Source: Microglena sp. YARC | Taxonomy: Eukaryota > Chlorophyta > Chlorophyceae > Chlamydomonadales > Chlamydomonadaceae | Assembly: GCA_022414725.1 (NCBI GenBank) | Contig: CM039464.1 | Coordinates: 45,294,312-45,358,311, forward strand | Reading direction: 5' to 3' | DNA: 64,000 nucleotides | Part shown: piece after piece, positions 1-64,000 of the stretch | Layout of the letters: every line of letters begins with the position of its first letter | Numbering within the stretch: position 1 is the stretch's first letter | Translations under genes and position numbers: made by a program | The notes under the pieces: generated by a model | Seen by the model: the letters and a program-made list of their open reading frames with translations, nothing else | Told to the model about the DNA's origin: nothing | The model's database searches: none

Positions 1-675
1 AAAACCTACTGTGTCCCCTCCGGTGTCCATATGGGATGGGCACCTTCCACTCAGTTCCAACAAACCATGACGGCTGATAAACTACGTTGGCAAAACAAAC
101 TTGAGCAGCCCTCCGGCCCTGAAGGCTGATAAACTGTGCAGTCAAAACCTACTGTGTCCCCTCCGGTGTCCATATGGGATGGGCACCTTCCACACAGTTC
201 CAACAAACCATGACGGCTGATAAACTACGTTGGCAAAACAAACTTGAGCAGCCCTCCGGCCCTGAAGGCTGATAAACTGTGCAGTCAAAACCTACAGTGT
301 CCTACCCTCCGGTGTCAATATGGGATGGGTACCTTCCACACAGTTCTAACATATTATGACAGCTGATATACTATGTCGGCAAAACAAACTCGAGCTACCC
401 TCCGCCCCTGAAGGCTGATAAACTATGCAGTTAAAACCTACTGTGTCCTACCCTCCGGTGCCAATATGGGAGGGGTACCACCCACACGGCTCTAACATAC
501 CCTGAAGGCTGGTAAACTATGCAGTTGAAACAAACTTGTGCCCCCTTGGGTACCTAAATGGGAGGGGTACCACCCACACGGTTCTAACATACCCTGACGC
601 CTGATAAACTATGCAGTTGAAACAGACTTGTGCCCCCTCCGGTACCCAAATGGGAGGGGTACCACCCACACGGTA
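1..675. repeat. 143-bp tandem repeat decaying to ~95-bp units
   Basis: Units begin at about 1, 144, 287 and 433, giving periods of 143, 143 and 146. Each carries the words CCTCCGGTGTC, ATGGGATGGG and GGCTGATAAACT. After 433 the units shorten to about 95 bp and diverge, fading out near 675. The array probably extends left of the window. No coding sense is seen in it. Confidence 0.85.
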
Positions 676-894
676 TTATATCAATTCAGGGGATGACTTG
701 GGAGTCGGTTTTTCATAAGTCGGACTTAAGACTAAGAATCTCAAATTTGGCCAGAAATCTGAGAATTCTGGGAGATTTGGCCTCGGAACAATTACGAAGT
801 CTGATCTGGAAACTCAATTCATCTCCTGAATTGCTATTTCATACCCAGAAATGTGGAACCTGAAAATATTTTAAGTGTATTTGGTAGATACATG

Positions 895-1020
895 TAAGGA
901 TCAGTCCGCTTAGTATGCTCCCTGGCTCCCATGGGTATCGCACGGGGGGAGTTGGAATTGGAAGACGGTGAGCAGCCCAGAGTTGGCTGGAGAACCATGT
1001 AACAATCCAATCCAATCCAT
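895..1020 (-). repeat. Dispersed short repeat, family A copy
   Basis: The core reads as a CCCTGG...GGGTATCGCACGG...GAGTTGG...GAAGACGG...AGCCCAGAGTTGGCTG pattern that recurs on both strands at about 18350-18440, 23335-23425, 23745-23865, 30895-31010, 31415-31515 and 45618-45715. Copies are about 100 bp long, 80-90 percent alike by eye, and lie outside exons. No terminal inverted repeats are visible. A SINE-like or other non-autonomous element is possible. Confidence 0.6.
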
Positions 1021-1195
1021 GTAACAAACTGATGAACCCCCGTATGGATCCCAGAAGGGACATAGGGTGCAATACACATACCGGTAGTGCGTTAGCACAA
1101 AACACATTCAAAACACAAATGCATTTCCGGAAGGGGCATAGGGAACAATACACGCAGTGCCTATGCACAATACATGATCTTAACACGAGTGCATT

Positions 1196-1285
1196 TCAGT
1201 GATATACAATGGTCTAGTGGTAGACTAGATTGCTGGAGGACGAAGAGTCGGGGGTTCGTCTCCCCCTTCGGTCGCTCTTGGCGTT
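1196..1285 (+). other. tRNA-like Pol III A-box/B-box pair (SINE head candidate)
   Basis: TGGTCTAGTGG matches the A-box consensus well, and GGGTTCGTCTCC about 45 bp further on is one base off the B-box. The D-stem (GTCT/AGAC) and T-stem (GGGGG/CCCCC) can both form. The acceptor strands and the anticodon stem do not pair, so this is not a functional tRNA. A decayed tRNA or the head of a tRNA-derived SINE is the best reading. The flanks at 1085-1195 and 1380-1500 share an ACACGAGTGCATTTC motif, suggesting that the region is itself repetitive. Confidence 0.35.
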
Positions 1286-1554
1286 GCAGGTCGTCGTCAA
1301 CCGCGATGGTAGCTTGTCCAGTTGAGGTAGGAGACCGCTCCCCACCCGCGTATGACGGGCTCCCTTAACACCACGCCCCACCAGGCGTTATCATTACATG
1401 TTCATAACACGAGTGCATTTCCGGAAGGGACAGAAGTGAAAAATACACATTCATAAAACGAAAACTGCAGGCATAGGGCAAAAGTACACGTAGTGCCTTT
1501 ACCTTGCCAACTACAAGACTATGTCTGAAAACTTCATTACACTACGTTCTAAGT

Positions 1555-2370
1555 AGCAACCCATACAGGAGGCCTAGGGTGACGTTAGCAGCCCATCCAG
1601 GAGGTCCCCGGTGTCGTCAGCAACCCATCCAGGAGGTCCCCGGTGATGTGGACAACACACTCAGGGGGAGTGTGGTAACAACAGCAACCCACACAGGAGG
1701 CCTAGGGTGATGGCTGCTGCCCATCAAGGATGCCAGTGGTGACGTCAGCAACCCATCCAGGAGGTCCCCAGTGACATCAGCAACCCATCCAGGAGGTCCC
1801 CGGTGACGTGGACATAACACACAGGGGGAGTGTGGTAACAACAGCAACCCACACAGGAGGTCCCCGGTGACCTCTGCTGCCCATCCAGGATGCCAGTGGT
1901 GACATCAGCAACCCATCCAGGAGGTCCCCAGTGACGTCAGCAACCCATCCAGGAGGTCCTCGGTGACGTGGACATAACACACAGGGGGAGTGTGGTAACA
2001 ACAGCAACCCACACAGGAGGTCCCCGGTGACCTCTGCTGCCCATCCAGGATGCCAGTGGTGACGTCAGCAACCCATACAGGAGGTCCCCAGTGACGTCAG
2101 CAACCCATCCAGGAGGTCCCCGGTGACGTGGACATAACACACAGGGGGAGTGTGGTAACAACAGCAACCCACACAGGAGGTCCCCGGCGACCTCTGCTGC
2201 CCATCCAGGATGCCAGTGGTGACATCAGCAACCCATCCAGGAGGTCCCCAGTGACGTCAGCAACCCATCCAGGAGGTCCCCGGTGACGTGGACATAACAC
2301 ACAGGGGGAGTGTGGTAACAACAGCAACCCATCAAGGAGGCCAGTGATGACGTCAGCAACCCATCCAATA
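1555..2370. repeat. ~160-bp compound minisatellite
   Basis: Five higher-order units of about 160 bp are each built from ~32-bp subunits of the type CAACCCATCCAGGAGGTCCC. The 160-bp periodicity is clear from the recurrence of ACATAACACACAGGGGG near 1811, 1971, 2131 and 2291. The array ends about 50 bp downstream of the phosphatase stop codon, so it sits in or next to that gene's 3' UTR. Confidence 0.85.
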
Positions 2371-2418
2371 GATCCTGGGCACCCGACCACGATTGATGGA
2401 AAATGGAAGTAGGATCTG

Positions 2419-5400
2419 TTAGTCCACAAAAGCCACGACAACCGTGACATCATCCATTTTGCCTCCTCCCTGCATCATGTTCAGGTGAATAACTCCAGGG
2501 ATTAATTTGATGATTAATTTGAGATGAATTTGAGATTAATTTGGAATTCATATGGGATAAATTCGAGGATAGTTTATGATTTATTTTGAAATGAAGATGC
2601 TCCTTGTGTGTCCCAAATATACCACTGACGTCCAGATTGAGAGATATTCAAAGAAAACCTCAAGTTTAGGGATCGGATTAGGGATGTCAATATCAAACTT
2701 TTCCCCAAGATCATCAGGCGATATTTAATTGCCTCCTCCCTGCATTGTATGAAGAAATGTTTGTGAATTGTTTTTGTTTTTGTTACTTGTGAATTGTTTT
2801 TTAGTTTTTGCAAATTGTTTATGTGAATTGTTTTCGTTTTTTGAATTGTCTTTTTGAATTGTTTTTTGAATTGTTTTTGTTTTCGTGAATTGTGAATTCC
2901 CTGCACTGCATTATATCTCACCTCACACTATACAGGCCAACAGGCCACAGCTACTTCCGCAGTGAGCCATTTTGTTACAATTAAATTTAATTTATGTACT
3001 AGAATGAATGTTTTGTTATAATTTAATTTTAATTGACCCCACGCTGCAGCACCTACCTTGGCAAAGTAGCGAGACCAGGCGAAGCCCTGCTCACAGGCTG
3101 ACACAGACCACGGCGTTTTCTGGAGTGGGGTCAGGGCATAGCTGTGGGCCTGTCGGGCCAAGAAGTCAGCTAGCTCCTGCGCCTCCTCTTGCAGATGGCT
3201 CATGTGCTCATCGTAGTCAGCAAAGTGATGATGGGCACCTGAGCGGATGACATGGGATGTTGTGAGGGGGGTGAATAGGGATGGTGTGAGGGGGGTGACA
3301 TGAGATGTTGCGAGGGAGTTGGAAGAAAGTGATACAGAGGTCCGAAGGTGATCAGGTGCCATTTCAAAAGATGTGATGGAGAGACGAGTTGAGGAGCGCG
3401 AGTAAAAAAAAAAACTACTACTGCTACTACTACTACTACTACTACAACAACGACAGCAACAACAACAAGATTACCACATGAGACGACTACAAAGACAGCA
3501 AGATAACCGCATTAGACGACGACAACGACAACAACAAATTACCGCATTAAACAACCACAACAGCAACAACAAGATTACCGCATTAGACGAGACACCAACA
3601 ACACCAACAAGATTACCACATGATTACCACAAGATGACAACACAACAACACCCACAAGATTACCACAAGATGACGACCACCACCACTACCACAACAACAG
3701 CAACTAATATAATATGGACCACAGGTATGCTACAACTGACACCTTTTCTTTATTTTTTCTTCTTCTTTTCTTTTTCTTCTCTATCTCCTTGACTGGCCCG
3801 TTGCGTGCACGGAATTCAGCAATCCTCTTTTTCTTCTTTTCTTTTGTTTCCTTCTTTTTCTTACCTGGCCCGTTGCGTGCACGGAATTCAGCGATCCTCT
3901 CCAGACTCTTTGTTGACGCGCTGTGACACAATTTGACGATTTCCTCGTCAAAAACGTTGTCATACAGCCCGTCAGTGGCCAAGATGATGACGTCGCCTGG
4001 TTGCACCTCAACCTGAGGGGGATCAGAGGGGCGTTGCCAGCAGGGTTATTTTAAGATGCTACTTATAGCACAAGTGCTAGATGATGTGCTAGTTCCCTGC
4101 TTATTCCTGCCAAATTAGGTACTGGTTTCCCCGTCAAAAACCTTGTCGTAAAGCCCGTCAGTGGCTAAGATGATGACGTCACCTGGTTGAACCTCAACCT
4201 GCATGGGATCAGAGGGGCACTGTCAGCAGGGTTCTTTTTAGGAGCTACTTATGGTGCAATGTTTTAGTGCTTAGGGCTACTTGTAGTGCTAAATAGCACT
4301 GCCAGCAGGGTTCTTTTAAAGGTGTGACTTGCAGCACAAGATTTATACGATGTACTGGTTCCCTGCTTATTCCTGCCAAATTATGTGTCAAAAACGTCAT
4401 CGTAAAGCCCATCAGTGGCTAAGATGATGACGTCACCTGGTTGCACCTCAACCTGCATGGGGTCAGAGGGGCATTGTCAGCAGGGTTCTTTTTAGGTGCT
4501 ACCTGTAGTGCTAAATTGTATTGTTAAGGGCTACTTGTAGTGCTAAATTGTAGTGCAGCAGGGCTATTTTAAGGTGCTTCTTGTAGTGCTAAATTATGAA
4601 CCGTCTGGTTGCACCTCAACCTGAGGGGATTCAGTGGGGCATTGTCAGCAGGGTTCTTTTTAGGTGCTACTTGAAGTGCACACAAAACACTTATGGCGAC
4701 AGTTTTTATATCTGAATGACACTGGAACTCAGGTCCTCTTGCCATGTAACCAAGTTCAAGTTCAAGCACACAAAACACTTATGGCGACAGTGTTTATATC
4801 CGAATGACACTGGAACTCAGGTCCTCTTGCCATGTAACCAAGTTCAAGTTCAAGCACACAAAACACTAAGGTGACAGTATTCGTACCTGAATAACGCTCC
4901 AACCCAGGTGGCCAGGTCCTCTTGCCATGTAACCAAGTAAAAGTAAAAGTAAAAGTATAAGTTAAAGTTCAAGTTCAAGTCAAAGAATATAACACTCACC
5001 ATGTTGACATCTGAATAACACTGGAACTCAGGTCCTCTTGCTATGTAACCCAGTTGAAGTCCAAGCACACAAAACACTTATGGTGACAGTATTCATATCT
5101 GAATAACGCTCTAACCCAGGTGGTCAGGTCCTCTTGCCATGTAACCAAGTAAAAGTAAAAGTAAAAGTAAAAGTAAAGTAAAAGTCTAAGAATATAACAC
5201 TCACCATGTTGACATCTGCACTATCTGCATCGTCGGGGCTGTCGATGATGGATGGGTGCGACAGCTGAAATGGCATGTTGAACATATGTTGTTGTGCCTG
5301 GTGAAAAAAGGGAGTGGGCAAAGGGAGAGGTCAGCCGCTTGCTTGTGATATATGTAGGTATATATATCACGCATATATATACTACTACCGTACTAGTATG

Positions 5401-5990
5401 TATATGTATATATGGAAGGCTCATTTATAATAGGTGTTGCTGTGCCTGGTTAGCAGAAGGGGAGTGTGACGGTTAGCGATCCTCGCCCCATGCAGCCTCG
5501 CTTTATATTCTTCTAGCTACAGTAACTGGAAGCATCCCCCAGCGGTCAAGTTAATTAGACACGTACTCGTTAAGACGCATTCATATGTCACATGGAGGGC
5601 CAAGCCCAATGCTACCTTGCTTGCTTGTGCTTTCTTTCTTTCTTGCTTGCTTGTGCTTGCCTGCTCTTGCTTGTGCTTGCGTGTGCTTTCTTTTTTGCTT
5701 GCTTGCGCTTGCTTGTGCTTTCTTTCTTGCTTGTGCGTTCTTGCTTATGCTTGCTTGCTTGCTTGCTTCTGCTTTCTTTCTTTCTATCCTTTTTCTTTTT
5801 TTCTTTCTTGTGCTTTCTTGTGCTTTCTTGCTTTCTTTATTTCTTTTGCTTGCTTGCTTGTGCTTTCTTTCTTCCTTCCTTTCTTTTTTTCTTTCTTTCT
5901 TGTGCTTGCTTGTGCTTTCTTTCTAACTTTATTGCTTTTGCTTGCTTGCGTCTGCTTTCTTTCTTTCTTGCTTGCTTGTGCTTGCTTGGG

Positions 5991-6025
<35 letters not shown>

Positions 6026-9000
6026 GTGCTTGCTTTCTTGTGCTTTCTTGCTCGTGCTTGCTTGCTTTCTTTCTTTCTTGTGCTTTCTTTCTTGCTTGCT
6101 TGTGCTTTCTTGCTTGCTTGCTTGCTTGTGCTTTCTTGCTTGTGCTTTCTTGCTCGTGCTTGCTTGCTTTCTTTCTTGCTTATGCTTTCTTTCTTGCTTG
6201 CTTGAGCTAGCTTGTGCTTTCTTTCTTGCTCGCTTGTGCTTTCTTTCTTTCTTGCTTGTGCTTTCTTGCTTGTGCTTTCTTTCTTGCTTGTGCTTTCTTG
6301 CTTGCTTGCTTGAGCTTGCTTGTGCTTCCTTTCTTGCTCGCTTGTGCTTTCTTTCTTTCTTGCTTGTGCTTTCTTGCTCGTGCTTTCTTTCTTGCTTGTG
6401 CTTTCTTGCTTGCTTGCTTGAGCTTGCTTGTGCTTCCTTTCTTGCTTGCTTGAGCTTGCTTGTGCTTCCTTTCTTTCTTGCTTGTGCTTTCTTTCTTTCT
6501 TGCTTGTGCTTTCTTGCTCGTGCTTTCTTTCTTGCTTGTGCTTTCTTGCTTGCTTGCTTGAGCTTGCTTGTGCTTCCTTTCTTGCTCGCTTGTGCTTTCT
6601 TTCTTTCTTGCTTGTGCTTTCTTGCTCGTGCTTCCTTCCTTGCTTGTGCTTTCTTGCTTGCTTGCTTGAGCTTGCTTGTGCTTCCTTTCTTGAGCTTGCT
6701 TGTGCTTCCTTTCTTGCTCGCTTGTGCTTTCTTTCTTTCTTGCTTGTGCTTTCTTGCTCGTGCTTTCTTTCTTGCTTGTACTTTCTTGCTTGCTTGCTTG
6801 AGCTTGCTTGTGCTTCCTTTCTTGCTCGCTTGTGCTTTCTTTCTTTCTTGCTTGTGCTTTCTTGCTCGTGCTTCCTTCCTTGCTTGTACTTTCTTTCTTT
6901 CATGCTTATGCTTGCCTTATTCACCATTGCACATTCAGAAAACTCATCAACACCACCTCCTCACCATCAACCTATACCCCCCCCTCTCCTCCTACACCCT
7001 CTTGAGCAACACATACCCAATCACCCATTGCTAACCCTCCCTCCTCACCACCAACCTTACGCTAACCTCAACCACCACCCTCCCACTTCCGATACATACG
7101 CAAGCAGACCCCTCCCCATCCACCCTCCAGCCACCTACCTACCCCTTCTCTCTCCCCTGTCCCCCCCCCCCCCCCCCCCCCCCCGCCCTCCCCCCAGTGC
7201 TCACTGCGCTTGTGAACACCAGCCTGCCATCCCGCACAATGCGAACCCTTTGAATCTCCAAGGTTGGCCACCTCCAGCCACCTAACTTTTTCAACCACCC
7301 TCTTTTTAAATACCGCTTTTCAACAACTGACGTTTTTTACTACCCCTTCCCCTCCACCCCAGTGTCCACCAAGCTTTGGAACACCAGCCCACCATCCCTC
7401 ACGATGGGACCCCCTCAATCTCCAAGGGTGGCCACCTCCAGCCACCTAACTCTTTTTAACTACCCTCTTTTCAACCACTAACTTGTTTTTAAACTACCCC
7501 TTTCCCCTCCCCCCCCTAGTGCTAACCGCGCTTGCGAGCAACAGCTTCCCACCCATCACAATAAACCCCCCTGAATCTCCCTCCCCTGCCCCCCTCGCCC
7601 CCTCCCCATCCCCCCCCCCCCCAGTGCTCACCGCGCTCGCGAACATCAGCTTTCCATCCCACACAATGTGAACCCCAGAATCCCCAACGTTGGCCCCCCC
7701 ACAGCCACCTACCTACCCCTTCTCTCTCCCCTCTCCCCCTCCCCGCCCAGTGCTCACCGCACTTGCGAAAACCAGCTCGCCATACCGCACACTGTCAACC
7801 CCTGAAGCTCCAAGTTTGAACACCTACCTACCCCTTATCCCCACCCCCCCAGTCCTCACCGCGCTTGCAAACATCAGCTTTCCATCCCGCACAATGCGAA
7901 CCCCTGAATCTCCAACGTTGGCTACTTCCAGCCAGCCGTGTGGCTTCATCGCGGCCAGGCAGATGGTGGCGCTCCCAGGAAGGTACGTGGCCATGTGCGC
8001 GTGCCGAATCACCTCCCTCGAGTCGATTCCTTCTTCCCCTGCGCTCTCCAGCTTCTCAGCAGTGAGTTTCATCAGTGTGCGGGAATACTCTGCAGGGTCG
8101 ATGCCTTCCTCTGCCCACCCGCTCACTCCGTCAGCGGCACCGATGGAGCCCAGCCCGTTTTGACAAATGCAGTAAGCGTCCTCGCCTCCCTTGTCCACCT
8201 GAGAAGCGGAAGAGGCAGTGCGTGGGTTTGTGCTTGTGTGTGAGCATGTGTGTGTGTGTTTGTGTATGTATGTATGTGTGTGTTTGTGTATGTGTGTTTG
8301 TGTATGTATGTGTGTACGTGTATGTTTGTGTATGTATGTGTGTTTGTGTATGTATGTGTGTTTGTGTGTGAGTATGTGTGTGTGTAGGAATGACAATAGT
8401 ATGTATGGGTGTTTGTGTGTGTAGGTGTGTGTGTGTGTGTGTGTGTGACAACAGTCGGCGGCACCGATGGAGCCCAGCCCGTTTTGGCAAATGCAGTAAG
8501 CGTCCTCGCCTCCCTTGCCCACCTGAGAAACGGAAGGGGCCGGGTGTGGGTTTGTGCTTGTGTGTGAGCATGTGTGTGTGTTTGTGTGTGTATGTAGGAG
8601 TGTGTATGTGTGTGCGTGTTTGTGCTTGTGTATGTGTATGTATGTGTGTTTGTGTGTGAGTATGTGTGTGTAGGAGTGACAATAGTATGTATAGTATGTA
8701 TGGGTGTTTGTGTGTTTGTGTGTGTAGGTGTGTGTGTGTGTGTGACAATAGTCTGCGCTACAGTCCATGTGTTTGTATGCATGTGATGCAGTACGCGTTC
8801 TCGCCTCCCTTGTCTACCTGAGAAGTGACAGGGAAATGTGGACGTGTGTGTGTGGTTGTATGTGTATGTATGTGTGTTTGTGCATGTGTGTGCATGTGTG
8901 TGCAAGTGTGTGTGTGAGAGTGTTTGTGTGAGTAGGTGTGTGTGTATGAGTGACAATATTATGTATAGTATGTATGGGTGTTAGTGTGTGTAGGTGTATG

Positions 9001-12000
9001 TGCGTGTGACAATAGTCTGGGCTACAGTCCATGTGTTTGTATGTATGTGATGCAGTACACTTTCTCGCCTTCCTTGTCTACCTGAGAAGCGATAGGGAAA
9101 TGTGAGCGTGTGTGTGTGCAAGTGCGTGGTGTGTGTCTATGTGTGTGTGTTTAGTAGTGAGAAAATCATGCGCTACAGTCCACGTGTTTTTGTGTGCATG
9201 ACATGCAGTTCGCGTCCTCACCTTCCTTGTCCACCTGAGAAGCCACAGGGAAAGGTGTGTTTCTGTGTAAAGTTTTGATGTGCAGTGGGGAGGAGGGATA
9301 AGCTGGGTGTAGGTGTGAGATACTAGAAGAGAGTGAGTGAGTGAGTTACCGACATTGGAGGTGTGTGACTGTGTGCGTGTTGAGCAGGTCACCCACCCAC
9401 CCACATAAATATCGTGTCCTTGTGTGGTATCATCGCACCGCTACCTACCAGGCGCAGAGTGGCCCACTCCGGATGCCTCTCGCACTTCAAGCTACAAGCC
9501 GCCGCTGCAATCGACTGGACTTGACTTGTGGTAAGCAGGTTACCCACCCACCCACCCACCCACCAACTTACATACGTACCTACCCACCCTCCCACATACC
9601 TTGTCCTTGTGCGGAATCATCGCACAGCTAGCTACCAGGCGCAGGGTGGCCCACTCTGGATGCCTTTCGCGCTTCAAGCTACGAGCCGCCGCCGCAATCG
9701 ATGGGACTTGACTTGTGTTAAGCAGGTCAAGGTGGGCGGACCCTCCTCCAAGCTGGCGATCAGCTTTGGCTTGCGACAACTGGGCCATGAGACCTGTTGG
9801 TCAAGCGTGGGTCAAGCGTGGGTCAAGTGTGGGTCAAGCTGGCGATCAGCTTTGGCTTGCGACAGCTGGGACATGAGACCTGTTGGTCAAGTGTGGGTCA
9901 AGCGTGGGTCAAATGTGGGTCAAGTGTGGGTCAAGCTGGCGATCAGCTTTGGCTTGCGACAGCTGGGCCATGAGACCTGTTGGTCAAGTGTGGGTCAAGC
10001 GTGGGTCAAATGTGGGTCAAGTGTGGGTCAAGCTGGCGATCAGCTTTGGCTTGCGACAGCTGGGCCATGAGACCTGTTGGTCAAGTGTGGGTCAAGCGTG
10101 GGTCAAATGTGGGTCAAGTGTGGGTCAAGCTGGCGATCAGCTTTGGCTTGCGACAGCTGGGCCATGAGACCTGTTGGTCAAGTGTGGGTCAAGCGTGGGT
10201 CAAATGTGGGTCAAGTGTGGGTCAAGCTGGCGATCAGCTTTGGCTTGCGACAGCTGGGCCAAGAGACCTGTTGGTCAAGTGAGGGTGAAGTGTGGGTGAA
10301 GTGTGGGTCTACTGTGTGTGAAGTGTGTGTGAAGTGTGGGTCACGTATTGGTCACGTGTGTGTTAAGTGTGCGTGAAGTGTGGGTGAATTGTGGGTGAAG
10401 TGTGGGTCTAGTGTGGGTGAAGTGTGGGTGAAGTGTGGGTCACGTATTGCTCACGTGTGGGTCACGTGTGGGTCACGTGTGGGAGAAGTGTGGGTGAAGT
10501 GTGCGCCTAGTGTGGGTGAAGTGTGGGTAAAGTGTGGGAGAAGTGTGGGTGAAGTGTGGGTGAAGTGTGGGTGAAGTGTGGGTGAAGTGTGGGTGAACTG
10601 TGGGTCACGAATTGGTCACGTGTGGGTGAAGTGTGGGTAAAGTGTGGGAGAAGTGTGGGTGAAGTGTGGGTGAAGTGTGGCTCGAGTGCAGCTCAAGTGT
10701 GGATCAATTAGTGGAATTGATTAAGCTCTAGAACGGGTCTGGAGCGACGCCTCAGGTAAAAGCGTCGTGATGCCCTATGACCACACACCTGGGCATAGTT
10801 GTGCGCCTTATTTACTGCGGACACTTGGACTGATATTTTAGCACCATTGAATGTTTTATATTGTCCGAGCCTATGTATCGCGGCAGGGCCATCTGTGGGT
10901 GAAGTGTGGGTGAAGTTTGGTGAAGTGTGAGTGAAGTGTGGGTGGAGTTTGGTGAATTGTGAGTGAAGTGTGGGTGAAGTTAGGTGAGGTGTGAGTGAAA
11001 TGTGGTTAAGACTGGGTCAAGAGTGGGTGAAGTGTGAGTGAAGTGTGGGTCAAGAGTGGGTCAAGAATGGGTCTAGCGTGGGTCAAGAGTGGGTCAAGTG
11101 AGGGGTTCTAAGATTTGCTTAATAGGTGGTTGCTTGAAAGCACAGCTTGCTGCACTTACAAGTGTGCAAGCGCCCAACCCCAGCATCAAGCGCCCAACCC
11201 CAGTATTAGTATCCGCTCTTTTTTATGCTGCTACCCATGTTACTGCTGGACTTTACCTGAGGGCACAGGCGGAGTGGGGGGAATCTGGGGCATCTCCCCA
11301 CGCTCGTCTTCCCCATCGTCAGTACCAACTGCGCGTGGGATGGGTGCTGCGCAGGCGATGGGTTTGGGCATGGAGGAGGAGGAGGCAGGTTTGCTAGCAG
11401 CGTTGCCCTTGGCCTGGTTGGTGGATGGAGCTGGGGTGGATGCGCTGCCCAGGCTGCTCACGCTGCTCCCCTGACTCCTCCGATCTGTACTTGTTCGAGT
11501 CGCTCCCGTGAAGGATACAGCCGAGGCATCAAAGTATTGGTCAGAGGATCGTGAGGAGAGGCTGCCAGGTTCTCTAGCACGGATGAGAGCGGAAAGCGCG
11601 CTTGAGCCCACCGGGGACGCGGCCGACTGGCTTGCGCTTGACCCCCTTGAGGACAGGGTGGACTGCAGCAGCGATGTAGAGCCGTTACGCCCTAGTTTGG
11701 GACTCCCCCCGTGTTGAGTGCTCTCAGATGGATCCTTCTCCCTCTCGTGTCCGGGTAGGAAGGGGAAGTCCTGGGGAATGGAGCTTGGCAGGGTAGGGCT
11801 GCCAACTGCTATAGCCTTGCTTCCAGTGGTCATCCACCCTTGGGGTCGGACCGGGCCAGCTTTAGAGACCTTTTGCGGGGATTCTTGAGCAGTCTCTTGA
11901 GGCCTTGGGGAGTCGGGCCCCAGGGAGTCGTGAGAGTTGGAAAGGGCGAGGTAGCTTTGGGGGATGGGCGAGAAAAACACGTTTTTGAACAGTTTCTCGT

Positions 12001-12835
12001 CACCTTTATTGCCTGCTGCTTGCATCTTAGAGTTTGGGACAGGGTGGGCTGCTGCGTTAGCCACTGTGCTGATGGGGGGGGCCTCAGGCAGGGTGAGATT
12101 AGGTGCACTTGGATCCTGAGTGGCGGTGCTGGCACGTGACTTTGCCAAGGACAGAGCTGCATGTGGCAGTGGGGGGGTCATAGGCATGTTGAACGCAATT
12201 TCGTTGTCATCTGCTTCGTCTGAAGAAGGACGCTGCAGTGCCTTGGTAGCAGCACCGCCGATGGAGATAGCGCCTGAGAGGGATGACGTAGGCGTCCCTT
12301 GCGCCCTGGAGTCCCGGGTGTTGGCAGGCGGCTTGGTCCCGGGTACTAGGGTGGTGGTGGTGGTGGTGACGGTGGTGGTGACGGAGTACAGTGGGTGATT
12401 ACCACCCCGCGTGGATGGATCCCTGCTGATGACCCCACTGCCGTAGCCTAAAGGCATCGCTGAGGGAGAGATGACTGGGTATGCGAGCGGCGGGTGGGCT
12501 GGGGCAGAAATAGCTCTGATGTTGGAAGAGGCGTTGGGACCGCTACCTGCAAAGGCGTTTCCGCCAGAGGTGCTAGGCTCCTTGGAATGGGACGGGGTGA
12601 AGTTCGCTGCAGTCAAGCCCATCCAGCTTGCATCCCAGATACTGAGCAGGACGATGAGCTCAGAGTGGGTTTGGATGGTCCTGGCTGAGGGCTCAGGGAG
12701 ACACTTAACTAAGGGAGGTGCTAGGTTACCGTAATTGTCGAAGGAGGCCTCGGCAACCAGCGGCCAGCCCAAGCTGTCCTGCCGTTCTAAAGGGGCCCCG
12801 CTTTGACCCTGGGGGGGGTGCACTCTGCCGGACAT
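2419..12835 (-). CDS. PP2C-type Ser/Thr phosphatase, PPTC7/PP2C55-like, with long disordered N-terminus
   Basis: Seven exons join in phase to 832 residues: 11257-12835, 9600-9706, 7860-8198, 5205-5297, 3865-4012, 3057-3238 and 2419-2469. The catalytic signature runs in order: GGEDAYCI, AADGVSGWAEEG, GSATICLAAM, VANVGDSGVRIVRDG, FNMPFQL, PGDVIILATDGLYDN, TPWSVSACEQGF, then GGKMDDVTVVVAFVD and stop in a 17-codon last exon. The metal-binding Asp positions (DGV, ATDG, DDVT) are all present, so it should be an active Mn/Mg-dependent phosphatase of the PPTC7/PP2C55 branch, which is often organellar. The first ~527 residues are Ser/Pro/Ala-rich and unrecognised. An acceptor (CCATGCAG) lies 8 bp upstream of the chosen ATG at 12835, so an upstream exon is possible. 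Introns are filled with copies of exon edges and satellites. Fold assignment is strong; the join of the N-terminal exon rests on matching phase and good splice sites. Confidence 0.88.
2740..2905. repeat. AT-rich GAATTGTTTTT repeat in last intron of the phosphatase gene
   Basis: Short imperfect repeats of GTGAATTG/GAATTGTTTTT. Just beside them, at 2729-2752, lies TTGCCTCCTCCCTGCAT. This copies the acceptor edge of the last exon (2461-2476) and is the first example of the exon-edge copies seen throughout this gene. Confidence 0.6.
3408..3715. repeat. Trinucleotide (ACT/ACA/ACG)-type microsatellite tract
   Basis: CTACTACTACTA passes into AACAACAACAAGATTACCGCATTAGACGA-like units of about 30-45 bp that repeat four or five times. 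It lies in the intron between exons 3865-4012 and 3057-3238 of the phosphatase. Confidence 0.7.
3784..3826 (-). repeat. Copy of the 3' edge of phosphatase exon 3865-4012
   Basis: The stretch GGCCCGTTGCGTGCACGGAA plus the following TTCAGCAATCCTCT repeats 3867-3901 almost exactly. On the minus strand it encodes the exon's last ~12 residues (RIAEFRARNGP), but the splice donor has become GTCAAG. It lies downstream of the parent exon. Confidence 0.8.
4105..4640 (-). repeat. Three copies of the 5' edge of phosphatase exon 3865-4012
   Basis: Copies at about 4120-4206, 4386-4462 and 4600-4632 repeat the acceptor and the first ~25 codons (VEVQPGDVIILATDGLYD) of the exon that truly starts at 4012. The last copy is cut to about 10 codons. 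Intervening sequence (CAGCAGGGTTCTTTTTAGG and similar) is also repeated, so the unit is 180-260 bp. All copies lie upstream of the real exon and keep AG-type acceptors (CTCATTCCTCAG becomes CCCATGCAG). Confidence 0.85.
4670..5190. repeat. 88-bp tandem repeat in phosphatase intron
   Basis: CACAAAACACTTATGG...ACTGGAACTCAGGTCC...CCATGTAACCAAG units start near 4680, 4768 and 4857, with a more diverged one near 5069. They are interspersed with AAAGTAAAAGT. A copy of the donor edge of exon 5205-5297 (TAACACTCACCATGTTGACATCTG) is embedded at 4988-5012. Confidence 0.75.
5290..5480 (-). repeat. Acceptor-edge copy next to phosphatase exon 5205-5297
   Basis: GTTGCTGTGCCTGGTTAGCAGAAGGGGAGTG at about 5438-5468 resembles the true acceptor region at 5288-5318 (GTTGTTGTGCCTGGTGAAAAAAGGG). 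Between them is a TATATATG-rich tract. It is again placed upstream of the parent exon. Confidence 0.55.
5600..6905. repeat. 1.3-kb CTTG/CTTT (GCTTGTGCTTTCTTTC) simple-sequence tract
   Basis: The tract is almost purely built from GCTT and TTTC words. Higher-order units of about 110-130 bp are visible from 6210 on, for example the word GCTTGAGCTTGCTTGTGCTT. It lies wholly inside the phosphatase intron between exons 7860-8198 and 5205-5297. On the transcribed (minus) strand it is purine-rich (AAGCAAGAAAG). Confidence 0.9.
7190..7815 (-). repeat. Array of five decayed copies of the GDSG-encoding 3' edge of phosphatase exon 7860-8198
   Basis: Minus-strand copies of the exon end (parent VANVGDSGVRIVRDGKLMFASA plus its GTGAGxACTGG donor) lie at about 7741-7815, 7617-7700, 7515-7582, 7355-7442 and 7197-7284. 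Translated pieces include GDSGVHIVWDGKLMFASAV, GDSGGFIVMGGKLLLASAV and VATLGD. Most keep the donor sequence GTGAGCACTGG. Spacing is 110-160 bp with C-rich spacers that include a pure C run near 7158-7183. All lie downstream of the parent exon. Confidence 0.88.
8215..9350 (-). repeat. GT/CA microsatellite with four copies of the 5' edge of phosphatase exon 7860-8198
   Basis: The acceptor plus the first codons of the exon (VDKGGEDAYCI, real start 8198) recur at about 8455-8540, 8765-8830, 9040-9095 and 9200-9250, each separated by TGTG/TATG-rich tracts. The first copy extends 23 codons into the exon; the others match only about 10-12 codons and are followed by a shared GCTACAGTCCATGTGTTTGTATG word. 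All copies are upstream of the parent exon. Confidence 0.88.
9396..9535 (-). repeat. Complete duplicate of phosphatase exon 9600-9706 with broken donor
   Basis: About 130 bp repeats exon 9600-9706 and its flanks, including the acceptor CACAAGTCAAG. The translated copy reads RHPEWATLRLVGSGAMIPHKD, like the parent RHPEWATLRLVASCAMIPHKD. The donor AAG|GTATGTGG has become ACGATATTTATG, so this copy should not be spliced as the parent is. CACCCACCCA repeats flank both copies. Confidence 0.85.
9735..10290. repeat. 97-bp tandem satellite
   Basis: Near-identical 97-bp units contain GCTGGCGATCAGCTTTGGCT, GACAGCTGGGCCATGAGACC and GGGTCAAGTGTGGGTCAAGC. Positions of ATGAGACCTG step by 97 from 9872 on. 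It fills the intron between the N-terminal exon and exon 9600-9706 of the phosphatase. High identity implies recent expansion. Confidence 0.92.
10290..11100. repeat. GTGAAGTGTGG short-unit repeat derived from the 97-bp satellite
   Basis: Units of 10-20 bp of the type GTGGGTGAAGTGTGGGTCAC run to 10690 and again from 10893 to 11100. A unique ~200-bp segment (10695-10892), containing CGACGCCTCAGGTAAAAGCG and TATTTACTGCGGACAC, interrupts the array and may be an inserted fragment. Confidence 0.8.
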
Positions 12836-12849
12836 AGGGAGAGCTGCAT

Positions 12850-14947
12850 GGGAGCAAGGGAGGAGGGTGGAGGGTGGAGGATGGAGGAAGGAAGGTGCTA
12901 ACACAATACAGTTGCCATGAGGAAAGACGCATGGGATGCTGAAGTAAGGGAGCAGGTATAGACTTTGAAGGTATGACTCACATCTATGTTACTATGGGGA
13001 ATTCTGATGCTATGGGGGCTGGTGTCGGAGGGTGCTCCGGGAAGGTAGATGTTGGGCACTTACATGCACTTCAACCATGGGCTCAAGTATGCGAGGTGAT
13101 CATGCATGCAATAGGTGCAGGTTGGTATTAAGGTGGGTGGTGTAGGCTGATATGCAGGTGGATGGTGTAGCCTACATCGTGTAGGTGGGTGACTAGGAAG
13201 GTAGTTGGCCTGGAAGGTGTGTTTCGGAGTTTTGTTGCCGTAATGTTAAAGGTTTTACCTCGCAAGTTGAATGCTCTGCGTTGCGAAGGCGAAGATGAGG
13301 GGGAGCGGCCACTTGACGATTACCAGGGTTTTCTGGTGTGGCACGATACACCTGCCTATACTTCAGTCAGCCGGTAAGTGGACAATCCGATTGGCGGCTA
13401 AGCTGTTGATGAGAGCGCCACGATGGCTCTATTAGCGACAATCAGAAGCAGCCATGCCAACAGCATTTACTGGCCCAGGGAGAAGACACTACTATCCCGG
13501 GTAGTATTAACTTCAGAACGTCCAGATGCGCGAGTAAGGGGTATCTATACCAAGGGGGTGATACGAAGAGAAACCAGAAATGCAGAATGCGAGAAGACTT
13601 CGAAGTAACTGTCAAGACAACCTTGGAAATTTGCTTATGCCATATCGAAACGAGATCAAGGGGAGGAGACAGAAACGAGTGTACGTTTGCGGTACAATAT
13701 TGGATATCATTGGCCGGAATTGGGCGTGGATGGGGCCTGCTTGCGGGCCTGATTGCCGGCGAAGGGGATGAATTTGGAAATTAGCTTCAAATAATCAAAA
13801 GGAGTCAGAATGACGAGTCAAACAAAGCTGCCTATACGGCGCTCGACGGCGCCCCTCCTTCTATCTGTTCGCAAGCAAGGCTGTATCGACGTCGGGGCAT
13901 GTCAACCTGCTTCGACTCGCAGCATGAGTAGGCTGGAGTGCGAGTATTCATAAACCAGGAGGAAGCTCGGTTGTAACTTGCAATGCGATATGGCAAGTAC
14001 TAGAAATAGAAACAGAGAGGAATGGCACTTCAAATTTCGTGCGAGGTTGATTGAGCTCCGTAGCCATTCCGCAGCCGTACTGCAGGGTGGCACCAGGGCC
14101 GAGCTACGACCTTCGGACGCCTCCGACGAAACCCTGAGTCGAACGATGCCTATAGCTGCGATTACCAAGATGACTTAAATAGTTTTGCGAGCAAAACATA
14201 CGTGAGCTTGCAAGCCGTTGCAGGGGCTCAAAATAAGAAGAGCATGGTCGGAGTACAGGGTGGCATCCAGGTGGCATCCAGAGGGCATCCTCTGGCGTCC
14301 TCTGGTGGCATCTACCTACACCAAGCCGCGAGCCGTAGCTAGAGGACGCGGGCTGAGGCAAACGATTCCTGGAACTGCGCTGTTCAAGATTATCCAAGTT
14401 GATTTGCGAACAAACGAAAATGAGCTCGCGATGGCTCAGAATAAGAAGGGCCTGGCGGATCAACCTCCTGAAGTTCACGGCATTACGGCAATCACACAGC
14501 AGTTTCCCGAGCCAACTGTCTCGTAAGGGGGTAGCTCACTGGCTTCGGTCCGCTCCATTCCGTAGCCAATGCCGTTCCGATAGCCAAAACTCGGCCATTT
14601 ATTTTGCGGATCCCTCCCCTCTGAGCTGGGTGATCAGCTGGTACTGGGTTCGATTGTGAAACTTTTATAACCCCAGGGCAGGAGCACCTGATCACCGAAC
14701 GCGAAACATGTTTTTTGGCGGTGCCCCCACGACCGGGCCAAGCCGGGCCAAGCCAAATATTGGAGTCTCGATTTCTCTTCACTATAAGACAGATGTACAT
14801 CGCGGCGCCTACTAGTCTTTACATTCTTCCTGGTGGAATAAGTCGAATCCTCTCTGTAGTGCAATCTCGCGAGCTATGCAGTGTAGCCGCAAATAGGCTC
14901 GCTTGATTTGTCCAATTCCCCCCTGAAGTCAGAGCTAAAAAGTCAAA
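12850..14947. other. Gene-poor stretch between divergent genes
   Basis: This lies between the phosphatase 5' end and the transporter start codon, which point away from each other. It should hold both promoters. A polypyrimidine tract with an acceptor-like CCATGCAG lies at 12844-12900 on the minus strand. Part of dispersed family B (CTCACTGGCTTCGGTC) is at about 14500-14590. I see no convincing coding exon here. Confidence 0.5.
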
Positions 14948-15908
14948 ATGCTCCCTAAAGATGCTGGTAGCCGGACCAAGGTAATTCGCAGCTGCTGCGT
15001 CGATCAATCGATCCAGATCAGATCACCCCATGTTGAATGTTTGTATACTTCCGATCCCGCAGGTGGTCCGTGAGGTCATGAAGGCCTACAGCTACGTGCT
15101 CATGTGGATGAGCATCAGTATTTCAGTTATCATGTTTAACAAATGGGTCCTTGCATACTCCGGGTTCCCCTTCCCCATTGCTTTGACCTTATGGCACATG
15201 ACTTTTTGCTCGTCTGTTGGCTTCCTTGCCGTCCGAGTTTTCCGCGTCGTCAAGAGCCATAATATGACCCCCAAGGACTACTTCATGCGTGTTATGCCCA
15301 TCGGTGCGTGCCTACGGAGCTTGCATCGAGATCCATCTTCGACCTAGCAGTCCAGAAGATCATGCTCGAAGCTCACAACATTGCCAGCAGCATCAGTGCC
15401 AGCTATGCCTCGAAATCATTCAAATGTCTGGTAACCCTCAACTGCCTTGCTAACAGCAGGCTACTATTGCCTCCCAGTTCCTACCACCAGCTGACCACCC
15501 CTTATTTCCTCATTAGTATGGTCTCTTTTATTCGGGCTCCTTTGAGTGTACCTTGGCCCACCATGCTGCTTCAGTAACACCTGGATCGCAGCATTGTCTC
15601 CCCCCCCCCAAAATAGGGAAAGCGCTGCTCACCATTGACTTGCGTGCAAGGAGTTCAGTTGAAAAATCCAATACTGTCCTTCTGGACGACTTAGAACGTG
15701 GCCTGAATAAGAATGGCAGATTCAAGCTTGGGACTCAAACATCCCATGGCTGTCAGCTTTTTATCTAGGTCCATCTCACAAAGCAAATCCCACCCTACCC
15801 AAACCCGGTGGAGTCTAGATGCCCCAACAGATCAACTATGTGTTAGCCTGCTTGCTGATGGTACCTGCGGACATTTACATGTAGTTGGAGATGGGAGGGG
15901 GGGGCTGA

Positions 15909-15939
<31 letters not shown>

Positions 15940-18900
15940 TAGAAATACCCCTTTTTTTGAAAAACTTACATATGGATTCTGGGGTTTACAATGTGGCGCA
16001 CATAATGGCATCCTCGGAATTCCCACACAGGGCAGGGGCCATACCACCCATACTCACCCATTTACCCACCCGCTCACCTATGAATTCATTCAGCCTCCCA
16101 CCCCATTCACTTACCCACCCACCCAAGGGGTAGATACTTATTGCACTAGTTCCAAAGTGGTGCCAATAGACTGCCCTTGCCAAGGCCAAGTCATTGGTGG
16201 TCTCAGAATGTCATTTCGAGGTCTGAGTAAAAAGTTAGAAAAAACCTGAGGAGGGCGGACCCCCCCCCCCACCCCCACCCCCCCCTAAATGAGGTGCTCA
16301 GAATGACCTGGAAAATGTCTCATAATATCGCCATGATACGTGCCATAACAGCCCCATTATCAGAAAAAATGATCGTGAGAAGGAAAAATTTGGAGGCCTT
16401 GACACCTTCTGTTGGAGACGTCAATAACCATCCCCTCACCCCTCCCTCTCTCCCCCACCCCCACCCCTCACCACCCCCCCCCCCTCAACGTAGGGTTCCT
16501 TTACGCGGGTAGTTTGTGGCTCTCCAATTCCTCCTACCTCTACCTCTCTGTGTCCTTCATTCAAATGACCAAGTCCCTCATGCCTGGCCTGGTGTACGCA
16601 TCAGGCGTCATGATTGGTACCGAGAAGTACTCCAGGGGGGTCACCCTGAATATGCTCTTGATCGCCTTCGGTGTGGTGGTGTGCGCTTATGGAGAGCTCA
16701 ACCTCGTTATTCAGGGCTTGGTTCAGCAGCTGGCAGCTCTTGTCTTTGAGGTGAGCAGGTATAGCACTGGACTTTTGGCATCATGCGGTGCTATCTTGGG
16801 CCCTCCCTACGTCGCCTTTGACTCAGTCAGGCTGCTTGCACATTAGAAGTCCAGGGGTGCACCAGGACAACGTTACCATCACCAGCATCACCAGCATCAC
16901 CCCCCCCCCCCCCCCCCCCCCTCCCCCACTCTCCTCTTACCCACTCCCCTGCTAGCATACCTTGTGGTGAGGAATATTTAGCCCCCACCTACCTAACCCC
17001 TAATACCACCTAGACCCTAATACCACCTAAAAAACCTTTTAATCGACACGTAAACCACTAAACCCTAAACCCTCTAGACCTATGTGGGGGCTAACTGCTC
17101 CCCACTAAGCCCGTGCCTGACTCCATCTTCCTACAGCAACTCACCTGCTCTCAAACCCTCTCCCTGCATTACCCTTCCTCCCCTAGTCTCACCCATGTTA
17201 GCCCCCATGTCTCATGAATATTTCTGCTTCCTTTGCATTGTTTCAGGCCATGCGTCTCACCATGGTTCAAGTGCTGATCAACAGCAAGGGCCTCAACATG
17301 AACCCCCTCCAGAGTCTGTACTATGTGTCCCCTGCGTGCCTCATCTGTCTACTGTTCCCCTTCCGTAAGTTCTCCCCAATATTTTTTTCCGAGCAACTCG
17401 TAGTTAATTGAGCATCTCGGTGCGACCCGAGTGCGATGGGCTGCCCGCCAAACCCAGCAGCGCGCGATGCGCGGAGCTCGGGGGGGTTGGGGGGGCATTT
17501 CTGGCTACTTAAGCCTGACCCATGCGTCGCCATGCAGCAACAGATTGTTGACGCCTTGCTCACAAAAATCAGTGGTCGTCCCTGGGTCGTGCCACCAATT
17601 CATGTACTTGGAACACCAAGGTTTGTTTTCACCTAACAGATTGGCACATTTGTCTTCCTCTTTTTTTCCTAGTGCACGATGTCCACAAGTCCCTCTTGAC
17701 TCCATCATGCGGCGGACACATTTGGAGTCAAGGAGGGCACCAGAAAACATGTAATCATCAGCAGCATCAACTTATTTTTGCCTATGGTTTGGAGCTGCCC
17801 CGTAGCTACTGAAATGATATCAGCTACCCAGAATTGTACTTGAACTTGGTTGTGTAGCTTCAGCTAGCTATATGGCCGCTCGCCGTCTTCAGCAGTATTT
17901 ATTTTACCAGGAAAAATGTAAACGCGTTTAATTTCTTCTTTCATTTTTCCAGAATGTTTAGCGCTGATATCTATACTTGAATTATTTCCATTTATTCAAT
18001 GGCATTCCAGGCTGTGGCTATTGTAATGTACGCAATGTTGTCAAAAACGGGGATGGTCACTTTCCTTCCGAGAATGGATTATGCTTGCCTTGCTCTCACT
18101 ACTCGTCTGCATGATTGGCAGAGCCTCTACTTCTGGGAGGCGACGCCTCAGAAAGACCCCGCTGTCCTTCTGTGCGACCGACTGGTCGAAAAAACGAAGC
18201 CTAACACGTCAGCCAACTGTCTCATAACTAACTGGTTTCAGCCACCTGTTGTCCTTTGCCGACACTCTCCGTCAAATTTCTGCGTCGCTTGCAACGCTGC
18301 ATATGACTTGTTCCTCTGTGGAAATTTGATTGTTACTCGATTTTTCGGCTAGCTCTGGGCTGCTGACCGTCTTCCGATGCTAAGTCCCCCCCGTGCGATA
18401 CCCACGGATACCAGGGAGACAACTAAGCGGATTAGACAATTGAAATACCTGTTCCACTATTTATTTTTCAGGCTACGCGTAGCAGCTTTCACCCAGCTTG
18501 ATTAGCCAGCAACTGAGTCAAGCCCAAAGATTACAGCTGCATTTGAGTGCTTGTCATGCCAGCTTTTAGATGCACTAACTAGCTTCAGGTTGTGCCTAAG
18601 GGCGGGTAAAGGAGCCGCCTAGAAGCTGCTACGCGTAGCCCAACAATAAATAGTGACTTCTCCTCTGTGCAGTGTCAGTAGACTTCCCTAACCCCTGACC
18701 TCCTTCGCTTGAGACATACAGTGCCTCCTGTGCTTTCGAAATAGAACAAAAAGTCATTTAAATATTAGAAAAAGTCGTTATAATGATAAGAAATGATACG
18801 TAATTAAAGGACCAGTGGAGTTCTATAAGTATATTATCTTCCCTCTATCCGACCCCCCTGTGCATTTTTCCACGCAGTGGCGGTCGACTTCCCTGCCATG

Positions 18901-20114
18901 CGCGTCCGCACTGACTGGGTGTTCAACCCATCCGTCATGCTTGCCAATGCTCTGACAGCCTTCATCCTCAACTTGGTGAGTCCAAACTCTACATATTTTG
19001 GGGTCTCCGGCACATTTACTCTCCTTGTCGTGCTCAAGGTTGTGCTAAGCGCTTTTGTTTCGAGGTTGGGCTGGTCCCTACACAGGTTGGTCACTGCAAG
19101 TTTGGGGGGTCTCCGGCACCCTTTTATTTGGCTGATCAGGGTGCATTCTGGGTGGGGAGGGTGCTGTGTGGTTGCAGACAAGGGCGCTTAAGACCTCCAA
19201 AACTTGCAGTGGGACAGTGCTGTGCCCTACATCTGCACCCAGTTTGTGATGAGGTTGGTTGGCTTGGATAGATCGAGGCAAGTGAGTTTGGTTGGTGTAA
19301 TCGTCACTGTCATAAAAGTCTGGAAGGTGGCGTGATATGCAAGGCTGTGTATGGGATATTTGTTGAGGGCAGTGTTGGGGTGGATTTTTGAGCCATGGGT
19401 TGGTGGCAGTCTGATATTTAAATTAGAAATATTAAGGCCGGCTGCTTCATATAATACAACTGGTTGATGGTCAATGTTGAGTCGCTGACTCTACTCTTCA
19501 TTCTTGCTGACCCAGCTCCTCTCATTGATTGTTTTCAGTTCAGAAAGTTTTTTTATAGATTATGGGTGAAGTCCTCTTTCAAGGAACAGCGTGTATATAG
19601 CTTTTTATGGTCATAGATTTGGGGGGGTTATAGAGGCAATTTGGGCCAGAATGGGTTCAAAAGTAGCAAAAGCTGTATAGAGAAGAAATAAAATCCATGT
19701 CCTCTACATTGAACCTGAACTTGGTGTCATAGCTTCAGCTGGAAATTTGGCTGCTTGCTGTCTTCGGCAGGAAAAACAAATTTGCCAGAAAAACACAAGC
19801 CAATCATTTATCTGCTCTATGCTTTGTGCTTAATCTATCCTCCTATCCCCCCCAATGTCAGGCTGTATTCCTCCTCATCGGCAAAACCTCTGCTCTGACC
19901 ATGAACATAGCCGGTGTGATCAAGGACTGGATGCTCATCTTCTTCTCCTTCTACATCTTCAAGGCCCCCGTCACAGTCATCAACTTGGCAGGTTACCTTT
20001 TCTGCTGCTCTGGGGTAAGTTTGATTGATCACATAATCTTGCACTTGTGTTGTCAAGTACAATATCGTTTATATATCTATACATATGCCACCTGAATGGC
20101 TTTTTTTCCTCGGT

Positions 20115-20162
<48 letters not shown>

Positions 20163-22175
20163 AGTCTCTCTTTCTTCCCATCCTCTCCCTCTCCCTATCT
20201 CCTGAGCCCTTCCTTCTCTCCGGAGCTTCTCCTGCTCATCTCTCCCTTCTATATATGTAGGCTTCAGAGGAGGGAGAGGGGGAGGAGTTTACCGCTAAAA
20301 GCGGTTCCATAATTAGCACTAGATTTAAGCCAAAATAGCCTGAAATAAGAGGTGAGCAGTACGAGATAGAGCCAGGCAGTGTAGGTAGTCCTTGTAACGT
20401 GTTGCTGGAACTCGCGATCAACTATCCCTTCTTGGAAACTTTGAATCCCATCCCAAAATAGCTCTGAATACCATCTCAAACATAACTCTGAATACCATCT
20501 CGAAATAGCATTCATAACTTTAACTCCCCTCTCAAAATAGCTTTCATAACTCTGAGTATAATCTCAAAATTCCTAACATTTCATTCATGAGGCCTTCGAC
20601 TTGCAGGTGGTTGTACAACCAAATGGAGCTTTAACCTACAACTCTGACAGAGCTTGCATTCCGTTTCAGAAAGAGGGTCTTCCGGTAGCAATCAGGGTTT
20701 GATGTCTTTCGAGGGTGGGCTCCAGCTAGTGATTTGGGTGTGTGGCCCTAATAGCCGCCCCTGGGGGGGGGGGGGGGGGGGGAGAGGCCGTTTGGACAGA
20801 GCCTACTTGAGTCCCAGGATAGCGGAAGGTTGGGCAAAAAGGGGCTCCCAGGCAGCGATCGCTATCAGTAGCGGGGGGGGGAAACCTGAACTCTGTATCC
20901 CACTTCGCAATGTCAACATCACCAATTTCCATCACCAATTTCTTGACTCACCAATTTCCATCACCAATTCACCAATTTCTCAACTCGCAGGTGGTTGTGT
21001 ATAACCACATGAAGCTCCAAGCCATCCGAGCCAAGGTTGCAGCAACTGCAGGCAAGGATGAGGAGAAGGCTCCTCTCCTGTCCAACCAGGTCCACGAGAG
21101 GTGAGCTGCCATCCCACTCCCACATTTAGCATAAGACTTTTCAAGGTGCCTCCATCCACGTATTCCTCCACCTGCGGACAACAACAGTGTGTGAGGGTGG
21201 TATGGGTGGCTTGGCGTGGTATGGTGAGGCTTGAAACATCCTTATTAGGACAACTGCCATTCGCATGTGAAGGAGTGATTCTAGTAATTGTTTTGTTTTG
21301 GGGCTACTCGTGGCAGCTTCATGCCAGCTCCAATAGCCAGCCACTGGGCCAAACCCAATGCTTGTAACTGGTTTGGCTGGGTAGGCAGGCAGGGGAGCTG
21401 CTGCTCGTAGCTGAAAAGAAAAGCTCTGCCCACGAATCACACAAGCTGGACCCATCCCATATCCTACCCTCACCACCGCTGCCCAAACAACAAACCAACT
21501 CGGCCCGAATCCATCCGTCCATCCCATATAATCCACCCATCCCCATATAATCTGTCCATCCATCCATCAATCTATCCCATATAATCCATCCATCCATCCC
21601 ATATAATCCATCCATCCATCCCATATAATCCATCCATCCATCCATCCATCCCATATAATCCATCCATCCATCCCATATAATCCATCCATCCATCCCATAT
21701 AATCCATCCATCCATCCCATATAATCCATCCATCCATCCCATATAATCCATCCATCCATCCATCCCATATAATCCATCCATCCATCCCATATAATCCATC
21801 CATCCATTCCATATAATCCATCCATCCATCCCATATAATCCATCCATCCCATATAATCCATCCATCCATCCCATATAATCCATCCATCCATCCCATATAA
21901 TCCATCCATCCATCCCATACAATCCATCCATCCCATATAATCCATCCATCCCATGTCCCACACCCCGCCTGTGCCACCCCCCAAGTAGGTCTAAGGAGGA
22001 CATCTTGTCGGAGATCCGCCGCCTGCAGCGTGAGATGACTGCCCTGGAGGACCGTGTCGAGACCAGTAACAAGGTGATGATGCTGAACCCATCCACATCT
22101 GCGTCCAGCGAAGCCAAAGCCGTGGAGCCTACGCCTGCCCCTGCAGACGTCCAATCTTCAAGCAAGGACCGATAA
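14948..22175 (+). CDS. KD-type nucleotide-sugar/sugar-phosphate transporter (TPT/DMT superfamily)
   Basis: Eight exons join in phase to a complete 398-residue protein: 14948-14980, 15063-15303, 16494-16750, 17247-17364, 18878-18975, 19862-20014, 20991-21100 and 21989-22175. All introns are GT-AG. The start is a short first exon ([11 protein letters not shown]) with good context (AAAATGC). Family landmarks are present in order: [106 protein letters not shown] and [15 protein letters not shown] places it in the plant KD subgroup of triose-phosphate-translocator paralogues. About ten membrane helices are expected, in the Golgi/ER membrane. The C-terminal ~60 residues are hydrophilic, with a short coiled-coil-like stretch ([17 protein letters not shown]). 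Substrate cannot be told from sequence. Confidence 0.93.
15905..15936. repeat. Poly-C run in transporter intron 2
   Basis: About 28 consecutive C residues follow a G-run. Similar pure C runs sit in the same gene at about 16260-16285 and 16901-16921, and a G-run at 20764-20781. All are intronic. Confidence 0.85.
18455..18655. mobile_element. Foldback MITE, family C, with CACTA-like ends
   Basis: A 201-bp element inside transporter intron 4. Its left end CACTATTTATT and inner GGCTACGCGTAGCAGCTT are the exact or near reverse complement of the right end AAGCTGCTACGCGTAGCC...AATAAATAGTG, giving inverted repeats of about 33 bp. Diverged relatives carrying the AGCAGCTTCTAGGCAGCT motif lie at about 21290-21425, 23035-23230, 23490-23665, 30045-30235, 31080-31250, 44995-45190 and 45865-46000. 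No clear target-site duplication was found. It is non-coding, so it would depend on a transposase elsewhere. Confidence 0.7.
20112..20164. repeat. (TC)n microsatellite in transporter intron 6
   Basis: About 25 TC dinucleotides followed by a CT-rich stretch to 20230. Confidence 0.9.
20603..20645 (+). repeat. Copy of the 5' edge of transporter exon 20991-21100
   Basis: CGACTTGCAGGTGGTTGTA followed by CAACCAAATGGAGCTTTAACC mirrors the true acceptor and exon start at 20981-21020 (CTCGCAG|GTGGTTGTG, TATAACCACATGAAGCTCCAAGCC). It sits upstream of the parent exon, like the exon-edge copies in the other genes. Confidence 0.6.
21495..21960. repeat. CCATCCATCCCATATAAT minisatellite in last transporter intron
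   Basis: Roughly 22-bp units (ATAATCCATCCATCCATCCC, with 18-30 bp variants) repeat about 22 times. The array stops about 28 bp before the acceptor of the last exon. Confidence 0.92.
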
Positions 22176-25100
22176 ACAAGTCCTGTGCGGGAAATTGGCT
22201 GAGAGCGTTGGCAATGGAACAACATGTGGCAACGGACTGGAGCTGACTGAAGCCAGTTAGTTATGAGATAGTTGGCTGGCGTGTCAGGCTTCGTTTTTTC
22301 GGTCGGACAGACGTACAACAGGGTGAATCTGGGGGCTCCTGCCCCCCAGAAGGGGAGGCTCCACCAAAAAATCTCTATAGATCTATGTTGTTGCCAAGTT
22401 AGTAAGTTGCTATTTATAATATCGCAAGGAACAGTTCCACACAGCATACTTGCTTATTAATTAGGCAATCAATTATCTCCATGTCTGAAGTGAGAACCGA
22501 TCAACAGAAGCAACGTTGCCTTGTAGCTGTCCTGTTATGCGCTGCTAGCCTGGGGAGCTCATGCTAGACCCTGGAGTAGCATTGAGGACTGATGAGGCGG
22601 TAGGCAGAAGGGTCGTAGCCTTGGATGGGTTGCATGAACATGCGCTGTCTATATTTCGGATTTCTGTATGCCAGGTTGAGTAGCTACTTGGGCTACTCAA
22701 GCCTGATGCCAAGATTGTTGCAAAGCCATTGCATGGCTGAGCGCGGAGCCTGATGGGTCCGGGGGCATTGCCGAACCCATGCGTTATCATGCAGCGAAGG
22801 AATGGCAACGCACTGGCGACCCATCGTCAAAAAATATCATGAGCCAGCAGGCCAAAGCTTGTAGCAAGGAAAAAGTGATAAATAAGGGGGGGGGCACTGT
22901 GTGGGCATGATAGTGCCTCCACCCAACCCTTTAGGCACATATTACATGTGTAGTGGTTCCTGCGCTTTTCCCTAGATAAACCCAGCGATTCCTTCAAGGA
23001 ATGTTGGTGCATAGCATCTTGAATGGGTGTTGGGCAGCACTGTTTAGTTTTGGGGCTACACGTAGCAGCTTCTAGGCAGATACCTTTCCCTGTCCGTGGG
23101 CCAAACCTGGAGCTAGCTAGTGCGTCTGAAAGCTGATATGACAAGCATTCAAATGCAGCTGCAAGCATTGGGTTTGGCCCAGTGGCTGGCTATTAGAGCT
23201 GGCTGGAAGGTGCCAAGAGTAGCCTACTGTTTGTGGAGGTGAGGGTTAGATTGTTGGTTGCCTTATGGGGATCCTGTGGGGGGGAGGCAGCCCGTTGGCT
23301 TGCACTGGGGCGAACCATCAATATGACTTACCTAAAAAGACATAACCTGGGCTGCTCACCATCTTCCAATTCCAATCTCCCCGTGCGAGACCCACAGAAA
23401 CCAAGGAAGGGAACCAGGGCAGGCAAAACTTAATGCGGCCGGTGACTGCGCAGGTAGGTGGAAGGATTCATGGAATCACTGCTTCTCTTTTGGGCTGCGA
23501 GCATCAGCTTCTAGGCAGCTCCCCTGGCTTGCTACCCAGTTAAACTTAAAGCAACTCAGTGCATCTAGAAGCTGACAGAATCAGCTTTCCAGCACTCATT
23601 AAATTTTGGACCTTAGCCAAGTGTCTGGTTCATGAAGCTACCTAGAAGCTGCTTCTCGTAGCCAGATAGCTATGCATGGAATCATAGGTCGGAGGTCATT
23701 TCTGAACTCTCCTGCGCCTGAGTGATAGATTTGACTGATAAATGGTTGTCCGGCCAACTCTGGGCTGCTCAAAGTCTTCAAATTCCAAGTCCCCCCCCCC
23801 CCCCCCCCCCCCGTGCGATACTCACAGAAACCAGGGAGCGAACTGGGCGTATTAGAAAGTTTAAACGGTATAAAGACTTGCCTAGGTCCTGAGAGCTGAG
23901 TCCTATTAGCTGCCCTGTCTATTTGGTTCAGTAGTTTTATTTTTTTGAATCTTCTGAGATCTTCTGCTGCTTTTTTAGATTGGATAGGGTTCCTTCCATA
24001 GTCCCAGCTTATGGGGCTGCACACCATCTGGAGGCAGAGTCAGCATTGGGCATTAAAAACTCTTCTACACCACACTCATTAGTGCAGATTGTGATCAAAA
24101 TTGTGTGAACAGTTTAACGACAAGTCAATCTCTTTTTGTTTCTCGTCTAAGACTCGCGATATTGCGGTGTGAAGTTGAACTTGGGCTTGCTTGCCAGTGC
24201 ATAGCTTCAACCAGCAATTTGGCTGGTCGCCGCCTTCAGTAAAAATGTCAACGCGAACAAATCATGTTTCCCCCTTTTTTCTCTTTAATGTTTCCATTTT
24301 GTTTGCTTTTTCTTCTGAACGATCAAAAAATCAATACACGGAACCTGCACGGAACTAATTATTCCAATCTCTTCACACATTCCTGAACAAGCAGAGGAAG
24401 ATTCGCTAGACCCTTCCACTTCTGGATAACACATCAGATAATGCAGAGGAACCGTTTTACTCTCAGATTGGGAAATCAGGTTCTGGTACTTACTTCTCGA
24501 ATTCATCCATGCTTTGTCCCTACATTCAAAAACTACAAGGTGCTCATCTTGTTCACGGTTCCAGAAATCCAGAATCACAAAGATGACACTCGATCCTTCG
24601 AAGGGACGATGGGGCGTTTCCATCTATAAGTTCCCACCTTCAGGTAGGGGGAGGAAGTTCTAGATCTGCAAACTTCACGCACCACCTTCTGAGGTAGGTC
24701 TCTGTTGAGATAAGAAGGCATCTCTTGTTTGGCAATCTCATCCCATGAAGAGAACATCCTAGTATGGTACACAGCATGCCTCATTTGAATATCTGGGGAT
24801 TTACTATGACCAACACCTAAGGAAGACGATCATATCTGGGGATTTACTTTGTATAGTGGCATCAACTTGCAAAAATAGGCAGAGACAATTCTTGTTGATA
24901 AGGGGACATGAACTTGGTTGCATAGATCCAGTCAGCAATTTGTCTGCTCGTCGTCTTCGGCGGTAAAATTAATTTATAGGGAAATGTGGACGTTATTCAA
25001 ACAATCAAAAATCTAAGCATTCTGATCAACATATAATGGAATAGATTCAATCTCTCCTTTGGGAAGGGTAGAAGCCGGACTTGGGCACTTAGGGTTGGAC

Positions 25101-26146
25101 ACGACGGAGAACGCAGCGTCCTGAACTTCTCCATCGCAGATGCAACGTTGAAGAGTCCACTGCGTCGCAGGATGCAAATTGGGGAAGGTCCGTTGGGTCG
25201 CAGGACGCAGGCTATACAGTTGGTTGCGTCTCAGGCAGCAGAGCTGGGGGTCCTCCTGAATTACCCTGTTGAGCACCTAGGGTATGCTTCGAGCAAACTC
25301 AGCTAGGGAACGGCAACTAATATTAATGTTTGAAAAACTAATATAAACTAATATTAGTATAGTGTCACAGTAATATAAGTTTAATATTAGTATAGTGTCA
25401 CAATAATATAAGTTTTTCAAATAAATTCGAAATTCTGGTGAGACGGCTCGTCCGACTAAAATGATATCATATTATTTAATATTATTTATTCACTAATACT
25501 GTAATAATATATAACATAGCCGGCCCCAAGCTAACTGTAATCAAAATATTCTCCACAAGGTCGGGCGAGCTTGGACTTCGACTTGAATACAGGGTCCCCA
25601 GCACACCCAATGGAGTTGCAACTTGAAAAAAACTAGACCACTCACTGACTCGAGGCATTCTTCAGTTGCTGACTAAGCAGAAAAGTGCCTAAAACATTGT
25701 CTCCCTCCCTTGGCACATCCATGATATCCATCTAATGGAAAACGAACGAACGAAGTGACTCGAGGAATAAAGAACACCTGCGTCAGTGAAGAGGGCCAAC
25801 CTCAGGAGAGACGAGTTTTCGCCTATGACCCGATGAGTCGAGGAGACTCCCGAACCCCGATTCTAGGGCTGGATCGGGCTGGATCCGGGCTGGATCCGGG
25901 CTGGATGGTGGATGGTGGATGGTGGGCCTACGCGCCCGGGACCTACGCCGACCTACACCGGGGGCCTACGCCCGGCGTGGCAGGGCCTACGCCGGCCTAC
26001 GCCGTGGCGGCTGGGAAGCTCCTAGGAACTAGCAGTACCGATACCGTACATTTCAGGTTGGCTGCCGGAGTCTGTGCGACTTTCCTCTCTCTCCCTCACC
26101 TTCCGCATAATTCAAGCGCTGCTCTTAGAAGCGCGTCTATCCAAAC
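22176..26146. other. Gene-poor interval with dispersed repeats
   Basis: It contains family B (22160-22375, minus), family C (23035-23230, 23490-23665), family A (23335-23425, 23745-23865 with a C run at 23796-23812), a family-H fragment at about 23270-23330, and family D (24180-24250, 24905-24970). Open stretches at 24285-24623 (minus, 112 residues from an ATG) and 25013-25276 (minus) show no recognisable domain. AT-rich near-repeats of TAATATTAGTATAGTGTCA lie at 25318-25420. A direct promoter for the gene at 26147 cannot be defined. Confidence 0.55.
24285..24623 (-). CDS. Unrecognised 112-residue open reading frame
   Basis: ATG-initiated and uninterrupted, of mixed non-repetitive composition (contains FVILDFWNREQDEHLVVF and PLHYLMCYPEVEGS). 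An overlapping frame just upstream (24575-24784) also looks protein-like (SWDEIAKQEMPSYLNRDLP), which suggests a frameshifted relic of something larger, possibly an old mobile element. No family recognised and no splice sites that would extend it. Confidence 0.2.
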   Translation of the reverse strand: METPHRPFEGSSVIFVILDFWNREQDEHLVVFECRDKAWMNSRSKYQNLISQSESKTVPLHYLMCYPEVEGSSESSSACSGMCEEIGIISSVQVPCIDFLIVQKKKQTKWKH

Positions 26147-29100
26147 ATGGTATCCGAAAGCAGATGGAAGGTAAAGCAGGTTACGCAGCCCGACACCCCG
26201 GACCTGCGCGGCAGTGTTCTAGGACCCAAGGGCTATAAGGAGAGGTGCAAGAGGAAGCGGGATGAGCAGCACCTGTTAGAGGTGATAGACCCCTCCACTC
26301 TGCCGGGGGCGGGAATGGAGGTGGACGACGAAGATGGAGCCGCTAGCAAGCGACGGAAAGCTGAGGGCGCCAAGTTCATTCCGGTGAGTCACGAGCCGCT
26401 GTCTAAAGCAATTCGCTGTGTTGCGTGACAGGACTGCTTGCAGCATGCAGTTTTGCCATGGGATATTGCCTTTCTTTTTCTCAGGATTTGTTGGAAGACC
26501 TCTCCGGGATGTTGTGGAGCGGGATTGTCTTGGGCCAACAATGGCCTGTCTATGAATGTGATGTACTGTATGTTATGCAATGGTTAGGCTGTCTAGCCAG
26601 TAGCCTTGGAGGCAGGCAAGCTGGTTGGCCGGCGGCCAAGGAAGGATTCCTCCATTCTCCGTGTGTGACCTGGTTTCTGAGCATGTCTTGTTCACCTGAT
26701 TGAGCATGTGTGTTATGCAGCCCCATAGTAGGCCATGCCTGACCTTTTGTATGGCGCCCAACTGTCGCCACATCAGCTGCATGTTTGCATGGAGGCTACA
26801 TGGCGGGCCAGTGGCGAGGGAGTGATTCCTCCCTTCTCCCTGTGTTACCTGGATTCTGAGCATGCCTGGTTCACCTGATGGTTACATGTGTGTTATGCAT
26901 ATATAGTAGGAAATCAGAATACGGTTTGCATAATGCATGCGATTTAGGCTGATCTATCCTATTCATTATGAAAACATCAGGTGGGGTGTGGATGGAAGAA
27001 TAATGCCCATGTCAATAGCATGGAATGGAAATTGGTGGTTGGTCCTAGTGAAAGCAAACGGGCTGGCCCTCTCAACCTTATGCCTTGTAACAAGACGTAC
27101 TATTTATTTATTCATGGAATGGAATGAGCAAGCAAAACCTCTGTCTATCATCTGACTCTGCTCACAGGGCATATCGAGTAGATAGAGTACTTTCTTCACT
27201 GCAAAATTGGGGGGTCTTCGGCACCTCATCTGCGCCCCTACGGCACCCTTCCCACCCAGAATGCACCCTTATAACCTTCTTCGAAGGGTGCTGTAGACCC
27301 CCCACAATTTGCAGTGAAGTTCCCTTTGACTATGCAAACCACGGGCACATTTGGAGTCCAGTAGGGCACCAGTAAAATATTATCATCCTCATCCTCATCT
27401 TCATTATCCTTATCATCAACCACGGACTATCTTTCGTCTGCGCACTTTATTTCGTATTTCATCAACACTCTTTATTTCATATTTCATCTACTCGTTGCAT
27501 TTCATATTTCATCCACACACTGTATTTCATATTTCATCTGCACACTATCTTTCATCCAATCCCGTCTGCTCCTGTTGTAGGTCTCAGGCAGGACGTGGAA
27601 GGGAGAGTCCAAGCCAGCGGGTCGGGTCATGAAGTGCGCGTCTGCAACAACCTGGGAGAAGAAAATGGAGGAAAAGGCTATTCGAGCAAACTTTCTATTG
27701 CGCAAGAAGGAGGCGCTGGAAATAGTTACCGAAGCTAAAAAGGTATGATCCTCAAATTATATAACTTATTGTATCCACAAAACCCATTAACCATATACAC
27801 TAAACCCTAACCAGTACCCATATCCACTAACCCTTATACCACTAAACATATCCAATCCACTTACCCCTGTACCACTGAACATATCCATTAACCCCAAACC
27901 CGAAATTCAAAAAACATATATATGTATCAAGGGGGAGGCAGGAAGACAATTTTTGAGCTGCATGTTTAATTTTGACAAAATTTGACAAAAATTGGACCGC
28001 ATGTTCCGATTCAGATGGGAGTAGGAATTGTGGAAGTATTTTTACCTTAGGAGGGGAAAAATAAAGTTGAACCAAAGTTGTTACCCCCCCCCCCCCCCCA
28101 TAAACCCCCTTATCCCTCCTTACCCCACCTAAAATGGGGGTCATTCTAAAGATCTTTTCTTGCCTTATCCATTTATGCTCTTACATCTTTCATGGGGTTG
28201 CCCAAACGTGATTTATTGCTAAGTTAGGAGTTGGGTCCAACCAACTCTGGAGACCTCCAACTTCCTGTTCAACTTTATTTTTGGTGAAACAAAAGTTGTA
28301 ATCGGATCCTGAGGACAAGCTCTATTTGAAGCAAAGATTTAAAGCAAGGATGCACTCGATTTTCACCCATCCATACTACAGAATTAAATGATCACTGTCG
28401 CACAAACTCAGGGCCCCCGTCGTTGAAACGATTGTTTGGGGTTCAGTTAATCTGTGCTTTTTCTTTTCTAAGCCTATCCTAACACAGTTGGGCAAGTCCC
28501 TCTAGCCTATTTGGCCTACCCTTGAACTGTAACACACACATACATACTCATCCGCACAGTACATGATGTCGCTCACCATCGACGCTTCGCGCTCTATAGA
28601 CGGTGCTACCGAACCGCCTCAGGATGAGCCTGTGGTCGCCACTTGTGGCTTGCAAATTGGCCTGGAATTTCCTGGAAAAAAAACTGTCCATCGTACTTTT
28701 CCTCTTCCCTTCTTCAGGCTAAGGGACTGGAACGCAAGAATGCATTTGACCCATTCTCTTCCGACTTCCGACGGTACATGACATCGCTAAATTTTGCGCT
28801 CCCCACTTTCCTCCTGCAGGCTAAGGGACTGGAGCGTAAGAATGCACGCGAGCGCAAGAAGGCAAACCAGGAGAAGAGCCAAGTCGTGCAGAAGGTACGT
28901 CATTTGCTTGGGTCACTCTGGGTGGGTGGGAGGTGAGGTGTCTAGATTTGCACACTTGGATCACTGAAGAAATTATAGCAGGCTAAGGGACAGGAGCGCA
29001 AAAATGCACAAGCTTAAAAGAAGGAAAGTTAGGCGAAGAGCCAAATTGTGCATAGGGAATGTCGTTTGGTTATGTCACAACTCTATATTTGCTTATGCGG

Positions 29101-29998
29101 ACCTCTTTCTGATGATTTTTTCACTGGATAGTTTGGCTCTTAAATGTTTTGTGATGTTCACAAGTCCCCCGTGACTACGTCAGGCCGCGGGCACATTTGG
29201 AGTCCAGTAGGGCACCAGGAAAATGCAAACATCATCATCATAATCATAACAATTTACTTACTTGCCTCCCTGTCTTCTTGACTGATGTTGTGCCATCCGT
29301 TGATTTCCGGATTGCTTGAATGAACGATGATAATCATGTAGCAGATGGTTTGGATATGGGTTATCAAAACACTTCGAAGTTTACAGTTCGTACCTCCAAC
29401 TTGAGAACTTGGAACTTAAGATTTCTGAAATTTTGCCTGAAATTTTGCCTTCAAAAAGGTGGAGGTGCTAACTACGAACTACAAGACCCAAATCCAAATC
29501 ATCCCCTAAATGGCTATAACAGAATGAATGGATGATTGAAAGAATGAATGAATTAAAATGTGGCTTTCTTCCTGGCTGGCTGTTTTGTTGTCAGATTGGC
29601 TGTCTGACTGACTGACTTGATTAGCTGGCTGGCTGGCTGACCAATTAGATGGATGGATAGACGGACGTGTGGACGGGTGGGTGGACGGGTATGATAGCTG
29701 GGCGGGCGGTTGGATAGACGGATAGGTGGATGGGCGGGAGGTGAACAGAAGAGCTTGCATGTTGGTGGCCAGCTGGCAGGCGGAAGAGTAGTCAAAAACG
29801 GGCAAGCAGATACTTGAGCTGGTGATAGTGGAGCAGTTGAGTACAAATGGGCTGTTGCACGGTTGGGCTGTTGAGCTGAAACTTACTTCATTTTGCTTGT
29901 TGTTGCGATATCTGCAGGTCAGCACCAACACAGTCAAGAGGATGATGAAGAACCGAAAGCAGAAGAAGCTGCTGAAGAAGGCGGACACAAATCCCTAG
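26147..29998 (+). CDS. CGR1/CCDC86-like rRNA-processing protein
   Basis: Four exons join in phase 0 to 184 residues: 26147-26383, 27581-27742, 28820-28894 and 29918-29998. The N-terminal third is acidic/basic and contains KRKRD and SKRRK nuclear-type signals. It is followed by the family hallmark VSGRTWK, the TTWEKKMEEKAIRANFLLRK helix, a Lys/Arg-rich helix (ERKNARERKKANQEKSQ) and the C-terminal signature NTVKRMMKNRKQKKLLKKA. CGR1-family proteins act in the nucleolus in 60S subunit/pre-rRNA processing. The start ATG follows a purine at -3 (AACATGG). Yeast CGR1 is shorter (about 120 residues); the extra length here is mainly N-terminal. Two decayed copies of exon 28820-28894 flank it. Confidence 0.9.
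28553..29050 (+). repeat. Copies of CGR1-like exon 28820-28894
   Basis: The acceptor plus GCTAAGGGACTGGAACGCAA, followed by GAATGCA, is repeated at 28719-28747, about 101 bp upstream of the real exon. The flanking words TACATGATGTCGCTCACC (28561) and TACATGACATCGCTAAAT (28776) mark the same duplication. A third copy at 28979-29054 spans nearly the whole exon but has an in-frame stop (GCACAAGCTTAA) and lacks the donor. Confidence 0.8.
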
Positions 29999-30044
29999 CC
30001 ATCAACCTGCATGGTTGTCCAGTTTGGGGAGGGGGAAAGGTTCG

Positions 30045-33000
30045 CTGTTTCTTTTTGGGGCTACTCCTGGCAGCTTCCCGCCAGCTTCAATAGCCAGCCA
30101 CTGGGCCAAACCCAAAGCTTGCAGCTGCATTGGAAGGTCCATAACGACAACTTGCAGACACACTAGCTAGCTTCAGGTTTGGCCCAAGAAAGGGGGAAAG
30201 GAGCTGCCTAGAAGCTGCTACTCGTAAATGAAACGTAAAATGAAGCAGAGGAAATGTTTTCGGTTTTGAGCAGTTTTAGAGATGAATATAACAAAATGTT
30301 TATCTTCCAGCTCGTTAGGTGGTGCCGTTTGGCTTCCATAAGCTGTGAATATTTAATGATGGTGACGGCATTTGTCCTGGTGCCCTACTGGACTCCAAAT
30401 GTGCCCGCAGCTTGACGGAGCCAAGGGGGTCTTGTGCACGTCATGCCCAAGAATACAAATAAGCAATGGCTGGTTTATTTCAGATAGAACTTTCAATATA
30501 TGATACACAGGTAGGCAATAGTGGTGCAGCAGTATGAACATTTGAAAGTGCAATGAGAATCGCACAAATAATTTACTTTCGCACGAACTCAGGGCCTCTG
30601 TCGGTAAAACGATTGTTTGGGGTTTAGTTCATCGGTGCTTTTTCTGTTTAGACCTTCCTGATATCATGGGTGGGCAAGTCCCTTTAGCCCATTTGGCCTA
30701 CCCCTGGACTGTAACATGCGCCCACACTCAATAATACGATTGTTTGGCGTTCAGTTCATCGGTGCTTTTTCTGTTTAGACCCTCCTGATATCATGGTTGG
30801 GCCCTTCAGCCTATTTTGCTACCGCTGGACTGTAACAACATACACAGTATGTAATGCAGCATGGGGGTTGCCAGGTAGACTGATTTGTGAATTTGAATTG
30901 TTACATGGTTTTTCAGCCAACTCAGGGCTGCTCGCTGTCTTCCAATTCCAACTCCCATCCGTGCGATACCCACGGAAACCAGGGAGCGTACTAAACAGAT
31001 TAGACATTTAGACGCCCGTGTGTATACCCACTCCCCCAATGCATGATATATGCTTGACCTGAGATATTTGGTCATGTCAGTGTTTTTCTTTTCAGCTACA
31101 GGCTGCAGCTTCTAGGCAGCTTCCCTGACTGGCTATTCAGCCAAACTTGGCGCAGCCTCGAGCACCTTGAAGCTGACATAACCAGCTTTCCAGAACTGGC
31201 AAGTGGAAGGCTCAGGGAGCTGCCTAGAAGCTGCTATGAAAAGCCGAAAAGAAATGCCCTGGGTCATGTCGATGATTGCTTGTGTTGCATCCCCTCGGGC
31301 TAATGTCTAGGTTTGAGCTTCAAAAATTGTCAAATGGGCCCCAACGCAATAATATTGAGATGGGCGAGGGTTAGGCCTTGCGAGGTGATAAGATGCAGAC
31401 ATATATCGGAATGGGTTGTTGCATGGTTTTTAAAGCCCAACTGGGCTGCTCACCGCCTTCCAAGTCCAAGTCCCCTCCGTGCGAGACCCACGGTAACCAG
31501 GGAGCATACTGGGGGGATGCAGGTGTGGTGGAGTTGCCATGTGGGCACATTTTCAGATGTAGGTTTAACCACTCCAGTCACTGCGATCCTTTGCACAAGT
31601 TATTTTTTTTCTGGGGTGTAGCATCTTCCTTTTCTAGTTTTAGCTGATACTGTGAGGTGAATTGTAAAAATGCATGCAGGCTTAGGAAAGTGAATGGCCT
31701 GTCTGTTGTGAATTCAGATTCTCCTGATCAGCAATGATGCCTTCCATTATTTACGCGTTAGTATTGGGCTGGTTTTGGGCTGAGCCCCCCCTTCTGGGGG
31801 GCGGGAACCCCCAGGGTTACCCATTTGTCTGGCGACTGAGACGAAGCCTGGCACGTCAGCCAAAGTCTCATAACTAACTGGCTTCGGTCAGCTCCATTTC
31901 CGTTGCCAACGCACTCCGTCAATTTTCCGCGTCGCTTGTGACGCTGCTTAGGGCCAGTCTACCGGTACTTGAACATGACGGGTTTTGTACAGGCCCACTT
32001 AGTCACTTACCCACTTTTCATTCTCATGGCCTACTGTTGTCATGAACCCTCAGCTCGTACCAGTCGCATACATCCTTTCATTGACATTCGACTGAGTGAG
32101 CGATCGGGACATCCGGAAGTCTAAATTGGAGAAAAGCATGACGTGGTCATAATTTCAAATGATACCGCACATGCAGCATTAAATGCCAGGATTGAAAGGT
32201 GTGAAAACCCTTCATTTGTAATTAAAGGCCTTGGAAATGGATGGTAAAAAACACTTGGCTAAAGTGGTCGAAGGCTGGCCCCACTTCAGTTGAGACCTAG
32301 AACCAGTTGGCAAAACCTCAATGAAGAAGAGCCTAACGGGTATCGTACGGCACAGTATATGTATGAGGTTGTATGTTGGTACAATCCAGGGGTATCAAAA
32401 TAGGCTCAAGAGACCTGCCCAACCATGATATCAGGACTTCAGAAGGTGTTATAGACGACTTGTATGTCTCTATCTGAGTAGGCAAAGAGCGGGCAGGTTA
32501 CTACCCGGTCCCGAGTTTCCTGCCGTCAGCAGTACTGTGCACTACAGACTGCCTTAGTATATCATCGACTCAGTGCTGTGTTAGTGGTACAGTGAGAATT
32601 TAATTCTACGTCTGATCATGATGATCTTCAGCATTGAATATCGTCCGACATGAACTTAAGCTTGGTGACCGTACATGAACTTGAACTTGAGCTTGGTGAT
32701 CGAACATGAACTTGAACTTTGTTACACGACCCCAGCCAGAAATTTGGCTGCTCGCCATCTTCGGCAGTAAATATACTTTACGAAGCTGAAGGCCCCAACG
32801 TGTTAAGGCGGCTCGTGTCCTCAGTAGTGAGATCAACAGCTAAACATCGAAGGCCATCGAAGCATCGGGGGGTGAAAGTCCTTTCACAACTAAAAACAAA
32901 TCGGTGTGTTTTGAAATCGCGAGGTTTGAAATTTTGAAATGCAAGCCCTCCAACTAAAACTGGAAGTACTGTACCCAGCCCCGCAGGCAGTTAGTTCATT

Positions 33001-34394
33001 CATCAGGTGACGACTCCAGTCTAGGAAAAAAGGGAGATCGTTGGGTACGGGTCTAGGAAGACACGTGTAGACAGGTAGAACCATGGACGAGCTAACGCTG
33101 ATAAGAAGGACATGTTGAAAGCCTTGGCCTTGTGACGGCTAGAAACAGTGTGAACAAACTAGTTTGTTCGAGTTTCTATTTTCCTGGTAATATTGTTTTT
33201 ACAGACAAAGACGACGAGCAATTGCCTCGAAAAGGCCTATCATCCATCCATGGTTGGCACCTAATTGGTCGCGCCCTGTCTTTAGCATAGTATGAAGGGA
33301 CAAGGTTCCCCATGCAAGGGGGATAACATAGCTAGCTACAGTGAGCGGTGCGAGAGTAAGAGCTTGCAGGGGTGTGGAATGTAATGAAAGTCAAATATAT
33401 CTATATATCGCGATAACATCAGTAGAAACTATCACCAACGGCGACAAAGGCGTACCGCTGACAGATATCATGGGGCAAGTGATGCGTGCTACCACGACGA
33501 CGACAACGAGCAGCCAAATTGCTGGCTGAAGTTATGTGACCAAGTTTAAGTTCAAGAAGAAACTAAATGTTCACACTTGACCTGACGAAAAGTTAACTTC
33601 ATATCATGCTGGCAACAGGTTAAGCCTTTACTTTGTTACAAAATAATGAATTTCCTTGGATGCATAACAATCCTTGGTTAGTACATGAATTTTCTTGGAT
33701 ACGCAACAATCCTTCGCTGGTACATAAAACCAAACACAATGGTCATCCCATCCGATTCAACCATCTAGCTAGGGGCTAACCCATCCGATTCTAACTCTAC
33801 ACATGCCATATGTGAAATGTACCCAATGCTACCTGGTGTCTAATATTGCGGAGGGGGTCCGATGCTGGTAGCCGTGCCGCCCCCCTAGATAAGTATCCAG
33901 TACAATACGCCTATGGCAATAATTTGCCTAATTAATCAGTGACCCATTCACACGTTGTTGGGAACGAGCACAGCAGATTGTGCTTTGGCATAGTCACTCA
34001 TGATTACTTTCTCAGCACAAAGTATTTTCTTTTCACATGAATATGGTTTCTTTGCACTTCGTCTTCACATAAATCGGTTTTTCTGTTCACATCAATAGGG
34101 TTTTTATAACATCACACCATGGTGGTGCTCTCAGCCCTGAAAACTTGGAGCATGCATACCACTGTGGTCTGCAATTGACAATGGTCTGAAACGGGCAATG
34201 GTCAGCATTAGGTTATGGCCAATGCTGCAATGGGCTACACTGCTGCAATGGGCAATGGTCCGCATCAATCAATGGTCGGAATTAGGCAATGACCACTTCT
34301 GCAATGGGCTTCAATGCTGCAACATGAGATTCCATGTTGCATCATCTCTATTCTCATCCTCCCCTCGCTGTATCCCTCAACCATCCATGGGTGA
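30045..34394. other. Gene-poor interval with dispersed repeats
   Basis: Family C copies at 30045-30235 and 31080-31250, family E (minus) at 30360-30440, family G at 30565-30840 and 32375-32460, family A at 30895-31010 and 31415-31515, family B at 31755-31960 and family D at 32700-32775 and 33500-33560. Short tandem GCAATGGGC/TGGTC words occur at 34180-34330. No coding exon with splice signals was found. Confidence 0.5.
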
Positions 34395-37300
34395 TTACAC
34401 CTTGAAGGGGAAGGCAACCACGTTGCCCTGCAAGTTCACAGCCGCGTTCAGGGAAAACAAGCGACCAGTGATTTTAGCACCAGTCAAGGCATCAATGGCA
34501 GTGTGTGCCATGAAGGTGCCAACTGCCTCGGAGCCGACCTCAAATTTGGCGGCGCTGCCAACTTTCCAGAAGACGTTACAGGCTTGTGCCCCATTCTGGA
34601 GAACCATCTTCAGATCAGCGTTAATCTGGGGACAATCGGAAAAGGTTGTTAAGTTAGAGGATAGAATAAGGGGGTGAAGGGTGCAGAGGCATTTATTGCA
34701 ATTAGGCACTGATCTTGTGATATCAGGCACTATATCTCCAGATTTATTGCAACAGATATCAAGCACTAGGTCTCCAGATTTATTGCATTAGATATCAGGC
34801 ACTAGGTCTCCAGGTTTAATGCATTAGATATCAGGCACTAGGTCTCTAGATTTATTGCAATAGTTATTAGGCACGAGGTTTCCAGATTTATTGCAACAGT
34901 TATCAGGCACTAGATCTCCAGATTTATTACAAATAGGCACTGATCTGGAGATATGCAGATCATGGTGATATGTATGGCCCAGTACACAGTGCAAATGCTT
35001 GTTAACCATGCCTGCATGTTGCCTTCCTCTGCATTGCACTCACCAAGAATGTCGTCTCCATCTGGAAAATGAACACGCCGTTGCCTCGTAGGTACAAGGT
35101 GCCAGATGAGACCTCAAGTGCGCCAGTGGTCTTGTACAGGCCAGGGGTGAAGGTGAGACCTCCAATGTTAACGACGTTGATGTTGACCACATTCTCCACA
35201 CGGCCTGAAGCATCATTGTATGCCGTCGTAACATCTGCCTTAGCGGTTGCGGCATCTTCGTCGCTTGCGCGGTCATTTGGGGTAGGGACTTCAGAGTAGG
35301 AGATGCCCGTATCAACAGCTGTGCCGGGACTGACACCGATGAGCCCGCCGACAGTGGACTTCCCCTGCAAGAATGGGTGGGAGCGTAATGACACAGTAAG
35401 AATGAGCGGGAGCATAATGAGCAGAATTCCCTGAGAGTAATAGGCAGCTTGCAATAGAGCAATAGGACATCAGGGAGCTGAGCTGTCATGAGGGTGCTGA
35501 TGGAGGCAAGGTCCCATGCATGGTGGGTCACAGATGGGCACCTTAACATGGTGACAGACCTTCCGTTGCTTGAAGCAGTCCTAGCAGGTAAGGCTCACTG
35601 TTGCCATCACCAATCAAGTCGCTACTAGAGCCCCTCTTCGCATGTTTGCAAAACGGTTTACCTTCTATAGAGCCGATTCAGAGTAAATGAACTTTGAAAA
35701 TACTTTGGTCCCCGAGATAAGTTATTGTTTTACTTGTTTGACATTTGATTTCAAATTTTGAAGTACCCTTCTGCGGGCTGTGTGGCCCTAATGCATCCTG
35801 CAGGTGCAATTCATCAATCAATCAATACTTCAATAAATTAATAGTGGTGGACCCACACTGTCCTCAGCAGTTTGTTGACTCACCGTATTGGTAATTGTTG
35901 CGTAGGCAAGGACTGTGAACTGCTCTGCAAATAAAAGGTCTACTGTGGGGGGGGACACAGCGACCGTGCTGTAAGCCTCAGCTTCCACTAGCTGACGGCG
36001 CTTGCCATTGCTGGCATCAGCAGGGAAGACCACAGTGTTGCTCAGCATGGTGACAGCCGCATTGAGTGCAAACAGCCGGCCCGTGATAGATGCACCAGTC
36101 TTGACAGCGATGGATTGATGTGCCATGAAGGTGCCCACTGCTACGGAGTTGGCCTCGAAGGTGACAGAGCTTCCAACCACCCAGAAGATGTCACAGGCTT
36201 GTGCCCCGTCCTGGAGAATCATCTCACGACCGGTGTCCATCTGGAGACAATCAGAAGAGGAACAGACAGTTGGATGCAACTTGGTTGGTACAACTTGGTT
36301 GGTGCAGTTGGTACAGTTGGTGCAAGTTGGGAGGTGCAGTTGGTACAGTTGGTGCAAGTTGGTTGGTACAGTTGGATGCATGTATGTTGGTGGCTTTATC
36401 AGAGGTACAAGGGAAGGAGGAATTATATACAATTGCTTGCTATCTTCCATGGTTGGAAGGGATAATTTAACAGTAGTGGCAGCTAGGATAGGTCAGTGGT
36501 TTTCTTAAGGACATTAAACTGACTGCAATGAGGCGTGCAATATTTCACACTCACCGAGAACGTCGTCTCCATCTGAAAAATGAACACGCCCTTGCCCGAT
36601 AGGTACAAGGTGCCTGATGAGACCTCTAGTGCGCCAGTGGTCTTGTACAGGCCGGGGGTAAAAGTAAGCCCTCCGATATTTACGACAGGGATGTTGACCA
36701 CATTCTCCACACGGCCTGCAGCGTCGTTGTATGCATCCGCAACATCCCCCATGGCGATTTCAGCTGCAGCAGTACTTGCACGCTTGTTGGGGGTTGGGAG
36801 TGTAGAGTAGGAGATGTAAGTTTCTCCTTCAACAGCCGAGCCAGGACTGACACCAAGGAGTCCACCGACAGTAGTGGGCCCCTGCGACACAACCAGAATG
36901 GCTGGAGATCAGTCAGGGTAGAGGTGGGAGTTGTGGAATATAACAGAATTAGCAGCTGCCCTAACTGGGGACAAACCGGCGATGCATACGTGGACAAAGC
37001 TAAAATACGATGTGTGGGCAGAGACACACTGTAGTTGATAAACTAGACGCTGGGCAGGCACAACCATCGGTATTTAGACCGACCCACAAGCAAGTGGCGT
37101 GCGCATGGATAGGTCGAAATACCAACCACTGCACATAAGGGCTATAAGCGTAGATACATATGCTGATAAGCCATCAGGATTCTGCTGTGAATATCAGTAT
37201 TACACCAGGGATGCGTAGCTTCATCCAACAGGACTTACATTACAGCAAAGATGAACAAATTAAAGTCCCTCCTGATCGACTGGAGGCAACCACTTACCGA

Positions 37301-39013
37301 GTTAGTAACCGTGGTGGCGGCTAGCACCGTGAACTCCTTGGCTGTCTTCAGATCAACAGGTAGGGCTTCCTGCAGCTGACGGCGCCTGCGATCGCTAGCA
37401 TCAGTTGGGAAAGCCACAGTGTTGCTCTGCATGGTGACAGCTGCATTGAGTGCAAACAGCCGACCCACAATAGAAGCACCAGTATTGAGAGAGATGGATT
37501 GATGAGCCATGAAGGTGCCCACCGCCACGGAGCCAGCCTCGAAGGTGGCAGAGCTTCCAACCACCCAGAAAATGTCACAGGCTTCTGCTCCATCTTGGAG
37601 AATAATTTCGCGGCCAGTACTCATCTGGGGACAATCAGAAGGGGGGTAGAAAGTTAGATGCAGGAAGGTTGCTGGCTACATCTGGGGTACAAGGGAAGCA
37701 GGAACCGACTACTGTTATCGGCTTTCTTGCATGCTTGCATGCTTGCAAGGGATATTTTAACAGCACAGTGGCAGCTAGGATATTTTAGTGGTCTCCTTGG
37801 TGTTAGCAGCTGGCACACAATGTTTTACACTCACCAAGAATGTCGTCTCCATCTGGAAAATGAAAATGCCCTTGCCCGATAGGTATAAGGTGCCCGATGA
37901 GACCTCGAGTGCGCCAGTGGACTTGTACAGGCCAGGGGTGTAAGTGTGCCCTCCAATATTCACGACAGGGATGTTGACCACATTCTCTACACGGCCTGCA
38001 GCGTCATTGTATGCATCTCCAACATCCTTCTTAGCCGCAGCAGCATCAGCATCACTTGCACGCTTGTTGGGGGTTGGTTCAGCAAGGTAAGAGATCTCTG
38101 TTGTCTCATCAACAGCCGAGCCGGGACTAACACCGAGGAGCCCGCCGACAGTAGTGGGGCCCTGCGACACAACCGGAATGAGCGGAGATCAGGCAGTGCA
38201 CAGGTGGGAGTTGTGGAGATATAACTGAACTAGCAGCTGCCCAGACTCAAAAGGCAGCGGTGCAAACGAGTACGAAGCTAATTTAGAATATGGGCAAAGA
38301 CATAGATGTTGGCAATACACTAGACGCAGGGCAGGTACAACCATCAGTAGTCTGACACCAAGGAGTCCACCGACAGTAGTGGGCCCCTGCGACACAACCA
38401 GAATGGCTGGAGATCAGTCAGGGTAGAGGTGGGAGTTGTGGAAATATAACAGAATTAGCAGCTGCCCTAACTGGGGACAAACCGGCGATGCATACGTGTA
38501 CAAAGCTAAAATACGATGTGTGGGCAGAGACACACTGTAGTTGATAAACTAGACGCAGGGCAGGCACAACCATCGGTATTTAGACCCACCCACAAGCAAG
38601 TGGCGTGCGCAAGGTTAGGTAAAAATACAACCATATTGGGGAAATAAGCTTTAGATACATCTGCTGATAAGCCATCAGGATCCAGCTGTGTATATCAGTA
38701 TGTCATGATCCTGCTGCTGTGTGTATATCAGTATAGCTGCATCAGGGATGTGAAGAGAAATCCAACAGAACTCAGCAAAGATAAACAAACTAAAAGCCCT
38801 CCTGAACGGCTGTGGGCAACTACTTACCGTGTTGGTGACCGTGGTGGCGGCGAGCACCGTGAAGTTCTTTGCTGATTTAAGATCAACAGTTAGGGGCTGT
38901 GGGACAATGCTGGGTTGCAGCAGCTTGCGGTTACCCATGTCAGCACTACATATGCTGCTTGTGGCCAGCAGGAGCACAATGGGAGCGAGCCAGCGCATGG
39001 CTGCAGAAGGCAT
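34395..39013 (-). CDS. Secreted protein with three DUF3494 ice-binding domains
   Basis: Seven exons, all in phase 0, join to 691 residues: 38828-39013, 37835-38161, 37298-37624, 36555-36881, 35884-36240, 35044-35364 and 34395-34625. Residues 1-24 form a signal peptide (hydrophobic WLAPIVLLLATSS, cleavage near CSA). Three tandem domains follow, at about 43-247, 262-464 and 489-691. Each shows the family landmarks FTVLAATTVTNT, GGLLGVSPG, AYNDAAGRVENV, GGLTFTPGLYK, GVFIFQMETTF, ILQDGAQACDIFWVVGSS and VGTFMAHQSI. Linkers carry basic clusters (GNRKLLQ, DRRRRQLQ, GKRRQLV). DUF3494 beta-helix proteins bind ice and inhibit recrystallisation; secretion suggests action outside the cell or in a cell-wall/brine space. 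Start: the ATG at 39013 is used, while one at 38998 would also keep the signal peptide. Activity is inferred from family. Confidence 0.95.
34690..34945. repeat. ~40-bp minisatellite in last intron of the ice-binding gene
   Basis: Units of the type ATCAGGCACTAGGTCTCCAG followed by ATTTATTGCAACAGAT repeat about six times. They occupy the intron between exons 35044-35364 and 34395-34625. Confidence 0.85.
36268..36378. repeat. GTTGGTACAGTTGGTGCA tandem repeat in ice-binding gene intron
   Basis: About 9-19 bp units in the intron just upstream (in transcript order) of exon 35884-36240. Confidence 0.75.
38345..38710 (-). repeat. Recent ~350-bp duplication of an ice-binding exon edge and its intron
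   Basis: 38349-38700 matches 36850-37195 at well over 90 percent by eye. Shared words include AACTGGGGACAAACCGGCGA, AGACACACTGTAGTTGATAA and ACCCACAAGCAAGTGGCGTG. The copy carries the acceptor and the first ~13 codons (GPTTVGGLLGV) of exon 36555-36881, but it sits in the first intron of the gene, between exons 38828-39013 and 37835-38161. The exon part is truncated and has no donor. Confidence 0.9.
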
Positions 39014-41140
39014 CAACTGCAGGTGGCAATAATCCAAATGTTGGTTTATTTCGCAGCGGCAGATCAGAAAGTACGGATCTATTCAGTGGATGAAAGGTTT
39101 GGCCCAGTACACAGCACCACACCACAGTATGCAGCACCACATCATAGTACACCACTTGGCACCGTGGAAGCCCATCACACAACTGCACACCACATGGCCG
39201 GTCTGCTTTGTAAAGTATCATATGATAATCGTTATTTGGTCCCTGATTCAGTGCCCCTCAAATAGGGAGGTGGTCGAACTGAACAGTGGTCAAGGCTGTT
39301 GATTGCATGGCACAGCCGCAAAGGCCGGCAGTGAGGGGTCGTGTGGTGGGTGGTGTGGGGGTGGGGGGTGGGTGGGGAGGGCTTCTGAAAAAGATTCCCA
39401 TGCGCGTCTGAACATTGGCGGAAAGTGGGTTCGAAATTGGAGGCAAGGTTCGGGCTGTCCGAGGTTTGGAAGGTTGGTGAGTGCGTTAACGAGACTGATT
39501 TGGAAACTAATGGACAGACAGACAGTCGGACAACGAGTTGGAGCCAGGGATAATTGTCGTCAACTATCGAAATAATCGATTGGAAAATCGAAACAATCAA
39601 CGGGACAAAGGGGCAACTCTGCCCCCCAACTACAGGGGGGCTCCGTCAAGAAAGGTGTACGCGTACGGGGGTTGGGGGCTGGAGGCTGGGGGTGGGGGTG
39701 GGAGGGGTGAGGGGTGAGGGGTAAAGGGAGGCGAACCGCACGAGGGGATGTGTGATAGACTGACAGAATGAAGATATGCAGCGAATTGGCTTTTTTGTGG
39801 GGGGTGGGGGGTGGGACGTGTCCGAGGACCCGCGCAGGAGTTCGATTGTGCATGGGGGCGGGGTGGGAGACACGCTGGAGGGGGAAACAATCCGAGGAGA
39901 ATCTGGTACCGGGCTCGACTTGGTCTCTCCAGACTGGCAATCTCGTGAAACTGACCAGAAGAACCTTTCGGCCTGGGCTACCCGGGGGGCTACCCCAGCC
40001 CAACTGAGCCGCAGCTGGGTAACCACAGCAGGTAGGGGAAGGCAGGCAGGTAAGGCGAGACAAGATTGCATATCGGAGAGCTTCTCACCTGAGGGGATGG
40101 GAGAGCGGAGAGGATTGGGCTAAATGTCAACCGAGATACCATCAGGAGTTACCGCCACCTATTTATACTGTTGGCTGTGCGGCCGCGGTTCTGTGGCCAC
40201 GCGGTGCGCCCGTTCGTATCATCACCAGGCGGCAGATGGCAGCTTGTGGGAAGTTCAGTCAGCCTACCATATACGTGTACGTACCCGGCGGTTATAATAA
40301 ACCGGCACATTAGTAAATATCTAATGTGTTTTCTCAATCCGGGACGTATATTACGCATCTCTGTTTTCCCATACCGAATCTTGTTTTCTCCCTTGTTTTC
40401 TCAAACTTGTTGGACTTGCGAGCAAGGGGTAATGAGAGGGGGCCAAAACCACCCTCGTGTCTCTCTTTGTGCAGCTGCGCTGCACAGGATTCCCACTAGG
40501 CATCACCCTCCACATCATTTACCTCCTCTAGAAACGTTGGACGCTCATGTGGGAAGGTGGTCAACCTCGAACCTTGGTCGACGGAGCTGCCAAGTCCGAA
40601 ACTCCGTAGACAACGGCTAGCAGGGGACCCCTGGTTCCCTTGGCTATCTGTCCCCTGACGACAAGGGCCTCTCAAACTCTCCAATCCACATGAATCTTTA
40701 GTGCCCCTGTGCGTTACTAAGCGTACACTAGGATTCTTCGAGTATCCTGCATATCTTCGACGATTCGGTTGTTGCACGATTAGCGGAAGTCCCACCGTAC
40801 AAGCAGATCTTGTAGGCCGCGTGGAAAGATAGGGAGGCTGTAGTAGGAGGGGTGGCAGGTGGAGAAAGGTGGGCTTGGTTCCGACCTGGATCTGACGAGT
40901 GACGAGTGCGTAGGTAGGGGCGTAGGGCCGCTCGAGGTCGTGACCCTGCCAAGACCAACCTGGAACAAGCCAGCCGGGACGCGCCTGGCCAGCCCGGAAA
41001 AGGTGGGTCGGATCTGACGGGTTGGTAGGCAGGGCCCGTACCTGGACTTCAGAGGATGAAGTCCAGAGGATGAACACAGTCAGCACCCGGCATCACACTA
41101 CCCCGGCCAGCAGGGATATGCATAAGGATTTGGGCATAAA
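39014..41140. other. Interval upstream of the ice-binding gene, no clear gene
   Basis: 39080-39200 has short CACCACAC repeats. 39595-39660 carries a family-B fragment. 40100-41090 is GC-richer and contains a TATA-like CTATTTATAC (minus-strand TATAAATAG) near 40155. I considered a solo LTR here but could not find matching ends. Frames open through the region lack splice or family signals. Confidence 0.4.
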
Positions 41141-42275
41141 CATTAAAATCGTGGCAGCCGATGCCCAGGTGTACAGTTTGGGAAGGTGGAAACATTAAAA
41201 ATCGTGGCAGCCGATGCCCAGGTGTAGCTTTTTACAAGGTGGAAACATTATATATCGGGCGTCCTTTTTGGCTTGCCCGATGCCAGTATCGGGCAGGCAC
41301 ATAAAAAGAAGTTTCAGGTACCTCATTTTGCTTCCATGTTCGGCAACAACAACTGCTGTAACATAATATATATAGAGAGGTTCCCTTTGAGAGGGGGGTG
41401 GCTGAGGAGGGGAGGGAGGGCTTGGTGGCTGGGATGATATCAGCATCAACAACCATGAGCATGAAGAAAGCCTTCTCAGGGTCGGCATAGCTCTGACGGA
41501 GTTCGACGTCGACCAGACGAGGCGGGGGAGAGGAGGTAACGGGGAGGAGAGGGGGAGGGGGAGGAGCAGTTGGAGGGGGGGAAGGGTGGGGACCTGAGAG
41601 GGGGAGAGGTGGGGGATGGGATCAGTAAATTATAGAAGCATTGACTTAAGCAAGACAGGACAATCCCGACAGGCCCAGGGATGGAGGTTGCTTAGGCGTC
41701 GACAGCTAAAGAGACAGCCATCGAGCCAGCAAAAAAAGCAAGCTAGACAATTCTCGAGACAAGATCATCAGTGCACTCTGGCGCACATAATCGGGTCAAG
41801 GCCTAGGCTGGTGGATGCCCAAACGACGACACCTAGATTGCAAACAAAGCAAGCAAGCAAGCTAGACAATTGACGAGACAAGATCATAATTTCGCGCGCA
41901 GTCCAACAGTGTACTCTGGCGCACGGATTCCGGTCAAGGCCTGGGCTGGTGGATGCTCAAACGACGACAGCTAAATTGAAAGCAAAGCAAGCAAGCATGC
42001 AAGCTAGACAATTCACGAGACAAGATCATAATTCCGCGTACAGTCCAACAGTGCACTCTGGCGCACACAATTCCGGTGAAAGCGCGCGATGCCCTCGAAC
42101 TGTTCAAACATTAAAAATCGTGGCACCCGATGCCCAGGTGTAGCATGTGGGAAGTTGGAAACATTAAAAATCGTGGCACCCGATGCCCAGGTGTAGCTTT
42201 GGGGGAGGTGGAAACATTACTTATCGTGGCGCCCGATGCCCAGGTGTAGCATTTGGGAACCTGGAAACATTAACA
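41140..42275. repeat. Mixed tandem/dispersed repeats around 41-42 kb
   Basis: GGTGGAAACATTAAAAATCG followed by TGGCAGCCGATGCCCAGGTG occurs at 41148, 41190, 41237 (partial), 42105, 42155, 42207 and 42260. Between them, at 41735-42070, are three copies of a ~130-bp unit containing AAGCTAGACAATTCACGAGA and CAGTGCACTCTGGCGCACA. Confidence 0.75.
41400..41530 (-). CDS. Possible exon, weak PEBP-like resemblance
   Basis: The minus-strand reading RLVDVELRQSYADPEKAFF followed by MLMVVDADIIPATKP is compositionally protein-like. It vaguely recalls the LYTLVMVDPDAP region of phosphatidylethanolamine-binding proteins, but the DPDAP core is replaced by DADIIPA. A Pro-rich, pyrimidine-rich stretch precedes it and could hide an acceptor; no clear donor follows. 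It might be a downstream exon of the candidate starting at 43802. Confidence 0.22.
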
Positions 42276-42384
42276 CACCTGGGGGCGCGATGGACCAAAA
42301 CGGAAATAAACATTATATATCGCGCGTCCGCCCCCCAGCCTTGCTGACGTCATTCAAGCGGACGTTTAGGGGTCACACTGCTTT

Positions 42385-42485
42385 TGGTTTTGCTCAATTT
42401 AGCTTATGCTTTTGGTCCGCTTTTGGTCCGATTTTTTGTGGGGACCACAATCGGACCAAAAGCTAAATCGAATGCTTTGCAAGTA
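42385..42485. repeat. Foldback hairpin around CTTTTGGTCCGATT
   Basis: CTTTTGGTCCGATT (42420-42433) and AATCGGACCAAAAG (42449-42462) are perfect inverted repeats around a 15-base loop. The outer sequence CAATTTAGCT (42397) mirrors AGCTAAATCG (42461-42470), with an extra tandem TTTTGGTCCG on the left arm. It may be a tiny MITE or a structured RNA source. Confidence 0.6.
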
Positions 42486-42729
42486 TTACGCTGCAAAACT
42501 TGCGTATACCGGGATAGCAACTGTTCATCGAGGGCAGAGAAGTTACAAAGTTGCAAGCAACAAGGTGAAGAAGAAGAACCATCCCCTGCGATGGAATCGA
42601 GCACGAGTCGCTTAGACATCCGAGGACTGAATTGACCGGCTTATTTGACCGGCTTTCTTGGGAGGATTTGAGGATTTGAGGATTTGAAAAACAGCACGGT
42701 TTCAGTACCCTGAAACTTCCTGTGCGTGC

Positions 42730-42760
<31 letters not shown>

Positions 42761-42806
42761 AAACACACACCCACACCCACACCCACACCCACACCCACAC
42801 GGTTAA

Positions 42807-43640
42807 GGGTGGATTCCCATTGGACTGGATGGGTATAGTCGGTTGTAGTACTGGATGGGTCGGTATTTGTCGGTTGGGCCCTTTGGATGGGTCGTTGAGC
42901 TCTTTGGATGGTTCGTGCATCCGTACACGGCCACCCATCCAAAACGCACTCCCATTGCAAGCGACTGGATGGGTGCAGCAATACACGCATGTACCACCGG
43001 GAACCTTCGCAGGTACTTTCAATCAATAGTCGCAAGAAAAGACGGATCGATCGTTGACAGTTCAATTTCTTGCGCTGATCCATCCTAGATCCATCTATTC
43101 CTCTTCTCAAGACCGCACTCCGCGACCTGAACACCTGAAGTCATACCTCGGCGTCCAATTCGGCATCGGTGGCATAATCCCACAAGCCTTCCGTCGCCAT
43201 GTTGCAGAGCGATGAAAGACGAAAAAGAAAAGTAGAATGAAGAAGGGGCGTCGAATGGAGAAGAAATTGTTAGAATGTCCCAGATTCTGTCTTGCTCGAA
43301 GATGATCTGTGATCCAAAAGTTCGGAAACTCCTGGCTAATGAAACTAGCAGGTCGGTTGAAGAAAGCAATACGCGTCAGTTGCGCGACCGTCGCCGGATC
43401 AATGCCGGACTGTGCCGGAAGGAGCCGGATATTTTGCGACCCATCCAGAGCCATCCAACCCACACCTCGGTCGAGGGCCTGGATGGATTTTGGCTTTTGG
43501 ATGGGTCGTCTGGATGGGTATTTCGTCAGTACATCCGTACAAATACGAACCATCCAAAACCCCTATGGGAAGGTAAACACTGGATGGGTCGTCGGTAATC
43601 CGTACTTAACGACCCATCCTGCCCCAATGGGAATCCACCC
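42807..43640. mobile_element. 834-bp TIR element with TAA target duplication (PIF/Harbinger- or Tourist-like)
   Basis: Perfect 17-bp terminal inverted repeats, GGGTGGATTCCCATTGG at 42807-42823 and its reverse complement at 43624-43640, are flanked on both sides by TAA (42804-42806, 43641-43643). A GGG... terminus with a 3-bp TWA target duplication is typical of PIF/Harbinger elements and Tourist MITEs. Subterminal GGATGGGTCG words abound at both ends. Inside, on the minus strand, is an exon-like start (43147-43200, MATEGLWDYATDAELDAE then GTATGA), possibly captured host sequence. No transposase is seen, so it is non-autonomous. Confidence 0.8.
43147..43200 (-). CDS. Exon-like start inside the TIR element
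   Basis: An ATG in good context (CAACATGG) opens 18 codons, MATEGLWDYATDAELDAE, ending at a donor-like GAG|GTATGA. After CAG|GTCGCGG, 13 more codons (VAECGLEKRNRWI) would reach a stop. Too short to assign. It may be a host gene fragment carried by the element or chance. Confidence 0.22.
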
Positions 43641-43660
43641 TAAGCGTAACCCCGATCCAC

Positions 43661-43802
43661 CTTGGTTCCACGCTGGCACTTTGACCGCCGCAGCGGTCAC
43701 TTGCGGCCATAATGTGGAGATGAGCGCGAGCGCTGCAATCTTGTAGATCGCAGTCATGCGCGATCCCTTCAATTTCTCAGAATCTCTGACGCTCACCGCC
43801 AT
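43661..43802 (-). CDS. Possible first exon of a secreted or membrane protein
   Basis: From ATG 43802 or, more likely, ATG 43757, the minus strand encodes a classic signal peptide (MTAIYKIAALALISTLWP, then QVTAAA with an AxA cleavage site) followed by VKVPAWNQ and a donor AAG|GTGGAT at 43661/43660. The TIR element begins 17 bp inside the putative intron. Downstream exons were not identified with confidence. Confidence 0.35.
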
Positions 43803-43890
43803 GGATTCGTCAGGTCAAGGCTTGTTTTTCAAGCAGAGGCAGCACGGGGGCATCAACGAGCACCCTGCCAACGAGCAACGCAACTGGTAC
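43801..43890 (+). CDS. Alternative plus-strand start exon overlapping the previous one
   Basis: GCCATGGATTCG is a strong initiation context. It opens MDSSGQGLFFKQRQHGGIN and EHPANEQRNW before a possible GTACAG donor near 43888. It conflicts with the minus-strand ATG at 43802, so at most one of the two uses that ATG. No family recognised. Confidence 0.2.
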
Positions 43891-43899
43891 AGATCTCTC

Positions 43900-46330
43900 T
43901 GCATTTCCAGCTCATAATGGCGTCTCTTCCTATACTCGGGATGAAGAAGCTTCTGGGACATCTGTCGAATAAATATTCAAACGCTTCCACGCGGTTGAAC
44001 AACTGATTTAACGATCACATAACCCACATTTCCCCATAACCCAGATTTCAGGGACAATCGGGAACACGAAGTTTTACACCGGGGTTACGCGACAGGAAGC
44101 TGGCTAGAACACGGGTCACGAGTACTGCCGCACTACAGTTTGCGGGGTTACCCATAATTGTAACCTGGTCTTATGGAAACAGAATAAGGGGGCCGATCAA
44201 GGGCCGATCAACCGGGCAGGGAAGCTCAGGATGAGTCACTGGTCAGGTTAGGGCCAGTGGAGCCAATGTGATTGGTCGTAGTTTGGCATCTCGTGGCTTC
44301 TCGTTGCATCTCAGTGCTCACACGCTTGTGTCAACACTGGCCTGTGTATGATGAGATTGACCTAGTAGCTAGTAGATAGTAATGGTCTTGACTAGGTCAA
44401 CACTGGCGTGTGTATGGTAAGATTACCCTAGTAGCTAGTCGCTAGTAATGGTCTTGACTTGGGTCAGCACTGGCCTGTCTATGACTTTTCCTAGTAAAAA
44501 ACTTTTTGTTTACTGCCGAAGACGGCGATCATCAGCCAAACTGCTGGCTTAAGCTTTGAAACAGAGTTCAAGCCTATGACAACGTAATGTTATATTCGGT
44601 TATATCTATAAATGTGGGGCTAGAGACCCATCTACCCGGAAGCAGAGGTAAGCTGTTGGCTATTTTGGGCGGATCCCCCTCTTCAAGGGGGCGGGAGCCC
44701 CCAGGGTTACCCATTTGTCCGTCTGTGTGTTCGACCGACTGATCATTTGACCGAGCACACGTCAGCCGACGGCCTTGTAACTAACTCGCTTCCGTTGCCA
44801 CCTGTCGCTCCGTGGCGATGACCCTCCACCATTCTTTAGCGCTGCATACAACTTGTTTACAATAATGTTACACACAGCTAGAACATTATTGGTGGGTATA
44901 ATCCGGGTATAATCACCAGCTATATATGGAGGTGAGGCCTCCAACATTTGAGACACGTTGCAGTGTGCGTTGCAACCTTGCCAACCCCCATCACTGCTTC
45001 TTTATTGGGCTACGCACAGCAGCTTCTAGGCAGGTCCTTTTCCCCGTACTTTGGCCAAACCAGAAGCTAGCTAGTGCGCCTGGAAGCTAGTATGGCAGTT
45101 ACTCCAATGCAGCTGTAAGCTTTGGCCTTGACCCGGTGGCTGGCTAATGGAGTTGGCTGGAAGCTGCCATGCGCAACCTAAAGGAAAAACAGTGCTAAAC
45201 TTAGCAAGTTATTTGCTGGCTCTGTCAACAAATACATGAAGACGCTGTGGTGCCATGGTTAACCCCAGTGCAAGCAAACAGGCTGGCCCCCTCAACCCCA
45301 TGCCTCGTACTAAGGCATACTAACATACTATTTATTTATTCATGATGCAACCACAACGGAAATCAACGTTGTGAGCTGAGAGCTCAGGCGAAGGTAGGGC
45401 TTATCACCAGGGTACTACTTCTTGCCAAATTGGTCAGCGCTTTTTAGTGCAAAAAGCGCAAAAACTGCGCGCTGCGCCCACAGGGGGGGTGAAAAAAACT
45501 GCGCGAAAGGCGCAGAGGGGCTCAAAAAGGCAGCGCGGCACTGCTCGCTTAGTAGTACCCTGCATATCACCCTTTGACTGCTCGTCTACCTACAGTTTGA
45601 TACAAACACAAATCTGCCTAGTTGGCTCCGTGGTCTCCGTGGGTATCGCACGGGGGGACTTGGCATTGGTAGACGGTGCGCAGCCGAGAGTTGGCTGAAA
45701 AACCTTGTAACAATCCAATTCAAACAAACTCTCATGCCCTCCTATACTCCTTACCATTCGTCCAATGTTAAAAACGATGATGATGATGAGGAGGATGATG
45801 ATGCTATTGATGCCGCTTAAGCCACTGACGCTACTAATGCTGCCAATCCTACTAGTAATCGCCCACTGTTTCTTTTTGGCGCTACACGTAGCAGCTTCGA
45901 GGAAGCTCCCTTTCCTTATGCAAAACCTGATGCTAGCTAGTGCATCTGAAGGCTGTTACGACAAGCATTCCAATGCAGCTGCAAGCATTGGGGTTGGGTT
46001 TAGGGGAAGGGTGCTGATGGGTGCAGAAAAGGGTGCCAAAGACCCCCCAAATTTGCTATGTACAGTATCCTGGTGCCCTAGGGGACTCCAAGTGTTAACA
46101 CAAAATGACTAGGTCAAGGGGGACTGGTGGCAAGGTTGTTTTCTAGGAAAGGAGCCGGTGTCTCTACCTATCACCATGGTGCTCCTAGTAGCCTTGGGAG
46201 TGCTACAAGTAGCTTTCTTGGGGCAAAAAATCAACCCGCAAAGACTCAAACATAGCAGCCCCATAACACCTAATGTAGCATCCCCAAAAGGCTTCCAGCA
46301 ACCCCCTGGTGGCAACCCTTAAAGGCAAAC
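43900..46330. other. Gene-poor interval with dispersed repeats
   Basis: Tandem pair near 44330-44470 (GTCAACACTGGCCTGTGTATG). Family D at 44490-44580 (minus), family B at 44640-44850, family C at 44995-45190 and 45865-46000, family H at 45245-45350, family A at 45618-45715, an ATG/GAT microsatellite at 45775-45850 and family F at 46000-46070. No gene seen. Confidence 0.5.
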
Positions 46331-46725
46331 AGGCAACCCTCAAAGGCCCTGATGTAGCACCCCCAAGACACCTAACGTAGCACCCCCAAGACACCTAACG
46401 TAGCACCCCCAAAACACCTAACTTAGCACCCCCCAAAGTCTGTAACATAGCACCCACAAAAGATTCGTAACATAGCACCCCCGAAACAACTAACGTAGCA
46501 CCACCAAATCACCTAGCATAACACCCCCAAAACGCCTAACATAGCACCCCCAAAACAACCAACATTGCAACCCAAAACACGTAACATAGGACCCCCAAAA
46601 CGCTTTACATAGCACCCCCAAAACACGTAACATAGCACCCCTAAAACAACCAACGCAGCACCCCCAAAACACTTTAATAGCACCCCCAAAACACCGAACG
46701 TAGCACTCCCAAAAGGCTCTATCGT
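46330..46725. repeat. ~23-bp minisatellite (CATAGCACCCCCAAAACACC)
   Basis: About 16 imperfect units of CTAACATAGCACCCCCAAAA type. It is bounded by a family-E copy on the right (46790-46870). Confidence 0.85.
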
Positions 46726-46789
46726 ATCACCCCTGAAAAACTAAGGTACGTAATGTAGCACTAAGACAGTTTAGCACATCAATACTCCG

Positions 46790-47640
46790 TGATGTTCATA
46801 AGTCCCCCTTGAGTCTGTCAGATCATGGGCACATTTGGTGTCTAGTAGGGCGCCAGGAAAAAGGCAATCATCATCATCATCAATTGGTGGTTGGCCCCAG
46901 TGCAAGCCAACGGGCTGGCCCCCTCAACCTCATGCCTCGTAATAAGGCGCTATATTTATTTATGTATTTATTCAACATCATCCAAGAAACCCCACACTGG
47001 TGGAGCTTGACATCAGCATTCAAAGAAAGAAGCCTCCTTTGACATGTGAAGACGCGACAACTGTGGTTGGGTCCAACTTGTCTATATAAGTAGCTCTGGG
47101 CCACACCGCCACCCAGTGCAACAATTGCTCGGTCTCTCTTGCTGGGTATTTTAAGGTTGGAGGGGAGTGCCAAGATTTCACCAAGTGTGCCGGTGGTGGT
47201 GGTGGTGGTGGTGGTGGTCATCCATCATCAAAGAAACCCCTCACTGGTTGAGCTTGCCCTTGCAAAAGTCTTTCTTGCCGGGTATTTGAACTTTGGAGGG
47301 GAGAGAATTTCAAATTAAGTTTCAAGTTGAGAGATTTACCTCTTGCTGGGTATTTGAATGTTGGCGGGGAGTGCCCAGCACTTTTTTTTGTTATGTGCGA
47401 CGCGTTGCAAATTGAGCTACTCGGTGCCCCCCCCCCCCCCCCCCCCCCAACCTCGCGGAGCATGGGAAAACCCTTACTTGTGGAGCCTGGGGGGTTTGGG
47501 GGGGCATTTCTGACTAGTTTAGCTAGTTAAGGAACCATGTGTTACCATACAGCGACGGAATAGCGACACATCGCAAATAAAAAAGGTGCCAAGATTTCAC
47601 CAAGTGTGCCGGTGGTGGTGGCCATCCTAGTGCGCTGAAA
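46790..47640. repeat. Dispersed repeats E and H plus internally duplicated element
   Basis: Family E (CATTTGGTGTCTAGTAGGGC) at 46790-46870 ends in an ATC microsatellite, followed by family H at 46880-46975. A unit with TTGCTGGGTATTTTAAGGTT, GGAGGGGAGTGCC and CACCAAGTGTGCCGGTGGTGG recurs at 47130-47215, 47265-47300, 47340-47380 and 47588-47625. A C run lies at 47428-47448. Confidence 0.65.
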
Positions 47641-47647
47641 CACACCC

Positions 47648-50600
47648 TCAGCATCCGAAAAATGATAGGAATCCACTTTTTCGCCTCTGCTGGTCTGGGT
47701 CAATTACTTGAGGTGCTTGCTTGCCGAATCCGCTGCATAGGGAACCGCCCGAGGCCACCTCAGGCACGGAAGGCAGGCTCCTTGTCTGTGCAACAATCGC
47801 CGAGTCTCTCTTGTTTGGTATTTGAACATGGGAGGGAAGTGCTAGCATGCCGCGCAAGTGCCCCTCTTCTTCGTGGAGGGAGTCTTCAACGACAGCGGTC
47901 CGGGGCACGATGTGCTTGCGGTGCTTGTCCTCGTTCTTCATCCACATGTGCGACTGCCCACCCACCAGGGCGCCGTAGATGGTGCGGTGCAGGTGATCCA
48001 CAGTGGAGGAGATACCTGGCAGGTGGTTGGGTGAGGTGGTTAGTTGAGGTGGGGAGGGGGTTGGTTGAGGTGGGGAGGTGGTTGGGTGAGGTGGTTGGGT
48101 GAGGTGGGGAGGGGGTTAGTTGAGGTGGGGAGGTGGTTGGGTGAGGTGGTTGGGTGAGGTGGGGAGGTAGATGGGTGAGGTTGGGAGGTGGTTAGGTGAG
48201 GTGATTGGGTGAGGTGTTTGTCCTGGGCACAATGTGCTTGCGGTGCTTGTCCTTGTTCTTCATCCGCATGTGCGACTGCCCGACCACCAGGGCACCGTAG
48301 ATGGTGCGGTGCAGGAGGTCCACAGTGGAGGAGATACCTGGCAGGTGGTTGGGTGAGGTGGTTGGGTGAGGTGGGGAGGTGGGTGGTTGAGGTGGCTGAT
48401 GTGGTTGAGGTGGGGAGGTGGGTGGGTGAGGTGAGGCGAGGTGGAAAGGTGGGTGAGGTGGGGAGATGGGTGGGAGGGGTGGGGTCGTGGGGTGGGTGAC
48501 GTGGGTGGGTGAGGTGAGGTGGGGAGGTGAGTGAGGTAGGTGGGTGAGGTGGGGAGATGGGTGGGAGGGGTGGGGTCGTGGGTGGGTGAGGTGGGGAGAT
48601 GGGTGGGTGAGGTGGGGAGGTGGTTGGGTGAGGGGGGGAGGAGGGTGGGTGAGTTGGGTGGGTGGTGTATGTGGGCCTACAGGACAGGAAACCAGCCACC
48701 TGTCTAAATTTAATTAGGTGATTCGATTCAATTAAAATGCAATACAAAAAACCTACCGTCCTCCTTCTGCATCAAATCCGACATGCGCTGAGCAGTGGTC
48801 AGCCTGGACGGAAAGATGACCTTCTTCAATACCATTAAATACAACAAGATAATTAGATACCATAGCATTAAATTAGGTGATTCAATTCAATTTACATTAA
48901 ATTAAACCTACCGTCCACCTTCTGCATAGAATCCGACATGCGCAGAGCAGGGGTCAGCCTGGACGGAAAGATGACCTTCTTCAATACTATTAAATACAAT
49001 TAGGTGATTCAATACCATTAAATTAAATGAAGTGATCCAATACCATTAAATTTAATAAAATTAAACCTACCATCCTCCTTCTGCATCAAATCCGACATGC
49101 GCAGGGCAGCATTCAGCCTGGACGGGAGGATGAGCTCCTTGAGGGCGTCGATGATCTTGGCGGTGCTGAGGTCATCAATCCCACAGGGTACGGGACCCAC
49201 ACCGGCCTTGTGGCAGGCGGCACCCCAGAAGGGCTGGTCACCGAAGAAGTAGACGATGAAGGTGGGCTTGCCTGCGGGGAGTGGTGATGGTGTGGGGTTG
49301 GGGGGGAGCGGTGGGGTGGGGTGGGGAGTGGTGGGGTGGGGAGTGGTGGGGTGGGGAGTGGTGATGGTGTGGGTTGGGGGGGAGCGGTGGGATGGGGTGG
49401 GGAGTGGTGGGGTGGGGAGTGGCGGGTGGGGAGTGGTGGGGTGGGGAGTGGTGGGTGGGGAGTGGTGATGGTGTGGGGTTGGGGGGAGCGGTGGGGTGGG
49501 GTGGGGAGTGGTGGGGTGGGGAGTGGTGGGGTGGGATGGGGTTGGGGGGGAGCGGTGGGAAGGGGTGGGGAGTGGTGGGGTGGGGAGTGGTGATGGTGTG
49601 GGGTTGGGGGGGAGCGGTGGGGTGGGGTGGGGAGTGGTGGGGTGGGGAGTGGTGGGGTGGGATGGGGTTGGGGGGGAGCGGTGGGAAGGGGTGGGGAGTG
49701 GTGGGGTGGGGAGTGGTGATGGTGTGGGGTTAGGGGGGAGCGGTGGGATGGGGTGGGAGTGGTGGGGTGGGGAGTGGCGGGGTGGGGAGTGGTGGGGTGG
49801 GGAGTGGTGGGGTGGGGAGTGGTGATGGTGTGGGGTTGGGGGGGAGCAGTGGGGTGGGGTGGGGAGTGTGGGGTGGGGAGTGGCGGAGTGGGGAGTGGTG
49901 GGGTGGGGAGTGGTGATGGTGTGTGGTTGGGGGGGAGCGGTGGGATGGGGTGGGGAGTGGTGGGGTGGGGAGTGGTGATGGTGTGGGGTCGGGGGGGAGC
50001 GGTGAGGTGGGTAGTGGTGGGGTGGGGAGTGTTGATGGTGTGGGGTTGGGGGGAGCGGTGGGGTGGGGTGGGAGTGGTGGAGTGGGGAGTGGTGGGGTGG
50101 GGAGTGGTGATGGTGTGGGGTTGGGGGGGAGCGGTGAGGTGGGTAGTGGTGGGGTGGGAGTTGTTGATGGTGTGGGGTTGGGGGGATTGTTGATGGGATG
50201 GGGTTGGTGGGGTTGGTAATGGGGTGGGGTTGGTGGGGTGGTGGTGGTGGAGGGGGTGGTGGATTGCTGATGGGGTGGGGAGTGGTGGTGGTGGGGGGGG
50301 GGTTGGTGGGATTGGTGATGGAGTGCCCCCCGGGGCCCCATGCTTCACGCTCCACCCTATCCCAGTCCATGCGCTCCCAGTCCAACCCAACCCTTCTGAA
50401 TGATTGCCCTAAGCCCGTTATTGTCTAGTTATATTCGCAGAGCTAGGTTACGACCCACCTGCCAAGAGACCGGTGGCAGTGGTGCCAGCACCCCCATGGT
50501 GCACCACAGCAGAGCACTTGGTAAAAAGCCAGTCGTGTGCACAATTGCCTTCCAAGATGAACACTTCCTTGGGCGTGGATGTCACACCCGCTCCCAGTCC

Positions 50601-53600
50601 ACCCCAGCCTATCTGGATGATCGCCCCCCAGGCCGGTCATTATGGGTATGCTTTCATGGCGTTATACATTGAGTGAGGGGAAACAAAGTAAGCATCGGTG
50701 TTGGCAATCAGTGTACAAGACCCCCCAATACATTCAAACTACAATCCATACCACAATTAGTTGTATTGGTCACAACTAGGTTAAGACCCACCTGCCAAGA
50801 GACCGGTGGCAGTGGTGCCAGCACCTCCATGGTGCACCACAGCAGAGCACTTGGTAAAGAGCCAGTCATGCGCACAATTGCCTTCCAAGATGAACACTTC
50901 CTTGGGCGTGGATGTCACACCCGCTCCCAGTCCACCCCAGCCCTTCTGAATGATCGCCCTCAGGCCGGTCAACTTCAGGGCTTGTAAGAACTGCTGTGTC
51001 ATTTTCTTTGGGTCGTTCACCACTAGCGAGCCGAAGCCGATGTACACCGGGGGGGGGCCTGAAGCCAGGAAGTCGGCCAGGTCCTGGGGAGGCTTGTAAT
51101 TGGTCAGCTTGTTGACCTCAAGGTTGATGAAGCCCACCACCTCGCAGAAGGGGGGCCAGTCCTTGGGCCGGTCAACCAGGGAAGGGCTCCAGATGTAGGT
51201 GAAGGGCACCTAGGTGTGGGTGTGGGTGTGGATGTGTGGGTGTGGATATGGGTGTGGGCGTGTTGGTGTATGGGAGACTTGTTGACCTCCAAATTGATAG
51301 AGCCCACCACCTCACAGAAGGGGGGGCAGTCCTTGGGCCAGTCCACATGGGAGAGAGGTTTTACAACCCCTCAAAGCCCACCCACCCACCCACCCACCCC
51401 ATATTGACTTTGGACCCACCCTTGAAGCTCATCTTGGAATGATGGAGTGCAAGAGATGTATGATCCTTGTGTACTGCTATCTTGACTAGCTATGTATTGC
51501 TATCTTGACTTTGTACCACCCCTCGTAACTCATCCCCCCTCGAAGCACACCCACCCACCAACACTTTCTTGACTTTGTACCACTCCATCCAAAACCTTCA
51601 ACCCTAACAACCCTAAACCCTAGACTTTGTACCCACCCCACCTTCGAAGCTTACCTTGGAATGATAGAGAGCATGAGAGGTATGCTCCTTGTTCCATGTC
51701 TTGACTACCTATGTGTTGCCATGACAGCGACCGCGAACAGTAAAGTGCACCTGTAGAAATTCGAAACCAGCACCTTCTACAGTCCAGCGAAATGACAAAC
51801 CAGTGAAACATACCTTGGAATGATATAGAGCATGACAGGTATGATTATGTGTACTGCTATCTTGACTATCTATGTATTGCTACCTTGACGTTGTACCACC
51901 CCTTGAACCATACCTTGGAGTGACAGAGAGCATGACAGGTATGATCATGTGTACTGCTATCTTGACTATCTATGTATTGCTACCTTGACGTTGTACCACC
52001 CCTTGAACCATACCTTGGAGTGATAGAGAGCATGGCAGGTATGTTCATGTGTAATGCTATCTTGCATAGCTATGTATTGCTATCTTGACGTTGTACCACC
52101 CCTCGTAGCTCATGCCCCCTCGAAGCCCACCCACCCATCAAATTTTGTCTTTGTACCCACCCTTGAAGCCCACCCACCCACCCCATCTTGACTTTGTACC
52201 CACCCCACCCTCGAAGCTCACCTTGGAATGATAGACAGCATGCAAGGTATGCTCCTTGTTCCATGTCTTGAATAGCTATGTATTGCCATCTTGACTTTGC
52301 ACCCACCCTCGAAGCCTTCCCACCCACCCCATATTGACTTTGTACCCACCCCACCCTCGAAGCTTACCTTTGATAGACAGCATGCAAGGTATGCTCCTTG
52401 TTCCATGTCTTGAAGAGCTATGTATTATTATCTTGACTAGCTATGTATTGCTATATTGATTTTGTACCACCCCTCGTAGCTCATCCCCCCTCTAAGTCCA
52501 CCCATCCACCCCATCTTGACTTTGTACCCACCCCACCCTCGAAGCTTACCTTGGAATGATAGAGAGCATGAGAGGTATGCCTCCTTGTGTACTGCTATCC
52601 TTAACCCTAACCCCTAACAACCCTAAACCCTTGACTTAGTATCCTAACAACCCTCGAAGCTCACCTTGGAATGATAGAGAGCATGTGAGGTGTGTTCCTT
52701 GTTCCATGTCTTGACTACCTATGCATTATTAATTTATTATCTTGACTAGCTATGTATTGCTATCTTGACCACCCCTCGCAGATCATCCCCCCTCGAAGCA
52801 CACCCATCCACCCCATCATGACTTTGTACCCTACCCCCCCTCGAAGCTCACCTTGGAGTGATAGAGGGCATGGGAGGTGTGTTCCTTGTTCCATGTCTTG
52901 ACTAGCTATGTATTATTATCTTGACTCTGTACCACCCCTCGTAGCTCATCCCCCCTCGAATCCCACCCACCCACCCCATCTTGACTTTGTACCCACCCCC
53001 ACCCATGAATCTCACCTTGGAATGATAGAGCGCATGGGAGGTATGCTCCTTGTTCCAAGTCTTGACTACCTTTGTATTGCTATTTTGACTAGCTATGTAT
53101 TGCTATCTTGACGTTTTTACCCACCCCACCCTCGAAGCTCACCTTGGAATGATAGAGTGCATGGGAGGTATGCTCCTTGTTCCATGTCTTGATGCCCAAC
53201 ACTCGCTGCCTGAAGTCCTTCACCATGCCTGACATCCCAAGCCAAGCCAAGTCGTCCATGGCGAAGTACGACAACCAGTTCATGACCTCCCTGGCCATGC
53301 TGTTGGTCTCTCCAATCACTGTCTTGATACGAGCAAAGGGGCTGGGGAAGGCCTGGTGTGACAAATGGGTTGAGCGTGAGATGGGGTTGGAAGTAGGGTG
53401 TGGAATGGGGATGGTAGAAGGGTGTGGGATGGGGGTGGTAGTTGGGTGTGGGATGGGGATGGTAGTAGGGTGTGACAAATGGGTTGGGTGTGGGATGGGG
53501 ATGGTAGTTGGGTACGGGATGGGGATGGTAGAAGGGTGTGGGATGGGGGTGGTAGTAGGGTGTGGGATGGGGATGGTAGTTGGGTGTGGGATGGGGATGG

Positions 53601-56600
53601 TAGTAGGATGTGGAATGGTAAGGCCTGATGAGACGAGTGGGGCTGGTAAATACAGTTGGCAATAGACTTTCAGTGGAGTAAGTTATCACTTAAATATTAT
53701 ACATTAATGTATGCCATGCTGATGGGCTCTCCAATCCAATAAACTGTCTTTGCACCCCACCAACCACCAACCACCAAAACAGCATACTGAATATGCCTTT
53801 GCACCCCACCAACCACCAACCACCAATAGATCATGCTGAATACGCATGTGCACCTCATCAACCACCAATCACCAATACAGCATACTTTATACACCTTTGC
53901 ATCCCACCAACCACCAATCACCAATACAGCATGCGGAATACTCTACATACATCAATGTATACATTAATTTGTATCAATTACCTTGGTCGGAGTCCATGGC
54001 ATGGTGAAGATGATGTGAAGAGGGCAGTTCAGCTTCTCTGCACAGTGGGAGTGTCCATACGCTGGTGGGTTGGCGATGATGGCGTCGGCGATAAATAGCT
54101 TATGGGTGTTTTCTGGGTCAGCTTCCACACAAGCCCCCCAGGAAGAGTACAGGATCTCCCGCACCTGATGATGGTTTGGTGGTTGGTGGTTGGTGGGTGG
54201 TGTTATTTGGGTCAGCCTACACACAAGCCCCCCAGAAAGAGTCCAGGATCTTCCGCACCTGATGATGGGAACAACAAACACTTCCAACCATTAACCTGAT
54301 GTAACTGCTTCAAGGCATCTCCTATGTTCAAACCAGGCATGACACAACACACATACGCATGCACACACAAACAGAATCTCCCTCACCTGATACCGATGCG
54401 TCAAGGCACCTCTCATGTCCAAACCAAGTATTTTACATCATGTTCACACACACAATCATGCATGCACACACAAACACACATGCATGCACACACACACACA
54501 CATGCATGCACACACAAACACACATGCATGCACGCACACACACACATGCATGCACACACAAACACACACGCATACACACACAAGCACACATGCATGCACA
54601 CACAAACACACATGCATGCACACACAAACACACATGCAGGCACACACAAACACACACGCATGCACACACAAACACACATGCATGCACACACAAACACACA
54701 TGCATGCACACACAAACACACATGCATGCACACACAAACACACATGCATGCAGACACAAACACACATGCATGCACACACAAACACACATGCATGCACACA
54801 CAAACACACATGCAGGCACGCACAAACACACATGCATGCACACACAAACACACATGCATGCAGACACAAACACACATGCATGCACACACACACACATGCA
54901 TGCACACACAAACACACATGCATGCACACACAAACACACATGCATGCACACACAAACACACATGCATGCACACACAAACACACATGCATGCACACACAAA
55001 CAGAATCTCTCTCATCTGATGTTGATGCTTCTAGGCATCTCCTATGTTCAAACCAGGCATGACACAACACACACACAAATGCACACACAAACAATGTACT
55101 CACTCTCACCTGGTGTCCCTGATTTAAGGCATCTTCCATGTCCAAACTAGGCGTGTTACATGCATGCACACACAAACAAACAGAAGCTCTCTCACCTGAT
55201 CTCGCTGCTTCAAAGCGTCTTTGATGTCCAAACCAGGCATGATACCACACACACACACATGCAAACACACATGCATGCACACATGTGCAAACAGAAGCTC
55301 TCTCCCCTGATGCCGATACTTGAAGGCATCTCCCATGTCCAAACCAGGCATGTTACGTCATGCTCACACACACAAACACACATGCACACACACACACAAA
55401 CAGGATCTCCCGCACCTGATCTCGCTGCTTCAAAGCGTCTTTGATGTCCAGACCAGGCATGATACCGCGATGCTTGACTACATACTCGGACAACACCTGG
55501 GGACAGGTGGTGGTGGTGGTGGTGGTGTGTCAGACGTTTCGGTGGTGGTAGTGGTGGTGGAGGTGGTGGTGGTGTGTCAGATTGTTTGGTGGTGGTGGTG
55601 ATGGTGGTGGTGGTGTGTCAGACGTTTCGGTGGTGGTAGTGGTGGTGGAGGTGGTGGTGGTGTGTCAGATTGTTTGGTGGTGGTGGTGGTGGTGGTGGTG
55701 GTGTGTCAGACGTTTCGGTGGTGGTAGTGGTTGTGGAGGTGGTGGTGGTGTGTCAGATTGTTTGGTGGTGGTGGTGGTGGTGGTGGTGGTGGTGGTGGTG
55801 GTGATGGTGGTGGTGGTGGTGGTGTGTCAGACGTTTCGGTGGTGGTAGTGGTGGTGGAGGTGGTGGTGGTGTGTCAGATTGTTTGGTGGTGGTGGTGGTG
55901 GTGGTGGTGGTGGTATCAGATGATTTGGTGGTGGTGGTGGTGGCAGCTGTTTTGCGTGCGTGCTTTTGTAGTTATGTTTTTGAATTTGTGTTTGTGTGTA
56001 TGTTAGATGTCAGGTTGCAAGCAAGACAAGGCAGTGCAACAAGCAGAATGAACAAAGCAGGCCAACATACATAAAATCAAACATGAATTCGAACATGAAG
56101 TCAAAAATGAATTTTAACATGAAATTAAACATGAAGTCAAACATGACTTTAAACATGAATTTTAACACGAAGTCAAAATGAATTTAAACATGAATTTAAA
56201 CATGAAGTCAAACATATATCCAAACATGAATTTAAACATGAAGTTTCTCTCATCTTGGGGTCTCCTCCCATGGGATAGAATTCAAACATTGAGTCAAAGA
56301 TGAATCCAGACATGAATTTAAACACGACTTTGAACATGAATTCAAACATGGAGTTCATCTTACCTTGGGGTCTCCTCCCATGGGATAGAACTCCAGGCCA
56401 AAGCCCTCCACAAAAGGGCGATAGATCTTGTGAGAGGCAATGCGCACACGGTGTCCAAACTCCTTCAGCTTAAGGCCAATGCCAATGAAGGGCTGCACGT
56501 CACCCCGGGTGCCGGTGATAAGCATGACCAGGTTGAGGGGCTTGATCTTGCCCTCGATAAATCCAACCTTGATTGAGCGGTCCAATTCCTACCAAGGGTG

Positions 56601-59600
56601 AGGGAGGGTGAGGGGGGTTGAGGTGGGTTGGGGAGAAGAGTGAAGGTGGCCAAAATAGGTGGGAGCGGGTGGGGTGGTAGGGGGAAGTGATGAGCATGAC
56701 AAGGTCGAGGGGCTTGATCTTGTCCTCGATGAATCCAACTTTAATTGAGCGGTCCAATTCCTGCCAAGGGAGAGGGAGGTGGGTGGGTGGGAGGAGGGGT
56801 GAGGGGGGAGGGGGAGGAGAGTGAAGGTGGCAAAATTAGGGGTGGGAGGGTGGGTGGGAGGGGGCAGTGATAAGCATGACAAGGTTGAGGGGCTTGATCT
56901 TGCCCTCGATGAATCCAACCTTGATTGAGCGTCCAATTCCTGCCAAGGGGAAGGGAGGTGGGTGGGTGGGAGGAGGGGGTGAGGTGGGGTGGGGAAGAGA
57001 GTGAGGGGGCCAAACTAGGGGTGGGAGGGTGGGTGGGAGGGGGTAGGGTGAAAGGTGGCAGTGATAAGCATGACAAAGTTGAGGGGCTTGATCTTGCCCT
57101 CGATGCATCCTACCTTGATTGAGCGGTCCAATTCCTGCCAAGGGTGAGGGAGGGTGAGGGGGGTTGAGGTGGGTTGGGGAGAAGAGTGAAGGTGGCTAAA
57201 ATAGGGGTGGGAGGGGTGGGGTGGTAGGGGGAAGTGATGAGCATGACAAGGTTGAGGGGCTTGATCTTGCCCTCGATGAATCCAACCTTGATTGAGCGGT
57301 CCAATTCCTGCCAAGGGGGAGGAAGGTGGGTGGGTGGGAGGAGGGGTGAGGGGGGAGGGGGAGGAGAGTGAAGGTGGCCAAACTAGGGGTGGGAGGGTGG
57401 GTGGGATGGGGCAGTGATAAGCATGACAAGGTTGAGGGGCTTGATCTTGCCCTCGATGCATCCTACCTTGATTGAGCGGTCCAATTCCTGCCTAGGGGGA
57501 GGGAGGGCGAGGGGGGGTGAGGAGAGTGAAGGCGTCCAAACTCCTTGAGCTTGAGGCCAATGTAGGGTTGTAGGGATGAGCATGACGAGGTTGAGGGGCT
57601 TGGTCTTTCATGGTAACCTCCTTCAAGTCAATCCCTAACCCTACGCTCACCCCCTGACCCTCATCCCCTCACTCTAAACCCACCCCTTGAGTCAAATCCT
57701 AACCCTCACCACCTAACCCCAGGACCTCACCCCCTCACTCTAAACCCAGCTCTTGAGTCAATCCAGCCTCAGATTGCATGGTACCCTGCTTCGAGACACC
57801 CCTAACCCTACCCTCACCCCCTAACCATAAACTCCTCACTCTAAACCCAGCTCTTGAGTCAATTCAGCCTCAGATTTCATGGTACCCTGCTTCAAGACAC
57901 CCCTAACCCTGTATGTATGTTACAGTCCAGGGGTAGGCCAAATAGGCTAAAGGACTTGCCCAACCGTATAGGAAGGACTTAAAACGAAGAAGCACTGATG
58001 AACTGAACCCCAAGCAATTGTTTAATCGACAAGGGCCCTGAGTTCGTGCTACAGTGATAATTTAATTATACAAACTAACGATACCCTCACCCCCTAACCA
58101 TACCCTCACCCCCTAACCATACCCTCACCCCCTAACCATACCCTCACCCCCTAACCATACCCTCACCCCCTCACTCTAAACCCACCTCTTGAGTCAATTC
58201 AGCCTCAGATTTCATGGTACTCTGTTTTGAGTCACCCTGGGCCTTCTTGACAGAGCCCTGCAGCGAAGCCTTCAAAATCTCTTGAGCAGCTTGTTCGGCA
58301 CTGCCGGCGACAATGGTGTTGGGCTCTGGCGTGCCTGGATTGGTCACGGAGGCGATTACCGCTGCACTGGTCCTGTATGCATGTATGTGTGTATGTAAGT
58401 ATGTATGTATGCATGTATGTATGTATGTATGTATGTATGTATGTGTGTATGTATGTATGTATGCATGTACTAGTACATTGCCCGTGTGGCCGGTGGCCAA
58501 CCCCCACCCACCCAGGTCCATTGGCCTGCTCAGGGTAACAGAAGGGGTCAGGCCCTTGTATGCCCCCCCCCCCCCCCCCCCCTCCCCTCCCCCCCCCCCA
58601 CACACACACCACACCACACACACATACCCTCTCTCCCTTCACATGCACCCAGTCAAAGTATTTCCCCATTTGCAACTGAAATATATAAAGCATGCCCCCT
58701 TCTCTTCCGTACTCTATCCCCCCTCCCCCCCCCCCCCCCAAACCCCAAACCCCAAACCCCAGGACCTGCACGTTCCCCTGCCCTCACCTAAATATACCTG
58801 CCCCCCATCCCCAGTGCCGCACCCTCTCTCTCTCCCCTCTGAACCCCCCAGCCCCACACACCTCCCAGCCATCTCCCCGTGCGACCCTCCCTACCCCCCC
58901 CCCCCCCCCCGCACCCACATACACCTCTCTCCCTTCCTCTTCCCCTTCACTTAAGCTGTGGCCCCCCACCCCTAGCACACATACAATTCCAACCCACCCC
59001 TAGCCAGATCAACAGTATGCCTTACTTTTTCTGACCTCTCCCTGCCCCTATCCTCACCCCATCCACACACACTCCCCCCCTACCCCCCCACCGTCCCTTT
59101 CCCGAACGACCGAATCGCACGCACACTTACCTCCCTTATCTTTACCTCGGACACTGCACTCCAGCTGTGGGCTGTGATCGTGCGAAAATTGGAGGCTGTG
59201 TATTGAACCGACAAAAAAATGCAAACGCTCTGATTCCGATCACGCCAAGAGCACCGGTTCTGCACGATTGCAAAGCTACAAACGTGCAGCTTCTTCTGGT
59301 GCATTGGCCCAGTTTGGAAAACTTTGCCTTACATCTGGTCAACCTTGCTAAAGCTAAATTCGCAGGGCCTCGTTAACAGCCCCGCGCCGTAGTGGGTCAG
59401 CAGCACGGGCAAGAAGTTGACGCTTGTTAATCTCGTTCATTTCCTCAACGCTCAGGCGAGCTCGCCTTGCACGACGGCTTGCAGTGTCAGCGGCTCTTCT
59501 GGCATACAATATCGTTGTTTGGTGCTGCATGAAGGTCTCGAGAAGCAATAGGTTGTACACTTACAGTTCGAGCGCCATATAAGCGTCTGTTCAGGACGAA

Positions 59601-62600
59601 GTCTACCAAGGAGTTATTAAATTCTGGCAGGCATGATGCGGGAGCCTGTTCCGGATCGCGAATCGCAGGGTAGGATAGGGTATCGCAGGATAGAGCGGAC
59701 AGGGCAGAAAGGGCAATGGCGCGCAGGTGTAATCTTGATGCGGAGGAGTGGAAGTTGCACGCTGAAAACTCAACTGGGAATTTGAATTTACGCACTCGAA
59801 GTTGGCTCAGTCAAGATACGCTATTAGTAACCCGCTAATTCAGCCGATAGCCAGGGTGGGGAGTTGGGTGATACGCTATTAGTAACCTGCTAATTTAGCC
59901 GATAGCCAGCTAGCGTCGGCATGTGGGAATCCATGTATGTCTACATATATAATGATGTATGTATGTATTATTATGTAACCTCTTATAAGCAAGATCTCTA
60001 TAGACCACTAAGATGGGATATTATAGCAATTCAGAGGATGCTATGGATTTGGGTCTTGTAGTTTGCAGCTCGTACCTCCACTTTTCAGGCACAATTTCTG
60101 ACAATTCTCAGAATTTACAGAATTCTCAATTCTCAGGCCGACAAGTTATATGTCGCCTGCAACGCTAAAAATGGCGGAGTGTGATCGCGACGGAGCAACA
60201 GGTGGCAGCGGAAGCGAGTTAGATACGAGACCATTGGCTGACGTGACAGGCTTTATCGCGGTCAGACAGACAGATGGTCGGTCGGACGGACAAATGGGTA
60301 AACATGGGGGCTCACGCCCTCCAGAAGGGGGGCTCCGCCAAAAAGTCAGAATTCTCAGGGCAAATCCTCAAGTTCGAGATACGAACTACTAACTACGAAG
60401 AATTTTGAAAAAACAAATCCAAATTATCTGCCGAATTGCTATCAACGATTCTCGACTCACCTGATGGAGCCCTTGGGAATTGACCCACCCTTGATGGGAA
60501 TTGAGCCACCCTTGCTGGGGATTGAGCCACTCTTCAGGGGAATTGATCCACTCTTGAGGGGGATTGACCCATTCATGTTGGGTGTGTTTGCTAATCTAGA
60601 GGCCGCCGTACTGCCAGGGGAGGTGTTCAGAAGAGGGTTCGCCCTGCACATGGTTTGGTTGGAGGACAGAGTGGTTGTCTGTGGTTGGTTGGTTGTGAGT
60701 GGTTGGTTGCACGAGGTTTGGGTTGGAGGACGGATTGGTTGTCTGTGGATAGTTGGTTGGATTCTTATTCGGGTGGTTGGTTGCTTGCTTGCTTGCAGAG
60801 GTTGGTTGTGAGTGGATGTATGGACCCTCCTCTCACATCCAACTTACATACGAGCATTGAGCTCATCCGTAATAGCAGTAACAAGGTCCTCCTTCTAGCC
60901 CTTCATCATATCCCCATCAGTCTCAGACCTCCCCACACAAATACACACACACCAGCCTCAACCACCAGCCTCAGACACCTGCTCCAACCACCAGCCCCCC
61001 ACATACACCAGCCCCAAGCATCCCCTCCCATCCGGCTTACATACAAGCCATCAGCTGGTCTCTAATAGCGGCAGCAAGGTCCTCCTTTTTGCTCTTCATC
61101 ATATCTCCGCCAGTCTCATACCTCCCCACACAAACACACACACCAGCCTCAACCACCAGCCCCAGCCACCAGCGCCAACCACCAACCTCCCTTCCCATCC
61201 GGCTTACATGCGAGCCTTCAGCTGGTCTCTGATAGCAGCAGCAAGGTCCTCCTTTTTGCTCTTCATAAAATCCGCCTTTTCAGCAGGGGTCCTATTGCCT
61301 TGACCGTACGAATCGAGGCGAGGCGAGACGGCAGTTGCGGGGGGCGTGGGAGGTGGCATGGACGGAGGGGGCTTGTTGGTTTGCTTTGAGGAGAAGGGGT
61401 TAAAAAGGCAGGGGGGTGGGGGGTGGGTCAGGGTGAGGGGCATGGGAGGTGGCATGGACAGAGGGGGCTTGCTGTTTTGCTTTGAGGAGAAGGGGGGAAA
61501 AGGCAGGGGAGTGGGGGGTGGGTCAGGGTGAGGGGCGTGGGAGGTGGCATGGACAGAGGGGGCTTGCTGGTTTGCTTTGAGGAGAAGGGGTAAAAAGGCA
61601 GGGGGGTGGGGGTGGGTCAGGGTGAGGGGCGTGGGAGGTGGCATGGACAGAGGGGGCTTGCTGTTTTGCTTTGAGGAGAAGGGGTAAAAAGGCAGGGGGT
61701 GGGGGGTGGGTCAGGGTGAGGGGCGTGGGAGGTGGCATGGACAGAGGAGGCTTGCTGTTTTGCTTTGAGGAGAAGGGGTAAAAAGGCAGGGGGGTGGGGG
61801 GTGGGTCAGGGTGAGGGGCATGGGAGGTGGCATGGACAGAGGAGGCTTGCTGTTTTGCTTTGAGGAGAAGGGGGGAAAAGGCAGGGGGGTGGGGGGTGGG
61901 TCAGGGTGAGGGGCGTGGGAGGTGGCATGGACAGAGGGGGCTTGCTGTTTTGCTTTGAGGAGAAGGGGTAAAAAGGCAGGAGGGTGGGGGGTGGGTCAGG
62001 GTGAGGGGCGTGGGAGGTGGCATGGACAGAAGGGGGCTTGCTGTTTTGCTTTGAGGAGAAGGGGTAAAAAGGCAGGGGGGTGGGGGGTGGGTCAGGGTGA
62101 GGGGCGTGGGAGGTGGCATGGACAGAAGGGGGCTTGCTGTTTTGCTTTGAGGAGAAGGGGGGAAAAGGCAGGGGGGTGGGGGGTGGGTCAGGGTGAGGGG
62201 CGTGGGAGGTGGCATGGACAGAGGGGGCTTGCTGTTTTGCTTTGAGGGGAAGGGGTAAAACGGCAGGGGGTGGGTCAGGGTGAGAAGTAATGGGAGGGCG
62301 GTGATGATAGGTGTTGGGTGATGAAGGTATGTGCTGAGTGCTGGGTGTAGGGTGCTGGTTATGGCGCTGGTGCTGGTGCTGGGTGTTGGGTGTTTGGTGT
62401 AGGTGCTGGCAATGGTGCTGTTAATGAATACATGGTGCATGATGCATAACATGAATACAAGAACAAAATCCGCAGTACTGGTACTAACAATAAGCATCCT
62501 TCACACCACTACCAATGGCGCCTACACCCTACACCATACCCTACCCTAACCCCATAAATACAAAACTAACATGATACTAATATAAAAAGTAACACTCACA

Positions 62601-62660
62601 ACAGACAGGCGTGATGCCCTATCCTCTCCATGACCAAGGACTGCATCCGTAGCACTGGTG
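47648..62660 (-). CDS. Sterol 3-beta-glucosyltransferase, UGT80-like (5' end open)
   Basis: In-phase exons: about 62600-62660, 61208-61383, 60461-60643, 58186-58366, 56364-56588, 55416-55496, 53982-54164, 53143-53352, 50792-51209, 49071-49271 and 47648-48015. From exon 56364 onward they give 561 residues with the full family signature: LVMLITGTRGDVQPFIGIG, RVRIASHKIYRPFVEG, EFYPMGGDPK, AIIANPPAYGHSHCAEKL, HIIFTMPWTPTK, YIWSPSLVDRPKDWP, PPPVYIGFGS, and the donor-binding block HDWLFTKCSAVVHHGGAGTT followed by FFGDQPFWG. The enzyme transfers glucose from UDP-glucose to membrane sterols. Upstream exons are low-complexity (repeated GSIPLKS/GSIPSKGG) and not family-diagnostic. The last ~60 residues run into a dispersed-repeat sequence, so the stop at 47648 is less certain. 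Most introns consist of copies of adjacent exon edges. Confidence 0.9.
48030..48665. repeat. GGTTGGGTGAGGTGGGGAG repeat with a copy of the last UGT80 exon's 5' edge
   Basis: Units of 10-20 bp (GTGGGGAGGTGGTTGGGTGA) fill the intron. Embedded at 48215-48340 is a ~125-bp copy of the first ~40 codons of the terminal exon (minus-strand GISSTVDLLHRTIYGALVVG), including the acceptor GCCAG|GTATCTCC. It lies upstream of the parent exon (starts 48015). Confidence 0.88.
48752..48990 (-). repeat. Two copies of the 3' edge of UGT80 exon 49071-49271
   Basis: At 48752-48830 and 48908-48985 the minus strand repeats the exon end (RMSDLMQKEDG-like) and its donor CGGTAGGTTT. The copies are separated by ATTAAATTAGGTGATTCAAT spacers that also follow the real exon. 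They lie downstream of the parent exon. Confidence 0.88.
49272..50335. repeat. 1.06-kb GGGGTGGGGAGTGGTG repeat (UGT80 intron)
   Basis: Sub-units of 16 bp, with an ~80-120-bp higher-order pattern marked by GATGGTGTGGGGTTGGGGGG followed by AGCGGTGGG. G-rich on the plus strand, C-rich in the transcript; dense potential for quadruplex formation on the template strand. Confidence 0.92.
50450..50650 (-). repeat. ~190-bp copy of the 3' edge of UGT80 exon 50792-51209
   Basis: The minus strand of 50453-50640 repeats about 60 codons of the exon end, including the HHGGAGTTATGLLAGG-type block and the donor GTGGGTC. Identity to 50784-50975 is above 90 percent by eye, so it is a young copy. It lies downstream of the parent exon. 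Confidence 0.9.
51215..51365 (-). repeat. Copy of the 5' part of UGT80 exon 50792-51209
   Basis: GTTGACCTCCAAATTGATAG through CAGTCCTTGGGCCAGTCCAC copies 51110-51180 with substitutions. It is flanked by a GTGGGTGTGGATGTG repeat that begins right at the acceptor of the real exon. Confidence 0.8.
51425..53090 (-). repeat. Array of ~11 copies of the 3' edge of UGT80 exon 53143-53352
   Basis: The exon end plus donor (plus-strand CTCACCTTGGAATGATAGAG followed by TGCATGGGAGGTATGCTCCTTGTTCCATGTC) recurs near 53012, 52846, 52660, 52545, 52367, 52219, 52011, 51912, 51810, 51650 and 51430. Each is followed by a shared spacer (CTTGACTAGCTATGTATTGC and CTCATCCCCCCTCGAAGC). Spacing is 100-210 bp. Many keep a usable GTGAGC or GTAAGC donor but lack an acceptor. 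All lie downstream of the parent exon and make up the whole intron. Confidence 0.93.
53358..53640. repeat. ~26-bp minisatellite (GTGGGATGGGGATGGTAGTT)
   Basis: About ten units with the pattern GGGTGTGGGATGGGGATGGTAG begin at the acceptor of UGT80 exon 53143-53352. Confidence 0.88.
53740..53935. repeat. ~58-bp repeat (CACCCCACCAACCACCAACC)
   Basis: Three to four units containing CACCAATACAGCATACT and TTTGCACCCCACCAACC, in the intron downstream of exon 53982-54164. Confidence 0.8.
54195..54265 (-). repeat. Copy of the 5' edge of UGT80 exon 53982-54164
   Basis: GGGTCAGCCTACACACAAGC, CCCCCAGAAAGAGTCCAGGA and TCTTCCGCACCTGATGATGG copy 54117-54174, including the acceptor. Upstream of the parent exon. 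Confidence 0.85.
54290..55412 (-). repeat. CA/CATGCATG microsatellite with copies of UGT80 exon 55416-55496
   Basis: A (CACACAAACACACATGCATG)n tract of ~20-bp units spans 54440-55000. Around it, copies of the exon end (AAGGCATCTCCTATGTTCAA, ACCAGGCATGA) lie near 54313, 54390, 55025, 55120, 55195 and 55310. On the minus strand they read like GLDMEDALNQGHQVR and MPGLDIKDALKQRDQVRELL. Their donor side is CAG|GTGCGGGAG or CAG|GTGAGAGAG. Confidence 0.88.
55500..55945. repeat. GGT-rich tract with ~115-bp higher-order unit
   Basis: GGTGGTGGTGTGTCAGACGT followed by TTCGGTGGTGGTAGTGG and GTGTCAGATTGTTTGG alternate four times, embedded in (GGT)n. It begins at the acceptor of UGT80 exon 55416-55496. 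Confidence 0.88.
56060..56355 (-). repeat. AACATGAATTTAAACATGAA repeats with an exon-edge copy
   Basis: Units of about 13-26 bp. At 56243-56290 lies a copy of the exon 56364-56588 3' edge (ATCTTGGGGTCTCCTCCCAT, GGGATAGAATTC) with the donor changed from TTACCTTGG to CTCATCTTGG. Downstream of the parent exon. Confidence 0.85.
56590..57612 (-). repeat. Array of ~6 copies of the 5' edge of UGT80 exon 56364-56588
   Basis: The exon start (ELDRSIKVGFIEGKIKPLNL and on to VMLIT) with its acceptor recurs, ending near 56768, 56946, 57140, 57315 and 57495, with a truncated inner piece at 57535-57610 that matches the KLKEFG region. Spacers are GGGAGGGTGGGTGGGAGG-like. Period is about 175-195 bp. Several copies retain the TGCCAAGGG/GGCAG acceptor context. 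All upstream of the parent exon. Confidence 0.93.
57612..58180 (-). repeat. Copies of the 3' edge of UGT80 exon 58186-58366, plus a family-G repeat
   Basis: CTCTTGAGTCAATTCAGCCT followed by CAGATTTCATGGTACCCTGC repeats the exon's last ~17 codons at about 57748-57800 and 57850-57900, with a fragment at 57605-57640. CCTCACCCCCTAACCATACC spacers repeat beside them. A family-G element (GGGGTAGGCCAAATAGGCTA) is inserted at about 57925-58070. Downstream of the parent exon. Confidence 0.85.
58375..59060. repeat. GTAT/GTATGTATG tract and C-rich tract in UGT80 intron
   Basis: (GTAT)n at 58375-58470. From 58560 to 59095 the plus strand is C-rich, with pure C runs near 58566-58582, 58722-58738 and 58897-58910. 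Confidence 0.85.
59354..59795 (-). CDS. Possible nested gene fragment, two exons in a UGT80 intron
   Basis: Exon 59565 up to about 59768 ends RRLYGART|GTAAGTG. After a 30-bp-class intron with acceptor CTTCATGCAG, a second exon (about 59354-59535) reads HQTTILYARRAADTASRRAR, then LSVEEMNEINKRQLLARAAD, and stops. Both are in matching phase 0. No in-frame ATG exists upstream (the frame opens after a TGA; an acceptor TTTTCAG lies at about 59769), so it is at best a fragment. The RRARRARLSVEEMNEINKR texture recalls Arg-rich repeats found N-terminal in some mobile-element proteins, but I cannot assign it. The implied intron is very short, which lowers confidence. Confidence 0.28.
60150..60350 (-). 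repeat. Dispersed short repeat, family B copy
   Basis: Shares GGAGCAACAGGTGGCA, GCTGACGTGACAGGC and GGGGGCTCACGCCCTCCAGA with copies at 22160-22375, 31755-31960 (opposite orientation), 44640-44850 (opposite) and fragments at 14500-14590, 18190-18315 and 39595-39660. Length about 200 bp. Confidence 0.65.
60860..61120 (-). repeat. Two copies of the 3' edge of UGT80 exon 61208-61383
   Basis: Plus-strand TTACATACAAGCCATCAGCT (61038) and TTACATACGAGCATTGAGCT (60842) copy the donor and last ~25 codons of the exon (true boundary TTACATGCGAGCCTTCAGCT at 61204), with shared AAGGTCCTCCTTTTTGCTCT. Spacers contain CAACCACCAGCC. Downstream of the parent exon. Confidence 0.88.
61384..62300 (-). repeat. 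~115-bp tandem array of the 5' edge of UGT80 exon 61208-61383
   Basis: Eight highly similar units each contain the exon start with its acceptor. On the plus strand this reads GGGCGTGGGAGGTGGCATGG, ACAGAGGGGGCTTGCTGTTT and TGCTTTGAGGAGAAGG. On the minus strand it is CCTTCTCCTCAAAG|CAAAACAGCAAG, which corresponds to PPLSMPPPTP codons. Every unit keeps a pyrimidine tract plus AG. Upstream of the parent exon. Confidence 0.92.
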
Positions 62661-64000
62661 AGAACATCCTTCACATCGTTACCAACTGATCCCTACAACC
62701 TACATTCCTACACCCTACCACCTTCCCCTAACCCCATGAACACGACACTAACGTGATACCAATATAAAAAGTAGCACTCACAACAGATGTGATGCCCAAT
62801 CCTCTCCATGACCAAGGACTGCATCCGTAGCACTGGTGAGAACATCCTTCACAGCGTTACCAACTGGTCCCTACAACCTACATTCCTACACTCTACCACC
62901 TTCCCCCAACCCCATGAACACAATACTAACGTGATACCAATATAAAAAGTAGCACTCACAACAGACGTGATGCCCTATCCTCTCCAGAATGGAACACCAC
63001 ATCTGTAGGGCTGGTAAAGACATCCTCCACAGCGTTGCCAACTAGTGCCTACACCCTACACCCTACACCCTTACAATCTACACCCTACCCCAACCCCATG
63101 AACACAATACTAACGTGATACTAGTCTAAAAAGTAGCACTCACAGGAGACGGGCGTGATGCCCTATCCTCTCCAGAATGAAAGTCCGCATCTGTAGCACT
63201 AGTCTAGGCATCCTTCACACCGTTACCAACGGCACCTACACCCTACACCCCTACACTCCACCACCTAACCTAACCCCATGAACACAATAATCATGTGATA
63301 CCCGTGATACTCATATAAATAGTAGCACTCGCAACAGACCGACGTGATGCCCTATCCTCTCCATGACCTAGGACTGCATCAGTTGCACTGGTAAGAACCT
63401 CCTTCACACCGTTACCAACTGGTGCCTACACCCTACACCTCTACCCTCTACCCTAACCCTATGAACACAATAATAACGTGACACTAATATAAATAGTAGC
63501 ACTCACTGCAGACGGACATGATGAACTATCCTCTCCATGACCTAGGACTGCATCAGTAGCACTGGTCAAGGCATCCTTCACACCGTTACCAACTGGTGCC
63601 TACACCCTACACCTCTACCCTCTACCCTAACCCTATGAACACAATAATAACGTGACACTAATATAAATAGTAGCACTCACTGCAGACGGACATGATGAAC
63701 TATCATCTCCATGACCTAGGACTGCATCAGTAGCACTGGTCAAGGCATCCTTCACACCGTTACTAACGGCACCTACACCCTTACACTCTACACCATTACA
63801 CTCTAAACCCTACCCCAACCCCACGAATACAACACTATCGTGATACTAGTATAAAAAGTAGCACTCACAGGAGACGGGCGTGATGATGCCCTATCCTCTC
63901 TAGAATGGAAGACTGCATCGGTAGCACTGATAAGGACATCAGTCACACCGCTACCAACTGGTGCTGGTGCTAACATAACATGAGCACAAAAATAACATGA
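62580..64000 (-). repeat. ~180-bp tandem array carrying a UGT80 N-terminal exon edge and donor
   Basis: Eight units are marked by AAAAAGTAGCACTCACAACA at about 62587, 62772, 62949, 63133, 63320, 63495, 63670 and 63856. On the minus strand each holds an exon-like stretch (DVLTSATDAVLGHGEDRASR) ending in a GTGAGTG donor. The word ACTGGTGAGAACATCCTTCA is also shared. By the orientation rule the parent exon would lie at or beyond the right end of the window; the copy at 62600 may itself be the exon used. Confidence 0.88.

Follow-up and report, generated by a model that had tools for sequence, protein, structure and literature searches.

Intron lengthening is usually ascribed to transposons, and intronic minisatellites form regular tandem arrays inside introns. 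For the potato RdRp gene, a new intron is reported to have been made by a tandem duplication crossing an intron-exon boundary (PMC4974935). In about half of the introns analyzed here, which come from a chlamydomonadalean ice alga, an exon edge and its splice site are copied on the same strand and in tandem register into the adjacent intron, as in introns grown by tandem duplication. This is a genuine enlargement of introns by the gene's own edges, built from a known type of mutation operating at an unusual, genome-wide scale.

The window, by which we mean the whole 64-kb stretch of DNA analyzed (C3:45294312-45358311; GC content 50.5%), lies within a 568 Mb genome. Splice sites were placed in three of its genes, encoding the sterol glucosyltransferase UGT80 (8 exons), a TPT-like transporter (6 exons), and a PP2C-type phosphatase (3 of its exons). 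Each exon edge was represented by a probe combining at most 90 bp of exon with 20 bp of intron and searched for within 2.5 kb on either side, for 29 edges in the window (UGT80, 14; PP2C, 5; TPT, 10) and 71 edges overall. Same-side copies were detected for 15 of the 29 window edges with 1 to 11 copies each, in agreement with the initial annotation, which had counted at least 15 edges with 1 to about 11 copies. Among the genes it had named, the phosphatase (4 of 5 edges) and UGT80 (11 of 14) carry such copies, whereas the TPT-like gene, the sole identifiable transporter, has none at its 10 edges. A further piece that had been called CGR1-like (61.2-62.3 kb) has an upstream array visible by eye; it gave no Pfam match and was omitted from the counts. 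The 64-kb window contains no Rfam match at gathering scores. The features are listed in Table 1.

Table 1. Gene features of the window and the exon-edge copies located in or beside them
Feature	Position	Strand	Remarks
UGT80 (sterol glucosyltransferase)	window	-	8 exons, 7 introns
UGT80 intron 1 + flanking exons (58372-58186, 56588-56364)	56364..58372	-	period near 180 bp
UGT80 intron 1 copies	donor-edge ~57730-57903; acceptor-edge ~56686-57607	-	
UGT80 intron 2	55497..56363	-	single donor-edge copy ~56234-56284
UGT80 intron 3	54165..55415	-	donor-edge copies ~54294-55357; acceptor-edge copy ~54198-54268
UGT80 intron 4	53353..53981	-	single short acceptor-side copy ~53712-53736, not junction-crossing
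UGT80 intron 5	51210..53142	-	11 copies of upstream exon 3' edge, then 1 copy of next exon 5' edge
UGT80 intron 6	49272..50791	-	single long donor-edge copy ~50443-50549
UGT80 intron 7	48016..49070	-	2 donor-edge copies ~48749-48982; 1 acceptor-edge copy ~48247-48357
PP2C-type phosphatase exon (PF00481 weak, E = 0.03)	7860..8198	-	acceptor-edge copies upstream ~8453-9243; donor-edge copies downstream ~7190-7814
PP2C-type phosphatase exon (PF00481, 24.6 bits, above cut-off)	3865..4012	-	acceptor-edge copies ~4125-4640; donor-edge copy ~3793-3829, not junction-crossing
TPT-like transporter (PF03151, 24.6 bits, under cut-off of 30)	14948..20014	+	6 exons placed; internal negative case

Loci beyond the window were obtained by a Pfam search, in which protein-kinase and ABC-transporter exons were chosen blind to repeats, and by retrieval of 20 further kinase pieces and 3 mitochondrial-carrier pieces. 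When 79 coding cores from three Pfam families were compared with their own surroundings, 25 had copies, and the HSPs fell on the same side in 93 cases and on the other side in 2, so the same-side excess is not confined to the window. Both other-side HSPs came from one L082 'exon' with an in-frame TAG that matches sequence 57-199 bp upstream and, judging from its sequence, could be a degenerate copy, lying downstream, of the exon before it. In this self-comparison the architecture recurred at loci on several large contigs, and many other loci were without copies. The kinase loci L060-L079 were hand-chosen from 125 matches for being short exons that cover part of the domain, at a stage when their own repeats had not yet been seen; this choice is biased toward intron-rich genes. 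L053, L055, L057, and L059, together with the other 1-255 PF00069 matches, form a dispersed family of kinase-domain open frames of ~1 kb each on many contigs, possibly mobile or retrocopied, and the flanks of the four retrieved are free of local repeats.

For intron-level counts we used 33 introns: 7 from UGT80, 5 from the TPT-like gene, and 21 from kinase genes at other places in the 568 Mb genome, the latter being those within the domain whose next exon was located in the retrieved piece, with splice sites positioned using a custom-built kinase profile. Exon-derived copies were present in 18 of the 33 introns (11 of the 21 kinase introns) and, by the edge-probe search, absent from 15, including all five TPT-like introns. 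Kinase copies were found at 16 of 42 edges, comprising 10 of the 21 donor edges and 6 of the 21 acceptor edges, and over the entire edge set 98 same-side copies were spread over 31 of 71 edges. The initial annotation had proposed a comparison with shuffled intron assignments; at the same threshold that gave the 18 own-intron matches, exon edges matched the introns of other genes in just 5 of 988 mismatched pairs. With respect to base content, local direct repeats make up 69% of UGT80 intron sequence, repeat units containing an exon edge 53%, and strictly exon-derived sequence 21%; the corresponding values are 51%, 25%, and 11% for the 21 kinase introns and 0%, 0%, and 0% for the five TPT introns. 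The pattern is therefore real and recurrent at loci across the genome, and it is carried by roughly half of the examined introns but not by most intron DNA, so that the earlier statement that most introns are made this way was too strong.

The position of the copies relative to their parents was uniform. All 82 junction-crossing copies in the 71-edge set lay on the expected side, that is, donor edges recur downstream and acceptor edges upstream. Only 5 other-side copies were found against the 98 same-side ones, and none crosses a junction; four belong to one 81-bp exon whose probe extends to its other edge, and one to L070. In introns with both kinds, donor-edge copies all preceded acceptor-edge copies in 10 of 10 cases; this order test, like the neutrality test below, covered UGT80, 4 of the 5 PP2C edges, and 10 kinase introns hand-listed for already showing copies. 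Such complete polarity could be the signature of a mechanism specific to exon-intron junctions, for example RNA-templated or splice-site-targeted copying, and an exon edge is indeed included in much of the repeat content (25 of 51 percentage points in the kinases, 53 of 69 in UGT80). However, random tandem duplication combined with a rule that the exon stay intact reproduced this polarity in simulation, with exon content in a comparable range, and nearly pure intronic arrays exist in L066 (64% repeats, 0% with an exon edge), L073 (56%, 0%), and L050 (82%, 2%). We consider a junction-specific mechanism improbable. The strict polarity noted initially thus stands in full for junction-crossing copies but falls as a separate signature: within the model, it is the expected outcome of tandem duplication and selection for an intact exon, and requires no special mechanism, because simulated random duplication with intact exons yields the same.

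The simulation used duplication units of 60-200 or 100-300 bp and included neither point mutation nor a detection limit, so that starting size is only loosely bounded by it. Introns starting at 200-400 bp showed segregation of donor and acceptor copies in 82-100% of cases, an exon content of 15-32%, and copies at 56-78% of edges. With 800 bp starts, segregation was 100%, exon content 4-5%, and copies occurred at 27-31% of edges; with 80 bp starts, just 8-65% of cases segregated and exon content rose to 56-62%. The values for the kinases (exon content 11%; copies at 10 donor and 6 acceptor edges out of 21 each) fall between the 400 and 800 bp simulations and the UGT80 value (21%) between 200 and 400 bp. 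Since 80 bp starts segregate so poorly, growth from very short introns fits the observed 10/10 order poorly, and we infer that the introns would have started at a few hundred bases.

Differences between parents and copies were then counted by codon position, restricted to exons with an unambiguous frame (up to 99 copies). The first, second, and third positions differed by 8.1%, 7.7%, and 14.6%, respectively, and the intron-derived parts of copies differed from the parent by 13.2%; copies sharing one parent are non-independent comparisons. The resulting ratio of third to first and second positions, 1.86:1, is close to the 2:1 expected if the parent alone is constrained, as for inner copies evolving without coding constraint. 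The donor GT was retained in 47 of 60 copies, about as predicted from 11-13% divergence, and the acceptor AG in 25 of 27, above the neutral-decay expectation. Since the codon ratio is near 2:1, the copies resemble neutrally decaying remnants and not functional exons or artefacts. The retention of splice dinucleotides would also be anticipated if the inner copies served to regulate splicing, as alternative or mutually exclusive ends of exons. Against that reading, the codon pattern fits an unconstrained copy and has no strong third-position excess, donor retention is approximately neutral, and the inner copies are unused by the EukProt UGT80 protein, to which our UGT80 protein is 100% identical over 83% of the query (73% identical to the Chlamydomonas euryale protein). 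The EukProt protein tracks the outermost copies from exon 3 onward, where its model begins. Nor do the copies resemble tandem alternative exons, with no whole-core HSP among the matches listed and the near-neutral codon pattern; regulated alternative ends are very unlikely.

The arrays could also be assembly artefacts, as the assembly alone was examined. This is hardly credible, given that copies mostly diverge from their parents by ~5-25%, that misassembly would not produce the codon-position asymmetry, and that the same architecture occurs at loci on several large contigs. Assembly artefact, alternative exons, and junction-specific copying were accordingly all rejected on divergence and codon asymmetry, on the neutral codon pattern, and on the simulation, respectively.

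The copies are unevenly distributed. They cluster by gene, being present in 7 of 7 UGT80 introns and 0 of 5 TPT introns (p = 0.0003 over 33 introns), and by region: in 1-kb bins of the window, with simple repeats filtered, local direct repeats account for 0-5% at 11-22 kb and 0-31% at 23-33 kb, whereas around PP2C and UGT80 most bins reach 40-100%. The duplication rate therefore cannot be uniform; the background for duplication density is the window profile and the locus flanks only. Copy-bearing introns were longer (median 1252 vs 886 bp, p = 0.045), and copies occurred in only one of seven introns shorter than 500 bp, a length difference that fits growth but is weak. UGT80 intron 4 is 39% local repeat, none of which lies in units containing an exon edge.

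Several other features of the window were recorded. The repeat-poor block at 11000-33000 sits between two repeat-rich blocks. Pieces of PF11999 ice-binding genes are clustered on the minus strand at 34408-38895; their repeats are offset by ~1.3-1.6 kb and ~2.8-3.0 kb and are 71-84% identical, like a tandem gene family. A CTTG-type array of 1.3 kb occupies 5616-6913. Two introns of the TPT-like gene share a 63-bp match (78%; 17833-17895 vs 19708-19770) that resembles dispersed-element fragments. By eye, the minus strand at 62500-63950 holds several copies of a ~150-190 bp unit ending in donor-like GTGAGTGCTAC, and the parent exon of this array is perhaps located at the edge of the window or outside it.

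Edge copies could also date from the birth of the introns, if these arose when exonic segments were duplicated in tandem or breaks were repaired, a reading compatible with later growth. Strong terminal direct repeats, going far past the splice consensus, were found in 4 of 32 introns, three of which have them at the end and one at the start; mismatched pairs predict ~0.03. L054, with its poor splice model, was excluded from this test and retained in the edge-copy and intron-content counts. The initial 16 nt of UGT80 intron 3 equal the initial 16 nt of the next exon, a repeat of the intron-birth type, and intron ends match the upstream exon end in L068, L050, and the 82-bp intron of L076 (scores 12, 9, and 7). 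Among 992 mismatched pairs, a score of 7 was reached by one for ends and none for starts (permutation p = 3e-5 and 0.023, respectively). In addition, the paralogue L067 reads through intronless at the L068 intron site, the only difference in intron position among the loci compared. These repeats fit the gain of introns by either tandem duplication or the repair of breaks (PMC4974935, PMC3443670), and on sequence grounds some introns may have been so born. On the other hand, 28 of the 32 introns have no terminal repeat, and in Drosophila conserved introns are reported to be flanked by direct repeats of at least 5 bp with about the frequency seen for gained introns (PMC3443670). Birth as the source of the edge copies is, on balance, rather unlikely. 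The wider proposal, that introns in this nuclear genome are both born and enlarged chiefly through local tandem duplication, is less likely than not, and we offer it tentatively; if true, many introns begin as duplicated exon edges or soon take them up, their repeats are largely the gene's own coding sequence and flanks, and each gene holds a readable record of intron growth.

Based on these results, we think it likely that the introns enlarge by repeated local tandem duplication, with the outermost working copy kept and the inner copies decaying passively. The copies themselves, the side on which they lie, their neutral decay, and the sufficiency of random duplication in simulation are shown by the analysis, and junction-spanning duplication with inner-copy decay, as first suggested for the window, is upheld by the same-side copies and the neutral codon pattern recurring across the genome. 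Segments of ~60-300 bp would be duplicated repeatedly and blindly with regard to exon-intron borders. Where a duplication spans a junction, the outermost copy would continue to serve as exon edge, since the protein would otherwise be changed. The inner copy would become intron together with the donor or acceptor it carries, and would decay as a passive remnant with no function of its own. At the molecular level we infer a duplication-making process in which slippage or unequal exchange would amplify the units into regular arrays; the observed spacing is regular, for example in the L060 donor copies at 107, 278, 459, 637, and 808.

With growth traces from their own exon edges in about half of the examined introns, the process becomes directly studiable. 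A constrained parent beside several unconstrained copies in one gene constitutes a built-in neutral clock, and the system is a test bed for how the spliceosome disregards near-identical decoy sites, as well as a source of candidates for recent intron birth. Among the literature matches listed, from a collection covering a minority of subscription papers, titles and abstract openings held no account of such a genome-wide pattern.

Compared with known systems, these introns share with intronic minisatellites the regular arrays, with ~90-190 bp per unit in several cases, but their unit often includes a coding-exon edge and a splice site. Introner-type transposable introns would be similar intron sequences dispersed at unrelated loci; the cross-locus comparison made here covers exon edges against other genes' introns (the 5 of 988 pairs above). 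As in the break-repair intron gain discussed in PMC3443670, the intron ends of L050, L068, and L076 repeat 7-12 nt of the upstream exon end; most introns here have no such repeats. The potato RdRp case (PMC4974935) is similar in that a tandem duplication takes in exonic sequence together with splice sites; that duplication made one new intron in one gene, whereas here existing introns have been enlarged repeatedly in many genes, and a terminal repeat suggestive of birth is present in only 4 of 32 introns.
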